From Pseudomonas nitroreducens TX1 (GTDB taxonomy: Bacteria; Pseudomonadota; Gammaproteobacteria; Pseudomonadales; Pseudomonadaceae), in NCBI RefSeq assembly GCF_000313755.1, contig NZ_AMZB01000121.1, positions 186,001 to 250,000 of the forward strand: 64,000 nucleotides of DNA, read 5' to 3'. The translations under genes and the position numbers were made by a program. The notes beneath the pieces are model-generated. The model made no database searches, was not told where the DNA came from, and saw only the letters and a program-made list of their open reading frames with translations. Positions 1 through 64,000 of this stretch are shown in pieces (the stretch's first letter is position 1; the number at the start of each line of letters is the position of its first letter).

Positions 1-835
1 CATTCTTGATCTGGGACGCGAGATAGAGTGCGTTGGAGCCGACGGGCACTACCTGGCGGCCGTAATCCGTGAGAGTGCAGAACGAGGCATGATTGCCGCG
101 ACCGCACTTCGCCACAGGCTCCACACCTTGAATGGCCTCTGAGTCGGTTTCGCTGAGCTGGTACTGCAGTTGAGCCACTGAGTCACGAAGCTCCCGGATC
201 TCCATTTCCATCCCGCCACACTGCAGGCGGAGGTCCGTATTCTCTTTCGCCACGGCGTCCCGCAAGTCGTCCGCCGGCAGGCAGTAGACGGTACGGGCTT
301 CGTACCCCTTGGCTTGAGATCGCTCAGCCTCCTCTTTACTGCAGTCCTCCCAGGGTTCATCAGCGTCTTCGCGCCACTGGTGGATCGGCTGGGAGGAAGG
401 CGTGCCGATGAGCGCCAGCAGCTCGGCTTCGCGTTGGTTCCAGAATGCCCGGTCGCTGTCATAGCGGTAGTCGGAGGTGGAAAGCTTCAGCTCTGCAGCG
501 TAAACGGCCTTGGCGGCGTCTTCGTAGCGCACGTATTGGCCAGTGCTGGCGGCCGTAACCCCAGTGCCTCCTTCCACCAGGTCGAAGCGCTGGATGAGAT
601 CCAGGCTCGACGGGGCATCGTGGGCGAGCAGGTCGCCCGGACGTTCGGCGAAGGTGAGCAGATGCACGATCGCATGGTTGAACTCGTGATCGATGTCCGC
701 GTCTTCACATTGGGTACCAGCGCTCAGGCACTCCTGCAGCATCTCAACCACTTCCTGACGCACTTTCGGGGACCACGCTCTCGAATCGGCCGCGAAGCGA
801 TTCGGTTTCGACTGGGTTGGTGCAATGGTGGTCAT
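1..835 (-). CDS. Unknown protein, C-terminus cut by window edge
   Basis: The frame is open without a stop from the ATG at 835 to base 1, giving at least 278 residues. The protein is acidic, soluble-looking and has no signal peptide or membrane segment. The middle is Glu/Asp/Trp-rich, and residues around 205-240 form a likely coiled coil of alternating Glu/Leu/Arg. The ATG overlaps the stop of the upstream gene (ATGA), so the two are translationally coupled. No family recognised. The stop codon lies outside the window. Confidence 0.75.
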   Translation of the reverse strand, partial: MTTIAPTQSKPNRFAADSRAWSPKVRQEVVEMLQECLSAGTQCEDADIDHEFNHAIVHLLTFAERPGDLLAHDAPSSLDLIQRFDLVEGGTGVTAASTGQYVRYEDAAKAVYAAELKLSTSDYRYDSDRAFWNQREAELLALIGTPSSQPIHQWREDADEPWEDCSKEEAERSQAKGYEARTVYCLPADDLRDAVAKENTDLRLQCGGMEMEIRELRDSVAQLQYQLSETDSEAIQGVEPVAKCGRGNHASFCTLTDYGRQVVPVGSNALYLASQIKN

Positions 836-1245
836 GCTGTGTGCTCCGCGACCTGGGCGAAGTGCTCTTCAGTCAAGACAACCGCCTGGACCTTTTCGAT
901 CAGGTAGAAGTCCGGTGGGCAGTGGCGCCGCGCCCACTCCTGCAATGGTTTCAGGAGCTCGCCCAGTTCGGCTTTGGCTTCTTCGCAGGGCTCGGGATAG
1001 CCGTCCACGTGCTCGCCGCAATCGCTACCCTCGGCCTCCTCCTGCATGTGCATCAGCAGGTCATCTACGTCGGGGAGAAAGCCAGCCGGGTCCGGATAGG
1101 ACTTCTCGCCGCGGTAGACGGTCGCTCCCACCTTCAGGTGCTTATTGCCCTTGATGACGGCCGCAAGGGTCTGGTCGCTCCAGTCCTCACTATCGGTGCT
1201 CCAGGTTTCTTCGCCATCGCGGGGGTCACGGTACTTGTCAGTCAT
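832..1245 (-). CDS. Small acidic hypothetical protein
   Basis: 137 residues, rich in Asp/Glu with several Trp, no signal peptide or membrane segment. AAGGAG lies about 11 bases before the ATG. The stop overlaps the start of the next gene by four bases, so both probably share one transcript. The 90 bases upstream carry no copy of the repeated TTCTGGCAC element. No family recognised; a small cytoplasmic accessory protein is the most that can be said. Confidence 0.7.
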   Translation of the reverse strand: MTDKYRDPRDGEETWSTDSEDWSDQTLAAVIKGNKHLKVGATVYRGEKSYPDPAGFLPDVDDLLMHMQEEAEGSDCGEHVDGYPEPCEEAKAELGELLKPLQEWARRHCPPDFYLIEKVQAVVLTEEHFAQVAEHTA

Positions 1246-1336
1246 GGTCGATCAGATCTCCTTGGGAAGCTCGCCTGGCCAGTAGAACACCTGGACTAGC
1301 CGCGCCCTGTTCAAGTCTTAGGTCCTAAATTCAGGT

Positions 1337-1960
1337 TCAGCGCTGCAAGTTGTCGATCTCTTGCACGCCGAACTCCACCAGCTTGTTCTGGAGAGTCCTG
1401 GGCGCTACTTCACCGAGCTCATCCGGGTTGAAGATGGCAACGGCGAAGCCCTTGTCGCGAAGCATGCCAACGGTCTGGTGCGTGGTTTGAAGGCGTTCCG
1501 CAACCTGGATGCTGACGTGTTTGTTGTCGACCACCGCCGGGGTGTCGCCGGTGATGCCGCCATTGCCGATCATCGTGTCGATCGCATGGCTGAGTTGGGC
1601 TCCGAGCTGGCTCTCGGTAACGCGGGGGCTGCCACGCTCGCCGTCGTTGACGTCGACCGTGCCGCTGATCACAGCGATGAACTGGAGCTGGCGCACACCG
1701 GGGACGCCCTCCGGCACAGACACGGCGGCCGGCATGCTGGTGCTGGCGGAAATGGACACCAGGGTGTCATCGAGCAGGGACTGGATCTCGCCGTGGACCC
1801 ATTGCCAGTAGCCGGAGATGGTCGCGTCGGCGCCTATGGCGGTGATCCAGTCCTCGCGGGTGAAGGTCGGATGCTGACCGCCCCCGGCCGGGCTGTATTT
1901 TGCCTGGAGCTGGTCGACGGTCAGGTTAATGTCCTGATTGGAGATGTTGTGCAGTTGCAT
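1337..1960 (-). CDS. Hypothetical protein, element-controlled
   Basis: 207 residues from the ATG at 1960. The frame is open further upstream, but the regulatory element (1961-2024) lies directly before this ATG, which decides the start. The central region is Val/Ile/Thr/Ser-rich with predicted beta character. The C-terminal part (about 130-205) is more helical. There is no signal peptide. Function not recognised. Confidence 0.72.
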   Translation of the reverse strand: MQLHNISNQDINLTVDQLQAKYSPAGGGQHPTFTREDWITAIGADATISGYWQWVHGEIQSLLDDTLVSISASTSMPAAVSVPEGVPGVRQLQFIAVISGTVDVNDGERGSPRVTESQLGAQLSHAIDTMIGNGGITGDTPAVVDNKHVSIQVAERLQTTHQTVGMLRDKGFAVAIFNPDELGEVAPRTLQNKLVEFGVQEIDNLQR

Positions 1961-2024
1961 GGAAGAGTGCCTCACCGGTTGTTGATGAGGCACATCTTCT
2001 GAGCGGCACAACGGTGCCAGAACC
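1961..2024 (-). promoter_or_regulatory. Repeated promoter/leader element, copy 1 of 18
   Basis: On the minus strand: box 1 GGTTCTGGCAC, then 18 bases, then box 2 (GAAGATG). The leader folds into an 8-bp stem, GTGCCTCA with TGAGGCAC, whose 3' arm holds the only Shine-Dalgarno-like GAGG before the ATG at 1960. Family consensus seen here: GGTTCTGGCAC, 18-base spacer ending in GANN, then (A/C)T, usually ATGG. Confidence 0.75.
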
Positions 2025-2156
2025 AGGGGAAGCAAATTCAGTTCAGGCCCGATTTTCCAGGCTAGAGATGGACGGGTAAGCCATAGGACGCCGGCACGAA
2101 ATGACTCGACGATTGAGCTAATCACCGGCTGACCGGTTGATCAATTCACACGCTGA

Positions 2157-2891
2157 TCAGCCAGGCGTTTTGGACATCCCGGCTGGGTAATACAGCCATT
2201 TTTGATGGGGCGCCGCGACCTGCTGAATGAGGATGCGAGTCCGTCGCTTGTCTAAAACTTTGACGGCGCCGAAGTGTTTTTGCGAAGGCTCCCGGAACCA
2301 CAGTTGTTGGCCCTTGTGAATCTCGCGCATGCTCAGCGGCTTCTCGCCGGTTGATAGCAGTCCCGACAGCCTGTTCAAGCCTTCCTGGCTGGCCCTGATT
2401 TGGCGCAGGTCAATGTTGAACTTCATGCACTGGTCATGAAGCGCGGCCCTGATCTTCTCACCTTCTCCACTGGCATGGATGCGGTCGAGGATGGCGTAGA
2501 ACTCCTGGTTGTGCACTGAACCATCGTAGCGGCGGCCCAGAATGACCTGGACAAAATGGCCAAACTCATGCGCCACGGTGTGAGCGAGGATGTTCAGCAG
2601 GGTCAACTCACCGCCGTAGTAGCCGCGCTCATGGAGTTCTCGGGAGGTGAGCCAATTACACATCGTCTCAGGATCAGACTTGCTGACCACCATTTGCTTG
2701 CCGTAAGTAATCGTCATGCTGGCGTCATTGGCAGTCGCACGCCGATGTTTGAGGTATGTGTGCTTACCGCTACCTACACGAAAATCCAGATCAGCCGAGG
2801 GGTTGTGCTTGGTTGCCCAACCTCTTCGGGGCTTCCACAGAACTTCATCTGTGACCGTGCACATTGCATTGGCGACAATACGGGGATTCAT
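2157..2891 (-). CDS. SprT-like zinc metallopeptidase domain protein
   Basis: 244 residues. The motif AHEFGHFVQ (HExxH, about residues 105-113) is followed about 15 residues later by an HNQEFY segment that could supply the third ligand. This arrangement fits SprT/WLM-like zinc metallopeptidases. There is no signal peptide, so it should act in the cytoplasm. A C-terminal segment (170-240) resembles the beta-rich zinc or nucleic-acid-binding tails of such proteins, but no CxxC pair is present. Start chosen at 2891, preceded by AGGAATCC. It is last in the run 4530-2157. Substrate unknown. Confidence 0.65.
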   Translation of the reverse strand: MNPRIVANAMCTVTDEVLWKPRRGWATKHNPSADLDFRVGSGKHTYLKHRRATANDASMTITYGKQMVVSKSDPETMCNWLTSRELHERGYYGGELTLLNILAHTVAHEFGHFVQVILGRRYDGSVHNQEFYAILDRIHASGEGEKIRAALHDQCMKFNIDLRQIRASQEGLNRLSGLLSTGEKPLSMREIHKGQQLWFREPSQKHFGAVKVLDKRRTRILIQQVAAPHQKWLYYPAGMSKTPG

Positions 2892-2901
2892 GCACGGATT
2901 C

Positions 2902-3507
2902 CTAGAACTCGATGCGTGTAGGAGCATCGACCAGTTTGAATCGGTACGAAATGACAGGGCCGCGCTCGATGCCTCCCCAGGCCACGATCTGCTCTGAGGG
3001 CTGGTCCGGCACTACCAACGTCCGCATAAGCAGAGTGAGTTCTTTCGCAGCATCCAGCAGCCACAGAGGCACGTAGTCCGGTTGAGGTCGGACAGCATCG
3101 ACAAAGAGTAGGTAGGCGCGGTGAAGCTCGACGCTGTATGCGAGGCCGACATACTTTTGCCCGATCAGCCAGTGCATGCACACCAACTCGTAGCGCTCAC
3201 TGTCCGCGCCGATACCATCCCCGAGGGCGTGCCGATACTCGGTCAGCATCGTCTCAGCTTCCGTCTGCGCGTCAGCCATCGGACTTTTGCCCTTGCCGCT
3301 GGAAGTGATGTTTCGCCGTTGGATGTCGGCGTCGAGATCCTCAGCGACTTTGATCCCCCATTCCACCCACTCCCGGCGCTGCCAGTAGCAGGGCTCATCA
3401 TCAACCGGCGGCCTGACTTCGTACTGACGGCCGCGGTTAACTGAGCGCATTGCGCCGATCAGCTCCTTCACTTTCTCCCGCGAAACAAGCACCAGGTCGT
3501 TGCTCAT
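2902..3507 (-). CDS. Hypothetical protein (201 aa)
   Basis: Soluble 201-residue protein with an AAGGAGAC Shine-Dalgarno before the ATG at 3507. It is mostly helical, with a Trp-rich stretch around residues 40-55 and a central helical part around 95-145. It sits between a 325-residue unknown gene (46 bases upstream) and the SprT-like peptidase gene (10 bases downstream), so the three likely form one operon. No recognisable family. Confidence 0.72.
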   Translation of the reverse strand: MSNDLVLVSREKVKELIGAMRSVNRGRQYEVRPPVDDEPCYWQRREWVEWGIKVAEDLDADIQRRNITSSGKGKSPMADAQTEAETMLTEYRHALGDGIGADSERYELVCMHWLIGQKYVGLAYSVELHRAYLLFVDAVRPQPDYVPLWLLDAAKELTLLMRTLVVPDQPSEQIVAWGGIERGPVISYRFKLVDAPTRIEF

Positions 3508-3552
3508 TGTCCAAGTCTCCTTAGGGAGTGACTAGGATAACGACCGGCCGGG

Positions 3553-4530
3553 CTAACATCGGCCCAAAACGGGGGGCTCTGTTGCCGCGGCGGCTTGATT
3601 ACGTGCGGAGGCCCGCCGCTTCGGGTCGGGAATGTCCCTCCATCCATTGGGCAGAAGGCAGCGCAAATCGTATCCAAGGACGAACAGACCAGCTTCGAAT
3701 GCGTGGCACCGTTCGCCAATGTCCAGCTCCGATCCGCCGTACCAATTCGTTTCCTGAAGCACGGCCCGAATGATCCAGCCGAGGATCAGCTGGCGCTGGG
3801 CCCAAAGATGCGGTCTTTGATAGCTCAACTGGGGCGTGCCCTTGTAGCCCAAGCCGAGTAGTGCAGGGTTGCGGATATGCCGGAGGTGCTCGGCCTTCAC
3901 ATCTTCTAGGCCTGGTCCCCAAGCGAAGCACCGGTGGTTGGTACTGCCGACGCCCTCGCCTTCTGCCCGGTAGAGGTGATAGAGCATCGCGATCGCTGCA
4001 CCGACACGGCCGTCATAGATCGGGGAACCATCCGGGCAAAGCAAGGCGTACACCTTCGTCAAGCCGGAGTTGAACATGTAGAAGACATTCATGCTCAGAT
4101 CTCTTAGCTTCTGTTTGCCGGCAGGGTTCAGTAGTGCAGCACGAACAATGAGGTGCTCCACCAGCTTGTTCTTTAGCTGCAGCTCCTCCAGAACCTTCTT
4201 TGAGGTCTCGACGTTCCCCCAATCAAGAATCGCGGAGCAGACTTCTAGTGCTTTCAGGTCGTTCCCGGCTTGAACTGCAGCGCGAAGATCAGCTCGGTAC
4301 CCTTTGAGCAGGGCGGAGACTGTTGCCCAATCTCCTTTCCATTGGTACTTCGCCGTGACCGCTTCAATCCCTTGGACGCTCTCGTCAATTTCCTGAGGGA
4401 CGAAGGAGCTCCGCTGAAATTTCAGGTGCGCCTGAATGGTGGGGAGAGTCTTGATCAGCCAGGTGACGAATTGCTCGATGTCAGGCTGGGCGAGGAAGTC
4501 TGTTTGGTTGAAGTCCGATCGCCGTTTCAT
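3553..4530 (-). CDS. Hypothetical protein (325 aa)
   Basis: 325 residues from the ATG at 4530, which has AGGAG 6 bases upstream; a further in-frame ATG at 4569 lacks a good site. The N-terminal 130 residues are predicted to be helical. The central part (about 165-260) is rich in Tyr, His, Trp and Gly. The C-terminus is Ala/Pro-rich and probably disordered. No signal peptide or known catalytic motif. First gene of the 4530-2157 operon. Confidence 0.72.
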   Translation of the reverse strand: MKRRSDFNQTDFLAQPDIEQFVTWLIKTLPTIQAHLKFQRSSFVPQEIDESVQGIEAVTAKYQWKGDWATVSALLKGYRADLRAAVQAGNDLKALEVCSAILDWGNVETSKKVLEELQLKNKLVEHLIVRAALLNPAGKQKLRDLSMNVFYMFNSGLTKVYALLCPDGSPIYDGRVGAAIAMLYHLYRAEGEGVGSTNHRCFAWGPGLEDVKAEHLRHIRNPALLGLGYKGTPQLSYQRPHLWAQRQLILGWIIRAVLQETNWYGGSELDIGERCHAFEAGLFVLGYDLRCLLPNGWRDIPDPKRRASARNQAAAATEPPVLGRC

Positions 4531-4622
4531 GTCCGCTCCTTGGATGAGAACCGGGGAGGGTACTCCCAAGCATGTCCTCCGGCGAGGGGCTTACGCCGTC
4601 GAAAGCCCCCACTTCGAATTGA

Positions 4623-5246
4623 CTACGACGCCAGCGGCTGGCGCATTCGGCTCCAGTCGATGTGTTCGCCCTGGGCGTAGGCCTCTTTGATGCCCTCCAC
4701 TGTGTAGGTGCAGTAGCCTTCAGCGAGGGTGTCTCGAACCTGAGCCTGGACACCTTCAGGGCCTACCGGTCCTTTGCTGGTTCTAAGCTCGGCCTGGCCG
4801 TCGTACATGGGACACTGCGATACAAGCGCCAGCGCGGCCGCCGGCGAAATACCATCCGCCTTCTGGCCAGACACAATGCTCAATACCGCCTGGTCGCGGA
4901 AGATGCAGACCGCGCTCCGAGAACTGAGGAGCAATTCAAACGCCCGCATTTTCGCGCGGGAGGTCTGCATCTCAGACGATCCTCCATGCTCGAGCTTCGC
5001 AGTGGACACGGCACGGCGGTATTCCAGGGCCGAGAGGCCAGAGAAGAGAAACTCGGCGGCAATCGCATAGCCGGCCGCCAGGCGCGGGTTCCGGTCGCAG
5101 GTCTTGTAGGAGAGTAGAAGCACCGCCCGGTAGCCGCGCCGCGGAGAGGTGATTTCGCAGATTTCGGCACGTACCCGGAAGTCGCGGGTCATGCCGAGCT
5201 CATGGTAGAGGTGGAAGCCGGTGTTGATGTTCAGCTGGTTGATCAT
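4623..5246 (-). CDS. Hypothetical protein, element-controlled
   Basis: 207 residues from the ATG at 5246, directly below the regulatory element at 5247-5312. It is a mixed alpha/beta soluble protein with a Cys-containing central part and no membrane segment. A possible weak hairpin (GGGGCTT with AAGCCCC) lies between it and the next gene at 4530. No family recognised. Confidence 0.7.
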   Translation of the reverse strand: MINQLNINTGFHLYHELGMTRDFRVRAEICEITSPRRGYRAVLLLSYKTCDRNPRLAAGYAIAAEFLFSGLSALEYRRAVSTAKLEHGGSSEMQTSRAKMRAFELLLSSRSAVCIFRDQAVLSIVSGQKADGISPAAALALVSQCPMYDGQAELRTSKGPVGPEGVQAQVRDTLAEGYCTYTVEGIKEAYAQGEHIDWSRMRQPLAS

Positions 5247-5312
5247 GGTGGATGGGCCCTGTGCCTCTTGAAGTTGAGGCTATCGTCAGGTCCATCTAGG
5301 CGTGCCACCACC
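5247..5312 (-). promoter_or_regulatory. Repeated promoter/leader element, copy 2 of 18
   Basis: Box 1 is the GG variant (GGTGGTGGCAC). After 18 bases box 2 reads GACGATAG. The leader stem is GCCTC with GAGGC around an 8-base loop. It precedes the ATG at 5246. Confidence 0.7.
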
Positions 5313-5321
5313 AGCCGGCAG

Positions 5322-5663
5322 TCAATACCACTCTGTGGTGCCGTCCTTCTGCCGGCGCTCGCCGGAGTGTGCTTCTCGGTGCCAACCTTCGGGGCGGGTT
5401 TCGTAATCGTCCCAGTCGTCCAGGGCGCATAACGTGGCCATCCGGTCGCTATAGCACCAGCGACGGGAATAACTCTGACGGGTGAGGTCGGCAATGATCG
5501 CGTAGGTAAACATGAACTTCATGACACCGGCGACCCGACCGCAAGGGAAGCGCTTCGCTTCGAGCAGGAAGCCAGTGGCTTTCATCCCCTCGATCTCGGC
5601 ATCGGTAGGAGGCGGCAGGATGGTGGGGTGACTCCCCAGCACGTTTGTTGGCTGTACTCTCAT
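5322..5663 (-). CDS. Small hypothetical protein (113 aa)
   Basis: 113 residues from the ATG at 5663, which lies 5 bases after the stop of the L7/L12-like gene, so the two are probably co-transcribed. The sequence has a Phe/Ala-rich centre and a Trp/Tyr/Asp-rich C-terminus (residues 75-113), without signal peptide or metal motif. Function not recognised. Confidence 0.62.
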   Translation of the reverse strand: MRVQPTNVLGSHPTILPPPTDAEIEGMKATGFLLEAKRFPCGRVAGVMKFMFTYAIIADLTRQSYSRRWCYSDRMATLCALDDWDDYETRPEGWHREAHSGERRQKDGTTEWY

Positions 5664-5668
5664 TGAAG

Positions 5669-5833
5669 TCAGAGACCCAAACCGAGCGCCCGGCGCGCTA
5701 CCTGCAGGCCACACCCGGTCTCCGCGCGATACTTCCGGATGGCCTGAATCGCTTGTCCGGCCTCAATTAGCTTCTTGCACTCGTCCATCAGGGCGGCGGG
5801 GATTGTCATTCCATTGGGGCCGATGGTGTCCAT
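5669..5833 (-). CDS. Mini-protein resembling ribosomal L7/L12 C-terminal domain
   Basis: 54 residues. The pattern of a helix ending in KKLIEAGQ, then AIRKYR, then TGCGLQVARRALG matches the alpha-alpha-beta core of the ribosomal protein L7/L12 C-terminal fold, where the conserved TGLGLKEAK segment contacts translation factors. It lacks the N-terminal dimerisation domain and linker of true L7/L12. Start chosen at 5833, with GAGG 8 bases upstream and the regulatory element above it. It could bind an elongation factor or be a fold-only relative. Confidence 0.6.
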   Translation of the reverse strand: MDTIGPNGMTIPAALMDECKKLIEAGQAIQAIRKYRAETGCGLQVARRALGLGL

Positions 5834-5916
5834 GTTGTAGTCCTCAATCTGGAGTTGGTTTCGACCTTGAATGGCCGTCAGAGGATTTGAAAGCTCGGTG
5901 GAGTGTGCCACCAGCG
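5834..5916 (-). promoter_or_regulatory. Repeated promoter/leader element, copy 3 of 18
   Basis: Box 1 is CTGGTGGCAC; after 18 bases the sequence is ATCC, preceded by TCAA rather than GANN. The leader is longer (about 70 bases from box 1 to ATG) and no strong hairpin is evident. This is the weakest member of the family. Confidence 0.5.
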
Positions 5917-5962
5917 CCGATGGCAGGTATCCGCAAGAGATGCGCTGGAAAAAGTCAGGCCT

Positions 5963-6457
5963 TTAGGCGGCCTCGGCGTCGGTGATGTCTTTGCACTTCC
6001 GAGCAGCTACTGCCAGCTTGCGCTCGATGCTGGCGCCGTTGGAGTCGGCCCAGTCCTTGAAGCTGAGTTCAGGGTCAAGGCGACCCATGACCTTCGCAGC
6101 GGCCGCGCAGGCCTTCAGTGATTTCTCGTACGCAGGGAGAGGGATGCACTGTAGATCTTCCTGGCCGGCACGAAACACACTCAAGCGGGAGGTGCGCCGA
6201 GGGGAATCTTCCTGCTCACGTTCGCTGACTACACGGCAGCGGCGGGCGGCGTCGGCAAGCGCTCGTTCGATGCTATAGCCGGTGGAGCCTTCCTCCCAGT
6301 CCTTGAAGGCCAGGGTCGGGTCGATCCGCTTGAAGGCATCCAAGGCCGAAGAGCAGGCTTCAACGCTCAATTCGAAGTCATCGGCGGAAACGCACGTGAT
6401 ATCAGCTGCGCCCGTACTGACTTCGATGCGGCGAGCTTTCGCAACTTTACGGACCAT
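5963..6457 (-). CDS. Tandem-repeat hypothetical protein
   Basis: 164 residues built from two copies of a roughly 75-residue unit. Each copy carries a Cys-containing helix (CSSALDAFKRIDP; CAAAAKVMGRLDP), then FKDW, then a helix starting SIER and ending in a Cys (ARRCR; ARKCK). The four Cys are conserved between repeats. A GAGGGA site precedes the ATG at 6457. There is no signal peptide. It lies 11 bases after the preceding gene. The duplication is visible in the sequence; the function is unknown. Confidence 0.68.
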   Translation of the reverse strand: MVRKVAKARRIEVSTGAADITCVSADDFELSVEACSSALDAFKRIDPTLAFKDWEEGSTGYSIERALADAARRCRVVSEREQEDSPRRTSRLSVFRAGQEDLQCIPLPAYEKSLKACAAAAKVMGRLDPELSFKDWADSNGASIERKLAVAARKCKDITDAEAA

Positions 6458-6468
6458 TTAGTTCCCTC

Positions 6469-6969
6469 TTACTCGACCTGGGTCGCTTGGTTGGTGAAAA
6501 CCAAAGCCTCGGTGGTCACAAGGCGTTCTGCTTCCTGATAATGATCACCGGCCAGGCGGTACTCGGCACAGATCGACGCGAGCTCTTCGAGCTTGGTCCC
6601 ATCCCCTAGCACCCCCGTGTTTTGCCAGGAAAGTAGCTCCCCCGCCAATTGGCGCACGTGCAGCTTCGCCATGTCCATGGCTCGCCGGCGGCTCTCTTGA
6701 TAGAGGGATTCGCACAGGTCATTGAGAATGATCTCGCTCTCCAGACGTGCGAACTTACGGCCGTTGAAAACCGCCAGAATATCGTCTGAGCTGGGCATCG
6801 TTCCCTTGTTGATGTTTACCAAGCACATACCGGAAATGCCGGCAGTCCCGTTCAGAAATGCCACCTTAGCGAGGATATCGCAGCCCTCGTAAACCTCGGT
6901 GAGCATCGTGTAGGCGAAGCGGTGGCCCACCAGTGGGGCCTTAATCGAGTGGAAAATGCTGATGTGCAT
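6469..6969 (-). CDS. Hypothetical protein with AKLH/ELLSW domain
   Basis: 166 residues from the ATG at 6969, with AAGGAG upstream. The C-terminal half (about 100-155) has the pattern AKLH-x7-ELLSW, a short loop, then a helix ending (I/L)CAEY. The same pattern recurs in the product of 14797-15141, so the domain is duplicated in this plasmid. The N-terminal half is a separate alpha/beta region. No catalytic motif seen. Confidence 0.65.
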   Translation of the reverse strand: MHISIFHSIKAPLVGHRFAYTMLTEVYEGCDILAKVAFLNGTAGISGMCLVNINKGTMPSSDDILAVFNGRKFARLESEIILNDLCESLYQESRRRAMDMAKLHVRQLAGELLSWQNTGVLGDGTKLEELASICAEYRLAGDHYQEAERLVTTEALVFTNQATQVE

Positions 6970-7003
6970 GCCTTTCTCCTTGATGGGCCATGCCAGGCCC
7001 GGA

Positions 7004-7320
7004 TTATCGCCTACGGGGTGCCTTGAACGCCTGTGCTTTCTGGTCAAACTCATCGCATGCAGCTGCATCCGCAGGGGAGTAGGGATACTCATCCCACCCG
7101 CCTGGATTGGCCCCGTTCCAACTTTCTTCCGCTGCTTCGAGTGTCAAGTGACCGGTGGAGACCCAGTTGAAGTCCTCACCGTATTCCACATCCCACTCCG
7201 GGTCGAAGTCATCATCGTCAGTATCGACCTCCCAGAATTCGTAGAAGGCGCGGTTCCATGTGCCGTCTTTTGACTGCCATCTTTTTCCGGTTGAACGACA
7301 TAGGGCAGGCTCCGGGTCAT
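7004..7320 (-). CDS. Acidic hypothetical protein with apparent -1 frameshift
   Basis: A reading frame starts at the ATG at 7320, overlapping the previous stop (ATGA), and runs to about 7284. A second frame, offset by -1, continues from there to a stop at 7004. Joined at the A5 run on the minus strand (7282-7286) they give a coherent protein of about 105 residues. It has a Trp/Tyr-rich centre and a long acidic Asp stretch. The second frame has no ATG of its own near its beginning, only an internal GTG at 7189. The shift could be a mutation, a sequencing error or recoding. Confidence 0.5.
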
Positions 7321-7547
7321 AGGGTACGGTGGACTTGGAACGCCGGCGCGGCCAGCTTTTGGCCTTCCGGGACGGGAGTGGCAGACAAGTCGCCCCGGTT
7401 GCAACTGATCTTCACCAGTGCTCCAACCTGATCCTGGGCATAGACCGAGTGCCCAGACGACATAGCGGCCACGAAGCGCATGTTGCCGGTGAGCAGGCGA
7501 TAACCGAGGGCGGTGAGCTGTTCGAGGTGGGAGGGCTTGGCACTCAT
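7317..7547 (-). CDS. Small hypothetical protein (76 aa)
   Basis: 76 residues starting at the ATG at 7547, which has CAGGAG 7 bases upstream; an in-frame ATG 39 bases earlier lies within the leader of the regulatory element and lacks a site. It is a soluble basic protein with a beta-rich centre (residues 20-55). Its stop overlaps the next ATG, implying coupling. No family recognised. Confidence 0.65.
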   Translation of the reverse strand: MSAKPSHLEQLTALGYRLLTGNMRFVAAMSSGHSVYAQDQVGALVKISCNRGDLSATPVPEGQKLAAPAFQVHRTL

Positions 7548-7615
7548 GGGATTCTCCTGGCAAGTTCTCGTTTCTGATGTGGCCATGTTCGAGCCGTACC
7601 GTATGTGCCACCACC
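7548..7615 (-). promoter_or_regulatory. Repeated promoter/leader element, copy 4 of 18
   Basis: Box 1 GGTGGTGGCAC, 18 bases, box 2 GAACATGG. The start of the leader (ATGGCCACATC) is nearly the same as in copy 12. No strong hairpin; the CAGGAG ribosome site is free. Confidence 0.65.
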
Positions 7616-7724
7616 AGGCCCAAGATGGATTTTTCGTCTGGAGCTGGTTGGGTTTTCAGGCTTGAGGTGCGAAGTTGAAGCGGGAGGAGCGCCGCCCGCT
7701 GTTTCGGCGGACGACGCTGCAGGC

Positions 7725-8432
7725 TCAGATGAGGACTTCGTGGATGCCGTTGTGAGTGCAGGCCTCGGCTTTGTAGCCGGCGGCAAGGAGTGCTTTAACC
7801 AGAGCGCTTGCGTTGGAAGGGGTGTTCACCTGAATCGTCGCTCGCTTGACGGCGGTTTGCACCCTCACTTTTTGCAGCGTAATGCCCAGCACCTTGCAGG
7901 CCGATTCGATGCACTGCGGGAACTCAGGACTCTGAGCGGGCTTGTCGATCAGCTTGGTAGCTTCTGCGATCTGGTATTGCTTGACGGCGCCGTCGAAGTC
8001 CACCGGTGTATCGAACGGCACGTTGTAGAGTTCGAGCGGAACGTGCCCCGCCCAGGTGGATTCGAAAGCATTCGGGACGTCCTCTCCGAAGACACTCCAG
8101 ACGACAGCCAGGCAGTAGCCGTGAAGGGGATCAGCAACACAGAAAGACGGGTAGGTCACCACGGCGTCGGTGAAGGCCTGCCGAGTTGCAGACTTTTTCG
8201 GCAGGGTCACAAGCCAGTAGCCATTTCCGGCATCCTGAGTTGAGAGGCGCAGTCGGATAACCTCCGGCCAGATGTCATTGAGCTGGGTGAGCGGGCTGAA
8301 TGATCTGCCGCGATAACGGATTTCGCCTTCCCAGAAGTCGAAGGGGGCCCAGTCTTGATCTTCACTGAAGTTGCCCAGCGCCAGCGCGACGTAGAAGTTG
8401 AGAAGGTTTCCCCTAAGAGCCACGGTTTTCAT
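7725..8432 (-). CDS. Hypothetical protein, start codon in leader hairpin
   Basis: 235 residues from the ATG at 8432 (an ATG 12 bases earlier is also in frame). Mixed alpha/beta soluble protein without signal peptide or known motif. The start region is remarkable: the 11-base arm ATGGGTGCATC pairs perfectly with GATGCACCCAT immediately upstream of and including the start codon. Translation should therefore depend on opening this hairpin. Confidence 0.72.
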   Translation of the reverse strand: MKTVALRGNLLNFYVALALGNFSEDQDWAPFDFWEGEIRYRGRSFSPLTQLNDIWPEVIRLRLSTQDAGNGYWLVTLPKKSATRQAFTDAVVTYPSFCVADPLHGYCLAVVWSVFGEDVPNAFESTWAGHVPLELYNVPFDTPVDFDGAVKQYQIAEATKLIDKPAQSPEFPQCIESACKVLGITLQKVRVQTAVKRATIQVNTPSNASALVKALLAAGYKAEACTHNGIHEVLI

Positions 8433-8493
8433 GGGTGCATCCAAGTTCGTTGAGATGCACCCATGATCAGAGCCGATCGGGTGTGCCAGAACC
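8433..8493 (-). promoter_or_regulatory. Repeated promoter/leader element, copy 5 of 18
   Basis: Box 1 GGTTCTGGCAC, 18 bases, box 2 GATCATGG. The leader forms the longest stem of the family: 11 bp with a 12-base loop, ending in the start codon of the gene at 7725-8432. Confidence 0.78.
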
Positions 8494-8575
8494 AGGTCAT
8501 CTGGTCTGTTGGCAAAAAGGGTGGCGCGGTTTCTGAGGTCCGAATATCCGGTATCAACCAGGGCGCCGATGGCCG

Positions 8576-8941
8576 TTAGACGACTTCAGCAACCAGATAC
8601 TGAGATTCGGATTCGAATAGGCCAACGACAATATCACGCCCTTCCCGAGCCATCCGGTGGGCATCGATGTAGTAGCCGAAGCGCTGAGCCATGCCCGGGT
8701 TTTGGGACCATGACCTCGTAATTACATCAGCGCCTTCGCTGCAGTCGACCAGAAACTCATCGGTGTCGGGCTGGTGTACGAGGAACCCCAGGAATGGCGA
8801 GCCAGTTGGTATACCGAGTTCGTCCCGGATGTCATCAAGAGTCCGCTCTACGAGGCCCAACTCAGCGGCCGCTTTGTGCTTCGCCGCGATTGACTGGGCT
8901 ACGCGTTCTTCCAGGGTGCCGCGGTTCTTGGCTTGTCCCAT
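8576..8941 (-). CDS. Hypothetical protein with MGQAKNRG N-terminus
   Basis: 121 residues. Start at 8941 with AAGGAG upstream. It begins MGQAKNRGTLEERV, an N-terminal signature shared by a group of small proteobacterial and plasmid proteins of unknown function (from memory, not searched). The N-terminal 45 residues are helical and basic; the remainder is alpha/beta. It lies 55 bases after the small membrane protein gene and probably shares its transcript. Confidence 0.65.
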   Translation of the reverse strand: MGQAKNRGTLEERVAQSIAAKHKAAAELGLVERTLDDIRDELGIPTGSPFLGFLVHQPDTDEFLVDCSEGADVITRSWSQNPGMAQRFGYYIDAHRMAREGRDIVVGLFESESQYLVAEVV

Positions 8942-8996
8942 CAGATTCACTCCTTGTCTCTGAGATGTATTTGAGCTTGCGGGGTCGAGCCCGCAG

Positions 8997-9230
8997 TCAC
9001 TTCGCTGCCTTATCGATCGCGAAGCCTTCCCTCACCCACGTATAGATTCGGTACAGGGAAGAGGGGACAAAGTAGGTGACGAGGGCTATGGCCGCCACGA
9101 TGACCCACCCCCCAGGTTTGATGCGCATGAAACCTTCCGTTTCGATGGCAACCCAAAGCACCCAGCATGCGGCTACTACGATCCCCAGAATAAGGCAGAC
9201 TCGGCGCACCCCTTCAGGTAGTCGTTTCAT
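8997..9230 (-). CDS. Small membrane protein (2 TM)
   Basis: 77 residues with two hydrophobic segments, about 9-28 and 40-60, separated by a short loop containing Glu, Gly and Pro. The basic N-terminus (MKRLPEGVRR) suggests an inner-membrane protein. It is transcribed divergently from the ERCC4-type nuclease gene. Function unknown. Confidence 0.6.
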   Translation of the reverse strand: MKRLPEGVRRVCLILGIVVAACWVLWVAIETEGFMRIKPGGWVIVAAIALVTYFVPSSLYRIYTWVREGFAIDKAAK

Positions 9231-9448
9231 TATCCAATCCTCGTCCTTGATTTTTCCTTCGGGTGTCGCCGCCCTATAGGGACCGGGTTGGGCTCGTGTT
9301 TCAGATTCTAACTGAGTTGTCGGACCTGCACCCTAGCCCTACCAAACCAACCCCTCTCGGCTCTGGGAGTCGGAATGGCCACTCTGCCTGGCGGTTGAGC
9401 TGGTTGCCGGTATATTGAGACTCAAAGCCTACTGATTCAGGTAATGCA
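9231..9448. other. Divergent intergenic region
   Basis: 218 bases between two divergent genes. It contains a perfect palindrome CCCTATAGGG at about 9274-9283 and a TATATT at 9411 that could be a -10 for the plus-strand gene, but without a well-placed -35. No copy of the repeated element is present. Promoters for both directions are expected but not clear. Confidence 0.4.
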
Positions 9449-10150
9449 ATGGTCAAGATCTACGTCGACGCGCGCGAAATCGCCTCGCGCATCCCAGATG
9501 CCCTGCGTGAGCTGGGGGCAGAGGTGGAGATCGTAAACTTGGAGGTGGGCGACTACGTCCTGAGTGCAGACCTGGTCGTGGAAAGAAAGACTGCCTCAGA
9601 CTTTTGCATCAGCGTCACGGATGGCAGGTTCATCAACCAATCCTCAAAAATGGACCTGAACTTCAAGCGCAAGCTCTGGCTGATCGAAGGGGATGTTTTT
9701 GCGGTGCGAAGCAAGATCGCGCCCGAAGCTCTGGAGGGAGCCCTGAGCTACCTCGCCGTTGTCCTGCAACAAACGGTGCTTTGGTACAAGGGCAGCAACA
9801 GGGCCGCGGCGATGATCTACAGGCTCGCCAAGCATGAGCAAGACGGCCTGGGATACATCCCGGCAGCGCGCAAGGGCAAAGTACCCGCCGGCGTCGGCCA
9901 GTCTCTGTTCACCCTGGAAGGACTCAACGGCTGTGGCCCGGTCGCCGCGCGCAAATTGCTCGATCACTTCCGCTCCGTGCATGCGGTAATGAACGCCTCG
10001 GTTGAGGAGCTGTGCGCAGTGAAGGGCATCGGCCCAAAGAAGGCCCAGGCCATACACGACGGGATTCACTTCCAGGTTCCGGAGGGCGAGTCGATTGAGG
10101 ACCAACCATCGTTGCTGGCCGATCCCCCGGCCACCGAGCCACTGGTCTGA
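9449..10150 (+). CDS. ERCC4-family nuclease with HhH DNA-binding tail
   Basis: 233 residues. The N-terminal half has the ERCC4/XPF-Mus81 signature: GDYV (34-37) and VERKTASD (44-51), matching the metal-binding GDx(n)ERKxxxD catalytic core. The C-terminal part (about 150-210) has two helix-hairpin-helix motifs (GLNGCGPVAARKLL and AVKGIGPKKAQAI), as in Hef/XPF-type structure-specific nucleases. It probably cuts branched or flap DNA in the cytoplasm. It lies on the plus strand in a minus-strand region and is followed by a strong terminator, so it is its own transcription unit. No helicase domain is present. Confidence 0.85.
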   Translation: MVKIYVDAREIASRIPDALRELGAEVEIVNLEVGDYVLSADLVVERKTASDFCISVTDGRFINQSSKMDLNFKRKLWLIEGDVFAVRSKIAPEALEGALSYLAVVLQQTVLWYKGSNRAAAMIYRLAKHEQDGLGYIPAARKGKVPAGVGQSLFTLEGLNGCGPVAARKLLDHFRSVHAVMNASVEELCAVKGIGPKKAQAIHDGIHFQVPEGESIEDQPSLLADPPATEPLV

Positions 10151-10171
10151 TGAGGTCCTGACCCCGAAAGC

Positions 10172-10203
10172 AAAAGGCCCCGCATCGCGGGGCCTTTCTT
10201 TTG
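10172..10203. terminator. Intrinsic terminator
   Basis: Inverted repeat AAAGGCCCCGC / GCGGGGCCTTT followed by CTTTT. It ends the nuclease gene on the plus strand; the flanking A-run lets it also serve the minus-strand gene at 10216-10395. Confidence 0.85.
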
Positions 10204-10215
10204 GGGCAGTTGGAA

Positions 10216-10395
10216 TTACACGTCTTCCCCGGTGACGAAACCCGTGAAGAACTCCAGCCACAGCCCGGCGTTGTCGTCGCCCAGCACCAGGGGATAGTGC
10301 TCGGGGTTCTCCGCATGCGAATTGCGATATTTGGCAGCGAAAGCCTCAAGGTCCTGCTTCATCTCTTCTACAAACTGGTCGAGGCTCTGTGCCAT
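10216..10395 (-). CDS. Very small hypothetical protein (59 aa)
   Basis: 59 residues, acidic, beginning MAQSLDQFVEEMKQDLE, with an amphipathic N-terminal helix and a Trp/Phe-rich C-terminal part ending before TAA. CAGG lies about 9 bases upstream of the ATG at 10395. The long structured leader (10396-10590) precedes it and a bidirectional terminator follows. Codon use is regular. No family recognised. Confidence 0.6.
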   Translation of the reverse strand: MAQSLDQFVEEMKQDLEAFAAKYRNSHAENPEHYPLVLGDDNAGLWLEFFTGFVTGEDV

Positions 10396-10448
10396 GTTGG
10401 TACCTGTTGTCCTTCGGGAGTCATCGCCAGGTTCAGCTGGCGCTGGGG

Positions 10449-10590
10449 TGCATGGGAGAGTGGCCTGCTGACACCTGCCGGCGCGATGTGCCGCCGCTGC
10501 GAGGGCGCGTCTTGCGCTGTCCCAGCCTCATCCTGAGGCCGTATCCGCGGTCGGGGCTACCGGGTTCCGGTCAAGCCACTCTCTCATGCA
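10449..10590 (-). other. Structured leader bounded by 16-base inverted repeat
   Basis: TGCATGGGAGAGTGGC (10449-10464) and GCCACTCTCTCATGCA (10575-10590) are complementary at 15 of 16 positions and enclose 110 GC-rich bases with smaller stems. The block sits in the 5' region of the 59-residue gene. CATGGGAGAGTGGCC recurs at 11764-11778, again before a minus-strand gene. It may be a structured RNA leader; nothing identifies a known class. Confidence 0.45.
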
Positions 10591-10591
10591 A

Positions 10592-10939
10592 TCAGTTCTG
10601 TGGGGCAGAGTTGGTTTGTTGTTCGATCTCCTTTAAGAATTCCTTGGCCATTGCAATAGAGTCCTCTGCCGCAACTCCAGCGGTCACCCCCTCATGAAGG
10701 TGCCTCCTACCTTGGTTTGATTTTGCCATTGCCGAATTAGACCGGGTAGCCTCGATCAGGGCTTGTTCCGCCTCCTGCACAGCAGCTTTGGCGTTACTTT
10801 CCTGTCTCGTGCCCAATGTCTCTTCCGCTGCTTGCTCGGCACGTTTGAGGACCTTGCGCGCGCGCTCCGCTAGATCATCCGTAGGTTCGTGAAACGGTTG
10901 CCCTCTGAGTGAGCGTGCTCTCTCAATAATGTCGGTCAC
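10592..10939 (-). CDS. Helical hypothetical protein (115 aa)
   Basis: 115 residues starting at a GTG (10939) that overlaps the previous stop (GTGA). Strongly helical and charged; residues about 20-75 are Ala/Glu/Arg-rich with heptad-like spacing, suggesting a coiled coil. There is no signal peptide. It is coupled to the CxxCGxCC protein upstream. Function unknown. Confidence 0.6.
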   Translation of the reverse strand: MTDIIERARSLRGQPFHEPTDDLAERARKVLKRAEQAAEETLGTRQESNAKAAVQEAEQALIEATRSNSAMAKSNQGRRHLHEGVTAGVAAEDSIAMAKEFLKEIEQQTNSAPQN

Positions 10940-11343
10940 TCAGGTGCTCCTACGAATAGCGGCAGGCTCAGCTGCCAGTTGTCCAGCGCCTCTTCGAAGA
11001 TCTTCGCTGCTTCCTCGTCGTCGGAGTCACAGCCGCGGCCGGCACCCAGCGCCTCGGCGTTCATCTGCTTCAAAGCTTCCTCGCCGGCGTTGGTACCGCT
11101 CATCCTGTCGAGCGCCAGCCAGGCCTCAAGGTCCTGATCAGCAAGGTACCGGTAGGGGGCGACCACCAGGCCGCAGGAGAAGGTGAAATCCTCGTTCTGG
11201 ATCAGCGCGCGGCAGTTACGATCGTCGCCCAAGGCCATGCCCAGGTCGCAGACCTGAGCGACACAGCAAAGCCCGCAGCCGTTGCAGGGATCACCCTCCA
11301 CCGGTTTATCCAGGACCACGGCCTCGATCAGTTGCCAGCGCAT
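10936..11343 (-). CDS. Cys-cluster protein, YkgJ-like
   Basis: 135 residues. The N-terminal motif CNGCGLCC (about residues 20-27), followed by two further Cys (about 32 and 44), resembles the CxxCGxCC signature of YkgJ-type zinc/iron-chelating domain proteins. The rest is acidic and helical. The ATG at 11343 follows a GAGG. It overlaps the downstream gene and lies 15 bases after a membrane protein gene. Metal binding is inferred from the motif only. Confidence 0.62.
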   Translation of the reverse strand: MRWQLIEAVVLDKPVEGDPCNGCGLCCVAQVCDLGMALGDDRNCRALIQNEDFTFSCGLVVAPYRYLADQDLEAWLALDRMSGTNAGEEALKQMNAEALGAGRGCDSDDEEAAKIFEEALDNWQLSLPLFVGAPE

Positions 11344-11358
11344 CGGCGATTCGAATCC

Positions 11359-11730
11359 TCAGTGCGGGAACCATAGGGAGAAGATGACCATTATGGGCAA
11401 AATCCCGAAAGTGGTGGATGTCATCGACACTGCATCGACGTCCTTGGGAAGCTGGGTCAAATTCAATCCGTCTTTTACGACTACAAGGCAAAAGGCATTC
11501 AGCAGGACCAGGACGGCCAAGACCAGGCCGCCGGCAGCAACCCACCGGAACTGTGCCTCCCCAAGGCTGACTCCCCGGCTATAGGCGACAGTGCCTTCGA
11601 GGACGGGAGGATCGAACGCTTGGAAGTCACCAGTCAAAGCGAGCGTGACCAACGCGAAACAGCAGAAGGCCGAGATCAGCAGTCCTGAGATGGCCAGGCC
11701 GAGAGCCGGGGCAGAAACGGGTAGCTTCAT
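11359..11730 (-). CDS. Small inner-membrane protein
   Basis: 123 residues. Hydrophobic segments lie at about 9-35, 65-87 and 105-120, so three membrane helices are likely, with a short exported loop between the first two. The start at 11730 is preceded by the small hairpin AACC TCAA GGTT and by a structured leader. No transport or enzyme motif. Confidence 0.65.
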   Translation of the reverse strand: MKLPVSAPALGLAISGLLISAFCCFALVTLALTGDFQAFDPPVLEGTVAYSRGVSLGEAQFRWVAAGGLVLAVLVLLNAFCLVVVKDGLNLTQLPKDVDAVSMTSTTFGILPIMVIFSLWFPH

Positions 11731-11763
11731 CTTGAACAACCTTGAGGTTGCAGTGTGTGGGGG

Positions 11764-11856
11764 CATGGGAGAGTGGCCGGCACTGCCAGGCACTCTCCGA
11801 TACCCCCCGGAAGGGGTAACGGGCCTGCTGCGGGGAACCCGGCAGGCGCGGGTGAT
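11764..11856 (-). other. Structured leader related to 10449-10590
   Basis: It shares CATGGGAGAGTGGCC with the leader at 10449. Three consecutive inverted repeats are visible: GGAGAGTG/CACTCTCC, TACCCCC/GGGGTA and GCCTGC/GCAGGC. It lies between two minus-strand genes, so it could be a terminator/leader combination for the membrane protein gene. Confidence 0.4.
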
Positions 11857-11859
11857 GAT

Positions 11860-12153
11860 TTAGCTGGGAATGGCCTGCAGCTCGTTGAGCTTGGCCACCT
11901 CCTTGTCGATCGACTTTCCGTTCTTCTTCCGCCAGGCAATTTTCATCTTGTAGAGATCGATCAAGCCGGCGTGGGTGCAGCGGTAGTAGTCGCCGGAATC
12001 ATCGGAGCCGCATTTTTCGAGATGGCCCAGGGCGACCCGTTCCTCGACGATTCCGTCCAGATCGCTGAACCGAGCGGCCTCCATCGGTGCGACGTGTAGT
12101 GGACGCTCCAGGCTGGCCAGCCAGAGGACCTTTTCAGCGTTGAATTTGGCCAT
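11860..12153 (-). CDS. Small hypothetical protein (97 aa)
   Basis: 97 residues with AGGAGACG before the ATG at 12153. The sequence has the look of a winged-helix-like fold: helix, helix, then a beta hairpin containing YYRCTHAGLIDLYK, then a basic tail. No homologue is recognised by name, so DNA binding is only a guess. Confidence 0.6.
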   Translation of the reverse strand: MAKFNAEKVLWLASLERPLHVAPMEAARFSDLDGIVEERVALGHLEKCGSDDSGDYYRCTHAGLIDLYKMKIAWRKKNGKSIDKEVAKLNELQAIPS

Positions 12154-12199
12154 TAATCGTCTCCTGGGCCTGAGGGTTATGCCGGGGTGCAGTGGAGCG

Positions 12200-12391
12200 T
12201 CACCACTTCTCGACCAGTTCGCCGTTCACTGCGATGCGCCAGGTGTAGCGCTGGCCATGACTCTCATGGTCGGGAGAGCAGCTGTAGGTGACGCTACCGT
12301 TCCGGTTCAAGCTGCGTGGTTTGGTCATGCGTCCACAGATCGGGCACTCGAGGGACGGATAGTCGTTCTTGGTTTCAACCGCAGTGGTCAT
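12200..12391 (-). CDS. Small zinc-ribbon-like protein
   Basis: 63 residues. CPIC near residue 16 and a YSC further on, followed by two His, suggest a small zinc ribbon related in layout to Ogr/Delta-type or Lar-type fingers; the last pair is incomplete, so the metal site is uncertain. GGAG lies 6 bases upstream of the ATG at 12391. It follows the 96-residue gene by 3 bases and is probably co-transcribed with it. Confidence 0.58.
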   Translation of the reverse strand: MTTAVETKNDYPSLECPICGRMTKPRSLNRNGSVTYSCSPDHESHGQRYTWRIAVNGELVEKW

Positions 12392-12394
12392 CGC

Positions 12395-12685
12395 TTACTC
12401 CGTATCAGCCAGAGGGGTTGGCTCTTTCGCTTCGGCCAGCCACTGACGGAGGGTACCGACGAAGACGCCGGGCTTGTCTTCCTCCTGCCAGGGCTTGTCG
12501 AGCAGGTCGCCTACAACTTCGACGCACTCGTCGATCTCGTCTTCTTCAACTTCATGGATGTCGCGGTGCAGCTGGCGCGCTTCCGTCTCGTCGCCGGCGG
12601 CGTAGTAACAGGTGTCGTTGATCAGGTAACAGCGTAGGGCCAGGGTCTTCACGACCGGCTGACCATCCAGCGTCAGTTGTTCCAT
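12395..12685 (-). CDS. Small acidic hypothetical protein (96 aa)
   Basis: 96 residues, strongly acidic in the middle (a run of Glu/Asp at about 45-60), beta-rich at the N-terminus. GGGAGAACC precedes the ATG at 12685. It heads the operon 12685-11860 below the regulatory element. No recognised domain. Confidence 0.66.
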   Translation of the reverse strand: MEQLTLDGQPVVKTLALRCYLINDTCYYAAGDETEARQLHRDIHEVEEDEIDECVEVVGDLLDKPWQEEDKPGVFVGTLRQWLAEAKEPTPLADTE

Positions 12686-12787
12686 CTTGGTTCTCCCTTT
12701 GGTCGCCCCTCTTGGAGCGCAGCAGACTCTCTGTGGCGTATCACTGAAGCCCGGTGATGATTGCTCGGGCTCCGCCGTGCCAGAACC
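12686..12787 (-). promoter_or_regulatory. Repeated promoter/leader element, copy 6 of 18
   Basis: Box 1 GGTTCTGGCAC, 18 bases, box 2 AATCATC. The leader is the longest in the family (about 90 bases from box 1 to ATG) and holds a weak ATCAC/GTGAT stem far from the start codon. Confidence 0.6.
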
Positions 12788-12811
12788 AGCCCGGAGGCGA
12801 AGCGGCGCAGT

Positions 12812-14137
12812 TCATGCCTTGCCGTTCGTAGCTGCAGCCTTGAGCAGGTCTTCTGCGAGCAGGTACAGAACAGACTCTGCAATGCCGCTGGCACCGGTCC
12901 TCGATGCTGCATAGCCCGCACCATTGACCTGATGCTGGATAACGATGCGTTCGCCGGTGCGTTCGATGAGCCAGTTTTGCGGGAGCTCTCCGCGGCGGGA
13001 GGCCATTGCGGCTACGGCTGCATCTCGTTCTCGTTGATACGAGTCGGCAAGCGTTTTGTTTGCCATCGCCAGGCGTTCAAGATTGGTAGCCCGGATCTCC
13101 AGCGCCGAGGTATCGACCTTGTACTGATCGGCGGTTACCAACTCCACCACAACGTCATCGGTGGTGGTCACGCGCTCACCCTGCAGGCGCTCTACTGCCT
13201 TGGTGTCGAGTTGGATGTCGTTGTCGCCGTACTCGGAACCGTCGATGCCGCCCAGCAGGAGCGAGGCCACAACTTCGGGTTTGGGTGCATCCTTCATCGC
13301 GTCAACGCGGGACTGATCCGCTGCCGGAATGGTCTTGTCGAGCAAGATGTCCTGAGACTTCGCCCAGGTGTACTCGATATAACCATCGGTCGTACGACAC
13401 TCGATCATCCCGAAGCTGACGATCGGGTTGCGCGTATGCCTGGCCAGGGGGATACCCGCATTGATGAGCAGCTCCCTGGTCGGTTCGTGGTAGTTCAGCA
13501 GGCTGCTACAGCCGGTGGGCTCGTTATCGGGATGCTTGATACGGACTGTGAGTTTCTGGGGTCTGCCGGCGTGCGCAATGGCCTCGAGGTCGGGGATTCT
13601 GGCCCGGGCTTCGTCACGGGTTGCATCGGCCTGTGCTTCCGTCAGTGCGCTTGCCAGCATCCGAATGCACTGCTCCTCGTCTGCAATGAGGGCCATCTCT
13701 TCAAACAGCGTGCGAGCCATCGCGATGTTGCGGTCAGCGTCGTCGCAGGGCTGCTCTTCACCACACTCACGCTGGTACTGCGCATACTCCTTGGCATTGC
13801 ACTTGGGGCAGGGAATGTCGCCGCCCTTGAGCAGGGGGCCGCCTGGCTCGTCGCAGCTGTCCTCGTCCCACAGATAACCCTCGTGGCACTGGGCGTCCGG
13901 GTAGACTGCGCCAAAATGAGTGCCACGATATTCGCAACCGAGCTCCGGCTTGGGTTTCGCAAGCGTGGGGGCATCCAACATATGGAGCCGCGCCAGCGCT
14001 TCGGCGACGTTGGGACCGTGGTCGTAATGCACGACGCCACCAATAGCGATCTCCACGTCGTTCATGGCCGGGCTGAACTTCACGGGTACCACCGTCTTCT
14101 GAATGTCTTCTTGAGGGGGCGGGGCGGTGTTGGTCAT
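12812..14137 (-). CDS. Large hypothetical protein (441 aa) with Cys cluster
   Basis: 441 residues from the ATG at 14137, with CCAGGAAACC upstream. A Cys-rich part at about residues 65-130 includes CPKC and a later ECGEEQPC and could bind zinc. The middle (about 130-190) is helical, and the C-terminal third (about 330-441) is helical and charged with a possible coiled coil. No signal peptide or enzyme motif. It lies 47 bases after the Lar-like gene, in the same orientation and probably the same operon. Confidence 0.72.
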   Translation of the reverse strand: MTNTAPPPQEDIQKTVVPVKFSPAMNDVEIAIGGVVHYDHGPNVAEALARLHMLDAPTLAKPKPELGCEYRGTHFGAVYPDAQCHEGYLWDEDSCDEPGGPLLKGGDIPCPKCNAKEYAQYQRECGEEQPCDDADRNIAMARTLFEEMALIADEEQCIRMLASALTEAQADATRDEARARIPDLEAIAHAGRPQKLTVRIKHPDNEPTGCSSLLNYHEPTRELLINAGIPLARHTRNPIVSFGMIECRTTDGYIEYTWAKSQDILLDKTIPAADQSRVDAMKDAPKPEVVASLLLGGIDGSEYGDNDIQLDTKAVERLQGERVTTTDDVVVELVTADQYKVDTSALEIRATNLERLAMANKTLADSYQRERDAAVAAMASRRGELPQNWLIERTGERIVIQHQVNGAGYAASRTGASGIAESVLYLLAEDLLKAAATNGKA

Positions 14138-14184
14138 CTTGGTTTCCTGGGTTTCGGGGCGAACAGAAGGTGCTCCAAGTTCGA

Positions 14185-14709
14185 TCACTCGAACTGGAGT
14201 GCCTCAAGCGGAAGGAGACCAACGAGAACGCCCATGCCTTCGTGAGCTGCTCCGCTGGGGTGGTAATTCGAGTTGTTCTTGGTTCGGGCGTCCTGCTGCC
14301 CGGCTTGGTAGCCGTTGACGTAGGTGCTGCGCAGAAGCTCGTAGATCGCTGTGCGAACTTGGTCGCTAGCCTGAGAGTCACTGCAGACGGGCCGGCGCTT
14401 CTTCGCGAACGTGTTCCAGAGACTGATCAGGCCAGGCTCGGTGAAGGTCGAGACAGACTTTTTGCAGCTTGGGCAGGCGGCCTTGAGGAATTTGCCGAGG
14501 CTATTGCTCTCATGGGTGACAACAGGAGGGCACTGTTCACCACAGCGGCACAGGTTGTAGGTCTGCGTAGCGGTGAGAACCGCGATCTCTGCCTGTGCTG
14601 CGGACAGCTCCTGCTCGGCCTTGTGAAGACGAGCTTCCAGGTCGGCAAGGGTGGTCTGGGTGGTGGCAGACTCCGGGGAGGGGGAGGCTTGTTCCTGCTT
14701 TTTACTCAT
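14185..14709 (-). CDS. Lar-like zinc-ribbon protein with coiled-coil N-terminus
   Basis: 174 residues from the ATG at 14709. Residues 20-55 are Glu/Ala/Gln-rich and likely coiled coil. Then CRCGEQC, about 25 residues, CPSC, and an ISLWN motif. This spacing (Cys pair, Cys pair, then Trp-Asn) resembles the restriction-alleviation protein Lar family and related phage zinc ribbons. If so, it could dampen host type I restriction; that function is inferred from layout only. It is controlled by element copy 7. Confidence 0.55.
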   Translation of the reverse strand: MSKKQEQASPSPESATTQTTLADLEARLHKAEQELSAAQAEIAVLTATQTYNLCRCGEQCPPVVTHESNSLGKFLKAACPSCKKSVSTFTEPGLISLWNTFAKKRRPVCSDSQASDQVRTAIYELLRSTYVNGYQAGQQDARTKNNSNYHPSGAAHEGMGVLVGLLPLEALQFE

Positions 14710-14790
14710 CTGGTCGGTTCCTGTGACTGAGGTTGATGTGGTCTGGTGCTGCGTGACCACATCTTCGTCTCGTCTAGCTGTGCCAGAAGC
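14710..14790 (-). promoter_or_regulatory. Repeated promoter/leader element, copy 7 of 18
   Basis: Box 1 GCTTCTGGCAC; this copy has 17 bases before box 2 (GAAGATGTGG). The leader forms an 8-bp stem GATGTGGT/ACCACATC with a 13-base loop, about 28 bases before the ATG, so here the ribosome site is outside the stem. Confidence 0.7.
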
Positions 14791-14796
14791 CCAGCC

Positions 14797-15141
14797 TCAA
14801 CTGGCTAACGGAGTGCTCTGCCGACCCAGCGCGAACCACTGTTGAGCGACGTCGTAGGATTCGCCGTCAACTCCGTGGCGATCCCAGAGCTGATGGAAGT
14901 CCGTCTTGGCCGGCATCGCTTGTGCAGCCAGTGCTGCCGCGTTGATCGTCGACTCAGCCACACCCAGGGAGGCGACGTTGCCGGTGTACTCAGCACACAA
15001 TTGCGCGAGCTGGCGCACCTTCCCGCCAGGGAGCAGGATGGAGGTCTCTTTCCAGGAAAGAAGCTCGGCCGCACACTCGCTCAGGTGCAGCTTGGCGAAT
15101 TGGTTGGCACGTTCACGAGCATCGAGAAGTTGAGAGTTCAT
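14797..15141 (-). CDS. Hypothetical protein with AKLH/ELLSW domain
   Basis: 114 residues, AAGGAAC before the ATG at 15141. Residues about 15-50 repeat the AKLH-x7-ELLSW...CAEY pattern found in the product of 6469-6969, making the two paralogous over about 45 residues. The rest is helical. It follows the GIN-domain gene by 25 bases, so both are probably expressed from element copy 8. Function unknown. Confidence 0.65.
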   Translation of the reverse strand: MNSQLLDARERANQFAKLHLSECAAELLSWKETSILLPGGKVRQLAQLCAEYTGNVASLGVAESTINAAALAAQAMPAKTDFHQLWDRHGVDGESYDVAQQWFALGRQSTPLAS

Positions 15142-15166
15142 GGTGCTGTTCCTTGTTGGCCGCGGA

Positions 15167-15928
15167 TTACTTGAATTTGATCTTGCCGGAGCCGGCTACA
15201 CGGTGATCGCGCTGTGCCGGGTTGCCGTAGATCACGATGTCGCCGGAGCCTGCCACGCGTGCACGTGCCGATTGGCTGGCGGATGCTTTGATGTCGCCAG
15301 AACCTGCGACGCTGAGGTCTACCGCTGCTGCTGCTAGGTCACGCGCATCGACATCGCCGGAGCCGGCGATGTCGACTTCCAGGTTGTGGACGGTGCCTTG
15401 CACAGTCACGTCTCCCGAGCCCTTGACGCTGACCTCGAACTCTTCCTGCTGCAGGCCATACAGGCTGATGTCGCCGCTGCCTTTGACACGGACCTGGGGC
15501 GCAATAGGCAGACTGATAGCCACCAGAACGCGACCTGCACTGGTGGAGTTGCTGCCGACATTGATGGAGCCCTTAGGCCCATTGAATTGGATGTGAATCC
15601 CGCCGACGTGGATGTCTCGGCCAACCACGATGTTGCCGTTGCCGGAGACATTGATGTTCCCGCCGCCGGCAATGATCACGTTACCTTCCCGCTCGATGAT
15701 CAGTTTGTCGCCCGAGATGCTGGTCAGAACTCGCTCCACCGCCTCATTCGTTTCACCGGCCACTACCAGTCGCGGGGTCTCGTCTCGAAAGAAAACGACA
15801 TCTACAGCGCCCTTGATGTCGAGTTTCTTCACCTGAGCAATCGGCCGCGAGTCCTTTACGTAGTCCTTGGCGCGGTCCCATTCGGTCCCCTTGGCTTCGG
15901 GTGCAAATTCGGTGAGAGAGTTGGTCAT
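15167..15928 (-). CDS. GIN-domain (DUF2807) repeat protein
   Basis: 253 residues. From about residue 80 on it is a repetitive beta structure, with GSGD or SGNGN motifs recurring every 18-22 residues (for example VKGSGDISLYG, VAGSGDIVIYG), as in the putative auto-transporter adhesin head GIN domain family. These proteins are usually exported; here the N-terminus (MTNSLTEFAPEAKG) has no signal peptide or membrane segment, so it appears cytoplasmic. It could be a structural beta-solenoid. Start at 15928 with AAGGACC upstream. Confidence 0.72.
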   Translation of the reverse strand: MTNSLTEFAPEAKGTEWDRAKDYVKDSRPIAQVKKLDIKGAVDVVFFRDETPRLVVAGETNEAVERVLTSISGDKLIIEREGNVIIAGGGNINVSGNGNIVVGRDIHVGGIHIQFNGPKGSINVGSNSTSAGRVLVAISLPIAPQVRVKGSGDISLYGLQQEEFEVSVKGSGDVTVQGTVHNLEVDIAGSGDVDARDLAAAAVDLSVAGSGDIKASASQSARARVAGSGDIVIYGNPAQRDHRVAGSGKIKFK

Positions 15929-16012
15929 TACGAGGTCCTTCTACGTCTCTATCGGCGCTGTGGCTTGAGTTGGTAGCGAAGATGATCAGGCCGATGCGGG
16001 TGTGCCAGAAGC
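15929..16012 (-). promoter_or_regulatory. Repeated promoter/leader element, copy 8 of 18
   Basis: Box 1 GCTTCTGGCAC, 18 bases, box 2 GATCATC. Longer leader (about 73 bases to the ATG). An ATCGGC/GCCGAT pair spans box 2 and is therefore less convincing as an RNA stem. Confidence 0.65.
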
Positions 16013-16553
16013 GTTGACGTCGTGGTCGAGCAACAGGATTGCCCCTTCCTCGGGGCACTCGTCGTGGTAGGCGTACAGGCCTGTCTCTGGGAAATCGGCG
16101 TCCTGCTCATGGGGTTCGATCACCAGGGTCTGCTCAAGCTGGTCAGGGGTACCGTCTGGAGCCAAGAACTCCAGTGCGTTCTGCAGCTGGTAGCCGTTCA
16201 TTACCAGGCTTGGTCCTTGGAACAGCTCAGCATCCATGTCGTCTGCATCGAACGCGGCCATGCCCTGGGTTGGCAGTGGCTGAGCCGGTTCATGGTCGAC
16301 CAGGAGAATGGCGATATCGTGGGGGTGTCTCTCGTGGCGCGTACAGACCTGACTCTGTGCAGCGAAATTCCTGCTTGGCGTCGTGCAACTCGATCACCAG
16401 ACGGTGGGACAACTGCTCCGGAGTGCTGCCCGGGGCCAGAAACTCCAGAGCGTTCCGGAGTTCGTATCCGTTGATTGATAGGCCAAAGGCCTGCAGTCGC
16501 GGTGTTGCCACGGCCTGGGCCCCGGCTTTCGAAGGTGACGGGATGAACGACAT
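15986..16553 (-). CDS. Two-repeat hypothetical protein, frame-disrupted
   Basis: Two copies of a roughly 65-residue unit, each with NGY(Q/E)L(Q/R)NALEFLAP, a TPEQL or TPDQL helix, LVIE, GLYA and a final AILL-x-DH. The first copy starts at the ATG at 16553 (GGAG upstream) and stays in frame to about 16338. The rest of that copy, its linker and the whole second copy (which has its own ATG at 16261) are in the +1 frame, ending at 15986. At 16337-16343 a GC dinucleotide seems to be missing. Left as is, it gives an 87-residue and a 91-residue protein; repaired, one of about 188 residues. Confidence 0.6.
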
Positions 16554-16570
16554 GTTGGCTCCACTTGTTT

Positions 16571-16580
16571 GGGGGGGGGG
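16571..16580 (-). repeat. Homopolymer of ten G (C on coding strand)
   Basis: A run of exactly ten G on the plus strand, 17 bases upstream of the start at 16553 and before its GGAG. Tracts of this length are prone to slippage in replication and in sequencing. Confidence 0.8.
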
Positions 16581-16690
16581 CGCTGCGGTGCCACGTGCGA
16601 CCCGGTTCGCGCTGAGGATGATTTTCTCAACGCTGAAATTCGGGTACCAACCAAACCAGCCCCCTGCGATCCCGGGGGTTGGGTGATCGG

Positions 16691-17167
16691 TCAGAACTTG
16701 CAGGGGACGTCGACCAGCACTCCGGCGCTGATGTGGTTGAGGGTGTCGAGGTAGTTCTCGCCCATCCAACCGCCGATGCAGCTGTTGAAAGCATCTCCGT
16801 CGAAGTCGAACGGCTCGGCCTCGGAAATGGTTCCATCTCGACTGAGCCCCAGACCGATGAGGTCGCCGTTATCGGTGAGGTAGGCGTAGTGGTAATCGTC
16901 AAGGCGCAGGGCCTTGTCTGGATTGCCAGTGAGGATGCGGCGGTATTCCGCGAGACAGCTCTTGAAGGTGTAAACCTGTACTTTGAGCTCGCGAAAAATC
17001 TGGACCACCTGCTCGCTGGTCAGGCCGAGGTCCTCGTCTCCATTCTTGAACCACCAGCGCTCGAATGCGGCTTCATCGGCGAAGTCGTGGATTACTTGGA
17101 GGTAGAGGTCCAGAGTCTCGAGAACGCCGACTTTGGCTTTTACCAGGGGATCAGTTGTGATGGTCAT
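16691..17167 (-). CDS. Hypothetical protein, element-controlled (158 aa)
   Basis: 158 residues from the ATG at 17167. It is helical at the N-terminus (about 10-35), with a Trp-rich FERWWFKNGDEDLG segment around 40-50, and alpha/beta in the C-terminal half. The layout hints at a SUKH/SMI1-like or immunity-type fold, but no signature is certain. The Shine-Dalgarno GGAG lies in the leader hairpin described for copy 9. Confidence 0.7.
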   Translation of the reverse strand: MTITTDPLVKAKVGVLETLDLYLQVIHDFADEAAFERWWFKNGDEDLGLTSEQVVQIFRELKVQVYTFKSCLAEYRRILTGNPDKALRLDDYHYAYLTDNGDLIGLGLSRDGTISEAEPFDFDGDAFNSCIGGWMGENYLDTLNHISAGVLVDVPCKF

Positions 17168-17225
17168 AGTGGGCTCCTTTATTCGATGGAGCCCAGCGTA
17201 GAGGTAGAGGGGGCGTGCCAGAACC
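17168..17225 (-). promoter_or_regulatory. Repeated promoter/leader element, copy 9 of 18
   Basis: Box 1 GGTTCTGGCAC, 18 bases, box 2 TACGCTGG. The leader stem GGGCTCC/GGAGCCC (7 bp, loop ATCGAATAAA) contains the GGAG ribosome site, six bases before the ATG. Confidence 0.78.
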
Positions 17226-17254
17226 AAGTAGAGAGCAATCGGAGCTGATGCCCA

Positions 17255-17644
17255 TCAGCGCCTGGTAAACAGAAGTTTGAGCTGGCGCTTGATCCTTCCC
17301 AAGATTCCGATCTGACCAGTGCAGCGATTCCACTGGCCCTGACCCAGATACGTTTCGAGCACCAACTGCGGGTCAGCCCGCACCCGGAAGAGAAATGCAC
17401 TGATGGTGCGGCAGTGGTGGCATACCCCGTGGCCATCAATCATCACCACGTTGGGCAGCACCTGGTTCCAGCTTCCCCTGAAGTCCTGACTTCGGATTTC
17501 GCCCTGGCAGCAGCTACATTGCGGCCGCACCGTCCTGAGTTCGAATCCTGACGGGAATGTGAAGGGAAGATGGTCAGCGATCACCTCTCCCGCCTGGAAC
17601 TCGGCAATCATCTCCTGCAGCTTGTCCTGGGAAACCTTGGTCAT
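17255..17644 (-). CDS. Hypothetical protein with four-Cys/His cluster
   Basis: 129 residues from the ATG at 17644, GAGG upstream. A CSCC motif near residue 43 and CHHC near residue 75 could together form a zinc ribbon. The C-terminus is strongly basic (Lys/Arg), consistent with nucleic-acid binding. It begins 9 bases after the stop of the methyltransferase gene and is thus probably co-expressed with it. A role with the methyltransferase is inference. Confidence 0.62.
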   Translation of the reverse strand: MTKVSQDKLQEMIAEFQAGEVIADHLPFTFPSGFELRTVRPQCSCCQGEIRSQDFRGSWNQVLPNVVMIDGHGVCHHCRTISAFLFRVRADPQLVLETYLGQGQWNRCTGQIGILGRIKRQLKLLFTRR

Positions 17645-17653
17645 CACCAATCC

Positions 17654-18475
17654 TCACGCTGCCAGCATGTCGAGTTGCTCCGGCTTGGCGTAGCGGCCGG
17701 GAGCGATGCGGCGGGCTGTCATCTGGCACACCTTGCGCACCTGGGCCTTCCAGTTCGGATTTTCGGTAGGGCGGCGATCTGCGACGTAGGAGTAGATTTG
17801 CTCCAGGGACGCTTCACCGTCGAACAGGTCAAGCGCATCAGCGACGATGGCGCGCCAGGTCGCCGGGCCCTGCTTCATTGCCTCGTGGATGTCCTTGGGC
17901 AGGCTCTGCAGGTACGCCAGTTCGTGATAGAGGCTAAGGCCGACCATCAGCCGCTGCTGGTCCTTGGTGAAGGTCACGAATGCCAGGGGGTACTTGAGCC
18001 CGTCGTAGAGATTCCGAGGCAGCATTTCCTGCTGAATGGCCCAAAGCTCGTTGTAGCGGCACACGCGCGCCGCGGTCTGTAGGAAGTAACAGGGCAGAAC
18101 GAAGCCCACTTGGCCGTCATCCATCAGCATGCCGTGCACGCGATCGAGCAGGCGCTCGATGAACTTGGTCTGGAAGGGTGGGTTGCCCAGCACCAGAGTG
18201 GGCCGCTCCTCGACCTCGATGTCGAAGAAGTCGCCGGTGACCACTCTCCGGCCAGTCAGCTCGCGTGCTTGCTGGGCCAGGCTCGGGTCGATCTCAATCC
18301 CCATTGCAGGGACATGAGCCGGGATTGCCTGGAGGAACCGGCCAGGCCCACAGGTCGGTTCTACCACGAAGTCGGTACCGGTGAGGTGGCTGAAGTTTTT
18401 CCGGACGATTGCTGCTGCGGCCCAGGCGGGCGTCGGATACTGGCCGAGGGCGATCTGGGTGATGTCGTTGCTCAT
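17654..18475 (-). CDS. N6-adenine DNA methyltransferase-like protein (orphan)
   Basis: 273 residues. Motif I appears as VEPTCGPG (about 38-45) and motif IV as NPPF (about 96-99), as in class I SAM-dependent N6-adenine methyltransferases. An early YPTPAWAA segment fits the family's N-terminal substrate-binding motif. The C-terminal 80 residues (Trp-Lys-Ala-Gln-Val-Arg) look like a small helical DNA-binding part. No restriction endonuclease is adjacent, so it is an orphan that may protect plasmid DNA from restriction. Start at 18475; its AGGA lies in the leader hairpin. Confidence 0.82.
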   Translation of the reverse strand: MSNDITQIALGQYPTPAWAAAAIVRKNFSHLTGTDFVVEPTCGPGRFLQAIPAHVPAMGIEIDPSLAQQARELTGRRVVTGDFFDIEVEERPTLVLGNPPFQTKFIERLLDRVHGMLMDDGQVGFVLPCYFLQTAARVCRYNELWAIQQEMLPRNLYDGLKYPLAFVTFTKDQQRLMVGLSLYHELAYLQSLPKDIHEAMKQGPATWRAIVADALDLFDGEASLEQIYSYVADRRPTENPNWKAQVRKVCQMTARRIAPGRYAKPEQLDMLAA

Positions 18476-18539
18476 GGGGTGAGTCCTGGTCCGTGATTTT
18501 CTGGACTCAGGATCAGGGCAGGTCACCAGTGCCACCACC
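18476..18539 (-). promoter_or_regulatory. Repeated promoter/leader element, copy 10 of 18
   Basis: Box 1 is the GG variant (GGTGGTGGCAC), 18 bases, box 2 GATCCTGA. Stem TGAGTCC/GGACTCA (7 bp) encloses the AGGA ribosome site of the methyltransferase gene. Confidence 0.75.
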
Positions 18540-18569
18540 AGGCTAGTGAGCGCCGGGGTGACAAAGTGG

Positions 18570-18803
18570 TCATGACAGCAGGATACCCAACTGCAAGCGG
18601 AACGAGATCAGCAACCAGACGACGACGAAAAATGCAAGCGCCAAGCCGGTCCAGCTGAAGGCCAGGTACCCAATTTCCCAGCTTGGCCGCATGCGCTTCG
18701 CCAGCCGGAACGTCAGTACAGCCAGGACCATCGCACACCCGTTCAGCCCAAGGTTCCACCACGCTCCATCCGTCGAGAGTAGGAATTTGATGAAGTCCAA
18801 CAT
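18570..18803 (-). CDS. Small membrane protein (77 aa)
   Basis: 77 residues from the ATG at 18803 with GGGTG upstream. Two hydrophobic stretches, about 16-33 and 45-70, separated by a basic loop (RLAKRMRPS), suggest two inner-membrane helices. It lies just upstream of the methyltransferase gene but is separated from it by element copy 10. Function unknown. Confidence 0.58.
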   Translation of the reverse strand: MLDFIKFLLSTDGAWWNLGLNGCAMVLAVLTFRLAKRMRPSWEIGYLAFSWTGLALAFFVVVWLLISFRLQLGILLS

Positions 18804-18990
18804 GTAGCACCCAATGCGTTTGATGGGAGCTGAGGCTGCGGCCACCCGCTTCGGGGTTCAACCCAAAATGCAGGGCCGGAATTCGAGCGTGGGGACTCCA
18901 TGCAGCGTCAGAGAAAATTAGACCCGCGCTTTGGGAGGGGGGACATGACACCATTGGATACTCTCGTCGTCTCTTTGTGGGAGACATCAG

Positions 18991-19815
18991 ATGCCGTATA
19001 TCCGGGTGAAAACAGCGATCACCAGCGAGGCCGATTTCCTCAGCTTCATCCGAAATAGCCCTCGGCATGGAACCGTCGTAGCGCTCTGCTCTGGGGCAAT
19101 CGGTGTCATCCAGAACCGCCTGCACTCTGCGGTCCGCCGGCGCGATCAGAGTGCACAGCGGAAACTCCACACTCAGCTAGAAGTGCTCAGAAGCGAGATG
19201 CATGTGCGGGTCGAAATCCGTACTGATCGATCCCTTGCCCTTGGCGTGCTACTGCACTCTGGTGCTGATGTCCTCGCGGAGGTCCACGCGCTTCAGCGCC
19301 AGCGATACCTAACAGAGTTCTCGAAGCTCAGGACGGATATTCTCAGTGCCGTTGGCTCTATCCGGTGTCAGTTCTGGGAGGCAGGGGTGTATGGCCATGA
19401 CTTTCCGACCTGGGCAAATCAGCGCGACCACACCGACACTCAACTGCTCCAAGCCATCCAGGTTGCGAAGCTCCGAGCCTATGACGCTGTAGTTGCGATG
19501 AATCGCGAGATTGAAACGACCGGTAAAGGGAAGCGCAGTTGGGAACTCAAAACCACCTGGGAGCAGCAGCGGAGCGAGGTCAAGCTGCTCTCAGAGCTGC
19601 AGTTCAGGTCCGCGCTCTACAAGTGCATTCGAGACCGGCTCGGGGCGGAGTACATGGTTGATCTGGAATGTTGGGTTTCTGAGTACACCCGGATTCCATT
19701 CCTGCGGAAGCTGCGCGACAAGGCCATCTCTTCAAACCCTAAGCTGCAGCTCCAATTGAGGCCGACCCGTCGGCCTATCCAGCATCAGTCCCCTCAGGCT
19801 TACTCCACAGCTTAG
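18991..19815 (+). CDS. Hypothetical protein on the plus strand (274 aa)
   Basis: 274 residues with GGGAGA before the ATG at 18991. It is mostly helical, with many Arg/Gln/Glu residues. Residues about 45-75 and 90-115 could be coiled coil, and the C-terminal 25 residues are basic and Pro/Gln-rich. No catalytic motif or signal peptide. It runs against the direction of its neighbours and converges with a tiny minus-strand frame. Family not recognised. Confidence 0.7.
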   Translation: MPYIRVKTAITSEADFLSFIRNSPRHGTVVALCSGAIGVIQNRLHSAVRRRDQSAQRKLHTQLEVLRSEMHVRVEIRTDRSLALGVLLHSGADVLAEVHALQRQRYLTEFSKLRTDILSAVGSIRCQFWEAGVYGHDFPTWANQRDHTDTQLLQAIQVAKLRAYDAVVAMNREIETTGKGKRSWELKTTWEQQRSEVKLLSELQFRSALYKCIRDRLGAEYMVDLECWVSEYTRIPFLRKLRDKAISSNPKLQLQLRPTRRPIQHQSPQAYSTA

Positions 19816-19925
19816 GGCTGGGCGACCATCACGGCACCCACGATCACGGCCACACCGATTGTGGGGAGGTCATTATCGGGGAGATGCCCCACGGGAAGTT
19901 CGGAAGCCTTCGGCTGTTCTGCCAC
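19812..19925 (-). CDS. Possible tiny hydrophobic peptide gene (37 aa)
   Basis: A 37-codon frame starts at GTG 19925, with AGGA 9 bases upstream, and ends at TAA 19812-19814, overlapping the end of the opposite gene. The last 15 residues (TIGVAVIVGAVMVAQP) are hydrophobic, enough for a membrane anchor. The frame follows the 79-residue gene by about 30 bases. The small size makes it uncertain. Confidence 0.3.
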   Translation of the reverse strand: MAEQPKASELPVGHLPDNDLPTIGVAVIVGAVMVAQP

Positions 19926-19955
19926 AACGGTGGTTCCTGGAGTGGGGAGGGGTTA

Positions 19956-20195
19956 CTAGCTCAATGCGGCCTGGAGGGCGGCGACGGCCTCTTCGTACAG
20001 TTCTTTCCGCCAGTATCGACCAGAGTAGTGCTTGCGCTGCCTGACCCTTGCCATGCCCAGCTCGTAGCCGCGGAGAGTCTCACTGACGGTAACGAAGCCT
20101 TTGTGCCCGCCCTGGCCGACAGCGGTGATGATCACCCCAAAGGATTCATCAGCTTCGGCCGACCAACCTTCAGGGAGGGTGATGGGTAAGTTCAT
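19956..20195 (-). CDS. Small hypothetical protein (79 aa)
   Basis: 79 residues: beta-rich N-terminal half, helical basic C-terminal half (KELYEEAVAALQAAL). The ATG at 20195 overlaps the stop of the 65-residue gene by four bases (ATGA), so the two are coupled. No signal peptide. Family not recognised. Confidence 0.62.
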   Translation of the reverse strand: MNLPITLPEGWSAEADESFGVIITAVGQGGHKGFVTVSETLRGYELGMARVRQRKHYSGRYWRKELYEEAVAALQAALS

Positions 20196-20389
20196 TTCCG
20201 GTCTCCGGCATTAGCGATAATTCGCAGGCAGTGTTTACAGGTCACCTCATCGTTATTCAAGGTGACTTTCCGCATGTATCCGCACTTGGTGCCACGCAGG
20301 CCCCAGGTGTGATAAGCCTTGGCGATGGCCACCGGCATCGCTCGCTCCGGATCAAAGCTGTAGGCATGGACTTTTGAGGCCTGGGCCAT
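20192..20389 (-). CDS. Small Cys-containing protein (65 aa)
   Basis: 65 residues from the ATG at 20389 with AAAGGAA upstream. Cys residues at CGY and CKHC in the second half could form part of a zinc finger similar to small phage zinc-finger proteins. It is coupled to the gene at 19956 and lies downstream of a hairpin that probably ends the ParB-like transcript. Confidence 0.58.
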   Translation of the reverse strand: MAQASKVHAYSFDPERAMPVAIAKAYHTWGLRGTKCGYMRKVTLNNDEVTCKHCLRIIANAGDRK

Positions 20390-20426
20390 AAGTGGATTCC
20401 TTTCTGAGGGGATGGAGTCTGAATAG

Positions 20427-20448
20427 CGCCCCCAGTCCTCTGGGGGCG
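20427..20448 (-). terminator. Hairpin after ParB-like gene
   Basis: CGCCCCCAG/CTGGGGGCG, a perfect 9-bp stem with a 4-base loop, 22 bases after the ParB-like stop. The following sequence is only weakly T-rich, so termination may be incomplete. Confidence 0.5.
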
Positions 20449-20470
20449 GTTGTCTCATGCTGGCGCTTGA

Positions 20471-21469
20471 TCAGCCAACTTTAACTGCTGGCGCAGTGTC
20501 GCCCTGGGACGATTTGAACACGGCGCGCAGGTTGGCCAGAGCCTTTGCCAGTTCCGGGAGATCCAGGTCAGCGCTGGTCAGGGTCAGTTCCAGCTTCACG
20601 CTCTCCGGAGCGCTAGCCATGAACGGCAGAACCTTCTCCAGCTGATCGGCCAGCTGTGCCAGAACCGGGGCAGCGACGCTGATGTCCTTGCGGCCGTACA
20701 GAGCAGACGTCGCGGCGAGGGTCTTCGGGGTGATCTTGTCGGAACCGTTGCGCTGCGCCTGGGCGAGTTGCTCCTGCATGTGCACGACGGTGTCCTGGCC
20801 TGTGGCCTTGCAGTGGCGCTCAGCGTTTAGGGCGGTAGTCACCGAAGCCTGCCCATTGGCGACCATCTCTTGCACCTCCGGAGCAACCTTGAGGAGGTCC
20901 AGCATCTTGCGCACGTGGGGTTCTTTGCGGCGGATTGCCTTGGCTACGCCCGCCACTGTGAAGCCGTGATCTTCGATCAGCTCGCGGTAGGTGTTGGCGA
21001 GGTCAAGCGGAGAGACCTGTACCTGTTGGTTGCTTACCAGCTGGCGCACCAGTTCGTTGGCGCGGCCACCTTCAACCTGGTTGACCCACACGCGCTTGAT
21101 ATCGGCGCCTTCAGAGATTGCCAGGGTCAGACCTGCGTAGCGGGTGAAGCCGGTCACCACGCGCAGCTTGCCGTTCTCAGCGACGACACCCATCGGCTCG
21201 ACGTAATCGCCGGCGGCGTAGGAGTCGGCGAAACCACGCACCGCCTCTTGGTCGAACTCGCTGCGGATGGCTTCGTCGATGTTACACACCAGGAGGCCGC
21301 AGGGCATTTCGAAGGCATTGTTGCGCTTCGGCTCCAGGTCCAGTCCCAGCTGCCCGCTGGTGATCATCTTTTTGGCCGTGTCGTGAATGCTGCGCAGAGA
21401 GTTGCAGCCAGCCAGGGCGGTCATGGCGATATCGGAGATCATGTTGCTGGCGATGGTCTTGGTGGTCAT
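20471..21469 (-). CDS. ParB-like DNA-binding protein
   Basis: 332 residues. Residues about 95-130 contain VVTGFTRYAGLTLA, resembling the ParB N-terminal (sulfiredoxin-like) box GxRRxxA with the second Arg replaced. Residues about 150-205 (SPLDLANTYRELIEDHGFTVAGVAKAI followed by a recognition helix) match the KorB/ParB/Spo0J helix-turn-helix. The C-terminal part is helical. No ParA gene is next to it, so a regulatory (KorB/NOC-like) role is as likely as partitioning. Controlled by element copy 11. Confidence 0.75.
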   Translation of the reverse strand: MTTKTIASNMISDIAMTALAGCNSLRSIHDTAKKMITSGQLGLDLEPKRNNAFEMPCGLLVCNIDEAIRSEFDQEAVRGFADSYAAGDYVEPMGVVAENGKLRVVTGFTRYAGLTLAISEGADIKRVWVNQVEGGRANELVRQLVSNQQVQVSPLDLANTYRELIEDHGFTVAGVAKAIRRKEPHVRKMLDLLKVAPEVQEMVANGQASVTTALNAERHCKATGQDTVVHMQEQLAQAQRNGSDKITPKTLAATSALYGRKDISVAAPVLAQLADQLEKVLPFMASAPESVKLELTLTSADLDLPELAKALANLRAVFKSSQGDTAPAVKVG

Positions 21470-21532
21470 GGCGGTGTCGCTCCTGTTCGGTTGATGTGGT
21501 CAGTTTCGGAGCGACCGACGCGTGCCAGAACC
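21470..21532 (-). promoter_or_regulatory. Repeated promoter/leader element, copy 11 of 18
   Basis: Box 1 GGTTCTGGCAC, 18 bases, box 2 GAAACTGA. GTCGCTCC, in the spacer, is complementary to GGAGCGAC around the ribosome site, but the 5' arm lies upstream of box 2, so it may not be transcribed. Leader text CCACATCAACCGAAC resembles copies 4 and 12. Confidence 0.72.
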
Positions 21533-21612
21533 GGCGCCGGATGATTTTTTGGTGGGCTAATTTCTCCTGCGATCACACTCTTTCACCCCCAAACGTAGGG
21601 GCCGGAAATGCA

Positions 21613-21638
21613 GAAGGCCCGCGCGGTGGCGGGCCTTC
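21613..21638. terminator. Intrinsic terminator-like hairpin
   Basis: GAAGGCCCGC/GCGGGCCTTC lies between two minus-strand genes, 17 bases after the stop of the gene at 21655-22011. It probably separates it from the ParB-like gene. Confidence 0.6.
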
Positions 21639-21654
21639 GTGGAGCGTGCTGTGG

Positions 21655-22011
21655 TCAGCGCAGGAACAGGCGGCGGGCGTAGCTCTGATCGATGCTCTTG
21701 TTGACCGCGGCCAAGAAGGCCGGAATTTTCTCCGCGATCTGCTCACTGCTCATGCCCTCCGGCACGTTCAGCCAATCGGTGCTGAGGACGTTGTCACCCT
21801 CGCTGATGTAGTTTCCTACCAGCTGGAAGCCGGACGAGCGCGGTTCCAGGCTCAGCGATGCGGTCTTGGTGCCAACGATGGTTTCCACGTCCAGACGGGC
21901 CACCACGCAGCAAATCTCCATGTCCAGTTGGCTGGCAGCTGCCCAGCCATTTGCTACCAGGTTGGCGGCGATGACTTGCTTGGCGGCGAAGTATTTAGGG
22001 GTGAATTGCAT
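21655..22011 (-). CDS. Hypothetical protein, element-controlled (118 aa)
   Basis: 118 residues from the ATG at 22011; the frame is open further upstream, but the element places the start here. It has a helix followed by a beta-rich centre (about 25-75) and a final helix rich in Lys/Arg. There is no signal peptide. No recognised family. Confidence 0.68.
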   Translation of the reverse strand: MQFTPKYFAAKQVIAANLVANGWAAASQLDMEICCVVARLDVETIVGTKTASLSLEPRSSGFQLVGNYISEGDNVLSTDWLNVPEGMSSEQIAEKIPAFLAAVNKSIDQSYARRLFLR

Positions 22012-22083
22012 GGCGGCTTCTCTCTGTCGAGTGGTTCGGTTGCGATGTGGCCATCGTCTCCTGAGCCTTCGCGTGCCAGAATC
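22012..22083 (-). promoter_or_regulatory. Repeated promoter/leader element, copy 12 of 18
   Basis: Box 1 GATTCTGGCAC, 18 bases, box 2 GACGATGG. A short CGATG/CATCG stem sits at box 2. The leader start ATGGCCACATCGCAACC is close to copies 4 and 11. Confidence 0.7.
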
Positions 22084-22113
22084 ATCCAAGCGAAATACAT
22101 CCCCCCGGAACAC

Positions 22114-22466
22114 CTAAGATGCCCCCAGCCTGTGTCGAGACCTGATTTCTTGAACTGCCAGCCTGGGGGCCAGCTGGGCGCATTCGGTCAGGTCTGGGAG
22201 AGGCATGCGGTGCGCTCCGTTGACTCCGTGCATGAGCTGCAGATGATCAGTACCGAAGCTATGAATCCAACACTGACCGCCCTGGAGCAAACTGAATGGC
22301 AGCTCTGATATGTCCGCAGCTTTGCATGGCATCTTGATCGGCCCAAGGCCAAGCGTTTGAGTCCTGGCAAGGCGGAATGACGAATGCCCACTGCAGCGAA
22401 TCCCCTTTGCAAGGTCCCCGAACCGCCCTTCAGTTCTTGAAGCGCCTGCATTGCGGCGTATAGCAT
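22114..22466 (-). CDS. Hypothetical protein with apparent -1 frameshift
   Basis: From the ATG at 22466 a sensible protein frame (MLYAAMQALQELKGG and on) runs to about 22345. A second sensible frame, offset by -1, carries on (AADISELPFSLLQGG and on) to the TAG at 22114. Joined they give about 117 residues. In both parts the other frames have poor composition. The switch lies in a GG/CC-rich stretch at 22341-22350. Divergent from the exported-protein gene at 22497. A chance pair of open frames is not excluded. Confidence 0.42.
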
Positions 22467-22496
22467 GTCGCCACCATCTCACCGAAGGGACTCGAC

Positions 22497-23162
22497 ATGC
22501 TCAAACAAGGACTCGCCCTGCTCATCTCCTTGATCGCGCTCCACGCATACGCAGACGGTCCCACTCGTGAAATGCAGAAGCACTGCGATGCGGAAGGGGA
22601 GGTGTATGCCTTCTACGCACTGGCGCGTTCTACCGGCGTGTCCAAGGAAAGCTCTCTTGAAGGACTGAACAGCGGCAATTTCACCCAGGACCAGGTGACC
22701 TTGCGCAAAGAGGCCATCGCATCTGCATATGGCGAGCAAAATTACGCCAACCCCACGGTGATCAAGAGGCTTGCGGTAGATTTTTGTCTTCGCTGGCAAT
22801 CTGAAGCCGCAGCTCGTGGCATGAACCTCGATCAGACTTCTGGAACGTTGAAGACTGCAATCCAATCCAGGGCTGTGGCACCCAGTGAGTACACTAAGAC
22901 GCTGTGCGATTTAAAGGCCAGCCGCGCCTCCATGGCGGCTCAAGGGCGTGAGAAGCTTGTCCCGGCTGATCAGTGGTTCCGTGCGATCGATGCGCAATCT
23001 ATTTCTGACTCGCAGAAGGTACTTATGCGGGAAGGTGTGATTGCCGCTTACGAGACCTTCCCTGATCTAGACCCCGACGCTCTGAAGCAAGTGATCAACG
23101 CCAAGTGCCTGGCTGAAAACCAGATCAACGATGAGAATAAGGCTCTGTCACAGAAGCAGTGA
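22497..23162 (+). CDS. Exported two-repeat protein
   Basis: 221 residues. The N-terminus (MLKQGLALLISLIALHAYA) is a signal peptide with a cleavage site near residue 20, so the product is periplasmic or secreted. The mature part has two related units of about 75 residues, each starting with a Cys-bearing helix (MQKHCD; TKTLCD), having a central Glu/Ala helix, and ending with a second Cys (DFCLRW; AKCLAE). The four Cys suggest one disulphide per repeat. Own terminator follows. Function not recognised. Confidence 0.72.
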   Translation: MLKQGLALLISLIALHAYADGPTREMQKHCDAEGEVYAFYALARSTGVSKESSLEGLNSGNFTQDQVTLRKEAIASAYGEQNYANPTVIKRLAVDFCLRWQSEAAARGMNLDQTSGTLKTAIQSRAVAPSEYTKTLCDLKASRASMAAQGREKLVPADQWFRAIDAQSISDSQKVLMREGVIAAYETFPDLDPDALKQVINAKCLAENQINDENKALSQKQ

Positions 23163-23190
23163 TCGTCGGGCACATCCTTCAGCCTTTGAG

Positions 23191-23216
23191 AGCCGCCGTG
23201 AGGCGGCTTTCTCGTT
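23191..23216 (+). terminator. Intrinsic terminator
   Basis: AGCCGCC GTGA GGCGGCT followed by TTCTCGTT, 29 bases after the stop of the plus-strand exported-protein gene. Confidence 0.75.
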
Positions 23217-23366
23217 CCTGCCGGAGCGATCAGGCAACGCCTAGGAAGAAATGCTACTGCCACCTGGGAGTGGTGTAGGGATTCTTCCTCTGAAGGCTTC
23301 TGTGCTGCTGGGGAAGCTCAGTGTCAAATCATCCAGCCAGAAGCGGAGCGAGCATGTCGCTACTCT

Positions 23367-23573
23367 TTACTTCGGCTCACCTGCCTTTGCGGCCAATGCA
23401 TCGCTTTTGCAAAGTTCGGCCAACTTGTGTCGTTCCGCGCGGCTGAGGAACACCGATTTCAGCCCGATCAGTCCATTCGCCTCGATCGTGATGCCGCCAG
23501 TATGGCCAAGTGCCGGAAGGCCTACGCGCACTTTCCCAGCTTGGAATGCTGCTTCAACTGCTTTGTAGAACAT
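23367..23573 (-). CDS. Small hypothetical protein (68 aa)
   Basis: 68 residues with AGGAAATC before the ATG at 23573. The N-terminal half is Gly/Val-rich and beta-like; the C-terminal half is a basic helix. It lies 79 bases downstream of the 282-residue gene, same strand. No family recognised. Confidence 0.55.
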   Translation of the reverse strand: MFYKAVEAAFQAGKVRVGLPALGHTGGITIEANGLIGLKSVFLSRAERHKLAELCKSDALAAKAGEPK

Positions 23574-23652
23574 GGGTTCGATTTCCTAATCGTTAGTTTT
23601 GAGCTACCAGGTGGACGGCCCAGCCTGCTTGGGGTGTTGGGAACGCCTGGTG

Positions 23653-24501
23653 TCAGGTCGTAGGCCATGTCCCTAAGGTCTGTTTCAGGAACTGAACGAA
23701 GTGAGTGTCGTGCAGATACTCCAGATCCGATTCCCAGTCCTGAATTGCAGCCTGGAAGTTCCCAGGCTTGCGCTTGGCGTTGCGACACAGTGCGGCGATG
23801 GTATTTGCCATCTTGAGGAGTCGCACCAGGCCGCCCGGCCCGCCCCATTCCCGAAGATAGGCCTCAGAGAAGGGCGTCTTGTTCAGATCCGACTTCAGCA
23901 GCTGATCCAGTATACGAATGCGTGTGTGGCTGGGCTCGCCATTCTGGCCTACGTGATAGCCGTGGTGGGCCAGCATGCCGGCAGTAACCCACTCCACATC
24001 GAATAGCGCGCCGAGACCCACAGGAGCGTCAGTGCGCGGCCACTTCAGATAGTCGAGAAGGTAGGCCCGCCAGTCCGCAGCGACAGGTTCAATCGCTACC
24101 TGGATCTTCTCCAGAGTATCGAGTGTGATGACCAGCTTCGTGGCCTCGAGGCGCTTGTAGACGGCTGGACTGATCAGCAGCCGGCGAACCCGTTCTTCGT
24201 CATAGGGCGCCTTGTCTCGCATGTACTTGCCATCGGCCTTGAAGGTCACCGGCAAGAACAGGATGAAATAGCGCCGGAGGAGGTTGATCTCGTTTGCGTT
24301 GCTGCAGAGGGTGCAAAGGTTGTTCAACGCTCCCCAATCGCCGGCTTTCACCTGCTTCAGAATCTGATCAAAATGCGCCTCCATAAGGACAGAAGCGGCG
24401 TGCGCACCGTCCTTCAGGCAGCCGACATTCTTCACCATCTGAAAGGCCCTGAGGTCGTTGCTCAGGCCCTTACCCGGGTTCAACCCTGGGAGCGTGCTCA
24501 T
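23653..24501 (-). CDS. Hypothetical protein (282 aa)
   Basis: 282 residues, largely helical. A cluster of three Cys lies at about residues 37-75 (NNLCTLCS). Several Trp/Tyr-rich motifs follow (residues 145-200), including HHGYHVGQ. No signal peptide, and no signature that allows naming. It starts 5 bases after the stop of a two-TM membrane protein gene, so they probably form an operon. Confidence 0.7.
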   Translation of the reverse strand: MSTLPGLNPGKGLSNDLRAFQMVKNVGCLKDGAHAASVLMEAHFDQILKQVKAGDWGALNNLCTLCSNANEINLLRRYFILFLPVTFKADGKYMRDKAPYDEERVRRLLISPAVYKRLEATKLVITLDTLEKIQVAIEPVAADWRAYLLDYLKWPRTDAPVGLGALFDVEWVTAGMLAHHGYHVGQNGEPSHTRIRILDQLLKSDLNKTPFSEAYLREWGGPGGLVRLLKMANTIAALCRNAKRKPGNFQAAIQDWESDLEYLHDTHFVQFLKQTLGTWPTT

Positions 24502-24506
24502 GACTA

Positions 24507-24926
24507 CTACCGCCGTGGCGCGGATTTCTTCCGGCCGCGCCAGATGAGGAAAGGGCTGAGCAGGGATAATGCGAGGGTCACCAGGACGAGCGCGCCAATT
24601 GCTGGCTTCCCGCCCTTGATGTGGTAATCGTCAACGCTGTAGGAGAACGGGAATGTGTCCTGCGGCATGCGGATGTACACAGACCCGAGAGAGTTGGGTT
24701 GTAGCGACCAGGAGCGATCGAGGTTCATCTCAAGACGTCCCTTTACGCGGCAGCCGTCCTCGGCCGGAAGGTTGAGCACCTCACACGCGCCCTTGTCTTT
24801 GACCAAGACAAGTGCATTGTCGTAGACCTGCAATGTCTTACCAACTTCCGCTGCACACCAGACGACTAGCAACGGCCAAAACAGCGAAAACGCTACGGTG
24901 ATGGGGCCCGTTTTCAATTTCCACAC
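24507..24926 (-). CDS. Membrane protein with periplasmic domain
   Basis: 139 residues. Hydrophobic helices at about 8-27 and 108-127 enclose a roughly 75-residue exported region with two Cys (KGACEVLNL and DGCRVKG), likely a disulphide. The C-terminal tail is basic (RGRKKSAPRR), as expected for the cytoplasmic side. Operon with the 282-residue gene. Function unknown. Confidence 0.65.
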   Translation of the reverse strand: MWKLKTGPITVAFSLFWPLLVVWCAAEVGKTLQVYDNALVLVKDKGACEVLNLPAEDGCRVKGRLEMNLDRSWSLQPNSLGSVYIRMPQDTFPFSYSVDDYHIKGGKPAIGALVLVTLALSLLSPFLIWRGRKKSAPRR

Positions 24927-24978
24927 TCCGGATTCTTTGGACCAATGATAAGGCGACCATCACAGCCTGGAAATGAAA

Positions 24979-24998
24979 CGGGGGCCGAGGCCCCCGTC
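24979..24998 (-). terminator. Intrinsic terminator
   Basis: ACGGGGGCC/GGCCCCCGT with a short loop, followed on the minus strand by TTTCATTTCC. It directly follows the stop of the 387-residue gene. Confidence 0.7.
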
Positions 24999-25000
24999 AT

Positions 25001-26164
25001 TCACCCCCGGATGTCTGCCGGGAAGTATTGGGGCAACTGGCACCCAGGTTCGCCGGCGATACAGATGGAGCTGCCCTTGTCCATGTAATCCTCGTGGGTG
25101 CCTGCACCTATGAAGGCCGAGCCATCACCATGGCAGTTCGCGCCGTCGATACCCTCGTCTGCGCAGTAGGCCGGTTGGCCTTCCCATTGGAAGATCACGA
25201 TCTTGTCTGGACCGTAGTTGCCCGCCCGGGTGAGCTGAGCCGGCCGGCTGGCCGAGCCTGCGGTGTGCCCATCGCCTACAGCCTGGTCATCGGATTGCAG
25301 TCCGTGGCTTTGCTGTTGCGTAGTAGGTGCCTGGGGTTGAGCAGCTTTTTCCTTCGCGGCAACGTAGGCTTCGAGATTGGTCATTGACTCATCATCGGCC
25401 TTATTGAACTGATCGTCATACCCGCGCAGGTACTCTTCTGTCGAGATGGCAGCACCATTGCGGCCGTTCGCCGTGGTGCTGGTGCTGGCACTCTTGTCGA
25501 CCCCCATGAAATCGCTATTTGCATAGGGATCAGCTGGGGTTGGCTGAGGGGTGCCCGCCTGATCGCGCTGCTTCGCACGCTCACGCTCTTCTGCAACGGC
25601 CAGCATCGTTTTGAACCGGCCCTTCATTCTCTGGACAGATTCGGTACCTCCACGACCAGACTTCTCGAAAAGTGCGTACAAGTGCACCTGGTCGCTCAGG
25701 TCCTCAAGCATGTCGTAGGAATGCTTGCCATCAGTGATCTGCATACCCAACACGCCGTTCACTACGGCCCAGGACTTGAGGAAGCGTTTCGGGATCACGG
25801 TGAATACGATTCGAAGCTGCAGGCCATCGCCTACGTCTGCTACTGCCTCAACAACGGACAAGCCGGTCGCCATCGATGCGCGGACCAACTGAGGATCGGT
25901 GGCGTAGCGAATCTCAACATTGGATAGCAGTTTGTTGTCATCCAGTGCGTCCTCCAACTCCATGGATGTGTCGACACCGGTGGCGCGCCAAGCATTGGCG
26001 ATGCGCTCATCGTCCTGTCCTCTGTACCCAGTGAATGGGATCAAATCTTCGGGAGTGACCTCCTCAACAGCGTCGAGGGCGTTGTTCCCGAACAGGTAAA
26101 AGGGGGTGTAGATCGCCATGGAACAGATGGTCAGGAAAAGCCAGACCTGGAACAGCTTGCGCAT
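25001..26164 (-). CDS. Membrane-anchored or exported protein (387 aa)
   Basis: 387 residues. A hydrophobic N-terminal helix (about 5-25) is an uncleaved anchor or signal. The middle (about 90-160) is an alpha/beta domain; residues 190-310 are Gln/Pro/Ser/Ala-rich and probably disordered. The last 75 residues contain four or five Cys (YCADEGIDGANC and later SICIAGEPGC) that could form disulphides. It has its own terminator. No family recognised; surface or periplasmic location is inferred. Confidence 0.7.
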   Translation of the reverse strand: MRKLFQVWLFLTICSMAIYTPFYLFGNNALDAVEEVTPEDLIPFTGYRGQDDERIANAWRATGVDTSMELEDALDDNKLLSNVEIRYATDPQLVRASMATGLSVVEAVADVGDGLQLRIVFTVIPKRFLKSWAVVNGVLGMQITDGKHSYDMLEDLSDQVHLYALFEKSGRGGTESVQRMKGRFKTMLAVAEERERAKQRDQAGTPQPTPADPYANSDFMGVDKSASTSTTANGRNGAAISTEEYLRGYDDQFNKADDESMTNLEAYVAAKEKAAQPQAPTTQQQSHGLQSDDQAVGDGHTAGSASRPAQLTRAGNYGPDKIVIFQWEGQPAYCADEGIDGANCHGDGSAFIGAGTHEDYMDKGSSICIAGEPGCQLPQYFPADIRG

Positions 26165-26299
26165 GCGGTCGTCCTTGATCGTTGAGGTTTGCGTGGGCGG
26201 AGCATATCTGAGAGCGGTGGCGTAGTGCCATCCAGACCTTAGGCGACCAGGCGCCGCGGCAGGTTAAATCGCAAGCTCTGGTGATTCTGGGCGCTGATG

Positions 26300-26551
26300 T
26301 TATGGGTGGAACATGCGAGCTGCGGACCGCAGGCGCTGGGCCGCACGGGTCGGGTGGTCACCGACGGCGCTCCACTCTCGATGCCACCAGGCGATGATCT
26401 CTCCGGCGGCTTTAGCGGTCGGCGCCGATGTTACGGCCTGTACCTCTGCCGTGACCGCTTGCCACCAGCTCGATCCCTCAGTGTCTTTAACGTCAGGGTC
26501 TATCGCCGCCCGGTAGATGGCTTTGACTTGCTCAAGGGTCAGTTCGGGCAT
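26300..26551 (-). CDS. Small hypothetical protein (83 aa)
   Basis: 83 residues from the ATG at 26551, which lies inside the end of the previous gene with GGAG 6 bases upstream. Helical, Ala/Trp-rich, ending in a basic segment. Coupled to the 119-residue gene by a 13-base overlap. No recognised domain. Confidence 0.6.
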   Translation of the reverse strand: MPELTLEQVKAIYRAAIDPDVKDTEGSSWWQAVTAEVQAVTSAPTAKAAGEIIAWWHREWSAVGDHPTRAAQRLRSAARMFHP

Positions 26552-26898
26552 TTGGTCTCCTCCAGTTGAGCCTGCAGGTACTGCACCATCGGCAGTTCGT
26601 GTTTGCCGTACCTGTCGTACTCGGCCAGGCGGGCGGAGATGAAGCCGGAGAGGGCCTCCTGCCACTCTTTGCAGCTGACTGAATACGCATACTCCTCGTA
26701 GAACCGAAAGATATCCCGGTGCTGGGTATGACCATAGGTGCGACTGATGTCACGGGCGACATCAGGAGCCGTGCCGAGGTCGACCAGTCCAGTCTCGAGG
26801 TCCGCCGGGAAGATGGTTTGCCGAACCCAACTCAGCGCATTGAAGAAGTGCGGGCCGATCCGGAGAGTGTGCTGAGTCTGTTTTACCTGTGGGGTCAT
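26539..26898 (-). CDS. Hypothetical protein (119 aa)
   Basis: 119 residues, helical, with Phe/Tyr/His-rich centre (residues 45-75). ATG at 26898. A Cys occurs at CKEW and another near the C-terminus. The gene is not directly preceded by the repeated element. Coupled to the downstream 83-residue gene. Function unknown. Confidence 0.62.
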   Translation of the reverse strand: MTPQVKQTQHTLRIGPHFFNALSWVRQTIFPADLETGLVDLGTAPDVARDISRTYGHTQHRDIFRFYEEYAYSVSCKEWQEALSGFISARLAEYDRYGKHELPMVQYLQAQLEETKCPN

Positions 26899-26944
26899 CT
26901 TCTGGGTCCTGTTTCCGGGGCTGGTTTACGCCGGTTGCTGGCGC

Positions 26945-27679
26945 TCAGTACGCCGAATGGATCTGGCCTTCGTTGGCGTGTACGTCCAGGGGGACAATGG
27001 ACAGAGGCGGGTAGGGAGCTTTCTTAGCCTCAAGCGCCCTCCGAACCGGAGCCGTGTCGCCCACGCCGTAGTTCAGCCAGCAACTTTGCGCACTGTTGCG
27101 GCTGTAGGCGATCTGGAAGTCGCACTGCACCAGGAAATTGCCGATGTACGAGGTCTTGTTCGGGCTAAGCCTGAAGGGTGCCGAGAACTTGGGCGAGGTG
27201 TAGGTGGAATACCTTTCCTCGGTGTAGGTCACCGGGCCTGATTTACAGGTCGAGGAAGAGGTGGAGTAGTAACTGTCAGAGCGCTTGCCGTCCGATGAGC
27301 CCGAGTAAGTGCATTCGTTCCGATACTCTCCAGACGGCACCTGCTCGTCATGACTGAAATACTGCAATTCGAACTGATAGAGCTCGTAGTCCCGCGGCGT
27401 CAGCGGCAGCACAAAAGTGCCGTCGTTCTTGAAGCCGTTTCGGATGGTGATCTCTACCGCGTGGGTCTTGGTTGCCGCATCTCGGAAGCGAAGGGTCAGG
27501 CGCTGCCCATGCGGATCATCGAGCTTCCCGTCGAAGCCAGCCGTGCCAACGGCGTAAGTTGGGGGATCACTCTCGCGGAGCTGGTACCAGCTGGAGATAT
27601 TGTCCTGAGCGGTGCTGGTGCAACCTGACACCAGCAATGCGGCTGCGGCCGCTGCATAACCACGAAGAACGTTGGTCAT
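26945..27679 (-). CDS. Lipoprotein (244 aa)
   Basis: 244 residues from the ATG at 27679. The N-terminus is a lipoprotein signal with lipobox LVSGC (Cys at about residue 22), so the mature protein is membrane-anchored by lipid. It is Tyr/Ser-rich with beta-like segments. A run of Ser/Tyr/Thr with three Cys lies around residues 120-155, and two more Cys lie nearer the C-terminus. No family recognised. Confidence 0.75.
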   Translation of the reverse strand: MTNVLRGYAAAAAALLVSGCTSTAQDNISSWYQLRESDPPTYAVGTAGFDGKLDDPHGQRLTLRFRDAATKTHAVEITIRNGFKNDGTFVLPLTPRDYELYQFELQYFSHDEQVPSGEYRNECTYSGSSDGKRSDSYYSTSSSTCKSGPVTYTEERYSTYTSPKFSAPFRLSPNKTSYIGNFLVQCDFQIAYSRNSAQSCWLNYGVGDTAPVRRALEAKKAPYPPLSIVPLDVHANEGQIHSAY

Positions 27680-27972
27680 GAAAGTCCCTATGCATTCTTG
27701 GATGGACGAACCGCATCGCCGCGGCGTGGCCGGCAGGGCGATGCAACTATCGAGGGTCGTACCACAGCGCGCTAACCGATCCTGAAGGATTCCAGGCCCG
27801 TTCCACCCTAGGAATGGAGCCTCGCGCCGGGCCGTGAGCCAGGTGAGGGACAAGCGCCCCTGCTCCTTGGGCATTGTCCAACGGCTATCGCGCCGATACA
27901 GCTGAGACAAGCAAATGGCCATTAGTTCCCGACCCGCCCATGCTACAACCCTCCAGCACTGTCAGGGGGCGT
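27680..27972. other. Intergenic region with inverted repeat
   Basis: 293 bases between two minus-strand genes. The only clear feature is GCATCGCC/GGCGATGC at 27713-27744, in the leader of the lipoprotein gene. No copy of the repeated element and no convincing reading frame. Confidence 0.4.
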
Positions 27973-28434
27973 CTATGCGGCTTGCTGGCGCTTGGCATTG
28001 CGAGCAGCGATGCGCTGCTGGATACGCTCCCGGGCGGCCAGCATTTCCTCTCCGGTGGTCGGCAGAGACAGCTTGATCTGGTTGATCCGGTGCAGCTCGT
28101 GATCGTGCATCCAGTCCATCACCGACTCGAGAGTGCCGACGTCCTGGTATGTGCGTGCACCGCCCAGGCCCAGGACACCGCGGCAGCCGTAACGCTGGCG
28201 CTCTTCTGCTACTTCGGTGATGGCTCGCATCTCGGTCAGCATATCGTCGAAGGTCCGGCGCGCTCTCATGTGCTCGCGGATCTCCATACTGCAGACAGCC
28301 AGTAACGGGTCATCCAAGGCGACCACGGCATCCGGAAGCAGGTCGGGCGGACACATGGGCAGGCTAGGCCAGAGGCTGGCGGCCGGCGCGCTGAAGTCGA
28401 GGGAGAACTGGGCGGGTGTGGCGATCGACTGCAT
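27973..28434 (-). CDS. Hypothetical protein, element-controlled (153 aa)
   Basis: 153 residues from the ATG at 28434. Pro/Leu-rich first 40 residues, then a long helical section (about 55-90) and a basic, Arg/Gln-rich C-terminal helix (about 115-153) that could bind nucleic acid. AGGAAG lies 9 bases upstream. No recognised family. Confidence 0.68.
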   Translation of the reverse strand: MQSIATPAQFSLDFSAPAASLWPSLPMCPPDLLPDAVVALDDPLLAVCSMEIREHMRARRTFDDMLTEMRAITEVAEERQRYGCRGVLGLGGARTYQDVGTLESVMDWMHDHELHRINQIKLSLPTTGEEMLAARERIQQRIAARNAKRQQAA

Positions 28435-28492
28435 GTGAGAGCTTCCTGAAGTGTTAGAGGTAGTCTCAGTCGGGATCGACCGTGCCAGAAGC
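28435..28492 (-). promoter_or_regulatory. Repeated promoter/leader element, copy 13 of 18
   Basis: Box 1 GCTTCTGGCAC, 18 bases, box 2 GAGACTAC. Weak TGAGA/TCTCA pairing; the AGGA site is probably free. Confidence 0.65.
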
Positions 28493-28750
28493 GCGGGGTA
28501 GTTGATTCTCAGGTACCAGGATTAGGGCTGAATACCCGTTCTGATCCGCAACTTGGATGGGAGCCAGCTCATTTGGCTGGCCCAGCACCAGGGTGCTATT
28601 CTCCTGCCCTACGACATCTCCCCAGTCGTGCGGTCGGCCTGCGAAGCCTTAGGCAAGGGGATTGATAGCAAATCTGCACCATGCCTACCCCTTTGCCGAA
28701 TGGTACGGGCGGGCAGCCGACCCCGCATATCGTGCCGCCGGTGAAACGCC
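28493..28750. other. Divergent intergenic region
   Basis: 258 bases between copy 13 and the plus-strand gene at 28751. It holds a small AGCCAG/CTGGCT-type hairpin near 28561-28581. No clear promoter or conserved box for the plus-strand gene was seen. Confidence 0.35.
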
Positions 28751-30865
28751 ATGTCTTTCGAAGACAAGTTCTCGTTATCCGTAGACGATTTCGAATCAAA
28801 ACGCTACACGAAAGTCGCCAAATTTATCGCGAGCAACTGGCCTCTTAAAGAGAAAATTAAACTCTCAAAGGCTCAGGAGATTCTTGCTGTAACGCTCGGT
28901 TATGAAGACTTTCATGACGCCCAGAAGTCAGCATTAGCTCAACTCCCTTCCGATGTAATTCGTTTGACATATGGGGCAAATAATCGGCTCAGGAAGTTCT
29001 TGGATTTGGACTATTACGGCACCGAAGAATTCCTGCAGTCATGGCCTTTGCATTTGCTCGGGCGTTGGAATATGGCCGGCAAGCCATGCATGTTGGGTAA
29101 AGAAACGATCGAGGTCGCAATTGAGCACTTCACTGATGGTTTTTCTAGTGACTTGCGTGTATCCCAAGACTTTCATGTTAAAACCACCCCGTGCGCCCTA
29201 TCATTAATCGCGATTGAACTGAAGAATGCATCGGACTCTGACCTTCTGATGCCATTGAAAGAATTGCTTTCAAGCCAGAGCCAGCAGGCTGTGTTTGATT
29301 GCGCGATGAAGTTTTTCTTTAGTGAATTCCTGTGGCGCAATGATGAACTAATACGTAGCGGCTCTGGTATGAGCATGGAAGATGTTAGAGCGCTCCCAAG
29401 GGATCGTTCATCTTTTCCTGATCTATATTCTGCTCTAGAGAGTCTTTACACCGTTTGGCTGAACGAACCGGCTGTGAATAGGTTCTTCAGGGACAAATCA
29501 GAATCCGGTTTCTATTTCGATGATCCGCACCCTGGCCGACTGAGTGATGCGAAGGTGAGCATTATTCCCCATGAGTCGGGAAGTTATGAGGTTCGTTTGC
29601 AGCGAATTCCGCTTGATGATTCACCGTTCAAATCTTTCAGGTGGACTGCACGTTCTTTAGATACCTCAGGATTGTCTCTGGCTGAAGCTGAGGGCGGCTT
29701 TGTGGTGGGTGCTAAAGAAAACTGGGTTGGCTCCGAATTGATTGAGGCCACTGAAGACTGTGGAGTGGAGGCTGTGTACGCCTATCTCAAGGCTGCTGCT
29801 GACTCTTCAGTTGAAGAAGGGAATAAAAAGAGGCTGACGCCAACCAGAATTGGCACAGGATTTATATTTGAATGGTCCAACCTGCTTACAATCAATTATC
29901 TTGAGCGAAATGATCGATGTGAGCCAGGTCGAGGTTTGGATTTGATTTCAGCGGTAATCAAGGATTTGAAGCGGCGTTACAAGCGCGACATGCATGTTTG
30001 TGGGGTGGTCGATCCTTATCAATTCCGTGATTCGGCTCGCAGGATTAAAAGCCTCGAAGATAGCAGAATTAAAACGGCTAACAAAATTTGCCAGCATCTG
30101 AAGCGGAATATTGGGTTTGGCCCTGGCGTAAGTTGGGTATTCTTTACGCCTGGCATAGATCAGCGTGAACCCAAAGAATACTACTTCGAATCTGTAGTTT
30201 CGGGATTCAAAAGTCATGTCGAAACCACCAAAGCTGATGACGGACCCTTTATGATGGTTTGGCACCTATGGCTTGCTCCAGACTTCTCCAGGGTTCAAGC
30301 TGGTCTGGATCAGAAGCCATGGATCAACCATGACAAAGTAGATTTTCAAGCATTGAAAGAAGTGCTTGCTGAGGAGTTCCAATTCGGACCTAAAGTCCGG
30401 ATTCGAGTCGCCAATGACACTATTGACCAGGTCACTGTGCATAAGCGCCAGTTCTCAGGCAATGAAGCGTCGACGCGTTGCTCGGATTTCGCCAGGGTAC
30501 TCCTTGAAGAAGCACACACACAGACTGGTGATGTAATCGATATTCGTAAGCGGTGGAGCTCTCTCCACGCGATGCCCGAACGCCGAGCATCTCCACCCCC
30601 GATGCTCATACCCATTGTCATCGAAGCGGATGATTTCGAGGATGCGCTTTTCTGGGTAGCGCAATCCAAGGGAGTCTTGGGTATTCGATCAGTAGACTTT
30701 AGCCTTGCCTTTACCAAAGAGATGACTGCTAAGGATCACGAGGGGACCCTGACAAAGGGCTTGCATCAGATCCTTGCGGCCCAGTTCGGGATTGCTTACC
30801 AACCTTTCACACTCCTCGACGAAGGTGCATCGGACACGAAACCGGAGTGGGTTAAGCACAATTGA
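28751..30865 (+). CDS. Large AT-rich unknown protein with glyoxalase-associated-like helix motif
   Basis: 704 residues. Residues about 35-60 (KLSKAQEILAVTLGYEDFHDAQK) match the layout of a short helical motif (L-S-x-AxExLAxxLGYxxWH) often attached to glyoxalase-superfamily or plasmid proteins of unknown role. The remainder is long, charged and Phe/Tyr-rich, with no catalytic motif I can name. Base composition is clearly lower in GC and codon use different from all neighbours, suggesting recent acquisition. It is transcribed against the array and has a weak hairpin after its stop. Confidence 0.7.
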   Translation: MSFEDKFSLSVDDFESKRYTKVAKFIASNWPLKEKIKLSKAQEILAVTLGYEDFHDAQKSALAQLPSDVIRLTYGANNRLRKFLDLDYYGTEEFLQSWPLHLLGRWNMAGKPCMLGKETIEVAIEHFTDGFSSDLRVSQDFHVKTTPCALSLIAIELKNASDSDLLMPLKELLSSQSQQAVFDCAMKFFFSEFLWRNDELIRSGSGMSMEDVRALPRDRSSFPDLYSALESLYTVWLNEPAVNRFFRDKSESGFYFDDPHPGRLSDAKVSIIPHESGSYEVRLQRIPLDDSPFKSFRWTARSLDTSGLSLAEAEGGFVVGAKENWVGSELIEATEDCGVEAVYAYLKAAADSSVEEGNKKRLTPTRIGTGFIFEWSNLLTINYLERNDRCEPGRGLDLISAVIKDLKRRYKRDMHVCGVVDPYQFRDSARRIKSLEDSRIKTANKICQHLKRNIGFGPGVSWVFFTPGIDQREPKEYYFESVVSGFKSHVETTKADDGPFMMVWHLWLAPDFSRVQAGLDQKPWINHDKVDFQALKEVLAEEFQFGPKVRIRVANDTIDQVTVHKRQFSGNEASTRCSDFARVLLEEAHTQTGDVIDIRKRWSSLHAMPERRASPPPMLIPIVIEADDFEDALFWVAQSKGVLGIRSVDFSLAFTKEMTAKDHEGTLTKGLHQILAAQFGIAYQPFTLLDEGASDTKPEWVKHN

Positions 30866-31009
30866 GTCGCACAGGCACCCGACTCATTAGGGCAGGGTGC
30901 CCCTGTTCTCTGGTGGCGGTGGACGCCACGCTAGGGTGGGCCAGCTCCGAATCTCGGGGATGGATTCGGAGCCTCACGCGGTAGCCGCGGCCCGATCAGT
31001 GTTCCTTAC

Positions 31010-31564
31010 TCAACACTCCCAGTCAGCAGCCATGGCGGCGAGGCCCACATGCCCTTGCTTGGCCTGGTATTCAGCGAGCACTGCGGAACCTGCTGCCTCC
31101 GGGGCGAGGCGATCGCTCCATGCCCCCATCAAGGCGCGAGGTTGGCTGTAAGAAACCACGCCGGCGTCTTCCAACGATCCGCCCAGCTGCTCCGCGATGT
31201 ACTGATCCACCGCGAGCAGCCACTTGGTGTAGGGAAGTTCCAGTGGCTTCACTGGGGGCAGCCAATCGGCCTGAACGCTCCCGATGAATCCTTTGTTGAA
31301 GTTCTCGTAGTAGGCCTCGGTGAAGTGTTCGTGTGCGATGTTGTATTGGTCCGCTAGGTGCGGAACAAACTGCAGAACAAGAGGGGCGTGGGGGCCGTAG
31401 TGGCGGAGCTTGAGCACATCATTGGATGCCAGGTCGTGGACCGCATCGATGGCCGCCTGCTTGGCTTGTTCGGCCAACTCCTCGCACCCTTCAGTGCGTG
31501 CGAGGACGATGTACTTGCCCCACAGGAGGCGAGCGGTGAGGGCTTCTTCGAAGGCTGGGTTCAT
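31010..31564 (-). CDS. Hypothetical protein, element-controlled (184 aa)
   Basis: 184 residues from the ATG at 31564. Helical first 60 residues with Ala/Glu/Gln, then a Tyr/Phe/Pro-rich region (90-140) and a Gly/Ala C-terminus. No signal peptide or metal motif. Its TGGAG ribosome site lies in a 9-bp leader hairpin. Function unknown. Confidence 0.7.
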   Translation of the reverse strand: MNPAFEEALTARLLWGKYIVLARTEGCEELAEQAKQAAIDAVHDLASNDVLKLRHYGPHAPLVLQFVPHLADQYNIAHEHFTEAYYENFNKGFIGSVQADWLPPVKPLELPYTKWLLAVDQYIAEQLGGSLEDAGVVSYSQPRALMGAWSDRLAPEAAGSAVLAEYQAKQGHVGLAAMAADWEC

Positions 31565-31631
31565 GGGATGGCTCCAGGACAATTCGTTGTCGATGGAGCC
31601 ATCTTCTGGTGGACTTGGGCGTGCCAGAACC
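31565..31631 (-). promoter_or_regulatory. Repeated promoter/leader element, copy 14 of 18
   Basis: Box 1 GGTTCTGGCAC, 18 bases, box 2 GAAGATGG. Stem ATGGCTCCA/TGGAGCCAT (9 bp) starts exactly at box 2 and contains the Shine-Dalgarno; the ATG follows 2 bases later. Confidence 0.8.
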
Positions 31632-31849
31632 ACCACCACCACGGGGGCCGGCACCTGGGGTACTTGCCGTCTACGGGCGATCAAGTCGTGTCGTAGGGGC
31701 CGAATTCCAGGCTGGAGCTGTTCGCCATCAGGCCGGTTTGTCGGGGCGGTGGCCGTGTTGCGCCATTGCGCCCCGAAAAAAGGAACCGAACTCGAACTCC
31801 GGGTCGGCGCCGATCTTCGGGTGCGAATTCGGAGCCAACCTTACGCAGT
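31632..31849 (-). other. Intergenic region with possible tiny frames
   Basis: 218 bases after the gene at 31850. A 37-codon frame from TTG (about 31840) to TGA (about 31728) and a 15-codon frame from an ATG overlapping it are open, but neither has a good ribosome site. I do not call them genes. Confidence 0.3.
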
Positions 31850-32686
31850 TCAGAACGGAATGTCGGTCAGAACGGCGTCGCACATGGCAAGGATGACCTC
31901 GTACGCTGAGGAGTAGCTTGGGACTCGATGCCAGCTGGCGCTGACGGTGGCCACGTTGGTGATGGGCGTGCCGACGTGTCCGCGGAGTTGCACCTCGATG
32001 GTGTTGTACCACCACTCTCCCCGCGCCCAGGCATAGACCTCCACCGGACCGGCCTGGAATGCACCGTGGTCGTTCGAGCTTTGTTCCCCAGCGTCGGGCT
32101 TGAAAGTCACGTCGAAGATTCCGCCCTGGTACACCACCCGGAAAGCCTTGGAGTCGTCGCGGCTCACGACGCGCAGCAGGCCCCGGGCTTCGTCACTGAC
32201 CAGTTTCAGCCAGTCGGCAGGGCCACGATGCTGGTTTCGATCATCCGCTTCCCCTGAACTGCCTGCTCTTACCGCCTGCAGCGGCTCGGCATGAACAAGG
32301 TCAGGCGAAATTTCCATCAGGCGCTCGATCTGCGCCTTCCGCTCTCGGGTCATGTGCCGGCCCGCGAGCAGCTCCTTCGCAACAGCAATAGCGGTTCGCC
32401 CTTTGGGGTCGATGCGGCCTTTGTGGGACAGGAGGATAGACTCGGCTGATGCGCGGACCAGTGCCTCAGCGTCAGCGAGAAGTTCTTCGGGGGTCTTTGC
32501 AGTGCTGAAGAGTGCCTTTCCGGCTTCCAAACATTGGCTTTCGGTACGGAGGGCTGCTGGCGCGATGCCAAGGCGGCTGGCAATGGCCTTCCGGAAGGGC
32601 TCCTGGGAGGGCATCGAATCGAGTGGGACACCACAGGTGTCTTGGAACTGAAGGTGGGGTTTGAATCTGAGGATCTTGCCGGTCAT
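31850..32686 (-). CDS. Hypothetical protein, element-controlled (278 aa)
   Basis: 278 residues from the ATG at 32686. The N-terminal 120 residues are helical and basic, with segments such as KTPEELLADAEAL. A linker around 140 leads to a beta-rich C-terminal domain (about 160-278) with several Trp/Tyr. No signal peptide; no enzyme motif. Its GGAG ribosome site is in the leader hairpin. Confidence 0.7.
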   Translation of the reverse strand: MTGKILRFKPHLQFQDTCGVPLDSMPSQEPFRKAIASRLGIAPAALRTESQCLEAGKALFSTAKTPEELLADAEALVRASAESILLSHKGRIDPKGRTAIAVAKELLAGRHMTRERKAQIERLMEISPDLVHAEPLQAVRAGSSGEADDRNQHRGPADWLKLVSDEARGLLRVVSRDDSKAFRVVYQGGIFDVTFKPDAGEQSSNDHGAFQAGPVEVYAWARGEWWYNTIEVQLRGHVGTPITNVATVSASWHRVPSYSSAYEVILAMCDAVLTDIPF

Positions 32687-32747
32687 CTGCGGCGGCTCCT
32701 ATGAGGTGGAGCCGCCATTCTTTCGGCAGGAGGGTCGTGCCAGAACC
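32687..32747 (-). promoter_or_regulatory. Repeated promoter/leader element, copy 15 of 18
   Basis: Box 1 GGTTCTGGCAC, 18 bases, box 2 AAGAATGG. Stem GGCGGCTCC/GGAGCCGCC (9 bp, loop ACCTCATA) includes the GGAG, six bases before the ATG. Confidence 0.8.
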
Positions 32748-32761
32748 AGATCGCCAGGCCC

Positions 32762-32998
32762 TCAGGCTTCGCTGTCTGGGACGTAGTTGGGACTCAGCTT
32801 CCTCCCCTCTGCTGTGGCCATCCAGTAGGGTGCGCGCGTTTCGCGCTCCACGAGCTTCATCCGGGCCAGGGCGATCATCGTGTCGACGTTGCACACGCGC
32901 TTGCCGTTGATCTCGACAGCTGAGCCGTGGGAGACGCGGGCTCCCCATCCCTGACTGAGCCAGAGCATCACTCTTTGCTGGGCTGGGCTGAGTTTCAT
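32762..32998 (-). CDS. Small winged-helix-like protein (78 aa)
   Basis: 78 residues from the ATG at 32998 with GGAG upstream. The order helix, helix, strand and wing (LSPAQQRVMLWLSQG, DTMIALARMKLVERE, PYWMATAEGRKL) resembles a MarR/phage-type winged helix, where the final strand reads YxLTxxG. It is probably a small DNA-binding protein. Similar in layout to the product of 33880-34308. Confidence 0.58.
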   Translation of the reverse strand: MKLSPAQQRVMLWLSQGWGARVSHGSAVEINGKRVCNVDTMIALARMKLVERETRAPYWMATAEGRKLSPNYVPDSEA

Positions 32999-33045
32999 AG
33001 AAGTCTCCATCACGACTGACTAAGCAACTGAGGATTGATTGGGGC

Positions 33046-33807
33046 TCACTCCGAGGCCCGCACCTTCTCTTTCTTCACCTTCTGCGACACTTCGCCAGCC
33101 ACCCCAGCGGTCACCACGCCAGCGCCTGGCGCAATCTGGGTCACTGTGGAAGTGACAGTGGTGGAGATATTGCGGGTATAGGCGTCGATTGGCATGCCGG
33201 CGCGCATGTGAGCAGAAACCACCTGCGGGGTAAGGACCGTGCGGGTCACCGTGCTGCTGATGGTACGGAACAGGTTCCCCAGGGCGGAAACGATCGAGAT
33301 GATGGTCAGCGCGGCGAAGGGGATGGACAGCCACATCACGCTCATCTTGAACAGGGCGTTCTGCGTGGCCAGGCCGTTGAGGGTGCGGCAGTAGAAGATC
33401 GTCGCAACCAGATAGCAACCGGCAAGGCCAGCAATGACTGCTGGGTCCCGAACATTGAGCGCGAATCGGGCGATTAGCAGGCCGTAGATCACCGCACTGG
33501 CGAGAACATCCGGCAGCAAGCACTTGAGGCCTTCCAGGGCTCTACCGATGTTGTAGATCACGAAGCCGATGACGATGATCCAGCCAATAACCGGAATGAC
33601 GCCCAAGGCCATGACCAGGAACGATAGAAGGATGCCTCCGATGATGTCGTGGTGGAGATCGTTCTTGATCAGGAAGTACACGAAATACACGAAGGAGAGG
33701 AGGGCGATCGAGGCGATGGACGCTCCGGCGATTTCAGGTGGGAGGAAGAAGCTTGGGCCTCCTACCGCAAGCATCAGGGTCAGGCACAGGTATCCGCTTT
33801 TGTTCAT
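33046..33807 (-). CDS. Polytopic membrane protein
   Basis: 253 residues with about five or six hydrophobic helices in the first 180 residues (near 5-20, 27-47, 55-90, 100-115, 122-140 and 155-175). A polar Thr/Ser/Val-rich region of about 65 residues follows, ending in a basic tail (KVKKEKVRASE). No transport signature. It lies between small regulatory-looking genes on the same strand. Confidence 0.7.
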   Translation of the reverse strand: MNKSGYLCLTLMLAVGGPSFFLPPEIAGASIASIALLSFVYFVYFLIKNDLHHDIIGGILLSFLVMALGVIPVIGWIIVIGFVIYNIGRALEGLKCLLPDVLASAVIYGLLIARFALNVRDPAVIAGLAGCYLVATIFYCRTLNGLATQNALFKMSVMWLSIPFAALTIISIVSALGNLFRTISSTVTRTVLTPQVVSAHMRAGMPIDAYTRNISTTVTSTVTQIAPGAGVVTAGVAGEVSQKVKKEKVRASE

Positions 33808-33879
33808 TGAAAGTCATCCGTGAGGGGGAAGCGACGGTAGCGCTTGATCAGGGTGTTTGTTGGCGCTCGGTCGGCGATG

Positions 33880-34308
33880 CTAATAATTTGCCATCATCAC
33901 TGTCGAGCAGCTGTTGCCGCCGGCCGTGTCATGGGGTCCGCCAAGTAAACGGCGGATGCGAGCGAAGCCAGACTCGGCCCTGATGTTCGGCTGAGACCGA
34001 TGGGTAATCGCATTCACCTGGGCCAGCAGAGCTTTGCCTGCGTCGGTGAGCACATATGCGCTCATTGCCCCGTACTGAGGGGAACAGTGGCCAGACTCTT
34101 TCCGCACCAAGCCTCTGGTAGTGAACGTTTCACACGCCTGCGTCGCGGCGCGCCGGCGGGCGGGTAGATACGTCCAGCTGCGGCCGACCTTCCAAAGGGG
34201 AGACTCGTCGTCCCGGAGATAGCGAAGCGGTCCGAGTGAGCGCAGCACGATGAATTCGTGAAGGCTCAGTCGTCGAGTAGTGGTGGAGTGTGCTTGTTGG
34301 CTGTGCAT
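33880..34308 (-). CDS. Winged-helix-like protein (142 aa)
   Basis: 142 residues, AGGAG 6 bases before the ATG at 34308. Residues about 15-95 form helix, basic helix (ACETFTTRGLVRKE) and a strand with AYVLTDAGKALL, the usual closing wing of winged-helix regulators. The C-terminus is basic and Gly/Ser-rich. A DNA-binding regulator is the best guess. Confidence 0.55.
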   Translation of the reverse strand: MHSQQAHSTTTRRLSLHEFIVLRSLGPLRYLRDDESPLWKVGRSWTYLPARRRAATQACETFTTRGLVRKESGHCSPQYGAMSAYVLTDAGKALLAQVNAITHRSQPNIRAESGFARIRRLLGGPHDTAGGNSCSTVMMANY

Positions 34309-34321
34309 GTACTGCTCCTGA

Positions 34322-34612
34322 TCACTTCACCGGCTGTCCTTGGCCTGCCGCGGCTTTCGCCCGCGCGAGCTGGATGTGGGGTGCCACACGCTCGGCCTCG
34401 AGGTCCATGAAGATCACTTCGTCAGGCATCGACTTCACGTGGTTGATGATGTAGCGGCATGGCGACTTCTGGTTGATCACATCAAAAATCGACTGCCGAT
34501 CCCTTCCCTCTACTTTCTTGAGGAGGCGCTTTCCAGTTCTCACAACTGCAGCGTCTGTCCTGTGGATGGTGGCGGCCAGGGCCAGATTGAGGATGATGTC
34601 GATGGGGCGCAC
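34322..34612 (-). CDS. Small basic hypothetical protein (96 aa)
   Basis: 96 residues starting at GTG 34612 with AGAGG upstream. Helical and basic in the first half (residues 20-45), with a single Cys at CRY; Ala/Gln-rich tail. It lies 13 bases before the winged-helix gene, so probably in one operon with it. No family recognised. Confidence 0.6.
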   Translation of the reverse strand: MRPIDIILNLALAATIHRTDAAVVRTGKRLLKKVEGRDRQSIFDVINQKSPCRYIINHVKSMPDEVIFMDLEAERVAPHIQLARAKAAAGQGQPVK

Positions 34613-34676
34613 AGGGAGCCTCTGGGATGGATTGCCGGATGCCCGGATGGTAACGGGCAGCCGGTATAGGTCAGGG

Positions 34677-35450
34677 TCAAATGGCGGGGCTGGAATCTGC
34701 GGGGCGGGCGGTCACAGCCGCTGCCAGATCTGGCTCTGCGAAGAACTCTGCGATGGCATCCTCACACTCGATGGCATGCGGTCCAGCCCAATCGCGCACC
34801 CAGTCAGGGGCAAGTCGGGCGAGGCGGAGTGTGTCCGACTCATCGCTGTCGTCAGTGAGGTGCAGCGCCAGGTCGCGGCCCATCGCCAGAATCTCCTCGG
34901 TCACGTCGATCTGGGTGGGGCCGGGGTCAACGGCAATTGCGTAGCCGTTCTGCCAGGCCTGGGGGTGGAAGATCACCAGAAGCCGACGTTCCGATGCTGG
35001 CGCTTGAACGCCGGCATCAACGCCCTGGTTCTCGGCTTGAGCCTCGGCATCAGCCTTCCAACGCCATAGCGACGGTACTTGCTCCAGCAGAAGGATCACT
35101 TCGCGGCCCTGGGACTGCTCGTTGTGGCTGTAAGCACTGCAGATCAGGTCGAGCACCTCCAGGTCCAGCGTCTCGGCCGCCGCGCATAGCTGATCGCTAC
35201 TGTCGGTCACCAGGTGGGGATGCAGCTGCACAACCTCATCCAGGGAGCCAAGGTAGGCCTTGAGTGTGTCATCGGCTTCCAACCGCGGCGCGAGCTGGTT
35301 CATGTAGTGCTGGAGGGCCTTGCGCTTGGTCTCGAAGTACAATGGGCCAATCAGCGCGTCCATCACCGGCTCTCCCAATGGGTAGTCGGCGTAGACCAGA
35401 CACCAGGGGTGGCCGTTCTGCTGCGCGGTGGATTCTTGAGCGTGGGTCAT
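34677..35450 (-). CDS. Acidic hypothetical protein, element-controlled (257 aa)
   Basis: 257 residues from the ATG at 35450, strongly acidic (many Asp/Glu around 190-240), mostly helical. Two Trp-containing segments near residues 140-150 and 220-225. No signal peptide or metal motif. Function unknown. Confidence 0.7.
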   Translation of the reverse strand: MTHAQESTAQQNGHPWCLVYADYPLGEPVMDALIGPLYFETKRKALQHYMNQLAPRLEADDTLKAYLGSLDEVVQLHPHLVTDSSDQLCAAAETLDLEVLDLICSAYSHNEQSQGREVILLLEQVPSLWRWKADAEAQAENQGVDAGVQAPASERRLLVIFHPQAWQNGYAIAVDPGPTQIDVTEEILAMGRDLALHLTDDSDESDTLRLARLAPDWVRDWAGPHAIECEDAIAEFFAEPDLAAAVTARPADSSPAI

Positions 35451-35511
35451 GGTTTTCTCCGGTGTGAGTTGATGGAGGCCATGATCAGTTGAGGTGAGGT
35501 GTGCCAGAACC
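35451..35511 (-). promoter_or_regulatory. Repeated promoter/leader element, copy 16 of 18
   Basis: Box 1 GGTTCTGGCAC, 18 bases, box 2 GATCATGG. Only a 4-bp CTCC/GGAG pairing with the ribosome site is available here; the leader carries CCATCAAC, common in the family. Confidence 0.72.
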
Positions 35512-35576
35512 GGGCGGGGGAGCCTGGGCCGTCAGGGTGACGCAGCACCCTGACGGCCTAGCCCAATCGACGTTGG

Positions 35577-36083
35577 TTAGAGGACTACACCTCGCAGCTG
35601 AGTGTTCAGGATCAGTTCCAGATCATCGCCATACAGCTGGCGCAGCGTGGCCTGGGTCTTGTCGGAGTAGGGAGCGAGAACTACGCGGAAGGTCTCGTCC
35701 ACATCACCCTTGATGCGGAACAGCGTGTTGCTCTTCAGCAACCCCTTGGCCTTGTTGAACCACTCCACCTCGTCTGCCATTTGGGGCAGTACCTGTCCCA
35801 GGTACTCGTTGTCGTTGTCGATATCGATGCGGCCTGCGGCTTCGGTGTTGAGCTTGTAGCCCTGCTTCTTCAGCGCGCCAGCCAGCGCCTGCACCTGGCT
35901 TTCATCGAGACCGATCGACAGAGGGTGGTCCTCGCCGGGGTCCTGGATGGTGCCGAGACGCTTCCCGTTGAGATACACGATGCAGGACCAGGCGATGCCT
36001 TGGGGAACCTCCTGCATGTTGAGATCCCTCAGGCGGATTCGCGCCGCAGAGATCGCGTTCAGATTGCTGAGCATGGTTTCCAT
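35577..36083 (-). CDS. Hypothetical protein, element-controlled (168 aa)
   Basis: 168 residues from the ATG at 36083. It is alpha/beta, with WSCIVYLNGKRLGTIQDPGED at about 32-52, then an acidic helical middle (about 60-125) and a final beta-rich part. It resembles small plasmid proteins of unknown function; no name can be given. The ribosome site lies in the leader stem of copy 17. Confidence 0.7.
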   Translation of the reverse strand: METMLSNLNAISAARIRLRDLNMQEVPQGIAWSCIVYLNGKRLGTIQDPGEDHPLSIGLDESQVQALAGALKKQGYKLNTEAAGRIDIDNDNEYLGQVLPQMADEVEWFNKAKGLLKSNTLFRIKGDVDETFRVVLAPYSDKTQATLRQLYGDDLELILNTQLRGVVL

Positions 36084-36146
36084 GGTGAGATGCCTCTGTG
36101 ATTGATGGCATCCCAATCCTCATGGCCACTTTCGCGTGCCAGAATC
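36084..36146 (-). promoter_or_regulatory. Repeated promoter/leader element, copy 17 of 18
   Basis: Box 1 GATTCTGGCAC, 18 bases, box 2 GAGGATTG. Stem GATGCC/GGCATC (6 bp) with the loop ATCAATCACAGA just before the ATG; the 3' arm begins at the only AGAGG. Confidence 0.75.
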
Positions 36147-36164
36147 ACCCCCAAGCAATCGGCT

Positions 36165-36188
36165 GGAGGTGCTCTTCAAGGCACCTCC
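36165..36188 (+). promoter_or_regulatory. Hairpin upstream of the GNAT-like gene
   Basis: Perfect inverted repeat GGAGGTGC/GCACCTCC with an 8-base loop, about 28 bases before the GTG start at 36216. It could be an operator or part of the leader RNA. No T-run follows, so it is not a terminator. Confidence 0.4.
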
Positions 36189-36215
36189 GCAGAACCTCAG
36201 GCAGGAGGAGTCCCC

Positions 36216-37031
36216 GTGTTGGAGCCCCAATCTGATTCGGCGAATCAGAACGTGTCACCCCATGACACGACAGACACTTCAGTCCTGATCGTGGGGGATA
36301 GAAACGACAGGGAGTGTGAGGTTGCCGTTCTCCTACTCACTCGGCGCGAAGTGGTGACATCGAGCGGGGCATCGCTGGAAATCACCTATAAGGCGATCAG
36401 CACCAACTTCCCCTTCAATGGGAAAGGTGGCCTTACCGCTGGCGTGAACAGGGTGAGCAATCCCCCCAAGGCATCCTTTGGTGGGGCGGATGGGCACGGC
36501 AGGAGGTTTATCCACGTGTCTCCGGATGCGCTCCAGGGGCACCGGGTTGGGACGTATCTCCTTTCCGCTGCCGCCCAGTTCCTACGCCAATTCCCAACCG
36601 CGGTGGTCAATTCAATCTCGCTGAGCGAAACAGAGGCCGAAGGCGACAACCTGATCCGAAGGAACAGGGGGTACGAACAGGTGGGGTTCGTATTTGACTA
36701 CAGCGATCCCGAACATCGGACCGGGCGCTCACGCCCAATGACGGCCAGCGACCTGAAGGTGGTCCACACCTGGGAAAAGAACATGACGGAGATGAGGGTG
36801 CCCGAGTACATCAAGCACTTGCGGGCACAGGTCCAGCATCTCAAGGACGCCCAGTCCAACGCAGAAGGAGCGCGGGAACGACTAGCAGCTGAGCTGGCGG
36901 CCGCCCGGCAGTCCCCTCTCCTGTGGGGATTGCGCACCTTTGGGTCGAGTCCCAAGGCACTCTTTGGGGTTGCAGGGGTGCTGATCGCCCTCTGGGGCCT
37001 CTACGAGGCTCTAGGCGGCATGCCCGTTTGA
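36216..37031 (+). CDS. GNAT-like acetyltransferase with C-terminal coiled coil and TM
   Basis: 271 residues from a GTG at 36216 with AGGAGGAG upstream (the frame is open earlier but lacks a site). Residues about 120-155 (HVSPDALQGHRVGTYLLSAAAQFL) resemble the acetyl-CoA-binding V-helix region of GNAT N-acetyltransferases, though the usual Q/RxxGxG/A loop is altered. Residues 200-240 are a likely coiled coil, and about 250-268 a single membrane helix. It may thus be a tail-anchored enzyme. It overlaps the end of the opposite gene by 21 bases. Confidence 0.55.
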   Translation: MLEPQSDSANQNVSPHDTTDTSVLIVGDRNDRECEVAVLLLTRREVVTSSGASLEITYKAISTNFPFNGKGGLTAGVNRVSNPPKASFGGADGHGRRFIHVSPDALQGHRVGTYLLSAAAQFLRQFPTAVVNSISLSETEAEGDNLIRRNRGYEQVGFVFDYSDPEHRTGRSRPMTASDLKVVHTWEKNMTEMRVPEYIKHLRAQVQHLKDAQSNAEGARERLAAELAAARQSPLLWGLRTFGSSPKALFGVAGVLIALWGLYEALGGMPV

Positions 37032-38135
37032 ACCGGCGTAACGGGCGGGGAAATCGTCGAACTCATCACCACGGGCCCGCGCAGGGGCTTGCTGGGTCAT
37101 TTCCGCTCTTAGCAACAGGATCTTGCCGAACGCTGTGTTCTCGGCGTCATGGTACGAAGGCCATGTAGGTTCTGCCTCGGCCAACTCCATATCCAGGGAT
37201 AGGACGAAGTTCACCAGCTCGAATCCGTTCCGGAGTTCATGGCGATCGCCAATCTCATGCCAGTCACCCAAGTCGATCACCAGCTTTGCCCCCTTGCGTT
37301 TGGGAATGGCGCTTCGATCTACCTGCTTGACCCTGCGCGTAATGGTCGCTTGATGGTAGGACGGGAGAGCGTCCAGAACCGAAGCCAGGGTCTGAATTCG
37401 AGCGAAGCGTGACTGCCAGGCCTCGCGAGACGCCTGAGCCTGCGCCCGGTCCCGCTCCGCTGCCCTGCGTTCGTACTCCGCCGGCGGCATCATCCCGCTC
37501 TGCACCTGTTTCAGCCAACGCTGGTCCTCCAAGGGCAGATAACCAGGCCGGGTGGAGAGCAGCACGGTCAACAACAGGGATTCTTGACCATGCTGCCCGA
37601 GGTGTGAGTAGAGGTCAGCGACGGATGTTGTTGGACACAGCACCCAATCGGGGGTCAGCGCTGAAATTTCGGTTCTGATCCTCCGGCAGGACTGTTGCGT
37701 GTCCTCCAGACATGAAACCAGAAGATCGGGCTTGAATTTCCCCGCCTGAAAGGTGTGCGGTAGCCGGGCCACACGGTAGGGGAGGGCGTCTGCCTTGAGG
37801 GATGGCGCGGTCAGCTTCATCCCGCCTGGGAACGTGAGGCTATAGCGGTTGCCAAGCTTGCTTCGAAGCACCTGGTCAAACGCTTTCGCCTCGACCTGAA
37901 TCTGGCGAATCCAAGGCGCCACGGCAAAGCAGCGGTCGAAGTGATCGAACTGACGCTTGGTGTATGAGCCGCCGCGACCTGCGGGGATGATGAACCACCC
38001 GGCTTGTACGGCCTCAACCACCGCGCGGACTGATGCCGGGGTGGAGTTATCGCATTCGCCCCTACCGGCGAGCAGCCGACGTGCAGCCTGTAGGCATTCC
38101 GGGTTGGTCAGCGCTTCACGATTGATCTGATGCAT
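37011..38135 (-). CDS. Hypothetical protein, element-controlled (374 aa)
   Basis: 374 residues from the ATG at 38135. It starts helical and basic (residues 10-60); the middle (about 90-170) contains several Cys/Leu segments. Residues 215-260 are Arg/Gln-rich and helical. The part around 300-350 is acidic and Trp/His-rich. No signature allows naming. Its start codon lies in the arm of a short leader stem (copy 18). Confidence 0.7.
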   Translation of the reverse strand: MHQINREALTNPECLQAARRLLAGRGECDNSTPASVRAVVEAVQAGWFIIPAGRGGSYTKRQFDHFDRCFAVAPWIRQIQVEAKAFDQVLRSKLGNRYSLTFPGGMKLTAPSLKADALPYRVARLPHTFQAGKFKPDLLVSCLEDTQQSCRRIRTEISALTPDWVLCPTTSVADLYSHLGQHGQESLLLTVLLSTRPGYLPLEDQRWLKQVQSGMMPPAEYERRAAERDRAQAQASREAWQSRFARIQTLASVLDALPSYHQATITRRVKQVDRSAIPKRKGAKLVIDLGDWHEIGDRHELRNGFELVNFVLSLDMELAEAEPTWPSYHDAENTAFGKILLLRAEMTQQAPARARGDEFDDFPARYAGSNGHAA

Positions 38136-38189
38136 TTCGGGTCCTCCGTCATGCCTGCATCCTCTCGCGTGTATCCGAGTGCCAGAACC
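38136..38189 (-). promoter_or_regulatory. Repeated promoter/leader element, copy 18 of 18
   Basis: Box 1 GGTTCTGGCAC, 18 bases, box 2 GAGGATGC. Pairing of GATGCA with TGCATC places the start codon itself in the stem, with GGAGG in the loop. It has the shortest leader (44 bases from box 1 to ATG). Confidence 0.7.
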
Positions 38190-38349
38190 ATCCCCGACAT
38201 TCCTTGAACTGCCAGCTGACGAAACCCGACATTCCGCCACGGCTTTGAGTCGCCTTTAGTCCGAATTGACGTCTCACTGCGGGTTCAGGCTCGGACCTTC
38301 GAATTCAGGGCACTCCCTGGACACTATTAGGGCGAGGAGACCCTCCCTG

Positions 38350-39885
38350 ATGATCAGTTCCGTAAACCACGCCCTACAGACGTCCTGGTGGTTGCAGGTG
38401 CGGCCCAAGCCGACGCTTCGCCATCTAGATGTTTTCCGCCAGGTCCTCGCCAATGCGGCGCACGCCCTCTCTGACGTTGCCGGCGGCGCGGAATGTGAAG
38501 GCAGTGTTCGAGGGCTGCTCGCCGTAACCAATCGAGCGTCTTCGCTCTCTGACGCCGTAATCTCCGAGGTCGATTGCATGATGGAAGAGCTACAAACCAT
38601 AAGCCGTAGAGCGAACGACACATTGGCCAAGGCCAAAGGTCCAGCAGCCCTTTTCGTTTCTGGCTATGGTGACCGGTCGCAGGATCTGGCTCGCGGGCTC
38701 CAGGCAATGGGGGCGAATGTGCTCGCGATGGGGGTAGGGATACAGATCAAACCCGAAGATCGGGAGTCAATTCGACGCTCAAGCATGATCCTGGTCGGCT
38801 CTGGGTTGCTTGGTGATCCCGAGGGCCTGGACTTCGTTGAGTCCCTCGTTGCAGCTTCAGAAGCAGATGCCTTAGTGGTGCTGGTTGCCGAGAGTGGGGC
38901 GCTATCCTTCGAGCAACGTCGGTTGGCCACGGTGCTGGGCCAGGTCCGAATCCTTTCTCAGGATGACGACATCCGACAACTCAGAAGCCTGTTCAGGAGT
39001 AGAAACCGAGATATCGAGATCGAGGGGTATCGGGTGCTGCTCCTCGATGACTCTAGAACCGACGCTTACGTCGCTCAGAAGATCATGACCGAGGCAGGGC
39101 TAGTGGTTGAGCACATCCAGCACCCAAGTCATGTGCTGGATGCGATCAGCAGGTTCCGACCGGACGTGCTTGTGAGTGACTTCCACATGCCGGACGCGAA
39201 TGGTGACGTTGTAGCCTCAATCATCCGGCAGGATCGGGACGTGACCATCCCCATCATCTTCCTCAGCCGGGAATCGAATGCAGAGCGTCAGCTGCTGGCG
39301 CTGTCGAGAGGGGCTGATGGCTTCGTGCAGAAGCCATTGAAGCGCGACGCCTTCATCCGAGCCCTGAAGTCGATTGTCAGCCGATCGAAGGCTGTCGAGT
39401 CGAGGATGCGGCGTGATCCCCTGACGAACCTCCTGAACCACGGCCAATTCATGACGTCGGCCGGAGGTGTCCTCAGCGAAGGACGCCCAAGCTCCTTGGT
39501 CCTCATCGACATCGATCACTTCAAGACGGTCAACGACACCTTTGGGCACCCAATCGGTGATCGGGTCCTTGTGGGCCTGGCAGAGGTGCTGTCCGATTCG
39601 CTGCGTTCCGAGGACCACGTCGGCCGCATCGGAGGAGAGGAGTTTGCCATCGCGATGGTCGGTGCGAGCCAGGAACAGGCGAAGAACGTGGTGGACAGGC
39701 TGCGGACGGTTTTCACGTCGATTCAGTTCCAGGCCGAAGATGGGGCCCCGTTCAGTTGCTCGTTCAGCGCCGGCGTATCCGACCTTTGCAACTCGGTGAA
39801 AGAGTCGATCCGATTCGCTGACGAGGCTCTGTACAGCGCCAAACGCAATGGTCGGGACCGGGTGGAGGTTTCCCCCGGCCGCTGA
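38350..39885 (+). CDS. Response-regulator diguanylate cyclase (REC-GGDEF)
   Basis: 511 residues from the ATG at 38350. A receiver domain spans about 227-345: acidic pair in VLLLDD, phosphoacceptor in VSD (about 276), Lys in QKPLK. The GGDEF domain (about 355-510) carries the active-site motif GGEEF (about 425) and an intact inhibitory I-site RSED five residues before it. It should make cyclic di-GMP in the cytoplasm. Residues 100-210 look like a second, degenerate receiver-like domain. No histidine kinase is adjacent. Own terminator follows. Confidence 0.9.
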   Translation: MISSVNHALQTSWWLQVRPKPTLRHLDVFRQVLANAAHALSDVAGGAECEGSVRGLLAVTNRASSLSDAVISEVDCMMEELQTISRRANDTLAKAKGPAALFVSGYGDRSQDLARGLQAMGANVLAMGVGIQIKPEDRESIRRSSMILVGSGLLGDPEGLDFVESLVAASEADALVVLVAESGALSFEQRRLATVLGQVRILSQDDDIRQLRSLFRSRNRDIEIEGYRVLLLDDSRTDAYVAQKIMTEAGLVVEHIQHPSHVLDAISRFRPDVLVSDFHMPDANGDVVASIIRQDRDVTIPIIFLSRESNAERQLLALSRGADGFVQKPLKRDAFIRALKSIVSRSKAVESRMRRDPLTNLLNHGQFMTSAGGVLSEGRPSSLVLIDIDHFKTVNDTFGHPIGDRVLVGLAEVLSDSLRSEDHVGRIGGEEFAIAMVGASQEQAKNVVDRLRTVFTSIQFQAEDGAPFSCSFSAGVSDLCNSVKESIRFADEALYSAKRNGRDRVEVSPGR

Positions 39886-39893
39886 CCTCCAAA

Positions 39894-39923
39894 AGAAAAG
39901 CCCCGCATTGCGGGGCTTTTTTG
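39894..39923. terminator. Bidirectional intrinsic terminator
   Basis: AAAAGCCCCGC ATT GCGGGGCTTTTTT, between the convergent cyclase gene and the gene at 39934-41160. A/T runs on both sides allow use in both directions. Confidence 0.88.
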
Positions 39924-39933
39924 TTTCCGACGA

Positions 39934-41160
39934 TCAGGCCTGGAGTGTGGAGCTGCGAGTCGGGAATTCTCGAACGTTGTCGCGCATCGGTTGTGGCTCG
40001 ACATCCAAGGCCGAAGTTTCGATCGCTACATCCTCATCGACGGGTTCAGCCTCGTGTATCAGTCCCAGAAGGGCTCGCTCCATCATTTCATCGGTATCGA
40101 ACTCGGCGATTGGGAAGTCGAGGGGCATCTCGACTTTCTCCAGCAGGTGCTTGAGATCACCGTGCGTCAGGCAGGGCTGGATACGCATCAGTCTTACGAG
40201 CTGCAGGATAGTTTCCTTGTTCATCTCGGCCGCGGCGAGGCAACGAGACCAGACATTTTTGCGGATCATGCCAAGGCGAGCTGCTTTCAGGGTGGCCTCT
40301 GCTTCGCTGGCCGGGGCCAGGAATGCATGCCGACCATCGCCAAGCATCAGGAACTTCACCGCCAGGTCGTCGAAGCTCTGCAGGTCATCGAACGCCGCCT
40401 CACTTGAAGTGCCGCGAATGACATGCTCAGCCGCACTGCCGATCAGCAGCATGTGCATCCGCCAGTTGATGAACTGGCTGGTGGCGATCAGGTTCATGTC
40501 CGAGAAGATTTTCGCGGTTCGCGCATTGAGGTCGAGGTCAGCAAAGAACTCGCCATCGATCAGGCAGTTGCTGCCCTTGTAGGCAATGATCCGGCCAGCC
40601 TGATGCATGGCCAGGCGAGTGGTGTCGGCCATTGTCACTTGAAATGCCGGCCGTTGTGCTGGCGTCTGAGCAAAATTAGCAGGGAGTGCAAGCGATTTAG
40701 ACATGCCAGAAATCGGATCGGTTTCGGGCTTTGCCTCCTGCTTGTTGGATGTTGCCCAGTACGCCATCCCGAGAATGGCGACGACCAATATGGCAGAGAT
40801 GCTGTACCCGAGGTTGTCCAGGACAGTCCGATAAACCCCTGCTGCACCAACAAAGACTGCCAGACAACCCGACGCGGTTGCCCAAACGAAGGTCAGCCCG
40901 CGTGAAAACCCGTCGCTCATCGACTTGCCCAGACTGCCTTGCTCGGACTTGAGGATCGCAGCTACTAGGAAGCCGAACGCGATGACTGTGGAGAGGACGA
41001 TGGCAGCCGTCGTTGCTGTCTCAACCAGCTCGCTCGGTCGGTCGTTATAGGTGAACAGCGCCACGACGTAGAGACCTACAACCAGGCACGACAGAAAGAA
41101 CGGAGGCACCCAACCCGGCAGTAGCCGGGTGGCCTCCTTGAGATTGCTCATGCTGCTCAT
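39934..41160 (-). CDS. Membrane protein with degenerate FtsH/M41-like peptidase domain
   Basis: 408 residues. Up to four membrane helices (about 15-35, 45-70, 90-108 and 115-135) precede a cytoplasmic region. Around residue 187, AMHQAGRIIA aligns with the HEAGH zinc motif of M41 (FtsH) peptidases, but Glu and the second His are replaced (HQAGR). Further on, MLLIGSAAEHVIRGTSSEA...DDLQ...DDLA matches the M41 segment (GGRAAEE...ST..ND). No AAA+ ATPase domain is present. The peptidase is therefore probably inactive, a pseudoenzyme. GAGGA precedes the ATG at 41160. Confidence 0.7.
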   Translation of the reverse strand: MSSMSNLKEATRLLPGWVPPFFLSCLVVGLYVVALFTYNDRPSELVETATTAAIVLSTVIAFGFLVAAILKSEQGSLGKSMSDGFSRGLTFVWATASGCLAVFVGAAGVYRTVLDNLGYSISAILVVAILGMAYWATSNKQEAKPETDPISGMSKSLALPANFAQTPAQRPAFQVTMADTTRLAMHQAGRIIAYKGSNCLIDGEFFADLDLNARTAKIFSDMNLIATSQFINWRMHMLLIGSAAEHVIRGTSSEAAFDDLQSFDDLAVKFLMLGDGRHAFLAPASEAEATLKAARLGMIRKNVWSRCLAAAEMNKETILQLVRLMRIQPCLTHGDLKHLLEKVEMPLDFPIAEFDTDEMMERALLGLIHEAEPVDEDVAIETSALDVEPQPMRDNVREFPTRSSTLQA

Positions 41161-41173
41161 CGTCACTCCTCAC

Positions 41174-41674
41174 TTACGCTTCTGCGGCGGCAGGGGTGGG
41201 TTTCTTGTCCGTGGTGGGGGCCGGCTTCTTCTGTTGCGAATTGCCTTTCGTAGCTGCAGGTTGCGGCTGCTTGGCGGCCCCGCCCTGACCTTGCGCTTGA
41301 GTTTGCGGGGTCCCCTGTTTCTTGCGCTTTTGCCTGGGCGACTTCGACTTGGCCTGTGCAGCCTGCGGATTCTTTTCCTTGGCTTCAGCTTTCTGAGCGG
41401 CACGGATGGCCTGGCGAGGAGCCGTGCGAGTCAGATCAAGGTCAATTCGAACTTCTCGCAGTTCAGCTTCGAATTGGCTGACCGCGCGTTCCAAGCGCTC
41501 GGATGCCTCATTGGCCCGGCGGCGGGTGTCGGGGCCAGCCATTTTCATCGCCAGAATCGAGGTATCAATGCGGGAGGCCTGGATTGCCAGCCCCACAAGG
41601 GTCGCAGTTCGTTCCCCGGTGATTCGAACTTCCTTGGTGGGAACCTTGATTTCAGTGCTGCGTGTGTCAGCCAT
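41174..41674 (-). CDS. Hypothetical protein with Ala/Gln/Lys-rich tail
   Basis: 166 residues from the ATG at 41674, with AAGGTGA upstream. The N-terminal 90 residues are helical (about 25-85, Arg/Glu-rich, possible coiled coil). The last 70 are low-complexity Ala/Gln/Lys/Pro, basic and probably disordered, typical of DNA- or membrane-bridging tails. It overlaps the start of the next upstream gene's end by 8 bases. Function unknown. Confidence 0.65.
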   Translation of the reverse strand: MADTRSTEIKVPTKEVRITGERTATLVGLAIQASRIDTSILAMKMAGPDTRRRANEASERLERAVSQFEAELREVRIDLDLTRTAPRQAIRAAQKAEAKEKNPQAAQAKSKSPRQKRKKQGTPQTQAQGQGGAAKQPQPAATKGNSQQKKPAPTTDKKPTPAAAEA

Positions 41675-41984
41675 TGTTATCACCTTGATTGCTTGGGCCA
41701 AAATAGCGGAGGAAGCCCCAGTGCGAAGTGCGCTGGATGCATGAGTTGAAAAATGCCTCGAGGTCGCGCGAGTGCTTGAGGTACGAAGCGGTGTCGTCAG
41801 GCACCAGCGCCCCCCACACGTCGACCCAGATCAGATGCCCCACTTTGTGCGGCAAGTAGCAGACCTCAACGTGCCGATACTCCGGAGTCCTGAGGAAGAT
41901 CTTCCCGACCCACAGAATCAGGGTGACCAGGATGATCAGCGTGAGGATCTGTCTAACTGGGCTGCTAGCTTTCCCTTCAGCCAT
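41667..41984 (-). CDS. Single-span membrane protein (105 aa)
   Basis: 105 residues. A membrane helix at about 12-29 is followed by an exported or cytoplasmic domain with two Cys (VCYLPHK and FNSCIQR). It overlaps the primase end by 8 bases, so it is translationally coupled. No recognised family. Confidence 0.62.
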   Translation of the reverse strand: MAEGKASSPVRQILTLIILVTLILWVGKIFLRTPEYRHVEVCYLPHKVGHLIWVDVWGALVPDDTASYLKHSRDLEAFFNSCIQRTSHWGFLRYFGPSNQGDNNG

Positions 41985-43347
41985 TGATTGTTTCCTGTGT
42001 GAGCGTGATTCGAACGCCTGTCCGTTTCAGGACGAGCTCAAGCGCCTCAGCTACTTCCAAACCCCCATTGATGAAGGTGTTCAGAAGGCGAACAGCTGTG
42101 GTGTCCAGAGAGACTCCAACACCTAGGCTCAGACTCCAGTCCAGCCAGTGCTTGGTTGAAATAGGGGAGAGGAGGGGAACCAGGGCGTGAATTTTCCTAA
42201 TGCCAGCAACGTTGGGCGGAGACTCCATTGCGAACGCATGGCACATCCGCGCCAGGAACTGGCCGGAATTCATTCGATTGTCGATGAGGCTCGCGAACAC
42301 AGCCGTTTTGCCTGCCTTGCGAAGAGCGTCGGGGTCATCCATGCCTTCGCCGAGCGGAATGATGGAAGTCACTATCCCGGCGGGTTCGCAGTTCCTGATC
42401 GTGGTGAGGCCGCCGTCGTAGCCCGCAACGTCACCATCAACCATGTGCGCGAGTTCGGTAACCCCTTCGCTGGCGAGATGGGCCGCTTGAGCCGCATTGA
42501 CGGAGCTCTGGCCAATGGCAGTGCCCCAGAACCCCATGAACTGGATTGACCATCCGTCAAAGGTTCCCTCAACCGCAATTAGCGGACCTGCCTTTCTCAT
42601 GCTGAACAGGTAAGGGATGTCCTTTTTCAGGCTGTCTGCGAATCGGTACTTCTTATTCCACTGATCACCCTTGCCGGTGGGAAGGCGACCCCAGAGACGT
42701 ACGTCGCCGTCGGAGTGCGGCCAGTAACCAATCACTCGATTGTTCATCGCGCGTCGGTACTTGGAGTGGTCGTCTTCTTCGACCAGGACATAGCCTTTGG
42801 CAATGGCCACGTCTTTGGAAATTCCGCGCTCTTCGAGAAGGCTCATAACCTCCTCAGCTGTGGTATAGGCACCCAGGCGCATCGTGGCCATCTGTTCGTC
42901 AGTAAAGCCTCGGTCGCTCTGAAGATCCTGCAGAAGCTTCGGATGCTTGCGAGCCAGGAGCTGAGTCACTTGGATAATGGCGCGGCCGGGGGTGAGCGCG
43001 GCCGGGGTGCTGTGAACTACACCCTCGGGGTTGCTATTCGAGGGCGGTTCAACCCGAGCTAATTGGCACAGGCGCTCAACAATCTCCTTCCGGGAATATC
43101 CGGAGGCCTCCATTACATCCCATAGGGATGTCTGCTTTCCGCACTTGAGCTTGCGGGGGCAATGGATGAGGTGGGTGCCGGGTAGGTGGAAAGCCTCATG
43201 CTTATTGCAGGCGGGGCATTCCAGCCGATACGAGCCTGACGACTGCAGCTTCGTCGGCTTCAGATGGTCGAGCAGGCCTTCCGCTACCGCATCAATCTCG
43301 GGGTAGACCTTTTCGTGCAGAAACTCGGTTATTGATTGGCGTTGCAT
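41977..43347 (-). CDS. DnaG-type primase (zinc-binding and TOPRIM domains)
   Basis: 456 residues. A zinc-binding module at about 44-69 has CPAC, a later CPRKLKC and an intervening His. The TOPRIM domain (about 250-330) carries the catalytic VEGTFD motif (about 257) and the metal-binding DGDVAGYDGG segment. Order and length resemble phage or plasmid DnaG-type primases without a helicase-interaction domain. It should make primers for plasmid replication or for complementary-strand synthesis after transfer. Its start overlaps the sigma-like gene end by 19 bases. Confidence 0.85.
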   Translation of the reverse strand: MQRQSITEFLHEKVYPEIDAVAEGLLDHLKPTKLQSSGSYRLECPACNKHEAFHLPGTHLIHCPRKLKCGKQTSLWDVMEASGYSRKEIVERLCQLARVEPPSNSNPEGVVHSTPAALTPGRAIIQVTQLLARKHPKLLQDLQSDRGFTDEQMATMRLGAYTTAEEVMSLLEERGISKDVAIAKGYVLVEEDDHSKYRRAMNNRVIGYWPHSDGDVRLWGRLPTGKGDQWNKKYRFADSLKKDIPYLFSMRKAGPLIAVEGTFDGWSIQFMGFWGTAIGQSSVNAAQAAHLASEGVTELAHMVDGDVAGYDGGLTTIRNCEPAGIVTSIIPLGEGMDDPDALRKAGKTAVFASLIDNRMNSGQFLARMCHAFAMESPPNVAGIRKIHALVPLLSPISTKHWLDWSLSLGVGVSLDTTAVRLLNTFINGGLEVAEALELVLKRTGVRITLTQETING

Positions 43348-44057
43348 TCCGCCACTCCAGCCACCGATCGGATGAAATCGGTCGAGGCACCTACTTCAGC
43401 GGCAATCTCTTCCAGCTTGCGCTTCAACCCGCGGCGCACCTTCCATGTCTGCCTGTTGGAGAGGTTCAGAATCTCCGCGATGGATACGGAGCACTGGTTC
43501 TCGATGACGGCGAGGCGAAGGATGTGGTGTTCGCGTGATGTGAGGCGGTGGCGGATCTGCTCAATGTAGCGGTGGCAGGTCTGACCAGTCTCATCGGGAA
43601 GGAGGGTGCCGTCAGCAAGAAACTGAGGTGCGTACTCCAGCGCTTCAGAGAACTGAGCAGAGGCGAAGTGGTAGTCGGACTGCATCGAGTGCGAACGCGG
43701 CCCAAGGTCAGAAACGAGGTCGCCCATATTGATAGCTGTGCTACCGGGAATCTCCTCGAACACCGAGCCTATGCCTTCACAACGGATGTAAGCCAGGGCC
43801 GCCCCAATGATGAAGGTGGCACGGCGATGAGGTTCGACATCCTTGTGATGCTTGAGCGCGGACGCGACGGCCTTGTGCAAGCCGAGGTGCAGGATGGACA
43901 GGATCTCGTCGTCGCTCAGGCTGGCGCGCAGCTTGGAGCGGACTTCGGCAATCCACTGTTGTCGTGACTCGGGATGGCAGACGATCTTCCACGGATCGAC
44001 CTGCAGGAACTCGTCATGAGTCATCCCGGTCAGCCAATTATTGCGCTGGGAGCGCAT
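43329..44057 (-). CDS. Sigma-70-like / HTH transcription protein
   Basis: 242 residues from the ATG at 44057, with GGAGGGG upstream. Residues about 175-225 (RLTSREHHILRLAVIEN, then SIAEILNLSNRQTWKVRRGLKRKL) are a helix-turn-helix of the sigma region-4/LuxR type. Residues 60-105 (LGLHKAVASALKHH...ALAYIR) could be a diverged sigma region 2. It is therefore either a diverged sigma factor or an HTH regulator. It heads the primase operon and is a candidate reader of the repeated promoter element; that link is speculation. Confidence 0.6.
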   Translation of the reverse strand: MRSQRNNWLTGMTHDEFLQVDPWKIVCHPESRQQWIAEVRSKLRASLSDDEILSILHLGLHKAVASALKHHKDVEPHRRATFIIGAALAYIRCEGIGSVFEEIPGSTAINMGDLVSDLGPRSHSMQSDYHFASAQFSEALEYAPQFLADGTLLPDETGQTCHRYIEQIRHRLTSREHHILRLAVIENQCSVSIAEILNLSNRQTWKVRRGLKRKLEEIAAEVGASTDFIRSVAGVAECNANQ

Positions 44058-44471
44058 GGCCCCTCCCTCCGGCAAGAAATGCCGGTCCTAAGCGTCGCGG
44101 TGTCGGTCTCCGACACCGCAACAGTCTCCAATCGACACGTCGTCGACTGGCCCCCCCCTCAACTGGTGAGCGCAGCTTTTTTAGCCGTCGCCTTCACCCA
44201 CTCCGATGGCCATCCGTAGATTGTCCCTCGGTAGTTCGACGCGATTTTATGGGTCAAGAAAAGGACAGGCAACCCAAAAAAATAGGCTGAAATCCCGCGA
44301 AATAGGCGGGTCCGAGCCTGATTTGGGGACAAGCACGCCTACTTTGTGTGAGGTGGGACAAAAGCGAAAAGTGGCGCAACGCCAGTATCCATCGGGGTTT
44401 TGACGCCTGGAAATCGACGGGACGTTCAACAAATGATTTGCTGGTACCTGGAAAACGGGGGATGTGGCGTT
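44058..44471. other. Divergent intergenic region (414 bp)
   Basis: Between the sigma-like gene and a plus-strand gene. Contents: a C-run at 44153-44159, a TTGACG at about 44398, and small inverted repeats such as GGCGCAACGCC. No copy of the repeated element and no clear promoter pair. No convincing gene. Confidence 0.4.
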
Positions 44472-44825
44472 ATGGTCATCGAACTAGCAAATTGGAGAAC
44501 AAAACAGATGATCGGTGTGCTCAGCGACGCAATGGCAGCTGTCGTCGCCCATGACAACGCGAATTCGAAGCGTATGAGGGGGTGGGTTGCTGACCAGGTT
44601 GAGGGAATGCCGGCGCTGGTTTCCTTGGTTTACCAAGACAGCGGGGAGGTTCGGGGAGAAGTAGTTTGGTTGGACCGAACAGGAGTTGCAGACCTGGAAC
44701 TGGTAGTCAGCTACCTCAACAATCGGATTGGGGCCGGCTCTCATACCATCGCTGCGCTGACTAATCTCTACTGCAGTGGCCGACCAATCGACGTCGTAGG
44801 GAAAGCTGCCCGCACCATGCACTGA
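44472..44825 (+). CDS. Small hypothetical protein (117 aa)
   Basis: 117 residues taking the ATG at 44472, about 10 bases after GGGGGA; upstream ATG at 44433 and downstream ATG at 44508 are alternatives. Val/Ala-rich alpha/beta sequence with a Trp-Leu-Asp segment in the middle and one Cys near residue 100. No signal peptide, no recognised domain. Confidence 0.5.
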   Translation: MVIELANWRTKQMIGVLSDAMAAVVAHDNANSKRMRGWVADQVEGMPALVSLVYQDSGEVRGEVVWLDRTGVADLELVVSYLNNRIGAGSHTIAALTNLYCSGRPIDVVGKAARTMH

Positions 44826-45024
44826 TTGCTACCTATATAAAGGGAGCTTGTTGATGCGGCGGTTGTCGTGGCATGAGTCGAATCCTACTGCAGTAGATTG
44901 ACCACACGTCCTGGGCTACGGCCGCAGTTGTGTGCCAAGCCAGTCGCCCCTGTGTAGCTTTTCTGCTCGGACCTGTCCCAAGCCTAGATGCGTTAAAGCT
45001 CTCAGCGTAGCCCTTGAAGATCCT
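44826..45024. other. Intergenic region, nothing recognised
   Basis: About 200 bases after the plus-strand gene. A CTGCAGTAG occurs at 44889, near a possible TATATAA at 44834, but no supported promoter, repeat or gene. Confidence 0.3.
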
Positions 45025-45366
45025 CTACAGGAACGGAGGCACTGGCGCTCGTGGAGGTCCAGAACGCAAACCTGGATAGCCTGTCGCGGGTGGAGTGCCG
45101 AGGAGAATCGGGGGCGGGTCAAGGACTTCAGGGTTGTGATCCGACGCCTCTTGCTCCGGGATCAGAACAAGCAGCTGGCCGAACCACGGATCACTGGGGA
45201 GCTACCCGCCTATCTCGCTCCAGGCACCAATCGCTGCGGCCCAATTGCTCCAGGCAGGCTGTCTCGACCCCTCAAGGTCCTGTAACGCATTCAACCGCAA
45301 GACTGCCCTCCAAGCTGTCCTGCTGATCGGAGCCAATCGAAAGGCAGTCATTTCCTCGGTACTCAT
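45025..45366 (-). pseudogene. Frame interrupted by an in-frame amber codon
   Basis: From the ATG at 45366 (TAGGGACC upstream) a 54-codon frame ends in TAG at 45202. The same frame then stays open for another 59 codons to TAG at 45025, with protein-like composition (for example DPWFGQLLVLIPEQEASDHNPEVL). Either the gene carries a nonsense mutation, or the amber codon is suppressed, or the downstream part is chance. Total length would be 113 codons. Confidence 0.4.
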
Positions 45367-45429
45367 ATAGGTCCCTACGTTGGGTAGTACAGCCCTGGGC
45401 GCGAGGTGGCCCCACACAGTGGTGGTCGT

Positions 45430-45885
45430 TCAAGTCTGCTTAGGTTGCAACATCACTGTGACGGCCAGGTCGCTGCAAAGATCGGCCACTACCGCTGCGT
45501 AGGGTGACAGATGAGTGCAGGGGGGCAGGATGAGTGCAGCGGGGGTGTTTCTGCTGATCTCGTTCACCACTTCAATCAGCTGACTGCTCTTCAACACCTC
45601 GGTGATCTGGAATCGCTCCAGCCGCATCCCATCCAATAGCGGTAGTGCCCGGGGCAGCGATTGAAACCCGACACCCTCAAGAGTCCCGCCGATGAGCACC
45701 AGCGCGATCGGCTTCTGGCGATCTATCCCTGCTCGAAAATGATCGAGGGTTTGCTGATTCCAATACGGCCTTCTGTTTGCCTCATACCCGTCTGGAGGGA
45801 GCTTGGTTTTTGCGAGCTTGGCCAAGGTTTGCCGCGAAAGGCCTAGGTAGCGCGCCGATTGGGTCGTGTTGAGCCGGTTTTGCAT
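45430..45885 (-). CDS. Helix-turn-helix protein (151 aa)
   Basis: 151 residues from the ATG at 45885; the frame is open to 45963, and neither start has a good ribosome site. The N-terminal 55 residues (NTTQSARYLGLSRQTLAKLAK, then YWNQQTLDHFR) form an excisionase/MerR-like helix-turn-helix. The C-terminal 90 residues are an alpha/beta domain with a GGTLEGVG loop. Next to the iteron-like region, so a replication or copy-control regulator is possible. Confidence 0.62.
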   Translation of the reverse strand: MQNRLNTTQSARYLGLSRQTLAKLAKTKLPPDGYEANRRPYWNQQTLDHFRAGIDRQKPIALVLIGGTLEGVGFQSLPRALPLLDGMRLERFQITEVLKSSQLIEVVNEISRNTPAALILPPCTHLSPYAAVVADLCSDLAVTVMLQPKQT

Positions 45886-45963
45886 TTTTAGTTCATCGAA
45901 TCTCTGTTGATTTTGTAAAACCCAATGAAGACCGGAAATTCTTAACGATCCGGATAAATACAT

Positions 45964-46397
45964 TAGACGGGGTTTTATGAAAAAATGCAGGAACGCAATC
46001 AGGGATGATCCTGGCGATTTCTATCGCAGCGCAGGCGATTCAGTTTACCAAATTTACCAAAAAGCCACGTCCTCGGTAGTGAAAGTGTGCCTTTGGTGTG
46101 TAAGTCATCATGGGCCGAGTCGTTCTGCGGCTGCATTCGGCGCAATGGGGGATTGAGGCGCCCCAGCGTGGCATATAGCGGCAGAAAGGGGGATTTCACG
46201 GGGAATTTAGAGGGTGTTGAAGATGTGCGGCACAGGAGCGTCAAGTGGCGTCCAACGGCGATTAGCGGGCGGCAAGGGGGAGGAAGAGGGATTCGAATGG
46301 CGCTAAAGGGGATTAAGGGGCCATCAACGGCAGATTCGGGTGTCCAGAAACCACCCAAAGTTACGAAATAAACGGAAACCAATAGTAGAGGTGGGTT
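45964..46397. repeat. Iteron-like repeat region, possible replication origin or centromere
   Basis: 434 bases without a gene. TTTACCAAA occurs twice in an AT-rich stretch near 46041-46060. Downstream, GGGGATT-type motifs start with GATT at 46151, 46192, 46260, 46290, 46311 and 46333; the last three are 21-22 bases apart, one helix-turn multiple. This layout fits iterons of a replication origin or the binding sites of a segregation adaptor. The repeats are degenerate. Confidence 0.5.
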
Positions 46398-47417
46398 TTG
46401 AAGAAGGAAGTGAGGGACGCCCTCTCTAAGGACTTCGTGCAGCAGCACGACAAAGCGTTGGCGACCCGAGAAGAGTCGCTCAGCTTTCTCGTGCGACAAG
46501 TCCGAACGATGGGGGTGGTGGCCAGCGATCTATTGATGAGCCTGGAGATCGAGCTGTCTCATTTTCCGATCACATATGCCGGCAAAACCTACTCCACGTT
46601 CTGGAAGTGGAGCCCAGCGAAAAAGGCCTGCGGATCTCTACGTCTCTACCTGAAGTGCAATGACTACGAGACTGGGAAATTGGCTAGCCGGCGAATGGTG
46701 ATCCAACCAAGCACTCGAAGTGAAGTTGGCCCAATCCTTGAGGACCTCCTGGGAAAGCGGCGGGCTGGACAGTTCCTTCGTATGCTCGATGAGTTCCTTG
46801 GTTTCTCGGATCGAGCCAGTCGCTGGGCTCACCAACTCGCCGGAGCTGAGAGCATTCGGACGGAAGAATTTGGCTCAGTGATCAGTGCTTGGGTCGGGTT
46901 GCTGACTGAGAATGCAGAGCCTGCAGCAAACCGTCTCAATGCCCTGGTCGCCAGGTTCGTCGCAGTCGATGAAGAACTTCGGCATGCCGTTTTCGAGTTC
47001 AACGAGTCGAGTCAGCCTGTACGATACGGGTCGATCATCTGCAGGCCCGATGTGTCTCCTAGCGATCCGCTTGGGCCAGCTGAGCCGGTTTTTCGAGTCG
47101 TTACCTACTTCAATCGGGCGACTGGTAAACGGCAGACCACTCCGATCGCTGAGTACAAGCGCGGCCATATCCTCAGGGAGTTGAAAGCGTCACTGACCTC
47201 AAAGCTTGGAAGAGAGCCGGAACCTGCAGAAGTTGAAGCTGCGCTACAGGGGCAACGTCGGAGATCGACTTCCCCGTGGATAACCAGGGAGGTGATCTCC
47301 CACTGCTACCTCGGAAAGCACACCAGCAACATTCTTCGGCAACAGAAAAATATCGCAGCGTTTATGGAAGAGTGGCTCGTCCTTCGCGGGCAGTTCCAAG
47401 CGCTGTTGGAACCATGA
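46398..47417 (+). CDS. Candidate replication or partition protein (339 aa)
   Basis: 339 residues from a TTG at 46398 with GAGG upstream. Mostly helical and basic; residues about 50-75 and 215-290 are beta/basic (FRVVTYFNRATGKRQ), and the C-terminus has a basic helix. It is directly preceded by iteron-like repeats and followed 10 bases later by the ParM gene. It may be the replication initiator or a repeat-binding adaptor. No Rep family signature could be confirmed by eye. Confidence 0.55.
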   Translation: MKKEVRDALSKDFVQQHDKALATREESLSFLVRQVRTMGVVASDLLMSLEIELSHFPITYAGKTYSTFWKWSPAKKACGSLRLYLKCNDYETGKLASRRMVIQPSTRSEVGPILEDLLGKRRAGQFLRMLDEFLGFSDRASRWAHQLAGAESIRTEEFGSVISAWVGLLTENAEPAANRLNALVARFVAVDEELRHAVFEFNESSQPVRYGSIICRPDVSPSDPLGPAEPVFRVVTYFNRATGKRQTTPIAEYKRGHILRELKASLTSKLGREPEPAEVEAALQGQRRRSTSPWITREVISHCYLGKHTSNILRQQKNIAAFMEEWLVLRGQFQALLEP

Positions 47418-47427
47418 GGGGATGTAC

Positions 47428-48477
47428 ATGACGATGAAAATCGAACAGCTGATTGCCATTGACCTGGGCAATGGTTCGACCTCCTACAAAGCAGGGAACG
47501 GTAAAGAGGGAGAGTTTCCTTCCCTAGTCGCGTCCTATACGGGGACTGGACTGGGTGGTGCCCTGAGCAAGGATGCGTTTCAAACGAAGAATGGCCGCAA
47601 GTACCTGGTCGGCGATGACTGCCGCGAGGAGGGGGCTCGTTCGCGAAGCACCGACTCGAGCTTCTACAAGTCTGATGAGATCCGAGTCCTGTTCCTGAAG
47701 GTCCTCAAGGATGTGGGGATCAAAAATCCGGTCATCGTTACTGGCCTCCCAACCGAGTTCGTGAACACGCACTCCGCTGACTTCGAACGTGATCTGAAGA
47801 CTTGGGCCCGGGAGGATGGCTACCAACCCGAGATGGTGAAGGTTCTTCCTCAGTTCGCAGGGCCATGGTTCGACCCGGACCTCCTTGATGAGGAAGGCAA
47901 ACCGATCGACACGAACCAAATGGGTAAGGGCCGGTGGGGGATCATTGATATCGGCTACGGCACCATTGATGGGGGCGGTTTCAATAACGGCCGGGTAAGC
48001 GATACACGTTACGGTGAGTCCAGCGGCGTCTCGGACATTCACAAGGATATTTACACCTCGCTCAGCAATCCGGAGCAACTGAATGACCTGATCTCGAAGA
48101 AGGGCGCGAAGCTGCCGAAGGGTTTCACCCTGGACAGCCAGATCAATGAGTACACGATGGATGTTTGGCTGCGTGAAGGGCACTTCATGTGGCGCGGCAC
48201 CAGGATCGATATGGAGCCCATCAGCCTCCCAGCGTGCACTGCCTTTGCTGATCAGGTCATTCCACGCTTCATCAAGCACCTTTGGGGCTCGACCGATTTC
48301 TTGAGTGGGATGGTCGCGGCCGGTGGCGGGGCTACCATTCTGAGATCCCACATGAAGCGACACATCACCTGCCCCATCTACTGTGCCAAGGACCCGGACA
48401 AGTCTGTGGTCCGGGGTTACTACCGGTACATGATCCTTCAATACTTCAAAGAGCATGCTGTGGTCCGGCAAGGGTGA
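47428..48477 (+). CDS. parM: ParM/StbA-like segregation actin
   Basis: 349 residues. Actin-fold nucleotide motifs are visible: phosphate-1 DLGNGSTSYK (about 11-20), phosphate-2 DIGYGTIDGG (about 172-182) and adenosine motif AAGGGA (about 295-300). Length and motif spacing fit plasmid ParM/Alp actins, which polymerise with ATP to push plasmid copies apart. Start chosen at 47428, six bases after GAGGGG; an ATG at 47422 is too close to that site. Its partner adaptor is probably the next gene. Confidence 0.85.
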   Translation: MTMKIEQLIAIDLGNGSTSYKAGNGKEGEFPSLVASYTGTGLGGALSKDAFQTKNGRKYLVGDDCREEGARSRSTDSSFYKSDEIRVLFLKVLKDVGIKNPVIVTGLPTEFVNTHSADFERDLKTWAREDGYQPEMVKVLPQFAGPWFDPDLLDEEGKPIDTNQMGKGRWGIIDIGYGTIDGGGFNNGRVSDTRYGESSGVSDIHKDIYTSLSNPEQLNDLISKKGAKLPKGFTLDSQINEYTMDVWLREGHFMWRGTRIDMEPISLPACTAFADQVIPRFIKHLWGSTDFLSGMVAAGGGATILRSHMKRHITCPIYCAKDPDKSVVRGYYRYMILQYFKEHAVVRQG

Positions 48478-48484
48478 CCGGTAG

Positions 48485-49036
48485 ATGGAGAAGGTAGAGA
48501 TTCGAGCTGCCCTTACGCCAGGTCACCATGACGCGCTGATCGAGGCCCTGGGGCAGCACAGCCGAAAGTCCGGGAATCAGATGGTGTTCAGCATCTCAGA
48601 GGCATGCCTGAGCCTCTGGCCGATCACACTGACGGACTACACGCCGCCGGCGCACACTGGCGAGCAGTTGGTGAAGGTCAAGATGACCCTTCGAAGCGAT
48701 CACTACCCCGATCTCTACAAGCGCTACAAGAGCTTGGGGCAGGGCATCCGGGGAATCGTGTTCCTGAACATGCTGAACCGACACATGGCTCTCAGTATCG
48801 GGGCCCCTGAAGAGGTCGTGAAGGCCATGACCGACTACGCCAACGGGCGGCGATCAGTGTCTGACAGCAGCGAGACTGCATCACCTCTTGGCAAGCTCAG
48901 CGATAGCACTCCATCTCGGGTTGAGCCGAATGAGCCAGCTGCGGATCAGGAGCCAATGCAGCAGCCTGCGATTGTTGTGCCAGCTGAGCCAATGCTGGTC
49001 CCAGATCCGATGGCGGGTATGGACTTCGGCCTCTGA
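48485..49036 (+). CDS. Probable ParM partner (ParR-like role)
   Basis: 183 residues, beginning 7 bases after the ParM stop. Residues 1-110 are alpha/beta with basic helices (RSDHYPDLYKRYKSLGQG) that could bind DNA. The last 70 residues are Pro/Ser/Glu-rich and disordered, ending in an acidic/hydrophobic tip (PDPMAGMDFGL). This layout, a DNA-binding part plus a C-terminal peptide that contacts the filament, is that of ParR-type adaptors. Assignment rests on position. A strong terminator follows. Confidence 0.6.
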   Translation: MEKVEIRAALTPGHHDALIEALGQHSRKSGNQMVFSISEACLSLWPITLTDYTPPAHTGEQLVKVKMTLRSDHYPDLYKRYKSLGQGIRGIVFLNMLNRHMALSIGAPEEVVKAMTDYANGRRSVSDSSETASPLGKLSDSTPSRVEPNEPAADQEPMQQPAIVVPAEPMLVPDPMAGMDFGL

Positions 49037-49052
49037 AATTGACCCAAAAAAG

Positions 49053-49090
49053 CAAAAGGCTATCCAGGGAGACCTGGATAGCCTTTTTTC
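49053..49090 (+). terminator. Intrinsic terminator
   Basis: AAAAGGCTATCCAGG / CCTGGATAGCCTTTTTTC, 13-bp stem and T-run, directly after the ParM operon. Confidence 0.92.
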
Positions 49091-49116
49091 TTTATCGGTC
49101 GTTGTGGCCTGTGGGG

Positions 49117-49551
49117 TTACCCCGGGAGGTGTACCCAGAAAAGACCATCAGCCCGAACCGAGAGGCGGAAGCTAGGCCGGTGCACAGCGAACCATGCTAG
49201 CGCGTAGTTAAAGAACCCGGCGTTGTCGGCAGAGATCGGTGGGTTGTTCCCATCAACGCTACAGAGAGTCATGTCGACCTGGGGCACAGCAGTCGTGCCG
49301 ACCAAAAGAACGTCAAACGTCAGGGTTTCACGTGGCCTTGCAACTGCCGCGGAGGCAACCAGGTCTGCAAACGTCGCAATTGGTAGTGCCTGGAACGATG
49401 CGCCGACAGTGAGCTTGGCTACCATCCGGGATACGAAGGGATTGGAGGAAGGGGTCCATTCCTCGACCATTTCGTTAACCGAGAAAGCGTCGTCCTGCTG
49501 CAGGTAACTCGTATCAGTGTCGTAGTCGTCATGCATGTGGTTGCTGCGCAT
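49117..49551 (-). CDS. Hypothetical protein (144 aa)
   Basis: 144 residues from the ATG at 49551 (a GTG at 49563 and an ATG at 49536 are alternatives). Asp-rich N-terminus, then a beta-rich domain with Thr/Val/Phe patterns (about 50-140). No signal peptide. Last gene of the transfer-side minus-strand run. Function not recognised. Confidence 0.62.
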   Translation of the reverse strand: MRSNHMHDDYDTDTSYLQQDDAFSVNEMVEEWTPSSNPFVSRMVAKLTVGASFQALPIATFADLVASAAVARPRETLTFDVLLVGTTAVPQVDMTLCSVDGNNPPISADNAGFFNYALAWFAVHRPSFRLSVRADGLFWVHLPG

Positions 49552-49608
49552 CGCTGTCACCAAAAAAATTGTTCATTGCCGGTAGTGGCACACACTCGGG
49601 ACCGTACT

Positions 49609-50157
49609 CTATGCGGATCGAACCAACGCCTTCCGGTACACCTTCATGTTTGAGAACCAACCATCTGCAACCTTCCTGACTTCACCAACACAGAGTTCAC
49701 CAGCTTGCGCCTGATGGATCTCTTCGTTGAATGTGCCAAAGACTGGCAGCGGATGGACGCCATGAAGCGCAAGGGTCTCACGGACAGTCTTCGCGGTTTC
49801 CTCGTCCAAGCCAGGCAGTATTTCGATGGCCTGAAAAATGGAGGCTTCTGTCTCGCTAGAGTCCACCGGTGCAGCAAAGGGGAGACTCATCTTCTGAACG
49901 ACCCTTCCTGGGTATGCTTCCAGCACTTTTGGTTGAAGCTGAGCCACCTGGTTCACTCTGGAGATTACCGCCTCCGGAGTAATGGACCAGGGGCGAGGAG
50001 AAGAAACTTCTTCAGCAGGGGTGACTACCTCAACTGCGTAGGGAAGCAGAGCTCCGGCCGAACCATTCAGAGATCGGCGAACGAGGTTTCCCTGCAGGTC
50101 GAGGATGAAGGCAGCAAGCAGCTGTCCTCGATCCTCGAAGAAAAGTTCACCGATCAA
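49609..50157 (-). CDS. Hypothetical protein (182 aa)
   Basis: 182 residues; the ATG at 50157 overlaps the stop of the lipoprotein gene (ATGA). The N-terminal 25 residues look like a short beta hairpin, the centre is Pro/Val-rich, and the C-terminal part (about 110-182) is helical, including AGELCVGEVRKVADGWF. No signal peptide. It is coupled to the lipoprotein gene, so a transfer-related role is possible. Confidence 0.65.
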   Translation of the reverse strand: MIGELFFEDRGQLLAAFILDLQGNLVRRSLNGSAGALLPYAVEVVTPAEEVSSPRPWSITPEAVISRVNQVAQLQPKVLEAYPGRVVQKMSLPFAAPVDSSETEASIFQAIEILPGLDEETAKTVRETLALHGVHPLPVFGTFNEEIHQAQAGELCVGEVRKVADGWFSNMKVYRKALVRSA

Positions 50158-51116
50158 AGAGCCGTCCCCTGCAGTGACTGCATTGCCTTTTTCATCTGCT
50201 CAATCGCTACCTGTTCTGCACTGCTGCCATGGTAAACAGCGGCCGGGAACTGAATGTATGGATTCCGTTGAAGGCCCTCGAGCTTGATGTCATCAAGGTC
50301 GGTGCCAAAGGTTTCTGCAACCCCACGAAGAATGTTTGCCCACCCGGCATCATTGCCAGCCTGCGGAAGCCAAGCTCTCACTACCACGTTGTCCGGGCTG
50401 ACCAGGAAGATCATGGTCGGCCACCAGTCGTAGAACTCGGCCTTCTCACCATCGCCAGATCCGAAGCCCTTTGACTTCGCAACGTACAGAGCAGCTTTCC
50501 CCATGCCGTCTTCAGTGAAGAGGGTGTAGGGCTTGGTCCATTCCATGAAAGTCTTGCCTTGGTCAGACTCTGCTTTGAAACGGGCCGCCGGTGAGTAGAA
50601 ATACCGATCGACACAGTTGATGAATCCCTGGCCACAATTTGCGCCGTCAAAGGTCATTCCAACGCCCAAGCTGCGCTCAGCTTTCTCCCTCGTCATGGCC
50701 GGCATGAGGCTGTAGTTGAGGTAGTTGTACTTGAGATGGAATCCATTCTGCTCCAGAGCTTTCTTCGTCTCGAAGAGGGCATTGCCCTCTCGGATTGCAC
50801 GGTTGTGAGCATCCTCGATGCCAGTCGAGCCAGCGATAGTGGACTTAGCGTCGGAGTAAGAGTTCGAAACGACCCAAAGAGTCCAGTCCTTGGATTTCCA
50901 GTCATCGACCTCCCGAACCCGGAACTCATTGCCATACAGTGCTTCAGGGTTTTTGGCATGCACCATCTCGTAAACGAAAGACGCCGGCATTTCGAACTTC
51001 GGCGTGCCTTCGACAAAGCCGTTAGAGGCCAGGCCATTTCCACCAGTGGGTTTACTGTCCCCGCACGCCGCGAGGACGGAAAGACTGACAACGAGTGCAA
51101 TCGGCATGAGCTTCAT
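50154..51116 (-). CDS. Lipoprotein downstream of traG
   Basis: 320 residues. The signal ends in lipobox LAAC (Cys at about residue 18). The mature protein is alpha/beta, Trp/Tyr-rich, with one Cys pair around residues 165-175 (NCGQGFINC). It lies 105 bases past traG, beyond the terminator, and is not a standard F-type Tra protein that I recognise. An envelope role such as mating-pair or exclusion function is only a guess. Confidence 0.7.
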   Translation of the reverse strand: MKLMPIALVVSLSVLAACGDSKPTGGNGLASNGFVEGTPKFEMPASFVYEMVHAKNPEALYGNEFRVREVDDWKSKDWTLWVVSNSYSDAKSTIAGSTGIEDAHNRAIREGNALFETKKALEQNGFHLKYNYLNYSLMPAMTREKAERSLGVGMTFDGANCGQGFINCVDRYFYSPAARFKAESDQGKTFMEWTKPYTLFTEDGMGKAALYVAKSKGFGSGDGEKAEFYDWWPTMIFLVSPDNVVVRAWLPQAGNDAGWANILRGVAETFGTDLDDIKLEGLQRNPYIQFPAAVYHGSSAEQVAIEQMKKAMQSLQGTAL

Positions 51117-51190
51117 TTGAGTTGACCTCCTAGCTTCGGTTGCGGACCTTTATACCGGCTCAAATTCGGATTTCAACCAAGTAAAACGTC

Positions 51191-51215
51191 AGAAGGCCCC
51201 TTCCGGGGCCTTCTT
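51191..51215 (-). terminator. Intrinsic terminator after traG
   Basis: AGAAGGCCCC TTCC GGGGCCTTCT, 10-bp stem, six bases beyond the traG stop, with GACGTTTT following on the minus strand. It closes the transfer operon. Confidence 0.8.
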
Positions 51216-51221
51216 CAATTC

Positions 51222-53234
51222 TCAGATGAGGTCGTCAAGTGAGGACCGTCCTGGCTTTGGAGTGCTTGAGCCCGGCGGTGGTGAAGGAGATCTCTTTGGT
51301 GTAGGAATCTGAATTGGCATCCTAGGAGCGCCGCGGGCTGCAGACTGTGATCCAGGTGAAACACCCGCCAGATTGTTCGTTGCTGCTGCATTCGATGCTT
51401 GGACCTTTGCGAGAGAAGCATTGCCGCCGCTTGCTCCTCCAGGGGAACTCGGAGCGCCTCCTGATGAAGCTCCTGCTGCCGCGCTGCTACCTGCACTGAG
51501 AACTTTACCCCCAAGCTTGATAAGCGACCCTGCCACCGCCAACCCCGTAGCAGCAATCCCAGTAGCGGCACCACCGGGGTTGAATCCACTCAGGCTCTTC
51601 ACGTCATCCCACAGTAGAATTTTCGCAAAGATCAGTTCCACGACAGTAAGACCCATGAAGACAACATACTGTCCAGAACCTGCAGATATAAGAAGAGCTT
51701 GGTTTTCTGCATAGTTGCCCATGTTGTACCCCTGTAGTGCTTCGTTATTAACTGCAAGCATGGTGGAGGCCATGGTCAAACAAAGATCGTTGATAAACAC
51801 CACGATAAAACAGAATGCAACGATCTTAACAGTGGTAAGTAGTACCCGAAGCGAAGTGAGGGCCGCGATAATGCAAACCAATGGGAAAGCAATTAGCATC
51901 AGTGCTGCCAACATGGCGCAACCATTGATCATCATCGGAATTTTATAAATTAGCATCCACTCCTTGAATCTCATCCCAATGTCTTGGAATTCCGTATAAG
52001 CGCTGTTCAATACACGATCGGTCAGATTGTTGTTTGACATTTCGTCGCCGTTGTAAATTTTTCCTCCATAAGTGGCGAGCGTGGAGCGCCCGGATTTCTT
52101 TTGGGCTGCTGCACTTTGTAGGTCGTCCAACATGATCATTGCTGCGTCGTTGCCATCTCGCATTAGTGAAGTGCGCTCAAAGGCAGGGGCATATTTACTT
52201 ACTGCGGAATGGAAATTTCGCTGTGCTGTATCGATCATAAGGAACATGTCTTTACAGTTGCTCGGGTAGAAGTTTTGAATTCCACCGCTAGGAGGAGCTT
52301 CTTTGAAACCTTTGTTGAGATAATGTTGGTACTTTGAATCGGCCGCATTCAACAGAGCAGGTTCATTTCCTGAGTCAGTCTCAGGAAAAAGCTTTTTGGC
52401 CCAATATGTTTCGGACGGAACTTGATACCCGGCCGGCGGAGTTGTCTGGCCGTCGTAAGGGTTTTTGTCAACGGGGATTTTTTCCAACATCGCCAGCCCG
52501 CGCTGAGTCCCAGCTTTAACCTTTGACGCTCCGTCTCGATCAAGTAGCGTTGCATGTACAGGGTCACTTGCGTACTCAGGCTTATCGCCAGTGATCTTAT
52601 CTACAAATGAACGAGAGTCCTCGAATTCAATTTCAGGGGCTCCGATACCCGTTGACCCAAAAAAGCCCACGTACCTACCAGCTTCCACCGCATTAGCGTC
52701 ATCCCCATTAGCTTCAATGAATGCAGGCTGGCACTTTGCGAGATAGTCGGCGTACATGGGATAAACAGGACTATCTATGAATCGCTTCAGTGTATTTTGA
52801 TCCGTGACATGATATGCCCTGGTAAATGCCTCCTTGTTGAGTTGCGAGCCATTGATAGAATCAAGATTCTTTTTGAAAACGGTGTAAATGTTTCCAATGA
52901 TGGTAAGCGTCCACCCGGCACCGTTAGCCATCTTTACGCTTCCAGCGGCACCTGGAAACGAGAAGTTGTTGATCGACAGAAGAAGATAGATTAAGCAAGC
53001 CCCACCAATCCCCGCGACAGTAGAGCGGAGTTTGTCTTCAGGGGCTTGGAGCATCCGCACGCCAGACCATGCAATTGCAATTGTACCCAATATGCTGCCG
53101 GCGGTTATTGCTAGCACGTAGTGATAAGCTTCCCACATGCTGAGATAATGACCTACTAAGTCGGCAAAATTCCCATTCACCAACTTAAGAAAGTCGTAGT
53201 CCTTTATAGAATCAGCTACCTCTGCATTAGCCAT
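51222..53234 (-). CDS. traG: F-type T4SS inner-membrane protein TraG
   Basis: 670 residues. Membrane helices lie at about 38-60 and 72-92, then a large exported loop (about 95-420), then a helix cluster at about 430-490 and one at 525-545. The C-terminal 110 residues are Ser/Gly/Pro-rich. This is the layout of TraG N-terminal-type mating-pair proteins; the long C-terminal periplasmic part of F TraG is shorter here. It follows traH with an 8-base overlap, matching the F order traF-traH-traG. Confidence 0.82.
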   Translation of the reverse strand: MANAEVADSIKDYDFLKLVNGNFADLVGHYLSMWEAYHYVLAITAGSILGTIAIAWSGVRMLQAPEDKLRSTVAGIGGACLIYLLLSINNFSFPGAAGSVKMANGAGWTLTIIGNIYTVFKKNLDSINGSQLNKEAFTRAYHVTDQNTLKRFIDSPVYPMYADYLAKCQPAFIEANGDDANAVEAGRYVGFFGSTGIGAPEIEFEDSRSFVDKITGDKPEYASDPVHATLLDRDGASKVKAGTQRGLAMLEKIPVDKNPYDGQTTPPAGYQVPSETYWAKKLFPETDSGNEPALLNAADSKYQHYLNKGFKEAPPSGGIQNFYPSNCKDMFLMIDTAQRNFHSAVSKYAPAFERTSLMRDGNDAAMIMLDDLQSAAAQKKSGRSTLATYGGKIYNGDEMSNNNLTDRVLNSAYTEFQDIGMRFKEWMLIYKIPMMINGCAMLAALMLIAFPLVCIIAALTSLRVLLTTVKIVAFCFIVVFINDLCLTMASTMLAVNNEALQGYNMGNYAENQALLISAGSGQYVVFMGLTVVELIFAKILLWDDVKSLSGFNPGGAATGIAATGLAVAGSLIKLGGKVLSAGSSAAAGASSGGAPSSPGGASGGNASLAKVQASNAAATNNLAGVSPGSQSAARGAPRMPIQIPTPKRSPSPPPGSSTPKPGRSSLDDLI

Positions 53235-54624
53235 TTGTCAGTGCCTTTGCAGTCTCCATGATCAATTTGCTTCTCTCCTGTTCATGCTTGATTTTGTTCT
53301 CAAGCATTTCATACTCCTTGCGAAGAGAAGAAAGAGCCATGTTGTATCGCACAGTATCACTTTCAGTGAACGCTTGCTCGTCGGGTTGATTTGAAAGGCC
53401 GGTCATTACGCCCATTTCCAGCTTGGAAATGATTTCGTCGAGCTCTTTCATCATCGCAAGGGTGGCGAGGTTTCTTTGAGACTGAGCGAACATGGCCGGA
53501 TTCTTTCGGCCAAGATCACGCATCATTAGAAACTCAGGTTCAGTTACAACAACACCGGCGCGGTTTACTAGTTGCTTATAGGCGTCACTTTGGTCGAAAG
53601 CTTTAGGGTCTGCCTGATACACATTCGTGTAAAGGTCAAGATACTCGCCGGTGAGTTTCTTGGCCTCATCTTCAAGGCTGATTGTGCGTGGGATTACAGT
53701 TCTGGCATCTTCCTCAGTGCTGTAAGAGGGGAGGAGTCCAGAGAACTTTTTGATATCGTCACAACCCATCTCAGATGCAGCTAGAACCAAAGCGGTTTTA
53801 CCGTCATCCGCACTACCGCCGCAGCTCTTGCTTGGAAGACCGGCAGTATTCGAGCCTGAGCCCGAACCATTGCCAGCACCAGTGGAGCCAGAGCCTGAGC
53901 CTCCGCCGCTGGATGAGCTGCTGCCAGAGCCTTTTACGCCAATTAGTCCCCCCGATTTCCCTGCAACACCGTTCATCAACGACGCTGCTCGACTGGAGAG
54001 CTTGTCTTTAGTCTCTTTCATTCGCGTGATCAGACTGCTGGTAATGCCGTCACCAGACATGCACTTCGATGACTTGTATCCTTCCTCGACAGTACAGTCC
54101 GCTTCCGCAACGACTTGAAGATTCTCCTCGTATGCTTTGTCTGCGCGCTGGCGAACACCGCTACAGGTAAGGTTCGAAAGATCGAGGCCGAATTGACCAA
54201 CCGAGTTGAGTTCATCGATCACGGCTTTCACGGTTGGCTGGCTGTAGGCCAGGTACATGATGGCCATGGATGGAGCGGTTTGGATGAACTGCTCCACCAT
54301 ATTTCCGTACTGGCCCATCTGGCCATCGAGCACCGTACCAAGATTCAACCCATCACAGCCGACCCCAACCTGGGTGGAGCCGTAAGCACCAACAATGAAC
54401 TGCTGTTTGTCTTGGAAAGGTGTGAAAGTGTCAAACCCTGTACTGCCGCCTCTGCCAGCCTTGTTAACGGCACTGCCGCTGACTTTCGCTCCGAACAAGC
54501 CAGTCACATCGTCCATGCGACGACCCCATGGCGAGTCTGAATTATCTTCAACTGCGAAGGCGTAAGAGAGGCTAGTGGAGAGGATGCAACCGATGAAGAA
54601 GGGAGTCAGTCTTTGCATTTTCAT
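53227..54624 (-). CDS. traH: F-type T4SS pilus-assembly protein TraH
   Basis: 465 residues with a signal peptide (about 1-24). The early region has the family's GG-rich segment and conserved Cys (GVGCDGLNLG near residue 90, LTCSGVRQRAD near 150). A Ser/Gly-rich linker lies at about 220-260, and the C-terminal 130 residues are helical and probably coiled coil. TraH is a periplasmic/outer-membrane protein needed for pilus assembly in F-type systems. ATG at 54624 overlaps the traF stop. Confidence 0.86.
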   Translation of the reverse strand: MKMQRLTPFFIGCILSTSLSYAFAVEDNSDSPWGRRMDDVTGLFGAKVSGSAVNKAGRGGSTGFDTFTPFQDKQQFIVGAYGSTQVGVGCDGLNLGTVLDGQMGQYGNMVEQFIQTAPSMAIMYLAYSQPTVKAVIDELNSVGQFGLDLSNLTCSGVRQRADKAYEENLQVVAEADCTVEEGYKSSKCMSGDGITSSLITRMKETKDKLSSRAASLMNGVAGKSGGLIGVKGSGSSSSSGGGSGSGSTGAGNGSGSGSNTAGLPSKSCGGSADDGKTALVLAASEMGCDDIKKFSGLLPSYSTEEDARTVIPRTISLEDEAKKLTGEYLDLYTNVYQADPKAFDQSDAYKQLVNRAGVVVTEPEFLMMRDLGRKNPAMFAQSQRNLATLAMMKELDEIISKLEMGVMTGLSNQPDEQAFTESDTVRYNMALSSLRKEYEMLENKIKHEQERSKLIMETAKALTNG

Positions 54625-55514
54625 TTGGCATCCTTCTTCGCAACGGTGTTGCTTTTCACATAGGTCATGGCCATCAGGCGACCTTCGAGTTGGTTCAGTG
54701 TGCGATTTCCAACCAGCGTCTCTCGCCGGCTGACTCTCAAATTGTCGATCCAGGTAATCGGCCAGGCAGTGATCCCCATCTTGGTAACGTTATCCTGCTC
54801 TGCTTTAGTCAGCATCCGGCCGGTGAGACCCCGGCCAGTGACCTTTTCAGCGAAGACCTGAGAGTCGCGATCCAGCTGGAAAACTTTTACTTTCAACTTC
54901 GGGTACTTCTGGACAAGACGGCTGAGAGTGGCCAGCTGTCGATCACATACTGGGCATGTAGACTCAGTGAAAACGCTGATGCTCAGGGCATCCGTATCGA
55001 TCGCCTTCACCGCTGTGGACTTTTCCACTGCCGCATCGAGACCTTGGATATTTTCCAGATCGCCTCGTTGCCACATCGCCATCTGGTAAAGATCTGCTGC
55101 TTGCTTGTACTGGCCCCAGGTCTGGTCCATGTAAGTTACGAGCTCATTTGCCGCTTGGGGGGTTTGCTCCAGCTGCAGCTTGATCACAGCACTCGGTGTG
55201 CCTGGCTGGAAGTTGAACTCGAGCCCACGGTTGTTCGTGATGCGCAGCGGCGCATTGGGGTTCTTCTTGGCGTTGCGATTGAGCTCGGTGCAGTTCTTCA
55301 TCCACTCCATGTTCTGGCAGTCGAGGATATTCGGCAGCTTATCTAGGTCATCATTTTCCCGGTCGCGTGCCTTCTGGTTCACCTTGTCCAGGGCTGCGGT
55401 GAGGGCGTCGCTCAGGACATCCTGGCCGGAGGGAACGTTGGACATCACAGTGTTGGCGTTGAAGATGAGTCCGCCGGCGAGGAAGGCGAGCCCGATTTTG
55501 AGCTTCTGATTCAT
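54621..55514 (-). CDS. traF: F-type T4SS thioredoxin-like protein TraF
   Basis: 297 residues with an N-terminal export signal (about 5-25). The thioredoxin-like domain carries CPVC near residue 187 (SISVFTESTCPVC), followed by a cis-Pro-type segment (GITAWPITWIDN). In F-type systems TraF is periplasmic and shapes disulphides of transfer proteins. An intact CxxC suggests redox activity, unlike F plasmid TraF, which lacks it. Between trbC and traH. Confidence 0.85.
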   Translation of the reverse strand: MNQKLKIGLAFLAGGLIFNANTVMSNVPSGQDVLSDALTAALDKVNQKARDRENDDLDKLPNILDCQNMEWMKNCTELNRNAKKNPNAPLRITNNRGLEFNFQPGTPSAVIKLQLEQTPQAANELVTYMDQTWGQYKQAADLYQMAMWQRGDLENIQGLDAAVEKSTAVKAIDTDALSISVFTESTCPVCDRQLATLSRLVQKYPKLKVKVFQLDRDSQVFAEKVTGRGLTGRMLTKAEQDNVTKMGITAWPITWIDNLRVSRRETLVGNRTLNQLEGRLMAMTYVKSNTVAKKDAK

Positions 55515-55522
55515 GGATGACC

Positions 55523-56326
55523 TCAGTTCAGGATCGATGTCAGATCGGCGAGCAGCGATGCAGGGTTGTTCAACACCCTGGGCTTACCGTCCTTGGGGAT
55601 GAGGACCAGTGCAGGGGTGCTACGGACTCCGAACTCACTGGCGATTCGGCCTCCCAGATCGGGTTGAAAACCCTGGGTCGGCAGCTGGCTGGATTGTTGG
55701 TTGAAGACTTTCCTCGGGTCCCATGTTTCCTGATCGACGATCACGAAGAATTGTGTTTCGACCCGCTCTCCGAACCTGGCTTGTGCCTGATCCGCCAGAT
55801 AGCGGATGTTCTTCACCGCATCCGAGCTGTCAGCCACGAAGGCTTTGATCGTTACGTCCGCTGCGACTTCGCGAAGTGGCTCAACAAAGCGGCCGATTTG
55901 CTTCTGCAGTGCTTCGGCCTGCCGTTTTGCGGCTTCCATGTCTTGTGGAACTGGGAGACCGCTCAATCCAGCGATTGAGGGGAGTACGCCAGGCGTTGAT
56001 GCAGCCAGCGTTTTCTGAACCTGGATCAGCATGGCCTCGCTTCCCTTATGGCCACGCTTTGCTGCGGCTTCGAAGAAGGTCTTGGCGCGTTGCAGATGAT
56101 CAGGTGTGTCGTTCGCCCGCATCATCATCATGCCAAGGTGGTACATAGCAGTGACGTTGCCGGCCTTGGCCTCGGGGAACAGGAGATCCCAGGCCTTCTG
56201 GTTCTCACCCTTGAGCATGAGCACAAGGCCCTCACCGACTCGCTGATCCTCTGAAGGACCTTTTTCAGCAGCGTGGATCGAGGCGCTGAGCAGCAGGCTA
56301 CTTAGCAGCAACGGCAATACCCGCAC
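55523..56326 (-). CDS. trbC: TrbC-like periplasmic protein with Sel1-like repeat
   Basis: 267 residues from a GTG at 56326, with AAGGAG 6 bases upstream, overlapping the transglycosylase gene by 29 bases. A signal peptide covers about 1-20. Residues 45-105 (AGNVTAMYHLGMMMM, RAKTFFEAAAKRGH) are Sel1-like helical repeats. The C-terminal 130 residues match the F-type TrbC thioredoxin-like fold, with VRSTPALVLIP. The combination of Sel1 and TrbC parts is unusual. Confidence 0.78.
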   Translation of the reverse strand: MRVLPLLLSSLLLSASIHAAEKGPSEDQRVGEGLVLMLKGENQKAWDLLFPEAKAGNVTAMYHLGMMMMRANDTPDHLQRAKTFFEAAAKRGHKGSEAMLIQVQKTLAASTPGVLPSIAGLSGLPVPQDMEAAKRQAEALQKQIGRFVEPLREVAADVTIKAFVADSSDAVKNIRYLADQAQARFGERVETQFFVIVDQETWDPRKVFNQQSSQLPTQGFQPDLGGRIASEFGVRSTPALVLIPKDGKPRVLNNPASLLADLTSILN

Positions 56327-57008
56327 GGGCTTTCTCCTTCTGGTAGATCGGCATGAACTTCGCCATGTAGGCGTCTCGATAGCGCTTGGTCTTCGAGTGG
56401 TAGTAGCCAACGGCTTGGAGGTCTGATCCGTACTGCTTCTTGAGCTCAGCGAGATGGCTGGCCGCATAGCTGAGGTTGAACGCTGGATCGAGCCATTGCT
56501 GAACGCTGCCCTTACCTTTTCCATGGAAGCGATAGCTGATCTGCGCAATCCCTAGGTCTGTGTTGAGCAGCCAGATCCTGCGCACTCGAAACTGGCAGTC
56601 CAGGACCTCCTTGCTGTCGTCGGTTCTCTGTTGCAGCGCCCGGAACCCCTGCAGCTGATGACTTCGCTGGTAGCTGGAAGCGAAGCTCTGTGCCGCGCGT
56701 TCTGTGGGAAAGAATCGGCGGATTGGCTTGGCGTCTTTCTCGGGGATGATCTTCACCAGCCAGGGTGCAGTAGTGAGCGCCCAAAGCGCGTTTACGGCCT
56801 GGTCTTTGGTGCTGAACCAAAAGCCTTCCCCATCGACGTTGAACACCCAAGGGCTCTTCTTGGACTCCTTCTGCACCAGGGCTCTGAAGACGATTCGATC
56901 AGCACCATATCTCTGGGCTACCGAGTCAATGAGCGTGTCGTAGTTGAAGTCATCTGCGGTGGCCAGTGAGGCCACAGACAACGTAATGGCGAAAAGGGCA
57001 CCTCTCAT
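56298..57008 (-). CDS. Lytic transglycosylase (T4SS-associated)
   Basis: 236 residues with a signal peptide (about 1-19). The SLT-like part has KESKKSPWV with the catalytic Glu near residue 46, NTDLGIAQISYRFHGKG (the family's GLMQI-type segment) near 150-165, and a C-terminal YHS or YHSKTKRYRDAY motif. It should open peptidoglycan for the transfer channel. Start at 57008 overlaps the upstream stop. Most closely like TraL/VirB1-type or Slt-like plasmid proteins. Confidence 0.82.
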   Translation of the reverse strand: MRGALFAITLSVASLATADDFNYDTLIDSVAQRYGADRIVFRALVQKESKKSPWVFNVDGEGFWFSTKDQAVNALWALTTAPWLVKIIPEKDAKPIRRFFPTERAAQSFASSYQRSHQLQGFRALQQRTDDSKEVLDCQFRVRRIWLLNTDLGIAQISYRFHGKGKGSVQQWLDPAFNLSYAASHLAELKKQYGSDLQAVGYYHSKTKRYRDAYMAKFMPIYQKEKARAGIAVAAK

Positions 57009-57664
57009 CCGCGTACGTCCTCGATGGTGGTGAAGTGTCGTTTGCGCAACCACTCCAACGCCTTGCTTCGATCGCGGGCACATGCATCAAGACGGCGGAA
57101 TGCCTCTGGGTGCGGATCGACAGAGGAGGTACCCAAGAACTTGTGGGTTAGCTCGTGATGGATGATGTAGCGAAGGACGAAGACGGGAGCCCCTTGGCCA
57201 GCAGTCTTCGAGAGAATCGGGTGGACAAGGAGGAACTCGTCACCATCCACCATCTCGATGCTGCCGGGTGCCACGTAGATCGTGTCATCGCAGACGCGAT
57301 TCACTTTTTTGGCGACATCAGGCCAGGTTGGGTCCTTCAGGAGGGTCAAAACCTTCACGTACAGCAGAGCAGCATCTCGAGGGCCATCCGGAGAAAACTG
57401 CGCGAGCAGATCCTTCGCTGCCTTGAGGTCTTTCTTATGGAAGGCTTCGACACCCAGTTTCAGATCAGCCAGTTCCTTCGGCTGAAGATGCTGGATGTCG
57501 GTGACGGGTTCGGGGGACTCACACGCGCTGGGTATTCCCCAGCGCGGGCGGATTTCGATGGAGCCGCCAAAGTAGGCGCGATTAACTTCATCAGCCAGGC
57601 GCTCCAGATTGATCTGCTCATCTGGAGAAACCTGAAGCAGGACGTTAGATCGGGCCGCACCCAT
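57005..57664 (-). CDS. SprT-like metallopeptidase domain protein in the transfer operon
   Basis: 219 residues from the ATG at 57664, GGAG upstream. The N-terminal part has NRAYFGGSIEIRPRWG, typical of SprT-like proteins. HHELTHKFLG (HExxH at about residue 170) gives the zinc site, and a Cys/His-poor tail follows. It has no signal peptide. Overlaps both neighbours, so it is expressed with the T4SS genes. Two SprT-like genes occur in this window. Substrate unknown. Confidence 0.72.
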   Translation of the reverse strand: MGAARSNVLLQVSPDEQINLERLADEVNRAYFGGSIEIRPRWGIPSACESPEPVTDIQHLQPKELADLKLGVEAFHKKDLKAAKDLLAQFSPDGPRDAALLYVKVLTLLKDPTWPDVAKKVNRVCDDTIYVAPGSIEMVDGDEFLLVHPILSKTAGQGAPVFVLRYIIHHELTHKFLGTSSVDPHPEAFRRLDACARDRSKALEWLRKRHFTTIEDVRG

Positions 57665-58925
57665 TCGTAGCACTCCAAAATTTATGGGCGACCTGACCAT
57701 TCTTGTCTTGCAGGTCCAGACGATCGCCCACGATTGACACTCGATATCCATCAAGGAAGTCGCCTTGGCCAACCATGTCTTCACCGCCACCACGGACGAT
57801 GAATGCATGAGCGACACAGGTAGAGCAGTTGCGAGCAGCTTCGGCGATAGCCTTCACGCAGATCCGCGGCCGAGCATTGGTAGCAGCAACAGGAGAAGCT
57901 TTTGCCCTCGGTTGTTGCGTCTTAGCCGTGGCCTTGGCCACGACACGATGCTGGACCGGGGTCGGCTTTGCCTGCTTGGCTTGCGCTTCTTTAAGGTCGG
58001 CCTCGACCTTGTTGAGCTTCTTCTCCAATGCAGCGATCTGTTCCGCTTGCGCGGCGACGTCGGCATTGGTTTTCGCCAAGGCCACCTGCTCCACAGGCGT
58101 TTCCTTTCCTGCTCCACTATCCGGGTTGGCTGGAGTGGTTCCAGTGAAAACGGGGGGCTGGTTTCCAGGGGCAGGTTCGGAGGATTTCGGCTCCTCGGAA
58201 TGACTTGCAGTCGGAGCGGAACCGCCGAAGGGATTGGCCTGTTCCGTCTGTCCTGGAGTGAAGGGCTCAGAGGTTTCCGCTGCAAGATTCGGCGATGCAC
58301 CAGCATGATCAGCCGGAGTGCTCAGTGGCTGATCTGCCCCGCCGAAAGCCGGCTGAGGGGAGGGCTGATCAGGTGCCGGTTGGAATGGCACGGAAGCTTC
58401 CGTCAGAGGTACTTGGTTGTGCTCCCCTGTTGCGCCAGGGCCGGCGAGAGGTAGCGCGAGATCGTCCTTCTGTACCGTCGCTGGCTCAGTCTCAGGCACC
58501 CCTGCTGGCTCCGTGCCGAATGCCATGCCTTCTTCGGTCGCGTTATTCGATTGCTGTGTAGCCTCTGTCTTTGCAGGCGCTGGTTTGTCGCTCGGGCTGT
58601 CCATCTGTCCCTTGGCGAAGATGACCACTGCAACCAGGAGGATGCCACCGATCAGTTTCTGCCCCTTGGTCAGCTTGTCTATCGGGTTGGTCTTCTTCGG
58701 AGGTTGAGCTGCCGTCTCCTCCGGGAGAGGCTCATTGGGTTCATCGATGTCGTCGAGTCCATCGGACCGAGGAGGTAGTTCGTCGTCGGCCCCGCCGAGT
58801 TCAATCGTTGGCTCGGCCGTGCGATCGGCCGCATCCTGGCCTTGTTTCTTGCGACCGAGATTCCCCACGCCGGCGGTGATCTTGCCCACGAGGTCCGTCA
58901 GGGAAGGTTTGTCTTCTTTGCTCAT
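57645..58925 (-). CDS. Proline-rich T4SS-associated membrane protein
   Basis: 426 residues from the ATG at 58925. Residues 1-85 are cytoplasmic; a single membrane helix lies at about 90-108 (IGGILLVAVVIFA). Residues 120-330 are Pro/Ala/Glu/Gln-rich and disordered, ending in a coiled coil (about 275-310). The last 80 residues are a compact domain with two Cys pairs (RICVKA, NCSTCVAH) and DGYRVSIVGDRLDLQDKNG. The topology fits a periplasm-spanning bridge protein. No F-type homologue identified. Confidence 0.68.
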   Translation of the reverse strand: MSKEDKPSLTDLVGKITAGVGNLGRKKQGQDAADRTAEPTIELGGADDELPPRSDGLDDIDEPNEPLPEETAAQPPKKTNPIDKLTKGQKLIGGILLVAVVIFAKGQMDSPSDKPAPAKTEATQQSNNATEEGMAFGTEPAGVPETEPATVQKDDLALPLAGPGATGEHNQVPLTEASVPFQPAPDQPSPQPAFGGADQPLSTPADHAGASPNLAAETSEPFTPGQTEQANPFGGSAPTASHSEEPKSSEPAPGNQPPVFTGTTPANPDSGAGKETPVEQVALAKTNADVAAQAEQIAALEKKLNKVEADLKEAQAKQAKPTPVQHRVVAKATAKTQQPRAKASPVAATNARPRICVKAIAEAARNCSTCVAHAFIVRGGGEDMVGQGDFLDGYRVSIVGDRLDLQDKNGQVAHKFWSATNGCGPI

Positions 58926-58926
58926 C

Positions 58927-59304
58927 TTATTGTCCCAATACCGGCAGATAGGTAGGTGCTTCTTCCGTCCAACGCCCGGGGGCAATCTGGACGCATTCCT
59001 TGTGGCTCGGAACAAGCATTCCGTTCTGAACCCGTGCGGGAATCTCGACCCCACACTCAATCATTGGAGGGTCCCAGGTGAAGCGGTCGCGCGCGCGCAT
59101 CTTGCCCTTCAGGTCGGTGAGGACCTGAGTGACACCTTCTTCATAGGCGCGGCGTTCGAGTTCGGTCTGAGGGGTGTAAAGGGGCTTAATCGGTTTGGCT
59201 TGCTCTGCGACGATGCTTTCGCGCGGTTCGTACTTGGACGAACAGGCTGCGATAGAGGCGAATGCGGCCACAGCCGCCAGAGTTTTAAGCAGCTTGGTTG
59301 ACAT
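58927..59304 (-). CDS. Small T4SS lipoprotein
   Basis: 125 residues from the ATG at 59304, overlapping the traC end by 20 bases. Lipobox IAAC (Cys at about 21). The mature part has two further Cys (MIECGVEIP, HKECVQIAP), probably a disulphide. Position after traC and size resemble TraV-type outer-membrane lipoproteins, but traV lies before traC in F, so the assignment is open. Confidence 0.7.
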   Translation of the reverse strand: MSTKLLKTLAAVAAFASIAACSSKYEPRESIVAEQAKPIKPLYTPQTELERRAYEEGVTQVLTDLKGKMRARDRFTWDPPMIECGVEIPARVQNGMLVPSHKECVQIAPGRWTEEAPTYLPVLGQ

Positions 59305-62230
59305 TGTATCGAGCACCATACGGGTGAGTTTTTGCCAGTTCGGTGATTGCTTTCTGCCGAGCCTTGGATTCGGAAATGGAGAGCTTCTTGACGATCTCCT
59401 GGGTCTTGCGCTCACGCATGGTGTAATCGTCTGGATGCGAAGACGCGATCCAGAGCGCCATGGGACTCGCGAACAGGCGGAATACGCCGCTGTAGTATTC
59501 GCTCTTGGTCGTCCGCATCCTGTAGAACACCTCGCTGTAGAGCGGCGGAAGGGATGCGAGCGAGCGCCACAGATCGATCTCTTCGTTCGTAAAGGCCAGA
59601 TGCTGCTGCGCGACGTCGTAGTCGGACTGGGAGCAGGCCAGGAAGAAGTAGTGCGACGTGTTCTCGAGGATGCCGTCCTGCGAGTCTCCCGTCCCAGACG
59701 TTTCGGCGTTGATCAGCTTCACGAAGTCCTTGACGGTCTGGGAGATCAGAAGGCACCCCGCACCGTAACGACGGAGCTCCCGGTAGAAACTGGAGAGTGC
59801 CGATGCCGCGGTTGGATCAGACAGGGTTGCCCATGCTTCATCGACCGCAACGATCTTTTTCCGATTCCGATCGAGCTTAAATTTGCAGTAGAGGTCGATC
59901 TGACGGAACAGGGCCAGCGTGACAACCGGCAGTGCAGGCGACTTGGCCATCCGCTGTGTTTCGAGGACGGTGAAGTCGTTGTCCCACTGCACCTGCAGGA
60001 ACCCATCGAACAGAGCAGCGAAAGGTCCCGAGCCGTAGTACAGCGTCAGTGCCTGTGCCAGTGTCTCGCCGCTCTGTTCAGTGAACTTCGTCCTGACCAG
60101 GTACGGAATGAAGTCGCGGAAACGAGGCTCGTCCTTCGGACGGGTTGCAATCCAGTCGGTGTAGAACTCGTTCAGCGCCTGGTACAGCAAAGGCACTGTC
60201 ACCGGAGTGATAACGGAAGTTTTGGCCTGCTCCGAGGAGCTCGACGTGATCATCATCACCAACATGCGAGCGATGAAGAACATGTCCTCCAGAGACGGCA
60301 TAACGGCTTGGCCGTTCTCATCGGTACCGATCCAGAAGGGATTGATGCAGATCGGGTTGATGGTTCTGCCGGTAATGGGCTCTTTGAAGGGCTCGGTCGC
60401 CAGACGGATGTAGTTCCCGTCTAGGACCAGACAAAGGCTCTCGTAGGAGTCGCCCTTGTCGATAATCCACACCTTCGGGCGGTACTTCACCCGCAACGCC
60501 ATGAGGAGGTTGTTGAAGGTGAAGGACTTACCAGTTCCGGTTGAACCGCAGATCAGGCTGTGTGCCGTGTTGGTCATCTTGCCCCAGAGATCTAGGTAGA
60601 TCGGCTGGCCGGCACGATTGTTCATCAGGATCGCCGGGTCGGCGCATCCTTGGTATTCCACGAAGAACGGGCAAAGGTGGCTGAGAGATTCAGTGAGGTG
60701 CGGTGTGTCTCGCCGGAACAGCTTCATGCTGCTCTGACGGAAGTTCAGCGGCATGCTGTTTCGAACGGCAGCGTCACCACGGTGAGCTTCCTTGTGGCCA
60801 ACGCGCCAGAGTCGGTTCTCCAGCTGCATGGCCTGGTCGTCGACCTGGTGCTCCACAAACCCCATCAGGTTGATATGGAGAGAAACGTCGAAGAACTGCT
60901 CTCGGTTGGCCCCGTTTTCAGCGCTGATCTTTGACTTCACCTTCTCCAGGTCGATGCGTTGCTGAGCAAGAAGGTCCTTGTCGCCGATCTTCATCGCCTC
61001 CTTGCCCGACTGCATCCGCCCACGTGCCCACAGACGGCCCATCATCGCTACCGGAGAGGGTACGCTCCAGTTGATGGTGACCAGGGACTCGCTCTCGATA
61101 CCGGACATAGCAACCTGCAGCATTCCAGGGAAGCTGCTCAGGGGTTTGCCCAACGCGGAGACAGGCCGAATGTAGTAGGGGACCCCGGAATCGTGGATGG
61201 TCCAGCCCTTTTCCTCAGTCTCTACCGATGCGAACAGTGGTGCGTCGTTCAGCGCCTCGCGATTGGGGACGGTGCTGGGGTTCTTCAGGCAGTCGAGTAC
61301 CGGAAGGTCTGGGCGGTACCTGGGCGGTTCCACTTTGAACGACCTGACCGGATTGAATAGCTGGTACTGCAAGTTGATCAGGCCCTGTCCATTGAGGGAG
61401 GCGGGGGAGAACCCGAAAGCTGCCAGGGCTTGGCCAATCTCATGGCACAGCTGCCCGAATTTCTTCGCGTGCTTGGTGTATTCGCGATGCGCGAGTTTGT
61501 TCGCGTCAATCAGGCCCATCGAAGCGAGAGCACTTTTTGCGGTGTTATCAATGAACTTGCCGAACAGGTACTCGGGGCTCCAGAGCAGGACGAGGTAGAA
61601 GTCAGTGACGTAGGGATACCGGCCCTGGCTGACTTCGCGTTGGATTTCCTCCGTGACGTTGGACTTCACGTCCTCGTCTTCCTCAGCCCAGGGGTTACCG
61701 CCCAGCAATAACTGACGCACGTTCCCGCGGAGCTGCTCGTCATCGATCTCTGCGAGCGCGTCCTCACGCATTTTCTCGATAGTCTGATCCGAGAGCTTGG
61801 TGAAGAATCCATCGGGGGAGCCGGCTGCTTGAATCTGGCGATCGACGATGGAGTTAGCGATCTCTGCCGCAAACTCGTCGTCCTCCGCATTGATGTTCGC
61901 GCGGTAGATCCCGAGCACTTCACGGATATCGCGATGAGTGTGACGGATGAACTGACCAGCAGAGCCGGCTGGGTATTTGTTCAGAACGTCACCCAGGCCG
62001 CGGCTGAGTTGCCACAGGTCTGCGTTGTTAAGTAGCGAAGCATCCATCCCGCGCAGCTTCCAGATCTTCGCGAAACGGCCGTCGATGGTATGGAAGTAGC
62101 TGCCATGACGTTCATATAGGAACGCATCCGACAGCAGCTGAATCGGCATGCCGCCCTGGTATCCCCGGCGGGCCAATCCAGCCAACTCGGAGTCATAGAG
62201 ATGCAGGTCGGTATGTTGGGGCTTAGCCAT
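59285..62230 (-). CDS. traC: F-type T4SS ATPase TraC (VirB4 family)
   Basis: 981 residues, usual length for TraC plus an extended N-terminus. Walker A GSTGTGKSF lies at about 555-565 and Walker B KKIVAVDEAW at about 790-800, as in VirB4 ATPases. The N-terminal 400 residues match the TraC_F-type part. It is cytoplasmic at the inner membrane and drives pilus assembly. Start at 62230 with GAAGGGGG upstream, overlapping the previous stop. Confidence 0.93.
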   Translation of the reverse strand: MAKPQHTDLHLYDSELAGLARRGYQGGMPIQLLSDAFLYERHGSYFHTIDGRFAKIWKLRGMDASLLNNADLWQLSRGLGDVLNKYPAGSAGQFIRHTHRDIREVLGIYRANINAEDDEFAAEIANSIVDRQIQAAGSPDGFFTKLSDQTIEKMREDALAEIDDEQLRGNVRQLLLGGNPWAEEDEDVKSNVTEEIQREVSQGRYPYVTDFYLVLLWSPEYLFGKFIDNTAKSALASMGLIDANKLAHREYTKHAKKFGQLCHEIGQALAAFGFSPASLNGQGLINLQYQLFNPVRSFKVEPPRYRPDLPVLDCLKNPSTVPNREALNDAPLFASVETEEKGWTIHDSGVPYYIRPVSALGKPLSSFPGMLQVAMSGIESESLVTINWSVPSPVAMMGRLWARGRMQSGKEAMKIGDKDLLAQQRIDLEKVKSKISAENGANREQFFDVSLHINLMGFVEHQVDDQAMQLENRLWRVGHKEAHRGDAAVRNSMPLNFRQSSMKLFRRDTPHLTESLSHLCPFFVEYQGCADPAILMNNRAGQPIYLDLWGKMTNTAHSLICGSTGTGKSFTFNNLLMALRVKYRPKVWIIDKGDSYESLCLVLDGNYIRLATEPFKEPITGRTINPICINPFWIGTDENGQAVMPSLEDMFFIARMLVMMITSSSSEQAKTSVITPVTVPLLYQALNEFYTDWIATRPKDEPRFRDFIPYLVRTKFTEQSGETLAQALTLYYGSGPFAALFDGFLQVQWDNDFTVLETQRMAKSPALPVVTLALFRQIDLYCKFKLDRNRKKIVAVDEAWATLSDPTAASALSSFYRELRRYGAGCLLISQTVKDFVKLINAETSGTGDSQDGILENTSHYFFLACSQSDYDVAQQHLAFTNEEIDLWRSLASLPPLYSEVFYRMRTTKSEYYSGVFRLFASPMALWIASSHPDDYTMRERKTQEIVKKLSISESKARQKAITELAKTHPYGARYNVNQAA

Positions 62231-62702
62231 CAATGGCCCCCTTCAGCGTTGCAGTGATCACCCTGCTTTCTGGGTACACAGTCACGCGCGCGCCGCTCAC
62301 ACGAGTGAGGTACTCCGCGATGTCACGCAGGGAGTTCGGGTGAGTGTTGATCTTGATGACTTGGTTCTGATTAACCTGAGGGTCGAAGTGCGGGTCATAC
62401 CCCGATGCTGCGGCCGAGAGGCGGACAATCTCGCCAAGAGTCAGGTCCTGGTGTTTGAACAGCTGCGCCCAAGGGATCTGATCCCCTTCAATCAGCTGGC
62501 GCTTGGTGGTGCTGTTCTTCTTCTTGAAGATTTCGCGGTACAGGGCCACATCCGGCTGGAATACCGTGAGGTCTTGGCCGGAGCCAAGGATCATCTTGGT
62601 GTGGTACTCGCGGATGGCGTCCTTGTACATCTGGGGGAATGCCTCGGCGAGAGCCGGCCCAGTAATCACCAGAAGAGCAAAGGCGACGGTTAGTTTGCCC
62701 AC
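62223..62702 (-). CDS. Small exported T4SS protein
   Basis: 159 residues from a GTG at 62702, with GGAGGAAG upstream. Signal peptide about 1-18. The C-terminal 80 residues (VNQNQVIKINTHPNSLRDIAEYLTRVSGARVTVYPES) resemble the N0/secretin-like domain found in T4SS or pilus outer-membrane proteins. Coupled to the traC gene by overlap. No certain named homologue. Confidence 0.65.
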   Translation of the reverse strand: MGKLTVAFALLVITGPALAEAFPQMYKDAIREYHTKMILGSGQDLTVFQPDVALYREIFKKKNSTTKRQLIEGDQIPWAQLFKHQDLTLGEIVRLSAAASGYDPHFDPQVNQNQVIKINTHPNSLRDIAEYLTRVSGARVTVYPESRVITATLKGAIDG

Positions 62703-63013
62703 TCTGCTTCCTCCACGATGATGTAGTCCCAGCGACCGCCATGCTTGACCCCAGATTTGGAGTCGGCGTAAGGCACGACCCATACGGGTGCAACCACGTC
62801 CGGATTTCGGATCGGGAAGTAGGGCTCGCTGGAGCCCAGCTCAGGGCGAGCTCGAAGGCCTTGACGGAGCAGGGCGACGGTGTCGCGGCTGGCGCTGCCG
62901 TGCACGGCATCGTAGATCTGGTCCATCGACGCGCTGTTCTTGAAGGGCTCATCAGTAGAGCAACCAGTGAGGGTCAGAGCCGCTGCTGCCAGCAGGAGGA
63001 AGCGAAGATTCAT
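62690..63013 (-). CDS. Small T4SS lipoprotein (107 aa)
   Basis: 107 residues with lipobox LTGC (Cys at about 18). The mature part contains a short helical segment and the Pro/Trp-rich VVAPVWVVPYADSKSG near its end. It overlaps the next gene by 13 bases. A TraV/TraK-related role is possible from position between traB and traC. Not provable by eye. Confidence 0.62.
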   Translation of the reverse strand: MNLRFLLLAAAALTLTGCSTDEPFKNSASMDQIYDAVHGSASRDTVALLRQGLRARPELGSSEPYFPIRNPDVVAPVWVVPYADSKSGVKHGGRWDYIIVEEAEWAN

Positions 63014-63022
63014 GGTTGGTTC

Positions 63023-64000
63023 CTAGATGAGGGTGTCGTACATGCCAGGGTCGATCTCGAACGGCTCGGCGGGTTTGAGCACTCGGAACGTCTGATCGGT
63101 GACAAAGCGGAGCTTGATGCCGGGCTCGACGATCACTGTGTCCACCGCAGCGTTGGCTTCTCGCTCGAAGCGCTCGGAGATCTTCTTGAACATCCCTGCG
63201 ATGCCCTCGTTTACGGCGGCTTTGGTGGAGTCACCTGTGAGCTGGCGAGTAACAGAGCTGGTGCCGTTCTCAACCGAGCTGTTGGTGGTGAACTCTGATT
63301 GGCTCAGCGTCGAGGCGTACGCGGCAGCAGCTGCTGCGGCAGACTGCAGGGCCAGGGTGCGGCCGGAAGCTTTATCGAGACGGCCATACACGTCTTGTTC
63401 GTTGTCACGGGTATCGACGATGTAACCAGTGGCCGGAACAGTCTGAGCACCGCCAGTCTCATCCCAGTAGGAGAGCTGCTCGATACGGATCGTTGCGCGA
63501 CCAGTGTTCGAGCTGGAGTTGCGATTGCCCGAGCAGAGGCCCATCAGGTGGATGGTGCCCAAGTCGCGTTCAGCGCCGTTTGGGCCTTTGAAAATTCCAC
63601 GTACAGGAAGGACCACCGGGCGCGCGGGGATCTTGCCTTCCTCAGAGGAGCCAGGTGCGTTGGCGCCGATAGGGCATGCCACGCCGTGCAAGGTCGTAAC
63701 CTCGACGAAGGAGAAAGCTGGCACCTCGTAGGTTTCCGGCAGCGAAACGTTGACTGTTTCCGCAGCAGGCATCGGGTCAGGTCGCGGCTGGCGCCCTTGC
63801 ATCTTCGCGAGAGTCGCGTCGGTGCTGTTGTAGGTGTTCACGCCCTGGCGTTGGATGCCATTCGTCTCGGGGGCGGACATGTTGGCGAAGAGGTGTTGCT
63901 CAGTGTCTGCAGTGGAACCAGCGCCGCCCCCGCTTTTCCCGGTGAACTGTTGCCCGTCGGCGTCCCCATTGTTGAGCAGGAAGTAGTTCGGGCCGTACCG
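63023..64000 (-). CDS. traB: F-type T4SS protein TraB, N-terminus beyond window
   Basis: The last 325 residues are present; the frame is open to base 64000, so the start lies outside. The sequence has a VirB10/TraB-like C-terminal beta domain (VVLPVRGIFKGPNGAERDLGTIHL...). It includes an Ala-rich helix (about 45 residues before RQLTGDS) typical of the outer-membrane pore antenna, and ends with KLRFVTDQTFRVLKPAE. TraB spans the envelope. Order traB-x-x-traC fits F-type operons. Confidence 0.85.
   Translation of the reverse strand, partial: RYGPNYFLLNNGDADGQQFTGKSGGGAGSTADTEQHLFANMSAPETNGIQRQGVNTYNSTDATLAKMQGRQPRPDPMPAAETVNVSLPETYEVPAFSFVEVTTLHGVACPIGANAPGSSEEGKIPARPVVLPVRGIFKGPNGAERDLGTIHLMGLCSGNRNSSSNTGRATIRIEQLSYWDETGGAQTVPATGYIVDTRDNEQDVYGRLDKASGRTLALQSAAAAAAAYASTLSQSEFTTNSSVENGTSSVTRQLTGDSTKAAVNEGIAGMFKKISERFEREANAAVDTVIVEPGIKLRFVTDQTFRVLKPAEPFEIDPGMYDTLI

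Follow-up and report, generated by a model that had tools for sequence, protein, structure and literature searches.

The 18 two-box elements in the window, the 64,000-nucleotide stretch of contig NZ_AMZB01000121.1 (C121) of Pseudomonas nitroreducens TX1 analysed here, are very probably the -35 and -10 elements of promoters read by an RpoD-like sigma factor encoded on the same plasmid, as judged from sequence. The initial annotation had taken them for promoters recognised by one factor and forming a plasmid-wide regulon, and this is the best-supported reading in view of the motif, the controls, and the co-occurrence and co-divergence of the elements with the sigma factor, with transcription itself being predicted. 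We also lean, less firmly, towards a broader view in which the Pseudomonas megaplasmid superfamily, including clinical P. aeruginosa plasmids and pQBR103, has a private expression system, made up of an RpoD-like sigma factor and a promoter alphabet of its own plus an anti-Shine-Dalgarno arm, present in most promoters, that would leave host read-through RNA poorly translatable and so place plasmid proteins mainly under plasmid control.

All 18 copies were recovered, and 18/18 are on the minus strand (Table 1). Box 1 is TTCTGGCAC in 14/18 copies and TGGTGGCAC in 4/18 (copies 2, 3, 4 and 10). The spacing of copy 7 is one base shorter, as had been described, and a fixed-spacing matrix, which listed 17 sites in the window, misses this copy. 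A start codon was placed by a Shine-Dalgarno-start-ORF rule for 14 of these 17 sites, at 52-82 bases; the rule placed none for 5310, 8491 and 12785, yet a downstream ATG is visible. An extra perfect box 1 at 20664 lies within the ParB-like gene without a box 2. At copy 5, a long inverted repeat spans the +1 region.

Table 1. Promoter copies and two example regulon genes in the window (window coordinates).
Feature	Position	Strand	Box 1 first base	Details
Promoter copy 1	1986..2024	-	2022	-35 TTCTGGCAC, -10 GAAGAT, predicted +1 A
Promoter copy 2	5274..5312	-	5310	TGGTGGCAC variant
Promoter copy 3	5877..5915	-	5913	TGGTGGCAC variant; lowest window matrix score, 18.9
Promoter copy 4	7577..7615	-	7613	TGGTGGCAC variant
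Promoter copy 5	8455..8493	-	8491	TTCTGGCAC; top window matrix score, 45.5
Promoter copy 6	12749..12787	-	12785	TTCTGGCAC
Promoter copy 7	14753..14790	-	14788	TTCTGGCAC; spacing shorter by 1 base
Promoter copy 8	15974..16012	-	16010	TTCTGGCAC; DUF2807 protein gene downstream
Promoter copy 9	17187..17225	-	17223	TTCTGGCAC
Promoter copy 10	18501..18539	-	18537	TGGTGGCAC variant; DUF6094 gene downstream
Promoter copy 11	21494..21532	-	21530	TTCTGGCAC; ParB-like gene downstream
Promoter copy 12	22045..22083	-	22081	TTCTGGCAC
Promoter copy 13	28454..28492	-	28490	TTCTGGCAC
Promoter copy 14	31593..31631	-	31629	TTCTGGCAC
Promoter copy 15	32709..32747	-	32745	TTCTGGCAC
Promoter copy 16	35473..35511	-	35509	TTCTGGCAC
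Promoter copy 17	36108..36146	-	36144	TTCTGGCAC
Promoter copy 18	38151..38189	-	38187	TTCTGGCAC
ParB-like partition gene	20471..21469	-		example regulon gene, promoter copy 11
DUF6094 methyltransferase-like gene	17654..18475	-		example regulon gene, promoter copy 10

The promoter layout consists of a -35 element TTCTGG(CAC), a 17-bp spacer, a -10 element GANN(A/C)T and a predicted +1 at the A of CATC, 7 bases past the -10 element. About 11 bases are conserved in the -35 part, together with A at -11, T at -7 and CA at -1/+1, and the columns of the spacer and flanks hardly differ from background. Scanning the plasmid and its relatives with a matrix against controls, as had been proposed, showed that sites are abundant, with 40-92 per plasmid compared to 0-4 in reversed controls. 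On C121, a score of 12 gave 57 minus-strand and 2 plus-strand sites, compared to 0 in the reversed sequence and 1, 0 and 3 in three Markov copies, and a score of 8 gave 70 sites compared to 10-12 in controls. The refined matrix gave 53 sites on C121 (291 kb; 51 minus and 2 plus) and 0 in the reversed-sequence control. The seeds of the refined matrix had to carry A and T where the -10 element falls, so its -10 is not independent. Selection by box 1 alone avoids this dependence, and 36 of 45 sites so selected on C121 have A24 with T28 (other tried offsets, at most 11%). C121 (0.29 Mb) contains 33 instances of the exact pattern TTCTGGCAC-N15-A-N3-T, and the remaining 137 contigs (~6.4 Mb) contain 3. 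Within 30-130 bases downstream of 46 of the 53 sites there is a Shine-Dalgarno sequence with a start codon and an ORF, compared to 26% of random positions, and the median distance from the first base of box 1 to the start is 60.5 bases. Thus, of the claim of at least 18 operons in 36 kb, the plasmid-wide extent stands, but the regulon is larger, at about 50 sites on C121. Many backbone genes belong to the regulon. In the annotated relative pPniHBP1_1, sites precede dnaN, recA, ParB and PRTRC genes, as well as the sigma gene and many small uncharacterised genes, and no site was found in its transfer, chemotaxis and pilus stretches.

Host sigma-70 promoters carry TTGACA and TATAAT, and sigma-54 promoters carry GG at -24 and GC at -12, 10 bases apart, TGGCAC being a -24 box of sigma-54. 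The boxes had been described as matching neither. For sigma-70, this applies to the letters, since TTCTGG and GANNMT share only A-11 and T-7 as strong -10 letters, but not to the geometry, which fits in the 17-bp spacer, A-11/T-7 and the start 7 bases after the -10 element. For sigma-54, the description was borne out, and that reading was rejected: the -12 place after TGGCAC (matrix positions 14-17) is unconserved.

A gene for an RpoD-like sigma factor of 521 aa is found at C121:75826-77388, outside the window. The protein matches Sigma70_r2 (25.9 bits, cut-off 24) and Sigma70_r4 (53.6 bits, cut-off 24.1) in Pfam, SigB, SigA, RpoD and RpoS among PDB sequences, and its own genome at 100%. For a relative of 81% identity, the predicted fold could be aligned with RpoD over residues 104 to about 605, which span region 1.2 to region 4 with the non-conserved region included; region 1.1 is unmatched, and model residues 1-41 are mostly low-confidence and beyond the aligned range. 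Assignment to the ECF class (regions 2 and 4 only) was rejected, as the RpoD-type matches in sequence and fold include region 3, and region 1.2 as well in the case of the fold. In Pseudomonas megaplasmids the sigma gene adjoins dnaN or the place of dnaN. A related-locus search gave 8 loci, of which 7 were used and L130 was omitted (Lachnospiraceae bin, 31%, partial); 6 of these 7 were taken for the fold alignment, L127 being omitted as a near-copy of L125. The sigma gene is preceded by a site of the matching class in 9/9 plasmids read and in 7/7 extra loci, among which L125 and L127 show apparently identical stretches there; in pQBR103, the site at 405942 precedes the sigma gene at 406031. With its gene behind a promoter of its own class, the plasmid sigma factor probably activates itself. 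In the ortholog listing, on C121 and pPniHBP1_1 the start rule chose an upstream TTG for the sigma gene, whose annotated start is ATG. Regarding a phage origin, IMG/VR gave 14 peptide-pattern matches, none encoding a relative, and none of the 26 records matched in a phage collection covered over 80% of the query. Relatives were searched among 25 genus genomes (E 1e-60) and 398 family genomes (E 1e-40), and each search gave one match, the window's own genome.

The sigma gene and many sites occur together in 10/10 plasmids examined, pQBR103 among them. Exact-pattern counts on both strands of four sigma-bearing plasmids were 42, 16, 50 and 34 (reversed-pattern control, 0 each), pQBR103 had 53 (control 0), and 3/3 Pseudomonas plasmids without a full sigma relative had 0. 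Moreover, the -35 box changes with the helix predicted to read it: SKERVRQ goes with TTCTGGCAC, SPERIRQ with TTCTGACAC and SPQNISR with CGATGACAC, and the pairing also holds in 7/7 extra loci, which cover the first and third classes, while the -10 box is constant across plasmids. Between C121 and both pKF715A and P108, region 2.3-2.4 is 77% identical and the 4.2 helix 22% identical, and the -10 is kept whereas the -35 is switched. Different -35 classes are spanned by 24 of the 74 ortholog groups of site-bearing genes. In a post hoc test, the -12 letters shift towards C in pPlaYM7902A, pJBCL41 and pQBR103 (kin of pPlaYM7902A), and the first two have different residues at what we take to be the -12 contact positions; pNY8709-IMP has one of the two contact changes, yet no -12 shift. 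In an 8-mer ranking, the -35 word of pNY8709-IMP was not among the top 28 listed, and another word ranked first in pSMJS2. The plasmid sigma factor is predicted to associate with host core RNA polymerase, beginning its transcripts at the A of CATC.

Positions -7 to -1, approximately, show complementarity to the Shine-Dalgarno sequence of the promoter's own downstream gene. The resulting inverted repeat, with one arm in the -10/+1 gap and the other at the Shine-Dalgarno sequence, had been absent from the initial annotation. Its arms differ from gene to gene, so a common operator was rejected. Of the 490 matrix sites in eight plasmids, 374 had a start under the rule; 254 of these entered the first boundary test, 372 the openness test and 317 a boundary test with a narrower ribosome-site window. 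Among seven left-arm windows tested, windows 26 and 28 were strong in 8/8 plasmids (z 3.7-12.5), and window 14 or 20 gave z 3.1-3.9 in three plasmids. The excess of complementarity reaches no further than the predicted +1, a boundary that is weak in pSMJS2 alone (z 1.7). The first test had also shown avoidance of complementarity at +3 to +7, but the narrower window did not reproduce it (z -1.9 to 0.9), and our claim is therefore limited to an excess ending at +1. The arms covary in eight plasmids; in the compensation test, the upstream control stretch was also weakly positive (148 vs 100, p 0.014). Predicted openness of the ribosome site was 0.40 for read-through RNA and 0.57 for own-start RNA, and swapped left arms gave 0.441 compared to 0.401, so the lower read-through openness is partly generic; in P108, swapped arms were no worse on one count (0.65 vs 0.59). 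The layout of T4-type hairpins, with the left arm before the predicted start and the right arm over the Shine-Dalgarno sequence, is present as a statistical excess.

These data probably reflect an insulation layer in which translation is gated to messages begun at their own promoter. RNA reading through from upstream would contain both arms and fold over the ribosome site, whereas RNA begun at +1 would lack the left arm and leave the site open, and therefore mainly messages of the plasmid sigma factor would be translated. Fold-back inhibition in IS10 hides the ribosome site of read-through RNA in the same way. With such gating added to the sigma regulon, the plasmid appears to run private expression with translational insulation of each gene.

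It is improbable that the boxes bind a plasmid activator or repressor while host sigma-70 transcribes. The long, strong -35 part resembles a protein-binding site, and lineage-wise co-divergence would suit any backbone regulator; with just three -35 classes, distributed along the phylogeny, any such regulator would track them to some degree. However, box 2 has A-11/T-7 at fixed spacing, with no alternative A-N3-T offset above 25% in ten plasmids, and the -35 letters change with the region 4.2 helix while the constant -10 goes with region 2.3-2.4. We consider it more doubtful still that the sites belong to a conjugative leading region and act as single-stranded-DNA promoters on the incoming strand. 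The majority strand of each plasmid holds 458 of the 490 matrix sites, inverted repeats are present, and recA and ParB might suit early establishment, but the repeats lie between the -10 and the Shine-Dalgarno sequence rather than around -35/-10, and minority-strand sites precede ORFs of the same strand (e.g., the ortholog group of C121 170757 and W01 253465). A dispersed repeat family or an effect of base composition is hardly credible: beyond the high copy number, nothing was found in its favor, and it is contradicted by the near-background spacer and flank columns, the reversed controls and the narrow placement relative to start codons.

One further alternative bears on the insulation layer and not on the sigma factor. 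The inverted repeat could be a 5′-end hairpin of the normal transcript, starting at about -6 and serving RNA stability or control of translation by a regulator of the CsrA type. Covariation of the arms would agree with this, and pPniHBP1_1 encodes CsrA. We regard it as unlikely: a start at -6 would be one base past the -10 element, the excess complementarity ends at the predicted +1, and CA is conserved at -1/+1.

A single sigma factor over about 50 sites would be a switch for a whole gene set, and the joint action, timing and cost of the regulon genes could be tested through one gene. The three -35 alphabets provide a natural experiment on DNA reading by sigma region 4.2, and, if real, the insulation arm offers a simple replicon-wide rule tying translation to the right promoter. 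For IncP-2 plasmids in this set, transfer of clinically significant drug resistance from one P. aeruginosa host to another has been reported, and pQBR plasmids serve as models of what plasmid carriage costs (PMC13391042, PMC8544851); RNA-seq data from Pseudomonas fluorescens SBW25 carrying pQBR103 have also been described (PMC8544851). Many genes of these plasmids are annotated only as hypothetical.

A conserved backbone with ancient synteny is described for pQBR103, pQBR57, pJBCL41 and IncP-2 plasmids; the plasmid set is the same as here, and the main text of that paper does not contain the words sigma, promoter or regulon (PMC13391042). With RpoD-like sigma-70 factors, the plasmid factor has in common regions 2 and 4 (Pfam), the fold over the aligned residues and the 17-bp spacer; it differs in lacking a region 1.1 match, in -35/-10 letters other than the consensus and in a long -35 element. 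A plasmid sigma regulon (SigN) and the phage T4 hairpins are each known singly, and in the literature searched we found no paper on a sigma regulon combined with an insulation hairpin. SigN (ZpdN) of Bacillus subtilis pBS32 is likewise plasmid-encoded and self-activated, as the factor here would be, with a regulon of plasmid promoters; its description, as weakly ECF-like, LexA-repressed, tied to cell death and from a plasmid with a prophage-like element, sets it apart from an RpoD-like factor that adjoins dnaN or its place and has 40-92 matrix sites per plasmid (PMC6751061). In T4, the ribosome site of I-TevI, I-TevII, I-TevIII and segB is masked in transcripts that come from upstream promoters, and RNA from their own promoters is without the hairpin-forming sequence; these hairpins are described gene by gene, whereas here the arm is a statistical feature of promoters across whole plasmids, which one dedicated sigma factor would read (PMC2988022).

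We found that all 18 copies of the two-box promoter-like element could be recovered in the window with the spacing that the initial annotation had claimed. The window covers bases 186001-250000 of contig C121, which is 291,036 bp long; the genome has 6.69 Mb, divided among 138 contigs. A matrix scan of the whole contig gave 53 sites after refinement, 51 of them on the minus strand, compared to 0 in the reversed sequence; no matrix site lies in the window beyond 38189. Counting TTCTGGCAC and TGGTGGCAC together, C121 has 48 occurrences on its minus strand and 3 on its plus strand, and the exact pattern is found 33 times on C121 compared to 3 times in the other contigs, which total about 6.4 Mb. 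The conserved columns are G at -2, the nine-base box, A at position 24, T at 28 and CA at 34-35. When sites were picked by box 1 alone in ten plasmids, A24 and T28 were present in 72-84% of them, and each of the other A/T offsets tried in at most 25%. In eight plasmids, the median distance from the first base of box 1 to the start codon was 59-64 bases per plasmid, and a Shine-Dalgarno sequence, start codon and open reading frame (ORF) followed 30-130 bases downstream of 386 of 490 sites, compared to 20-29% of random positions. A perfect box 1 inside a ParB-like gene is probably due to chance or coding. Of the seven plasmids in which words were counted, three (C121, W02 and W05) show an excess of GGAGTGTG/CACACTCC.

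Since megablast returned one plasmid record, the 425-kb pPniHBP1_1 of P. nitroreducens, which matched 75% of a 10.3-kb query at 89.1% identity, we infer that C121 is megaplasmid sequence. Matrix sites in pPniHBP1_1 were compared by eye with its annotation, and they precede dnaN, recA, the sigma factor gene, PRTRC ParB, PRTRC protein E and another ParB, as well as genes for DUF6094, WGR, OmpA-family and PD-(D/E)XK nuclease proteins and many hypotheticals. At score 11, six sites were found in 90,000-280,000, and none in 280,844-363,023, the stretch holding the transfer genes, or in 41,788-89,851, with chemotaxis and pilus genes. Three of the ten window proteins scanned, all directly downstream of a site, had a Pfam family match. 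The 704-aa ORF in the Table may be an insertion, since the annotation of pPniHBP1_1 has no plus-strand CDS at the equivalent position.

Table. Coordinates of features on C121 and related replicons
Replicon	Coordinates	Strand	Feature
C121 window	9449-10150	+	ERCC4/helix-hairpin-helix nuclease-like gene inside the minus-strand array
C121 window	20664	-	Perfect box 1 without box 2, inside ParB-like gene 20471-21469
C121 window	28751-30865	+	704-aa ORF; Pfam and PADLOC gave no match; its 2-kb bin has the lowest G+C (0.524) in the window's first 52 kb
C121 window	38266-39885	+	Gene for a response-regulator diguanylate cyclase, bordering the regulon region
C121 window	47422-48477	+	Actin-like gene (ParM/StbA in the relative)
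C121 window	59285-62233		TraG-type ATPase gene
C121	75826-77388		Sigma gene; product 100% identical to that of pPniHBP1_1
Locus L025	38944-39297		Small gene directly 3' of the sigma gene, as in several plasmids; its product may be an anti-sigma factor or a partner
pQBR103 (L152)	314838-315431		Second, weaker sigma-like match, 30% identity

Taking the A at position 35 as +1 places the T that opens box 1 at -35 and the conserved A/T at -11/-7, with a 17-bp spacer between TTCTGG and GANNMT. Judged from its sequence, the element is laid out as a sigma-70-family promoter with letters of its own. Thus the earlier statement that the boxes match no sigma-70 promoter holds for the letters and not for the layout, given the 17-bp spacer, A-11 and T-7. 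A sigma-54 layout was also tested against column conservation, and it fails.

In pPniHBP1_1, the gene beside dnaN is annotated as "sigma factor-like helix-turn-helix DNA-binding protein". Its protein has sigma-70 regions 2 and 4 above the Pfam cut-off, and its PDB sequence matches are SigB, SigA, RpoD and RpoS. A model of L123, a relative with 81% identity, has a mean pLDDT of 72 and aligns to RpoD over residues 104 to about 605, spanning regions 1.2 to 4 with the non-conserved region in between; the first 41 residues of the model lie outside the alignment; its full-length rmsd is large, and therefore the relative placement of its domains is unreliable.

Using tblastn, the plasmid sigma factor matched 329 plasmid records at E 1e-10 (114 at an identity of at least 80%, 215 below 60%), with a query coverage of 80% or more in 134 of them; the group at 80-90% identity we take to be IncP-2 plasmids. 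Besides C121, nine sigma-bearing plasmids were examined: pPniHBP1_1, seven picked down the ranking, and pQBR103. Among the seven, forward/reverse counts of the exact pattern were 39/3 in pRBL16, 0/16 in pNY8709-IMP, 48/2 in pPlaYM7902A, 4/30 in pJBCL41, and 0/0 in pSMJS2, pKF715A and P108; the reversed-pattern controls gave 0, save one match in pKF715A. The sigma gene of pQBR103 is 94% identical to that of pPlaYM7902A, and its site counts are 52/1. No exact site was found in pCAR1, pMPPla107 or pWW0, Pseudomonas plasmids without a full sigma relative; in pMPPla107, the sigma factor gave two partial matches, both weak. Upstream of the sigma gene, 9/9 plasmids and 7/7 extra loci read carry a site of the matching class, which in locus L124 is a TAGTGGCAC variant; pQBR103 also has such a site. 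Where dnaN directly precedes the sigma gene, the site sits at the end of dnaN, and therefore its conservation there is reinforced by coding constraint; the site of pSMJS2, pKF715A and P108 is intergenic by the annotation.

The three plasmids without a TTCTGGCAC site have the most distant sigma factors among those chosen (pSMJS2, 41.3%; pKF715A, 35.6%; P108, 35.5%). Unsupervised 8-mer counts gave TCTGACAC in pSMJS2 (18 vs 3.2 expected, second in the list), TGACACAG in pKF715A (43 vs 5.6, ranking first) and GATGACAC in P108 (34 vs 6.0, ranking first); in pNY8709-IMP, the -35 word was absent among the top 28 rows. Motifs built from the three words found 40, 66 and 53 sites (reversed controls 3, 1 and 2), with unchanged spacing and CA at +1. 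The seeds of these motifs required A and T at the -10 offset, and picking by box 1 alone recovers the same -10. The region 4.2 recognition helix is SKERVRQ in the aligned TTCTGGCAC plasmids, SPERIRQ in the TTCTGACAC plasmid and SPQNISR in both CGATGACAC plasmids. The latter two are 77% identical to C121 in region 2.3-2.4 and 22% in the recognition helix; for pPlaYM7902A and pJBCL41, with an unchanged -35, the values are 61% and 55% in region 2.3-2.4 and 89% and 100% in the helix. With four patterns tried, 7/7 further loci fit this rule: each of the five SKERVRQ loci has 1-2 sites, all TTCTGGCAC, and each of the two SPQNISR loci has 2, both CGATGACAC. Of 74 ortholog groups of site-bearing genes, 24 span more than one -35 class, and the site keeps a similar position in them. 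A post hoc comparison showed a shift at -12 (35 G/28 C in pPlaYM7902A and pJBCL41 vs 103 G/16 C in five others, p 7.5e-6), accompanied by changed residues at sigma positions that are presumably those contacting -12 in RpoD; pNY8709-IMP carries one of these changes, and its -12 is not shifted. Since the sequences share descent, none of these counts represent independent events. Taken together, these results suggest that the plasmid-encoded sigma factor is very likely the reader of the sites. The observation is real, and the proposal of a promoter recognised by one factor and a plasmid-wide regulon was right in kind.

Just before +1 there is a mirror of the Shine-Dalgarno region, for example in copies 1, 5, 9 and 14. 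In eight plasmids, this left arm (positions 26-36) pairs with its own downstream stretch better than with swapped ones (z 3.7 to 12.5). The excess complementarity begins at about -10, reaches to -1 and has almost gone at +2, and the right arm mostly occupies bases -11 to -5 relative to the start codon, which is the Shine-Dalgarno sequence itself (254/374 sites). Per plasmid, z was 1.7 to 7.3 at -6 to -1 compared to -1.9 to 0.9 at +2 to +7 (317/374 sites). This boundary at +1 supports the predicted start site. Among 282 ortholog pairs with both arms changed, own-own stems were stronger than crossed ones in 181 and weaker in 69, vs 148 and 100 in the upstream control. The predicted openness of the ribosome site was 0.40 in read-through RNA, 0.57 in RNA begun at +1 and 0.44 with swapped arms (372/374). 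The simplest reading, which we consider probable from these predictions, is an insulation layer: read-through RNA would fold over its own ribosome site and hide it, and RNA begun at the promoter would lack this fold and leave the site open. Fold-back inhibition in IS10 is a parallel to this hairpin arrangement.

The backbone kinship of pQBR103, the IncP-2 plasmids and pJBCL41 is published (PMC13391042), in a paper whose main text does not contain the words "sigma", "promoter" or "regulon". The word "sigma" is only a supplier's name in PMC9537497 (on pTTS12) and PMC8544851, and among the papers listed in our search of one open-access library, no title dealt with a sigma regulon in this plasmid group. 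SigN, which plasmid pBS32 encodes, is a sigma factor that controls a regulon of its own and is subject to feedback (PMC6751061). The hairpins of phage T4 endonuclease genes have the same arrangement as that predicted at the plasmid sites and were described gene by gene (PMC2988022).
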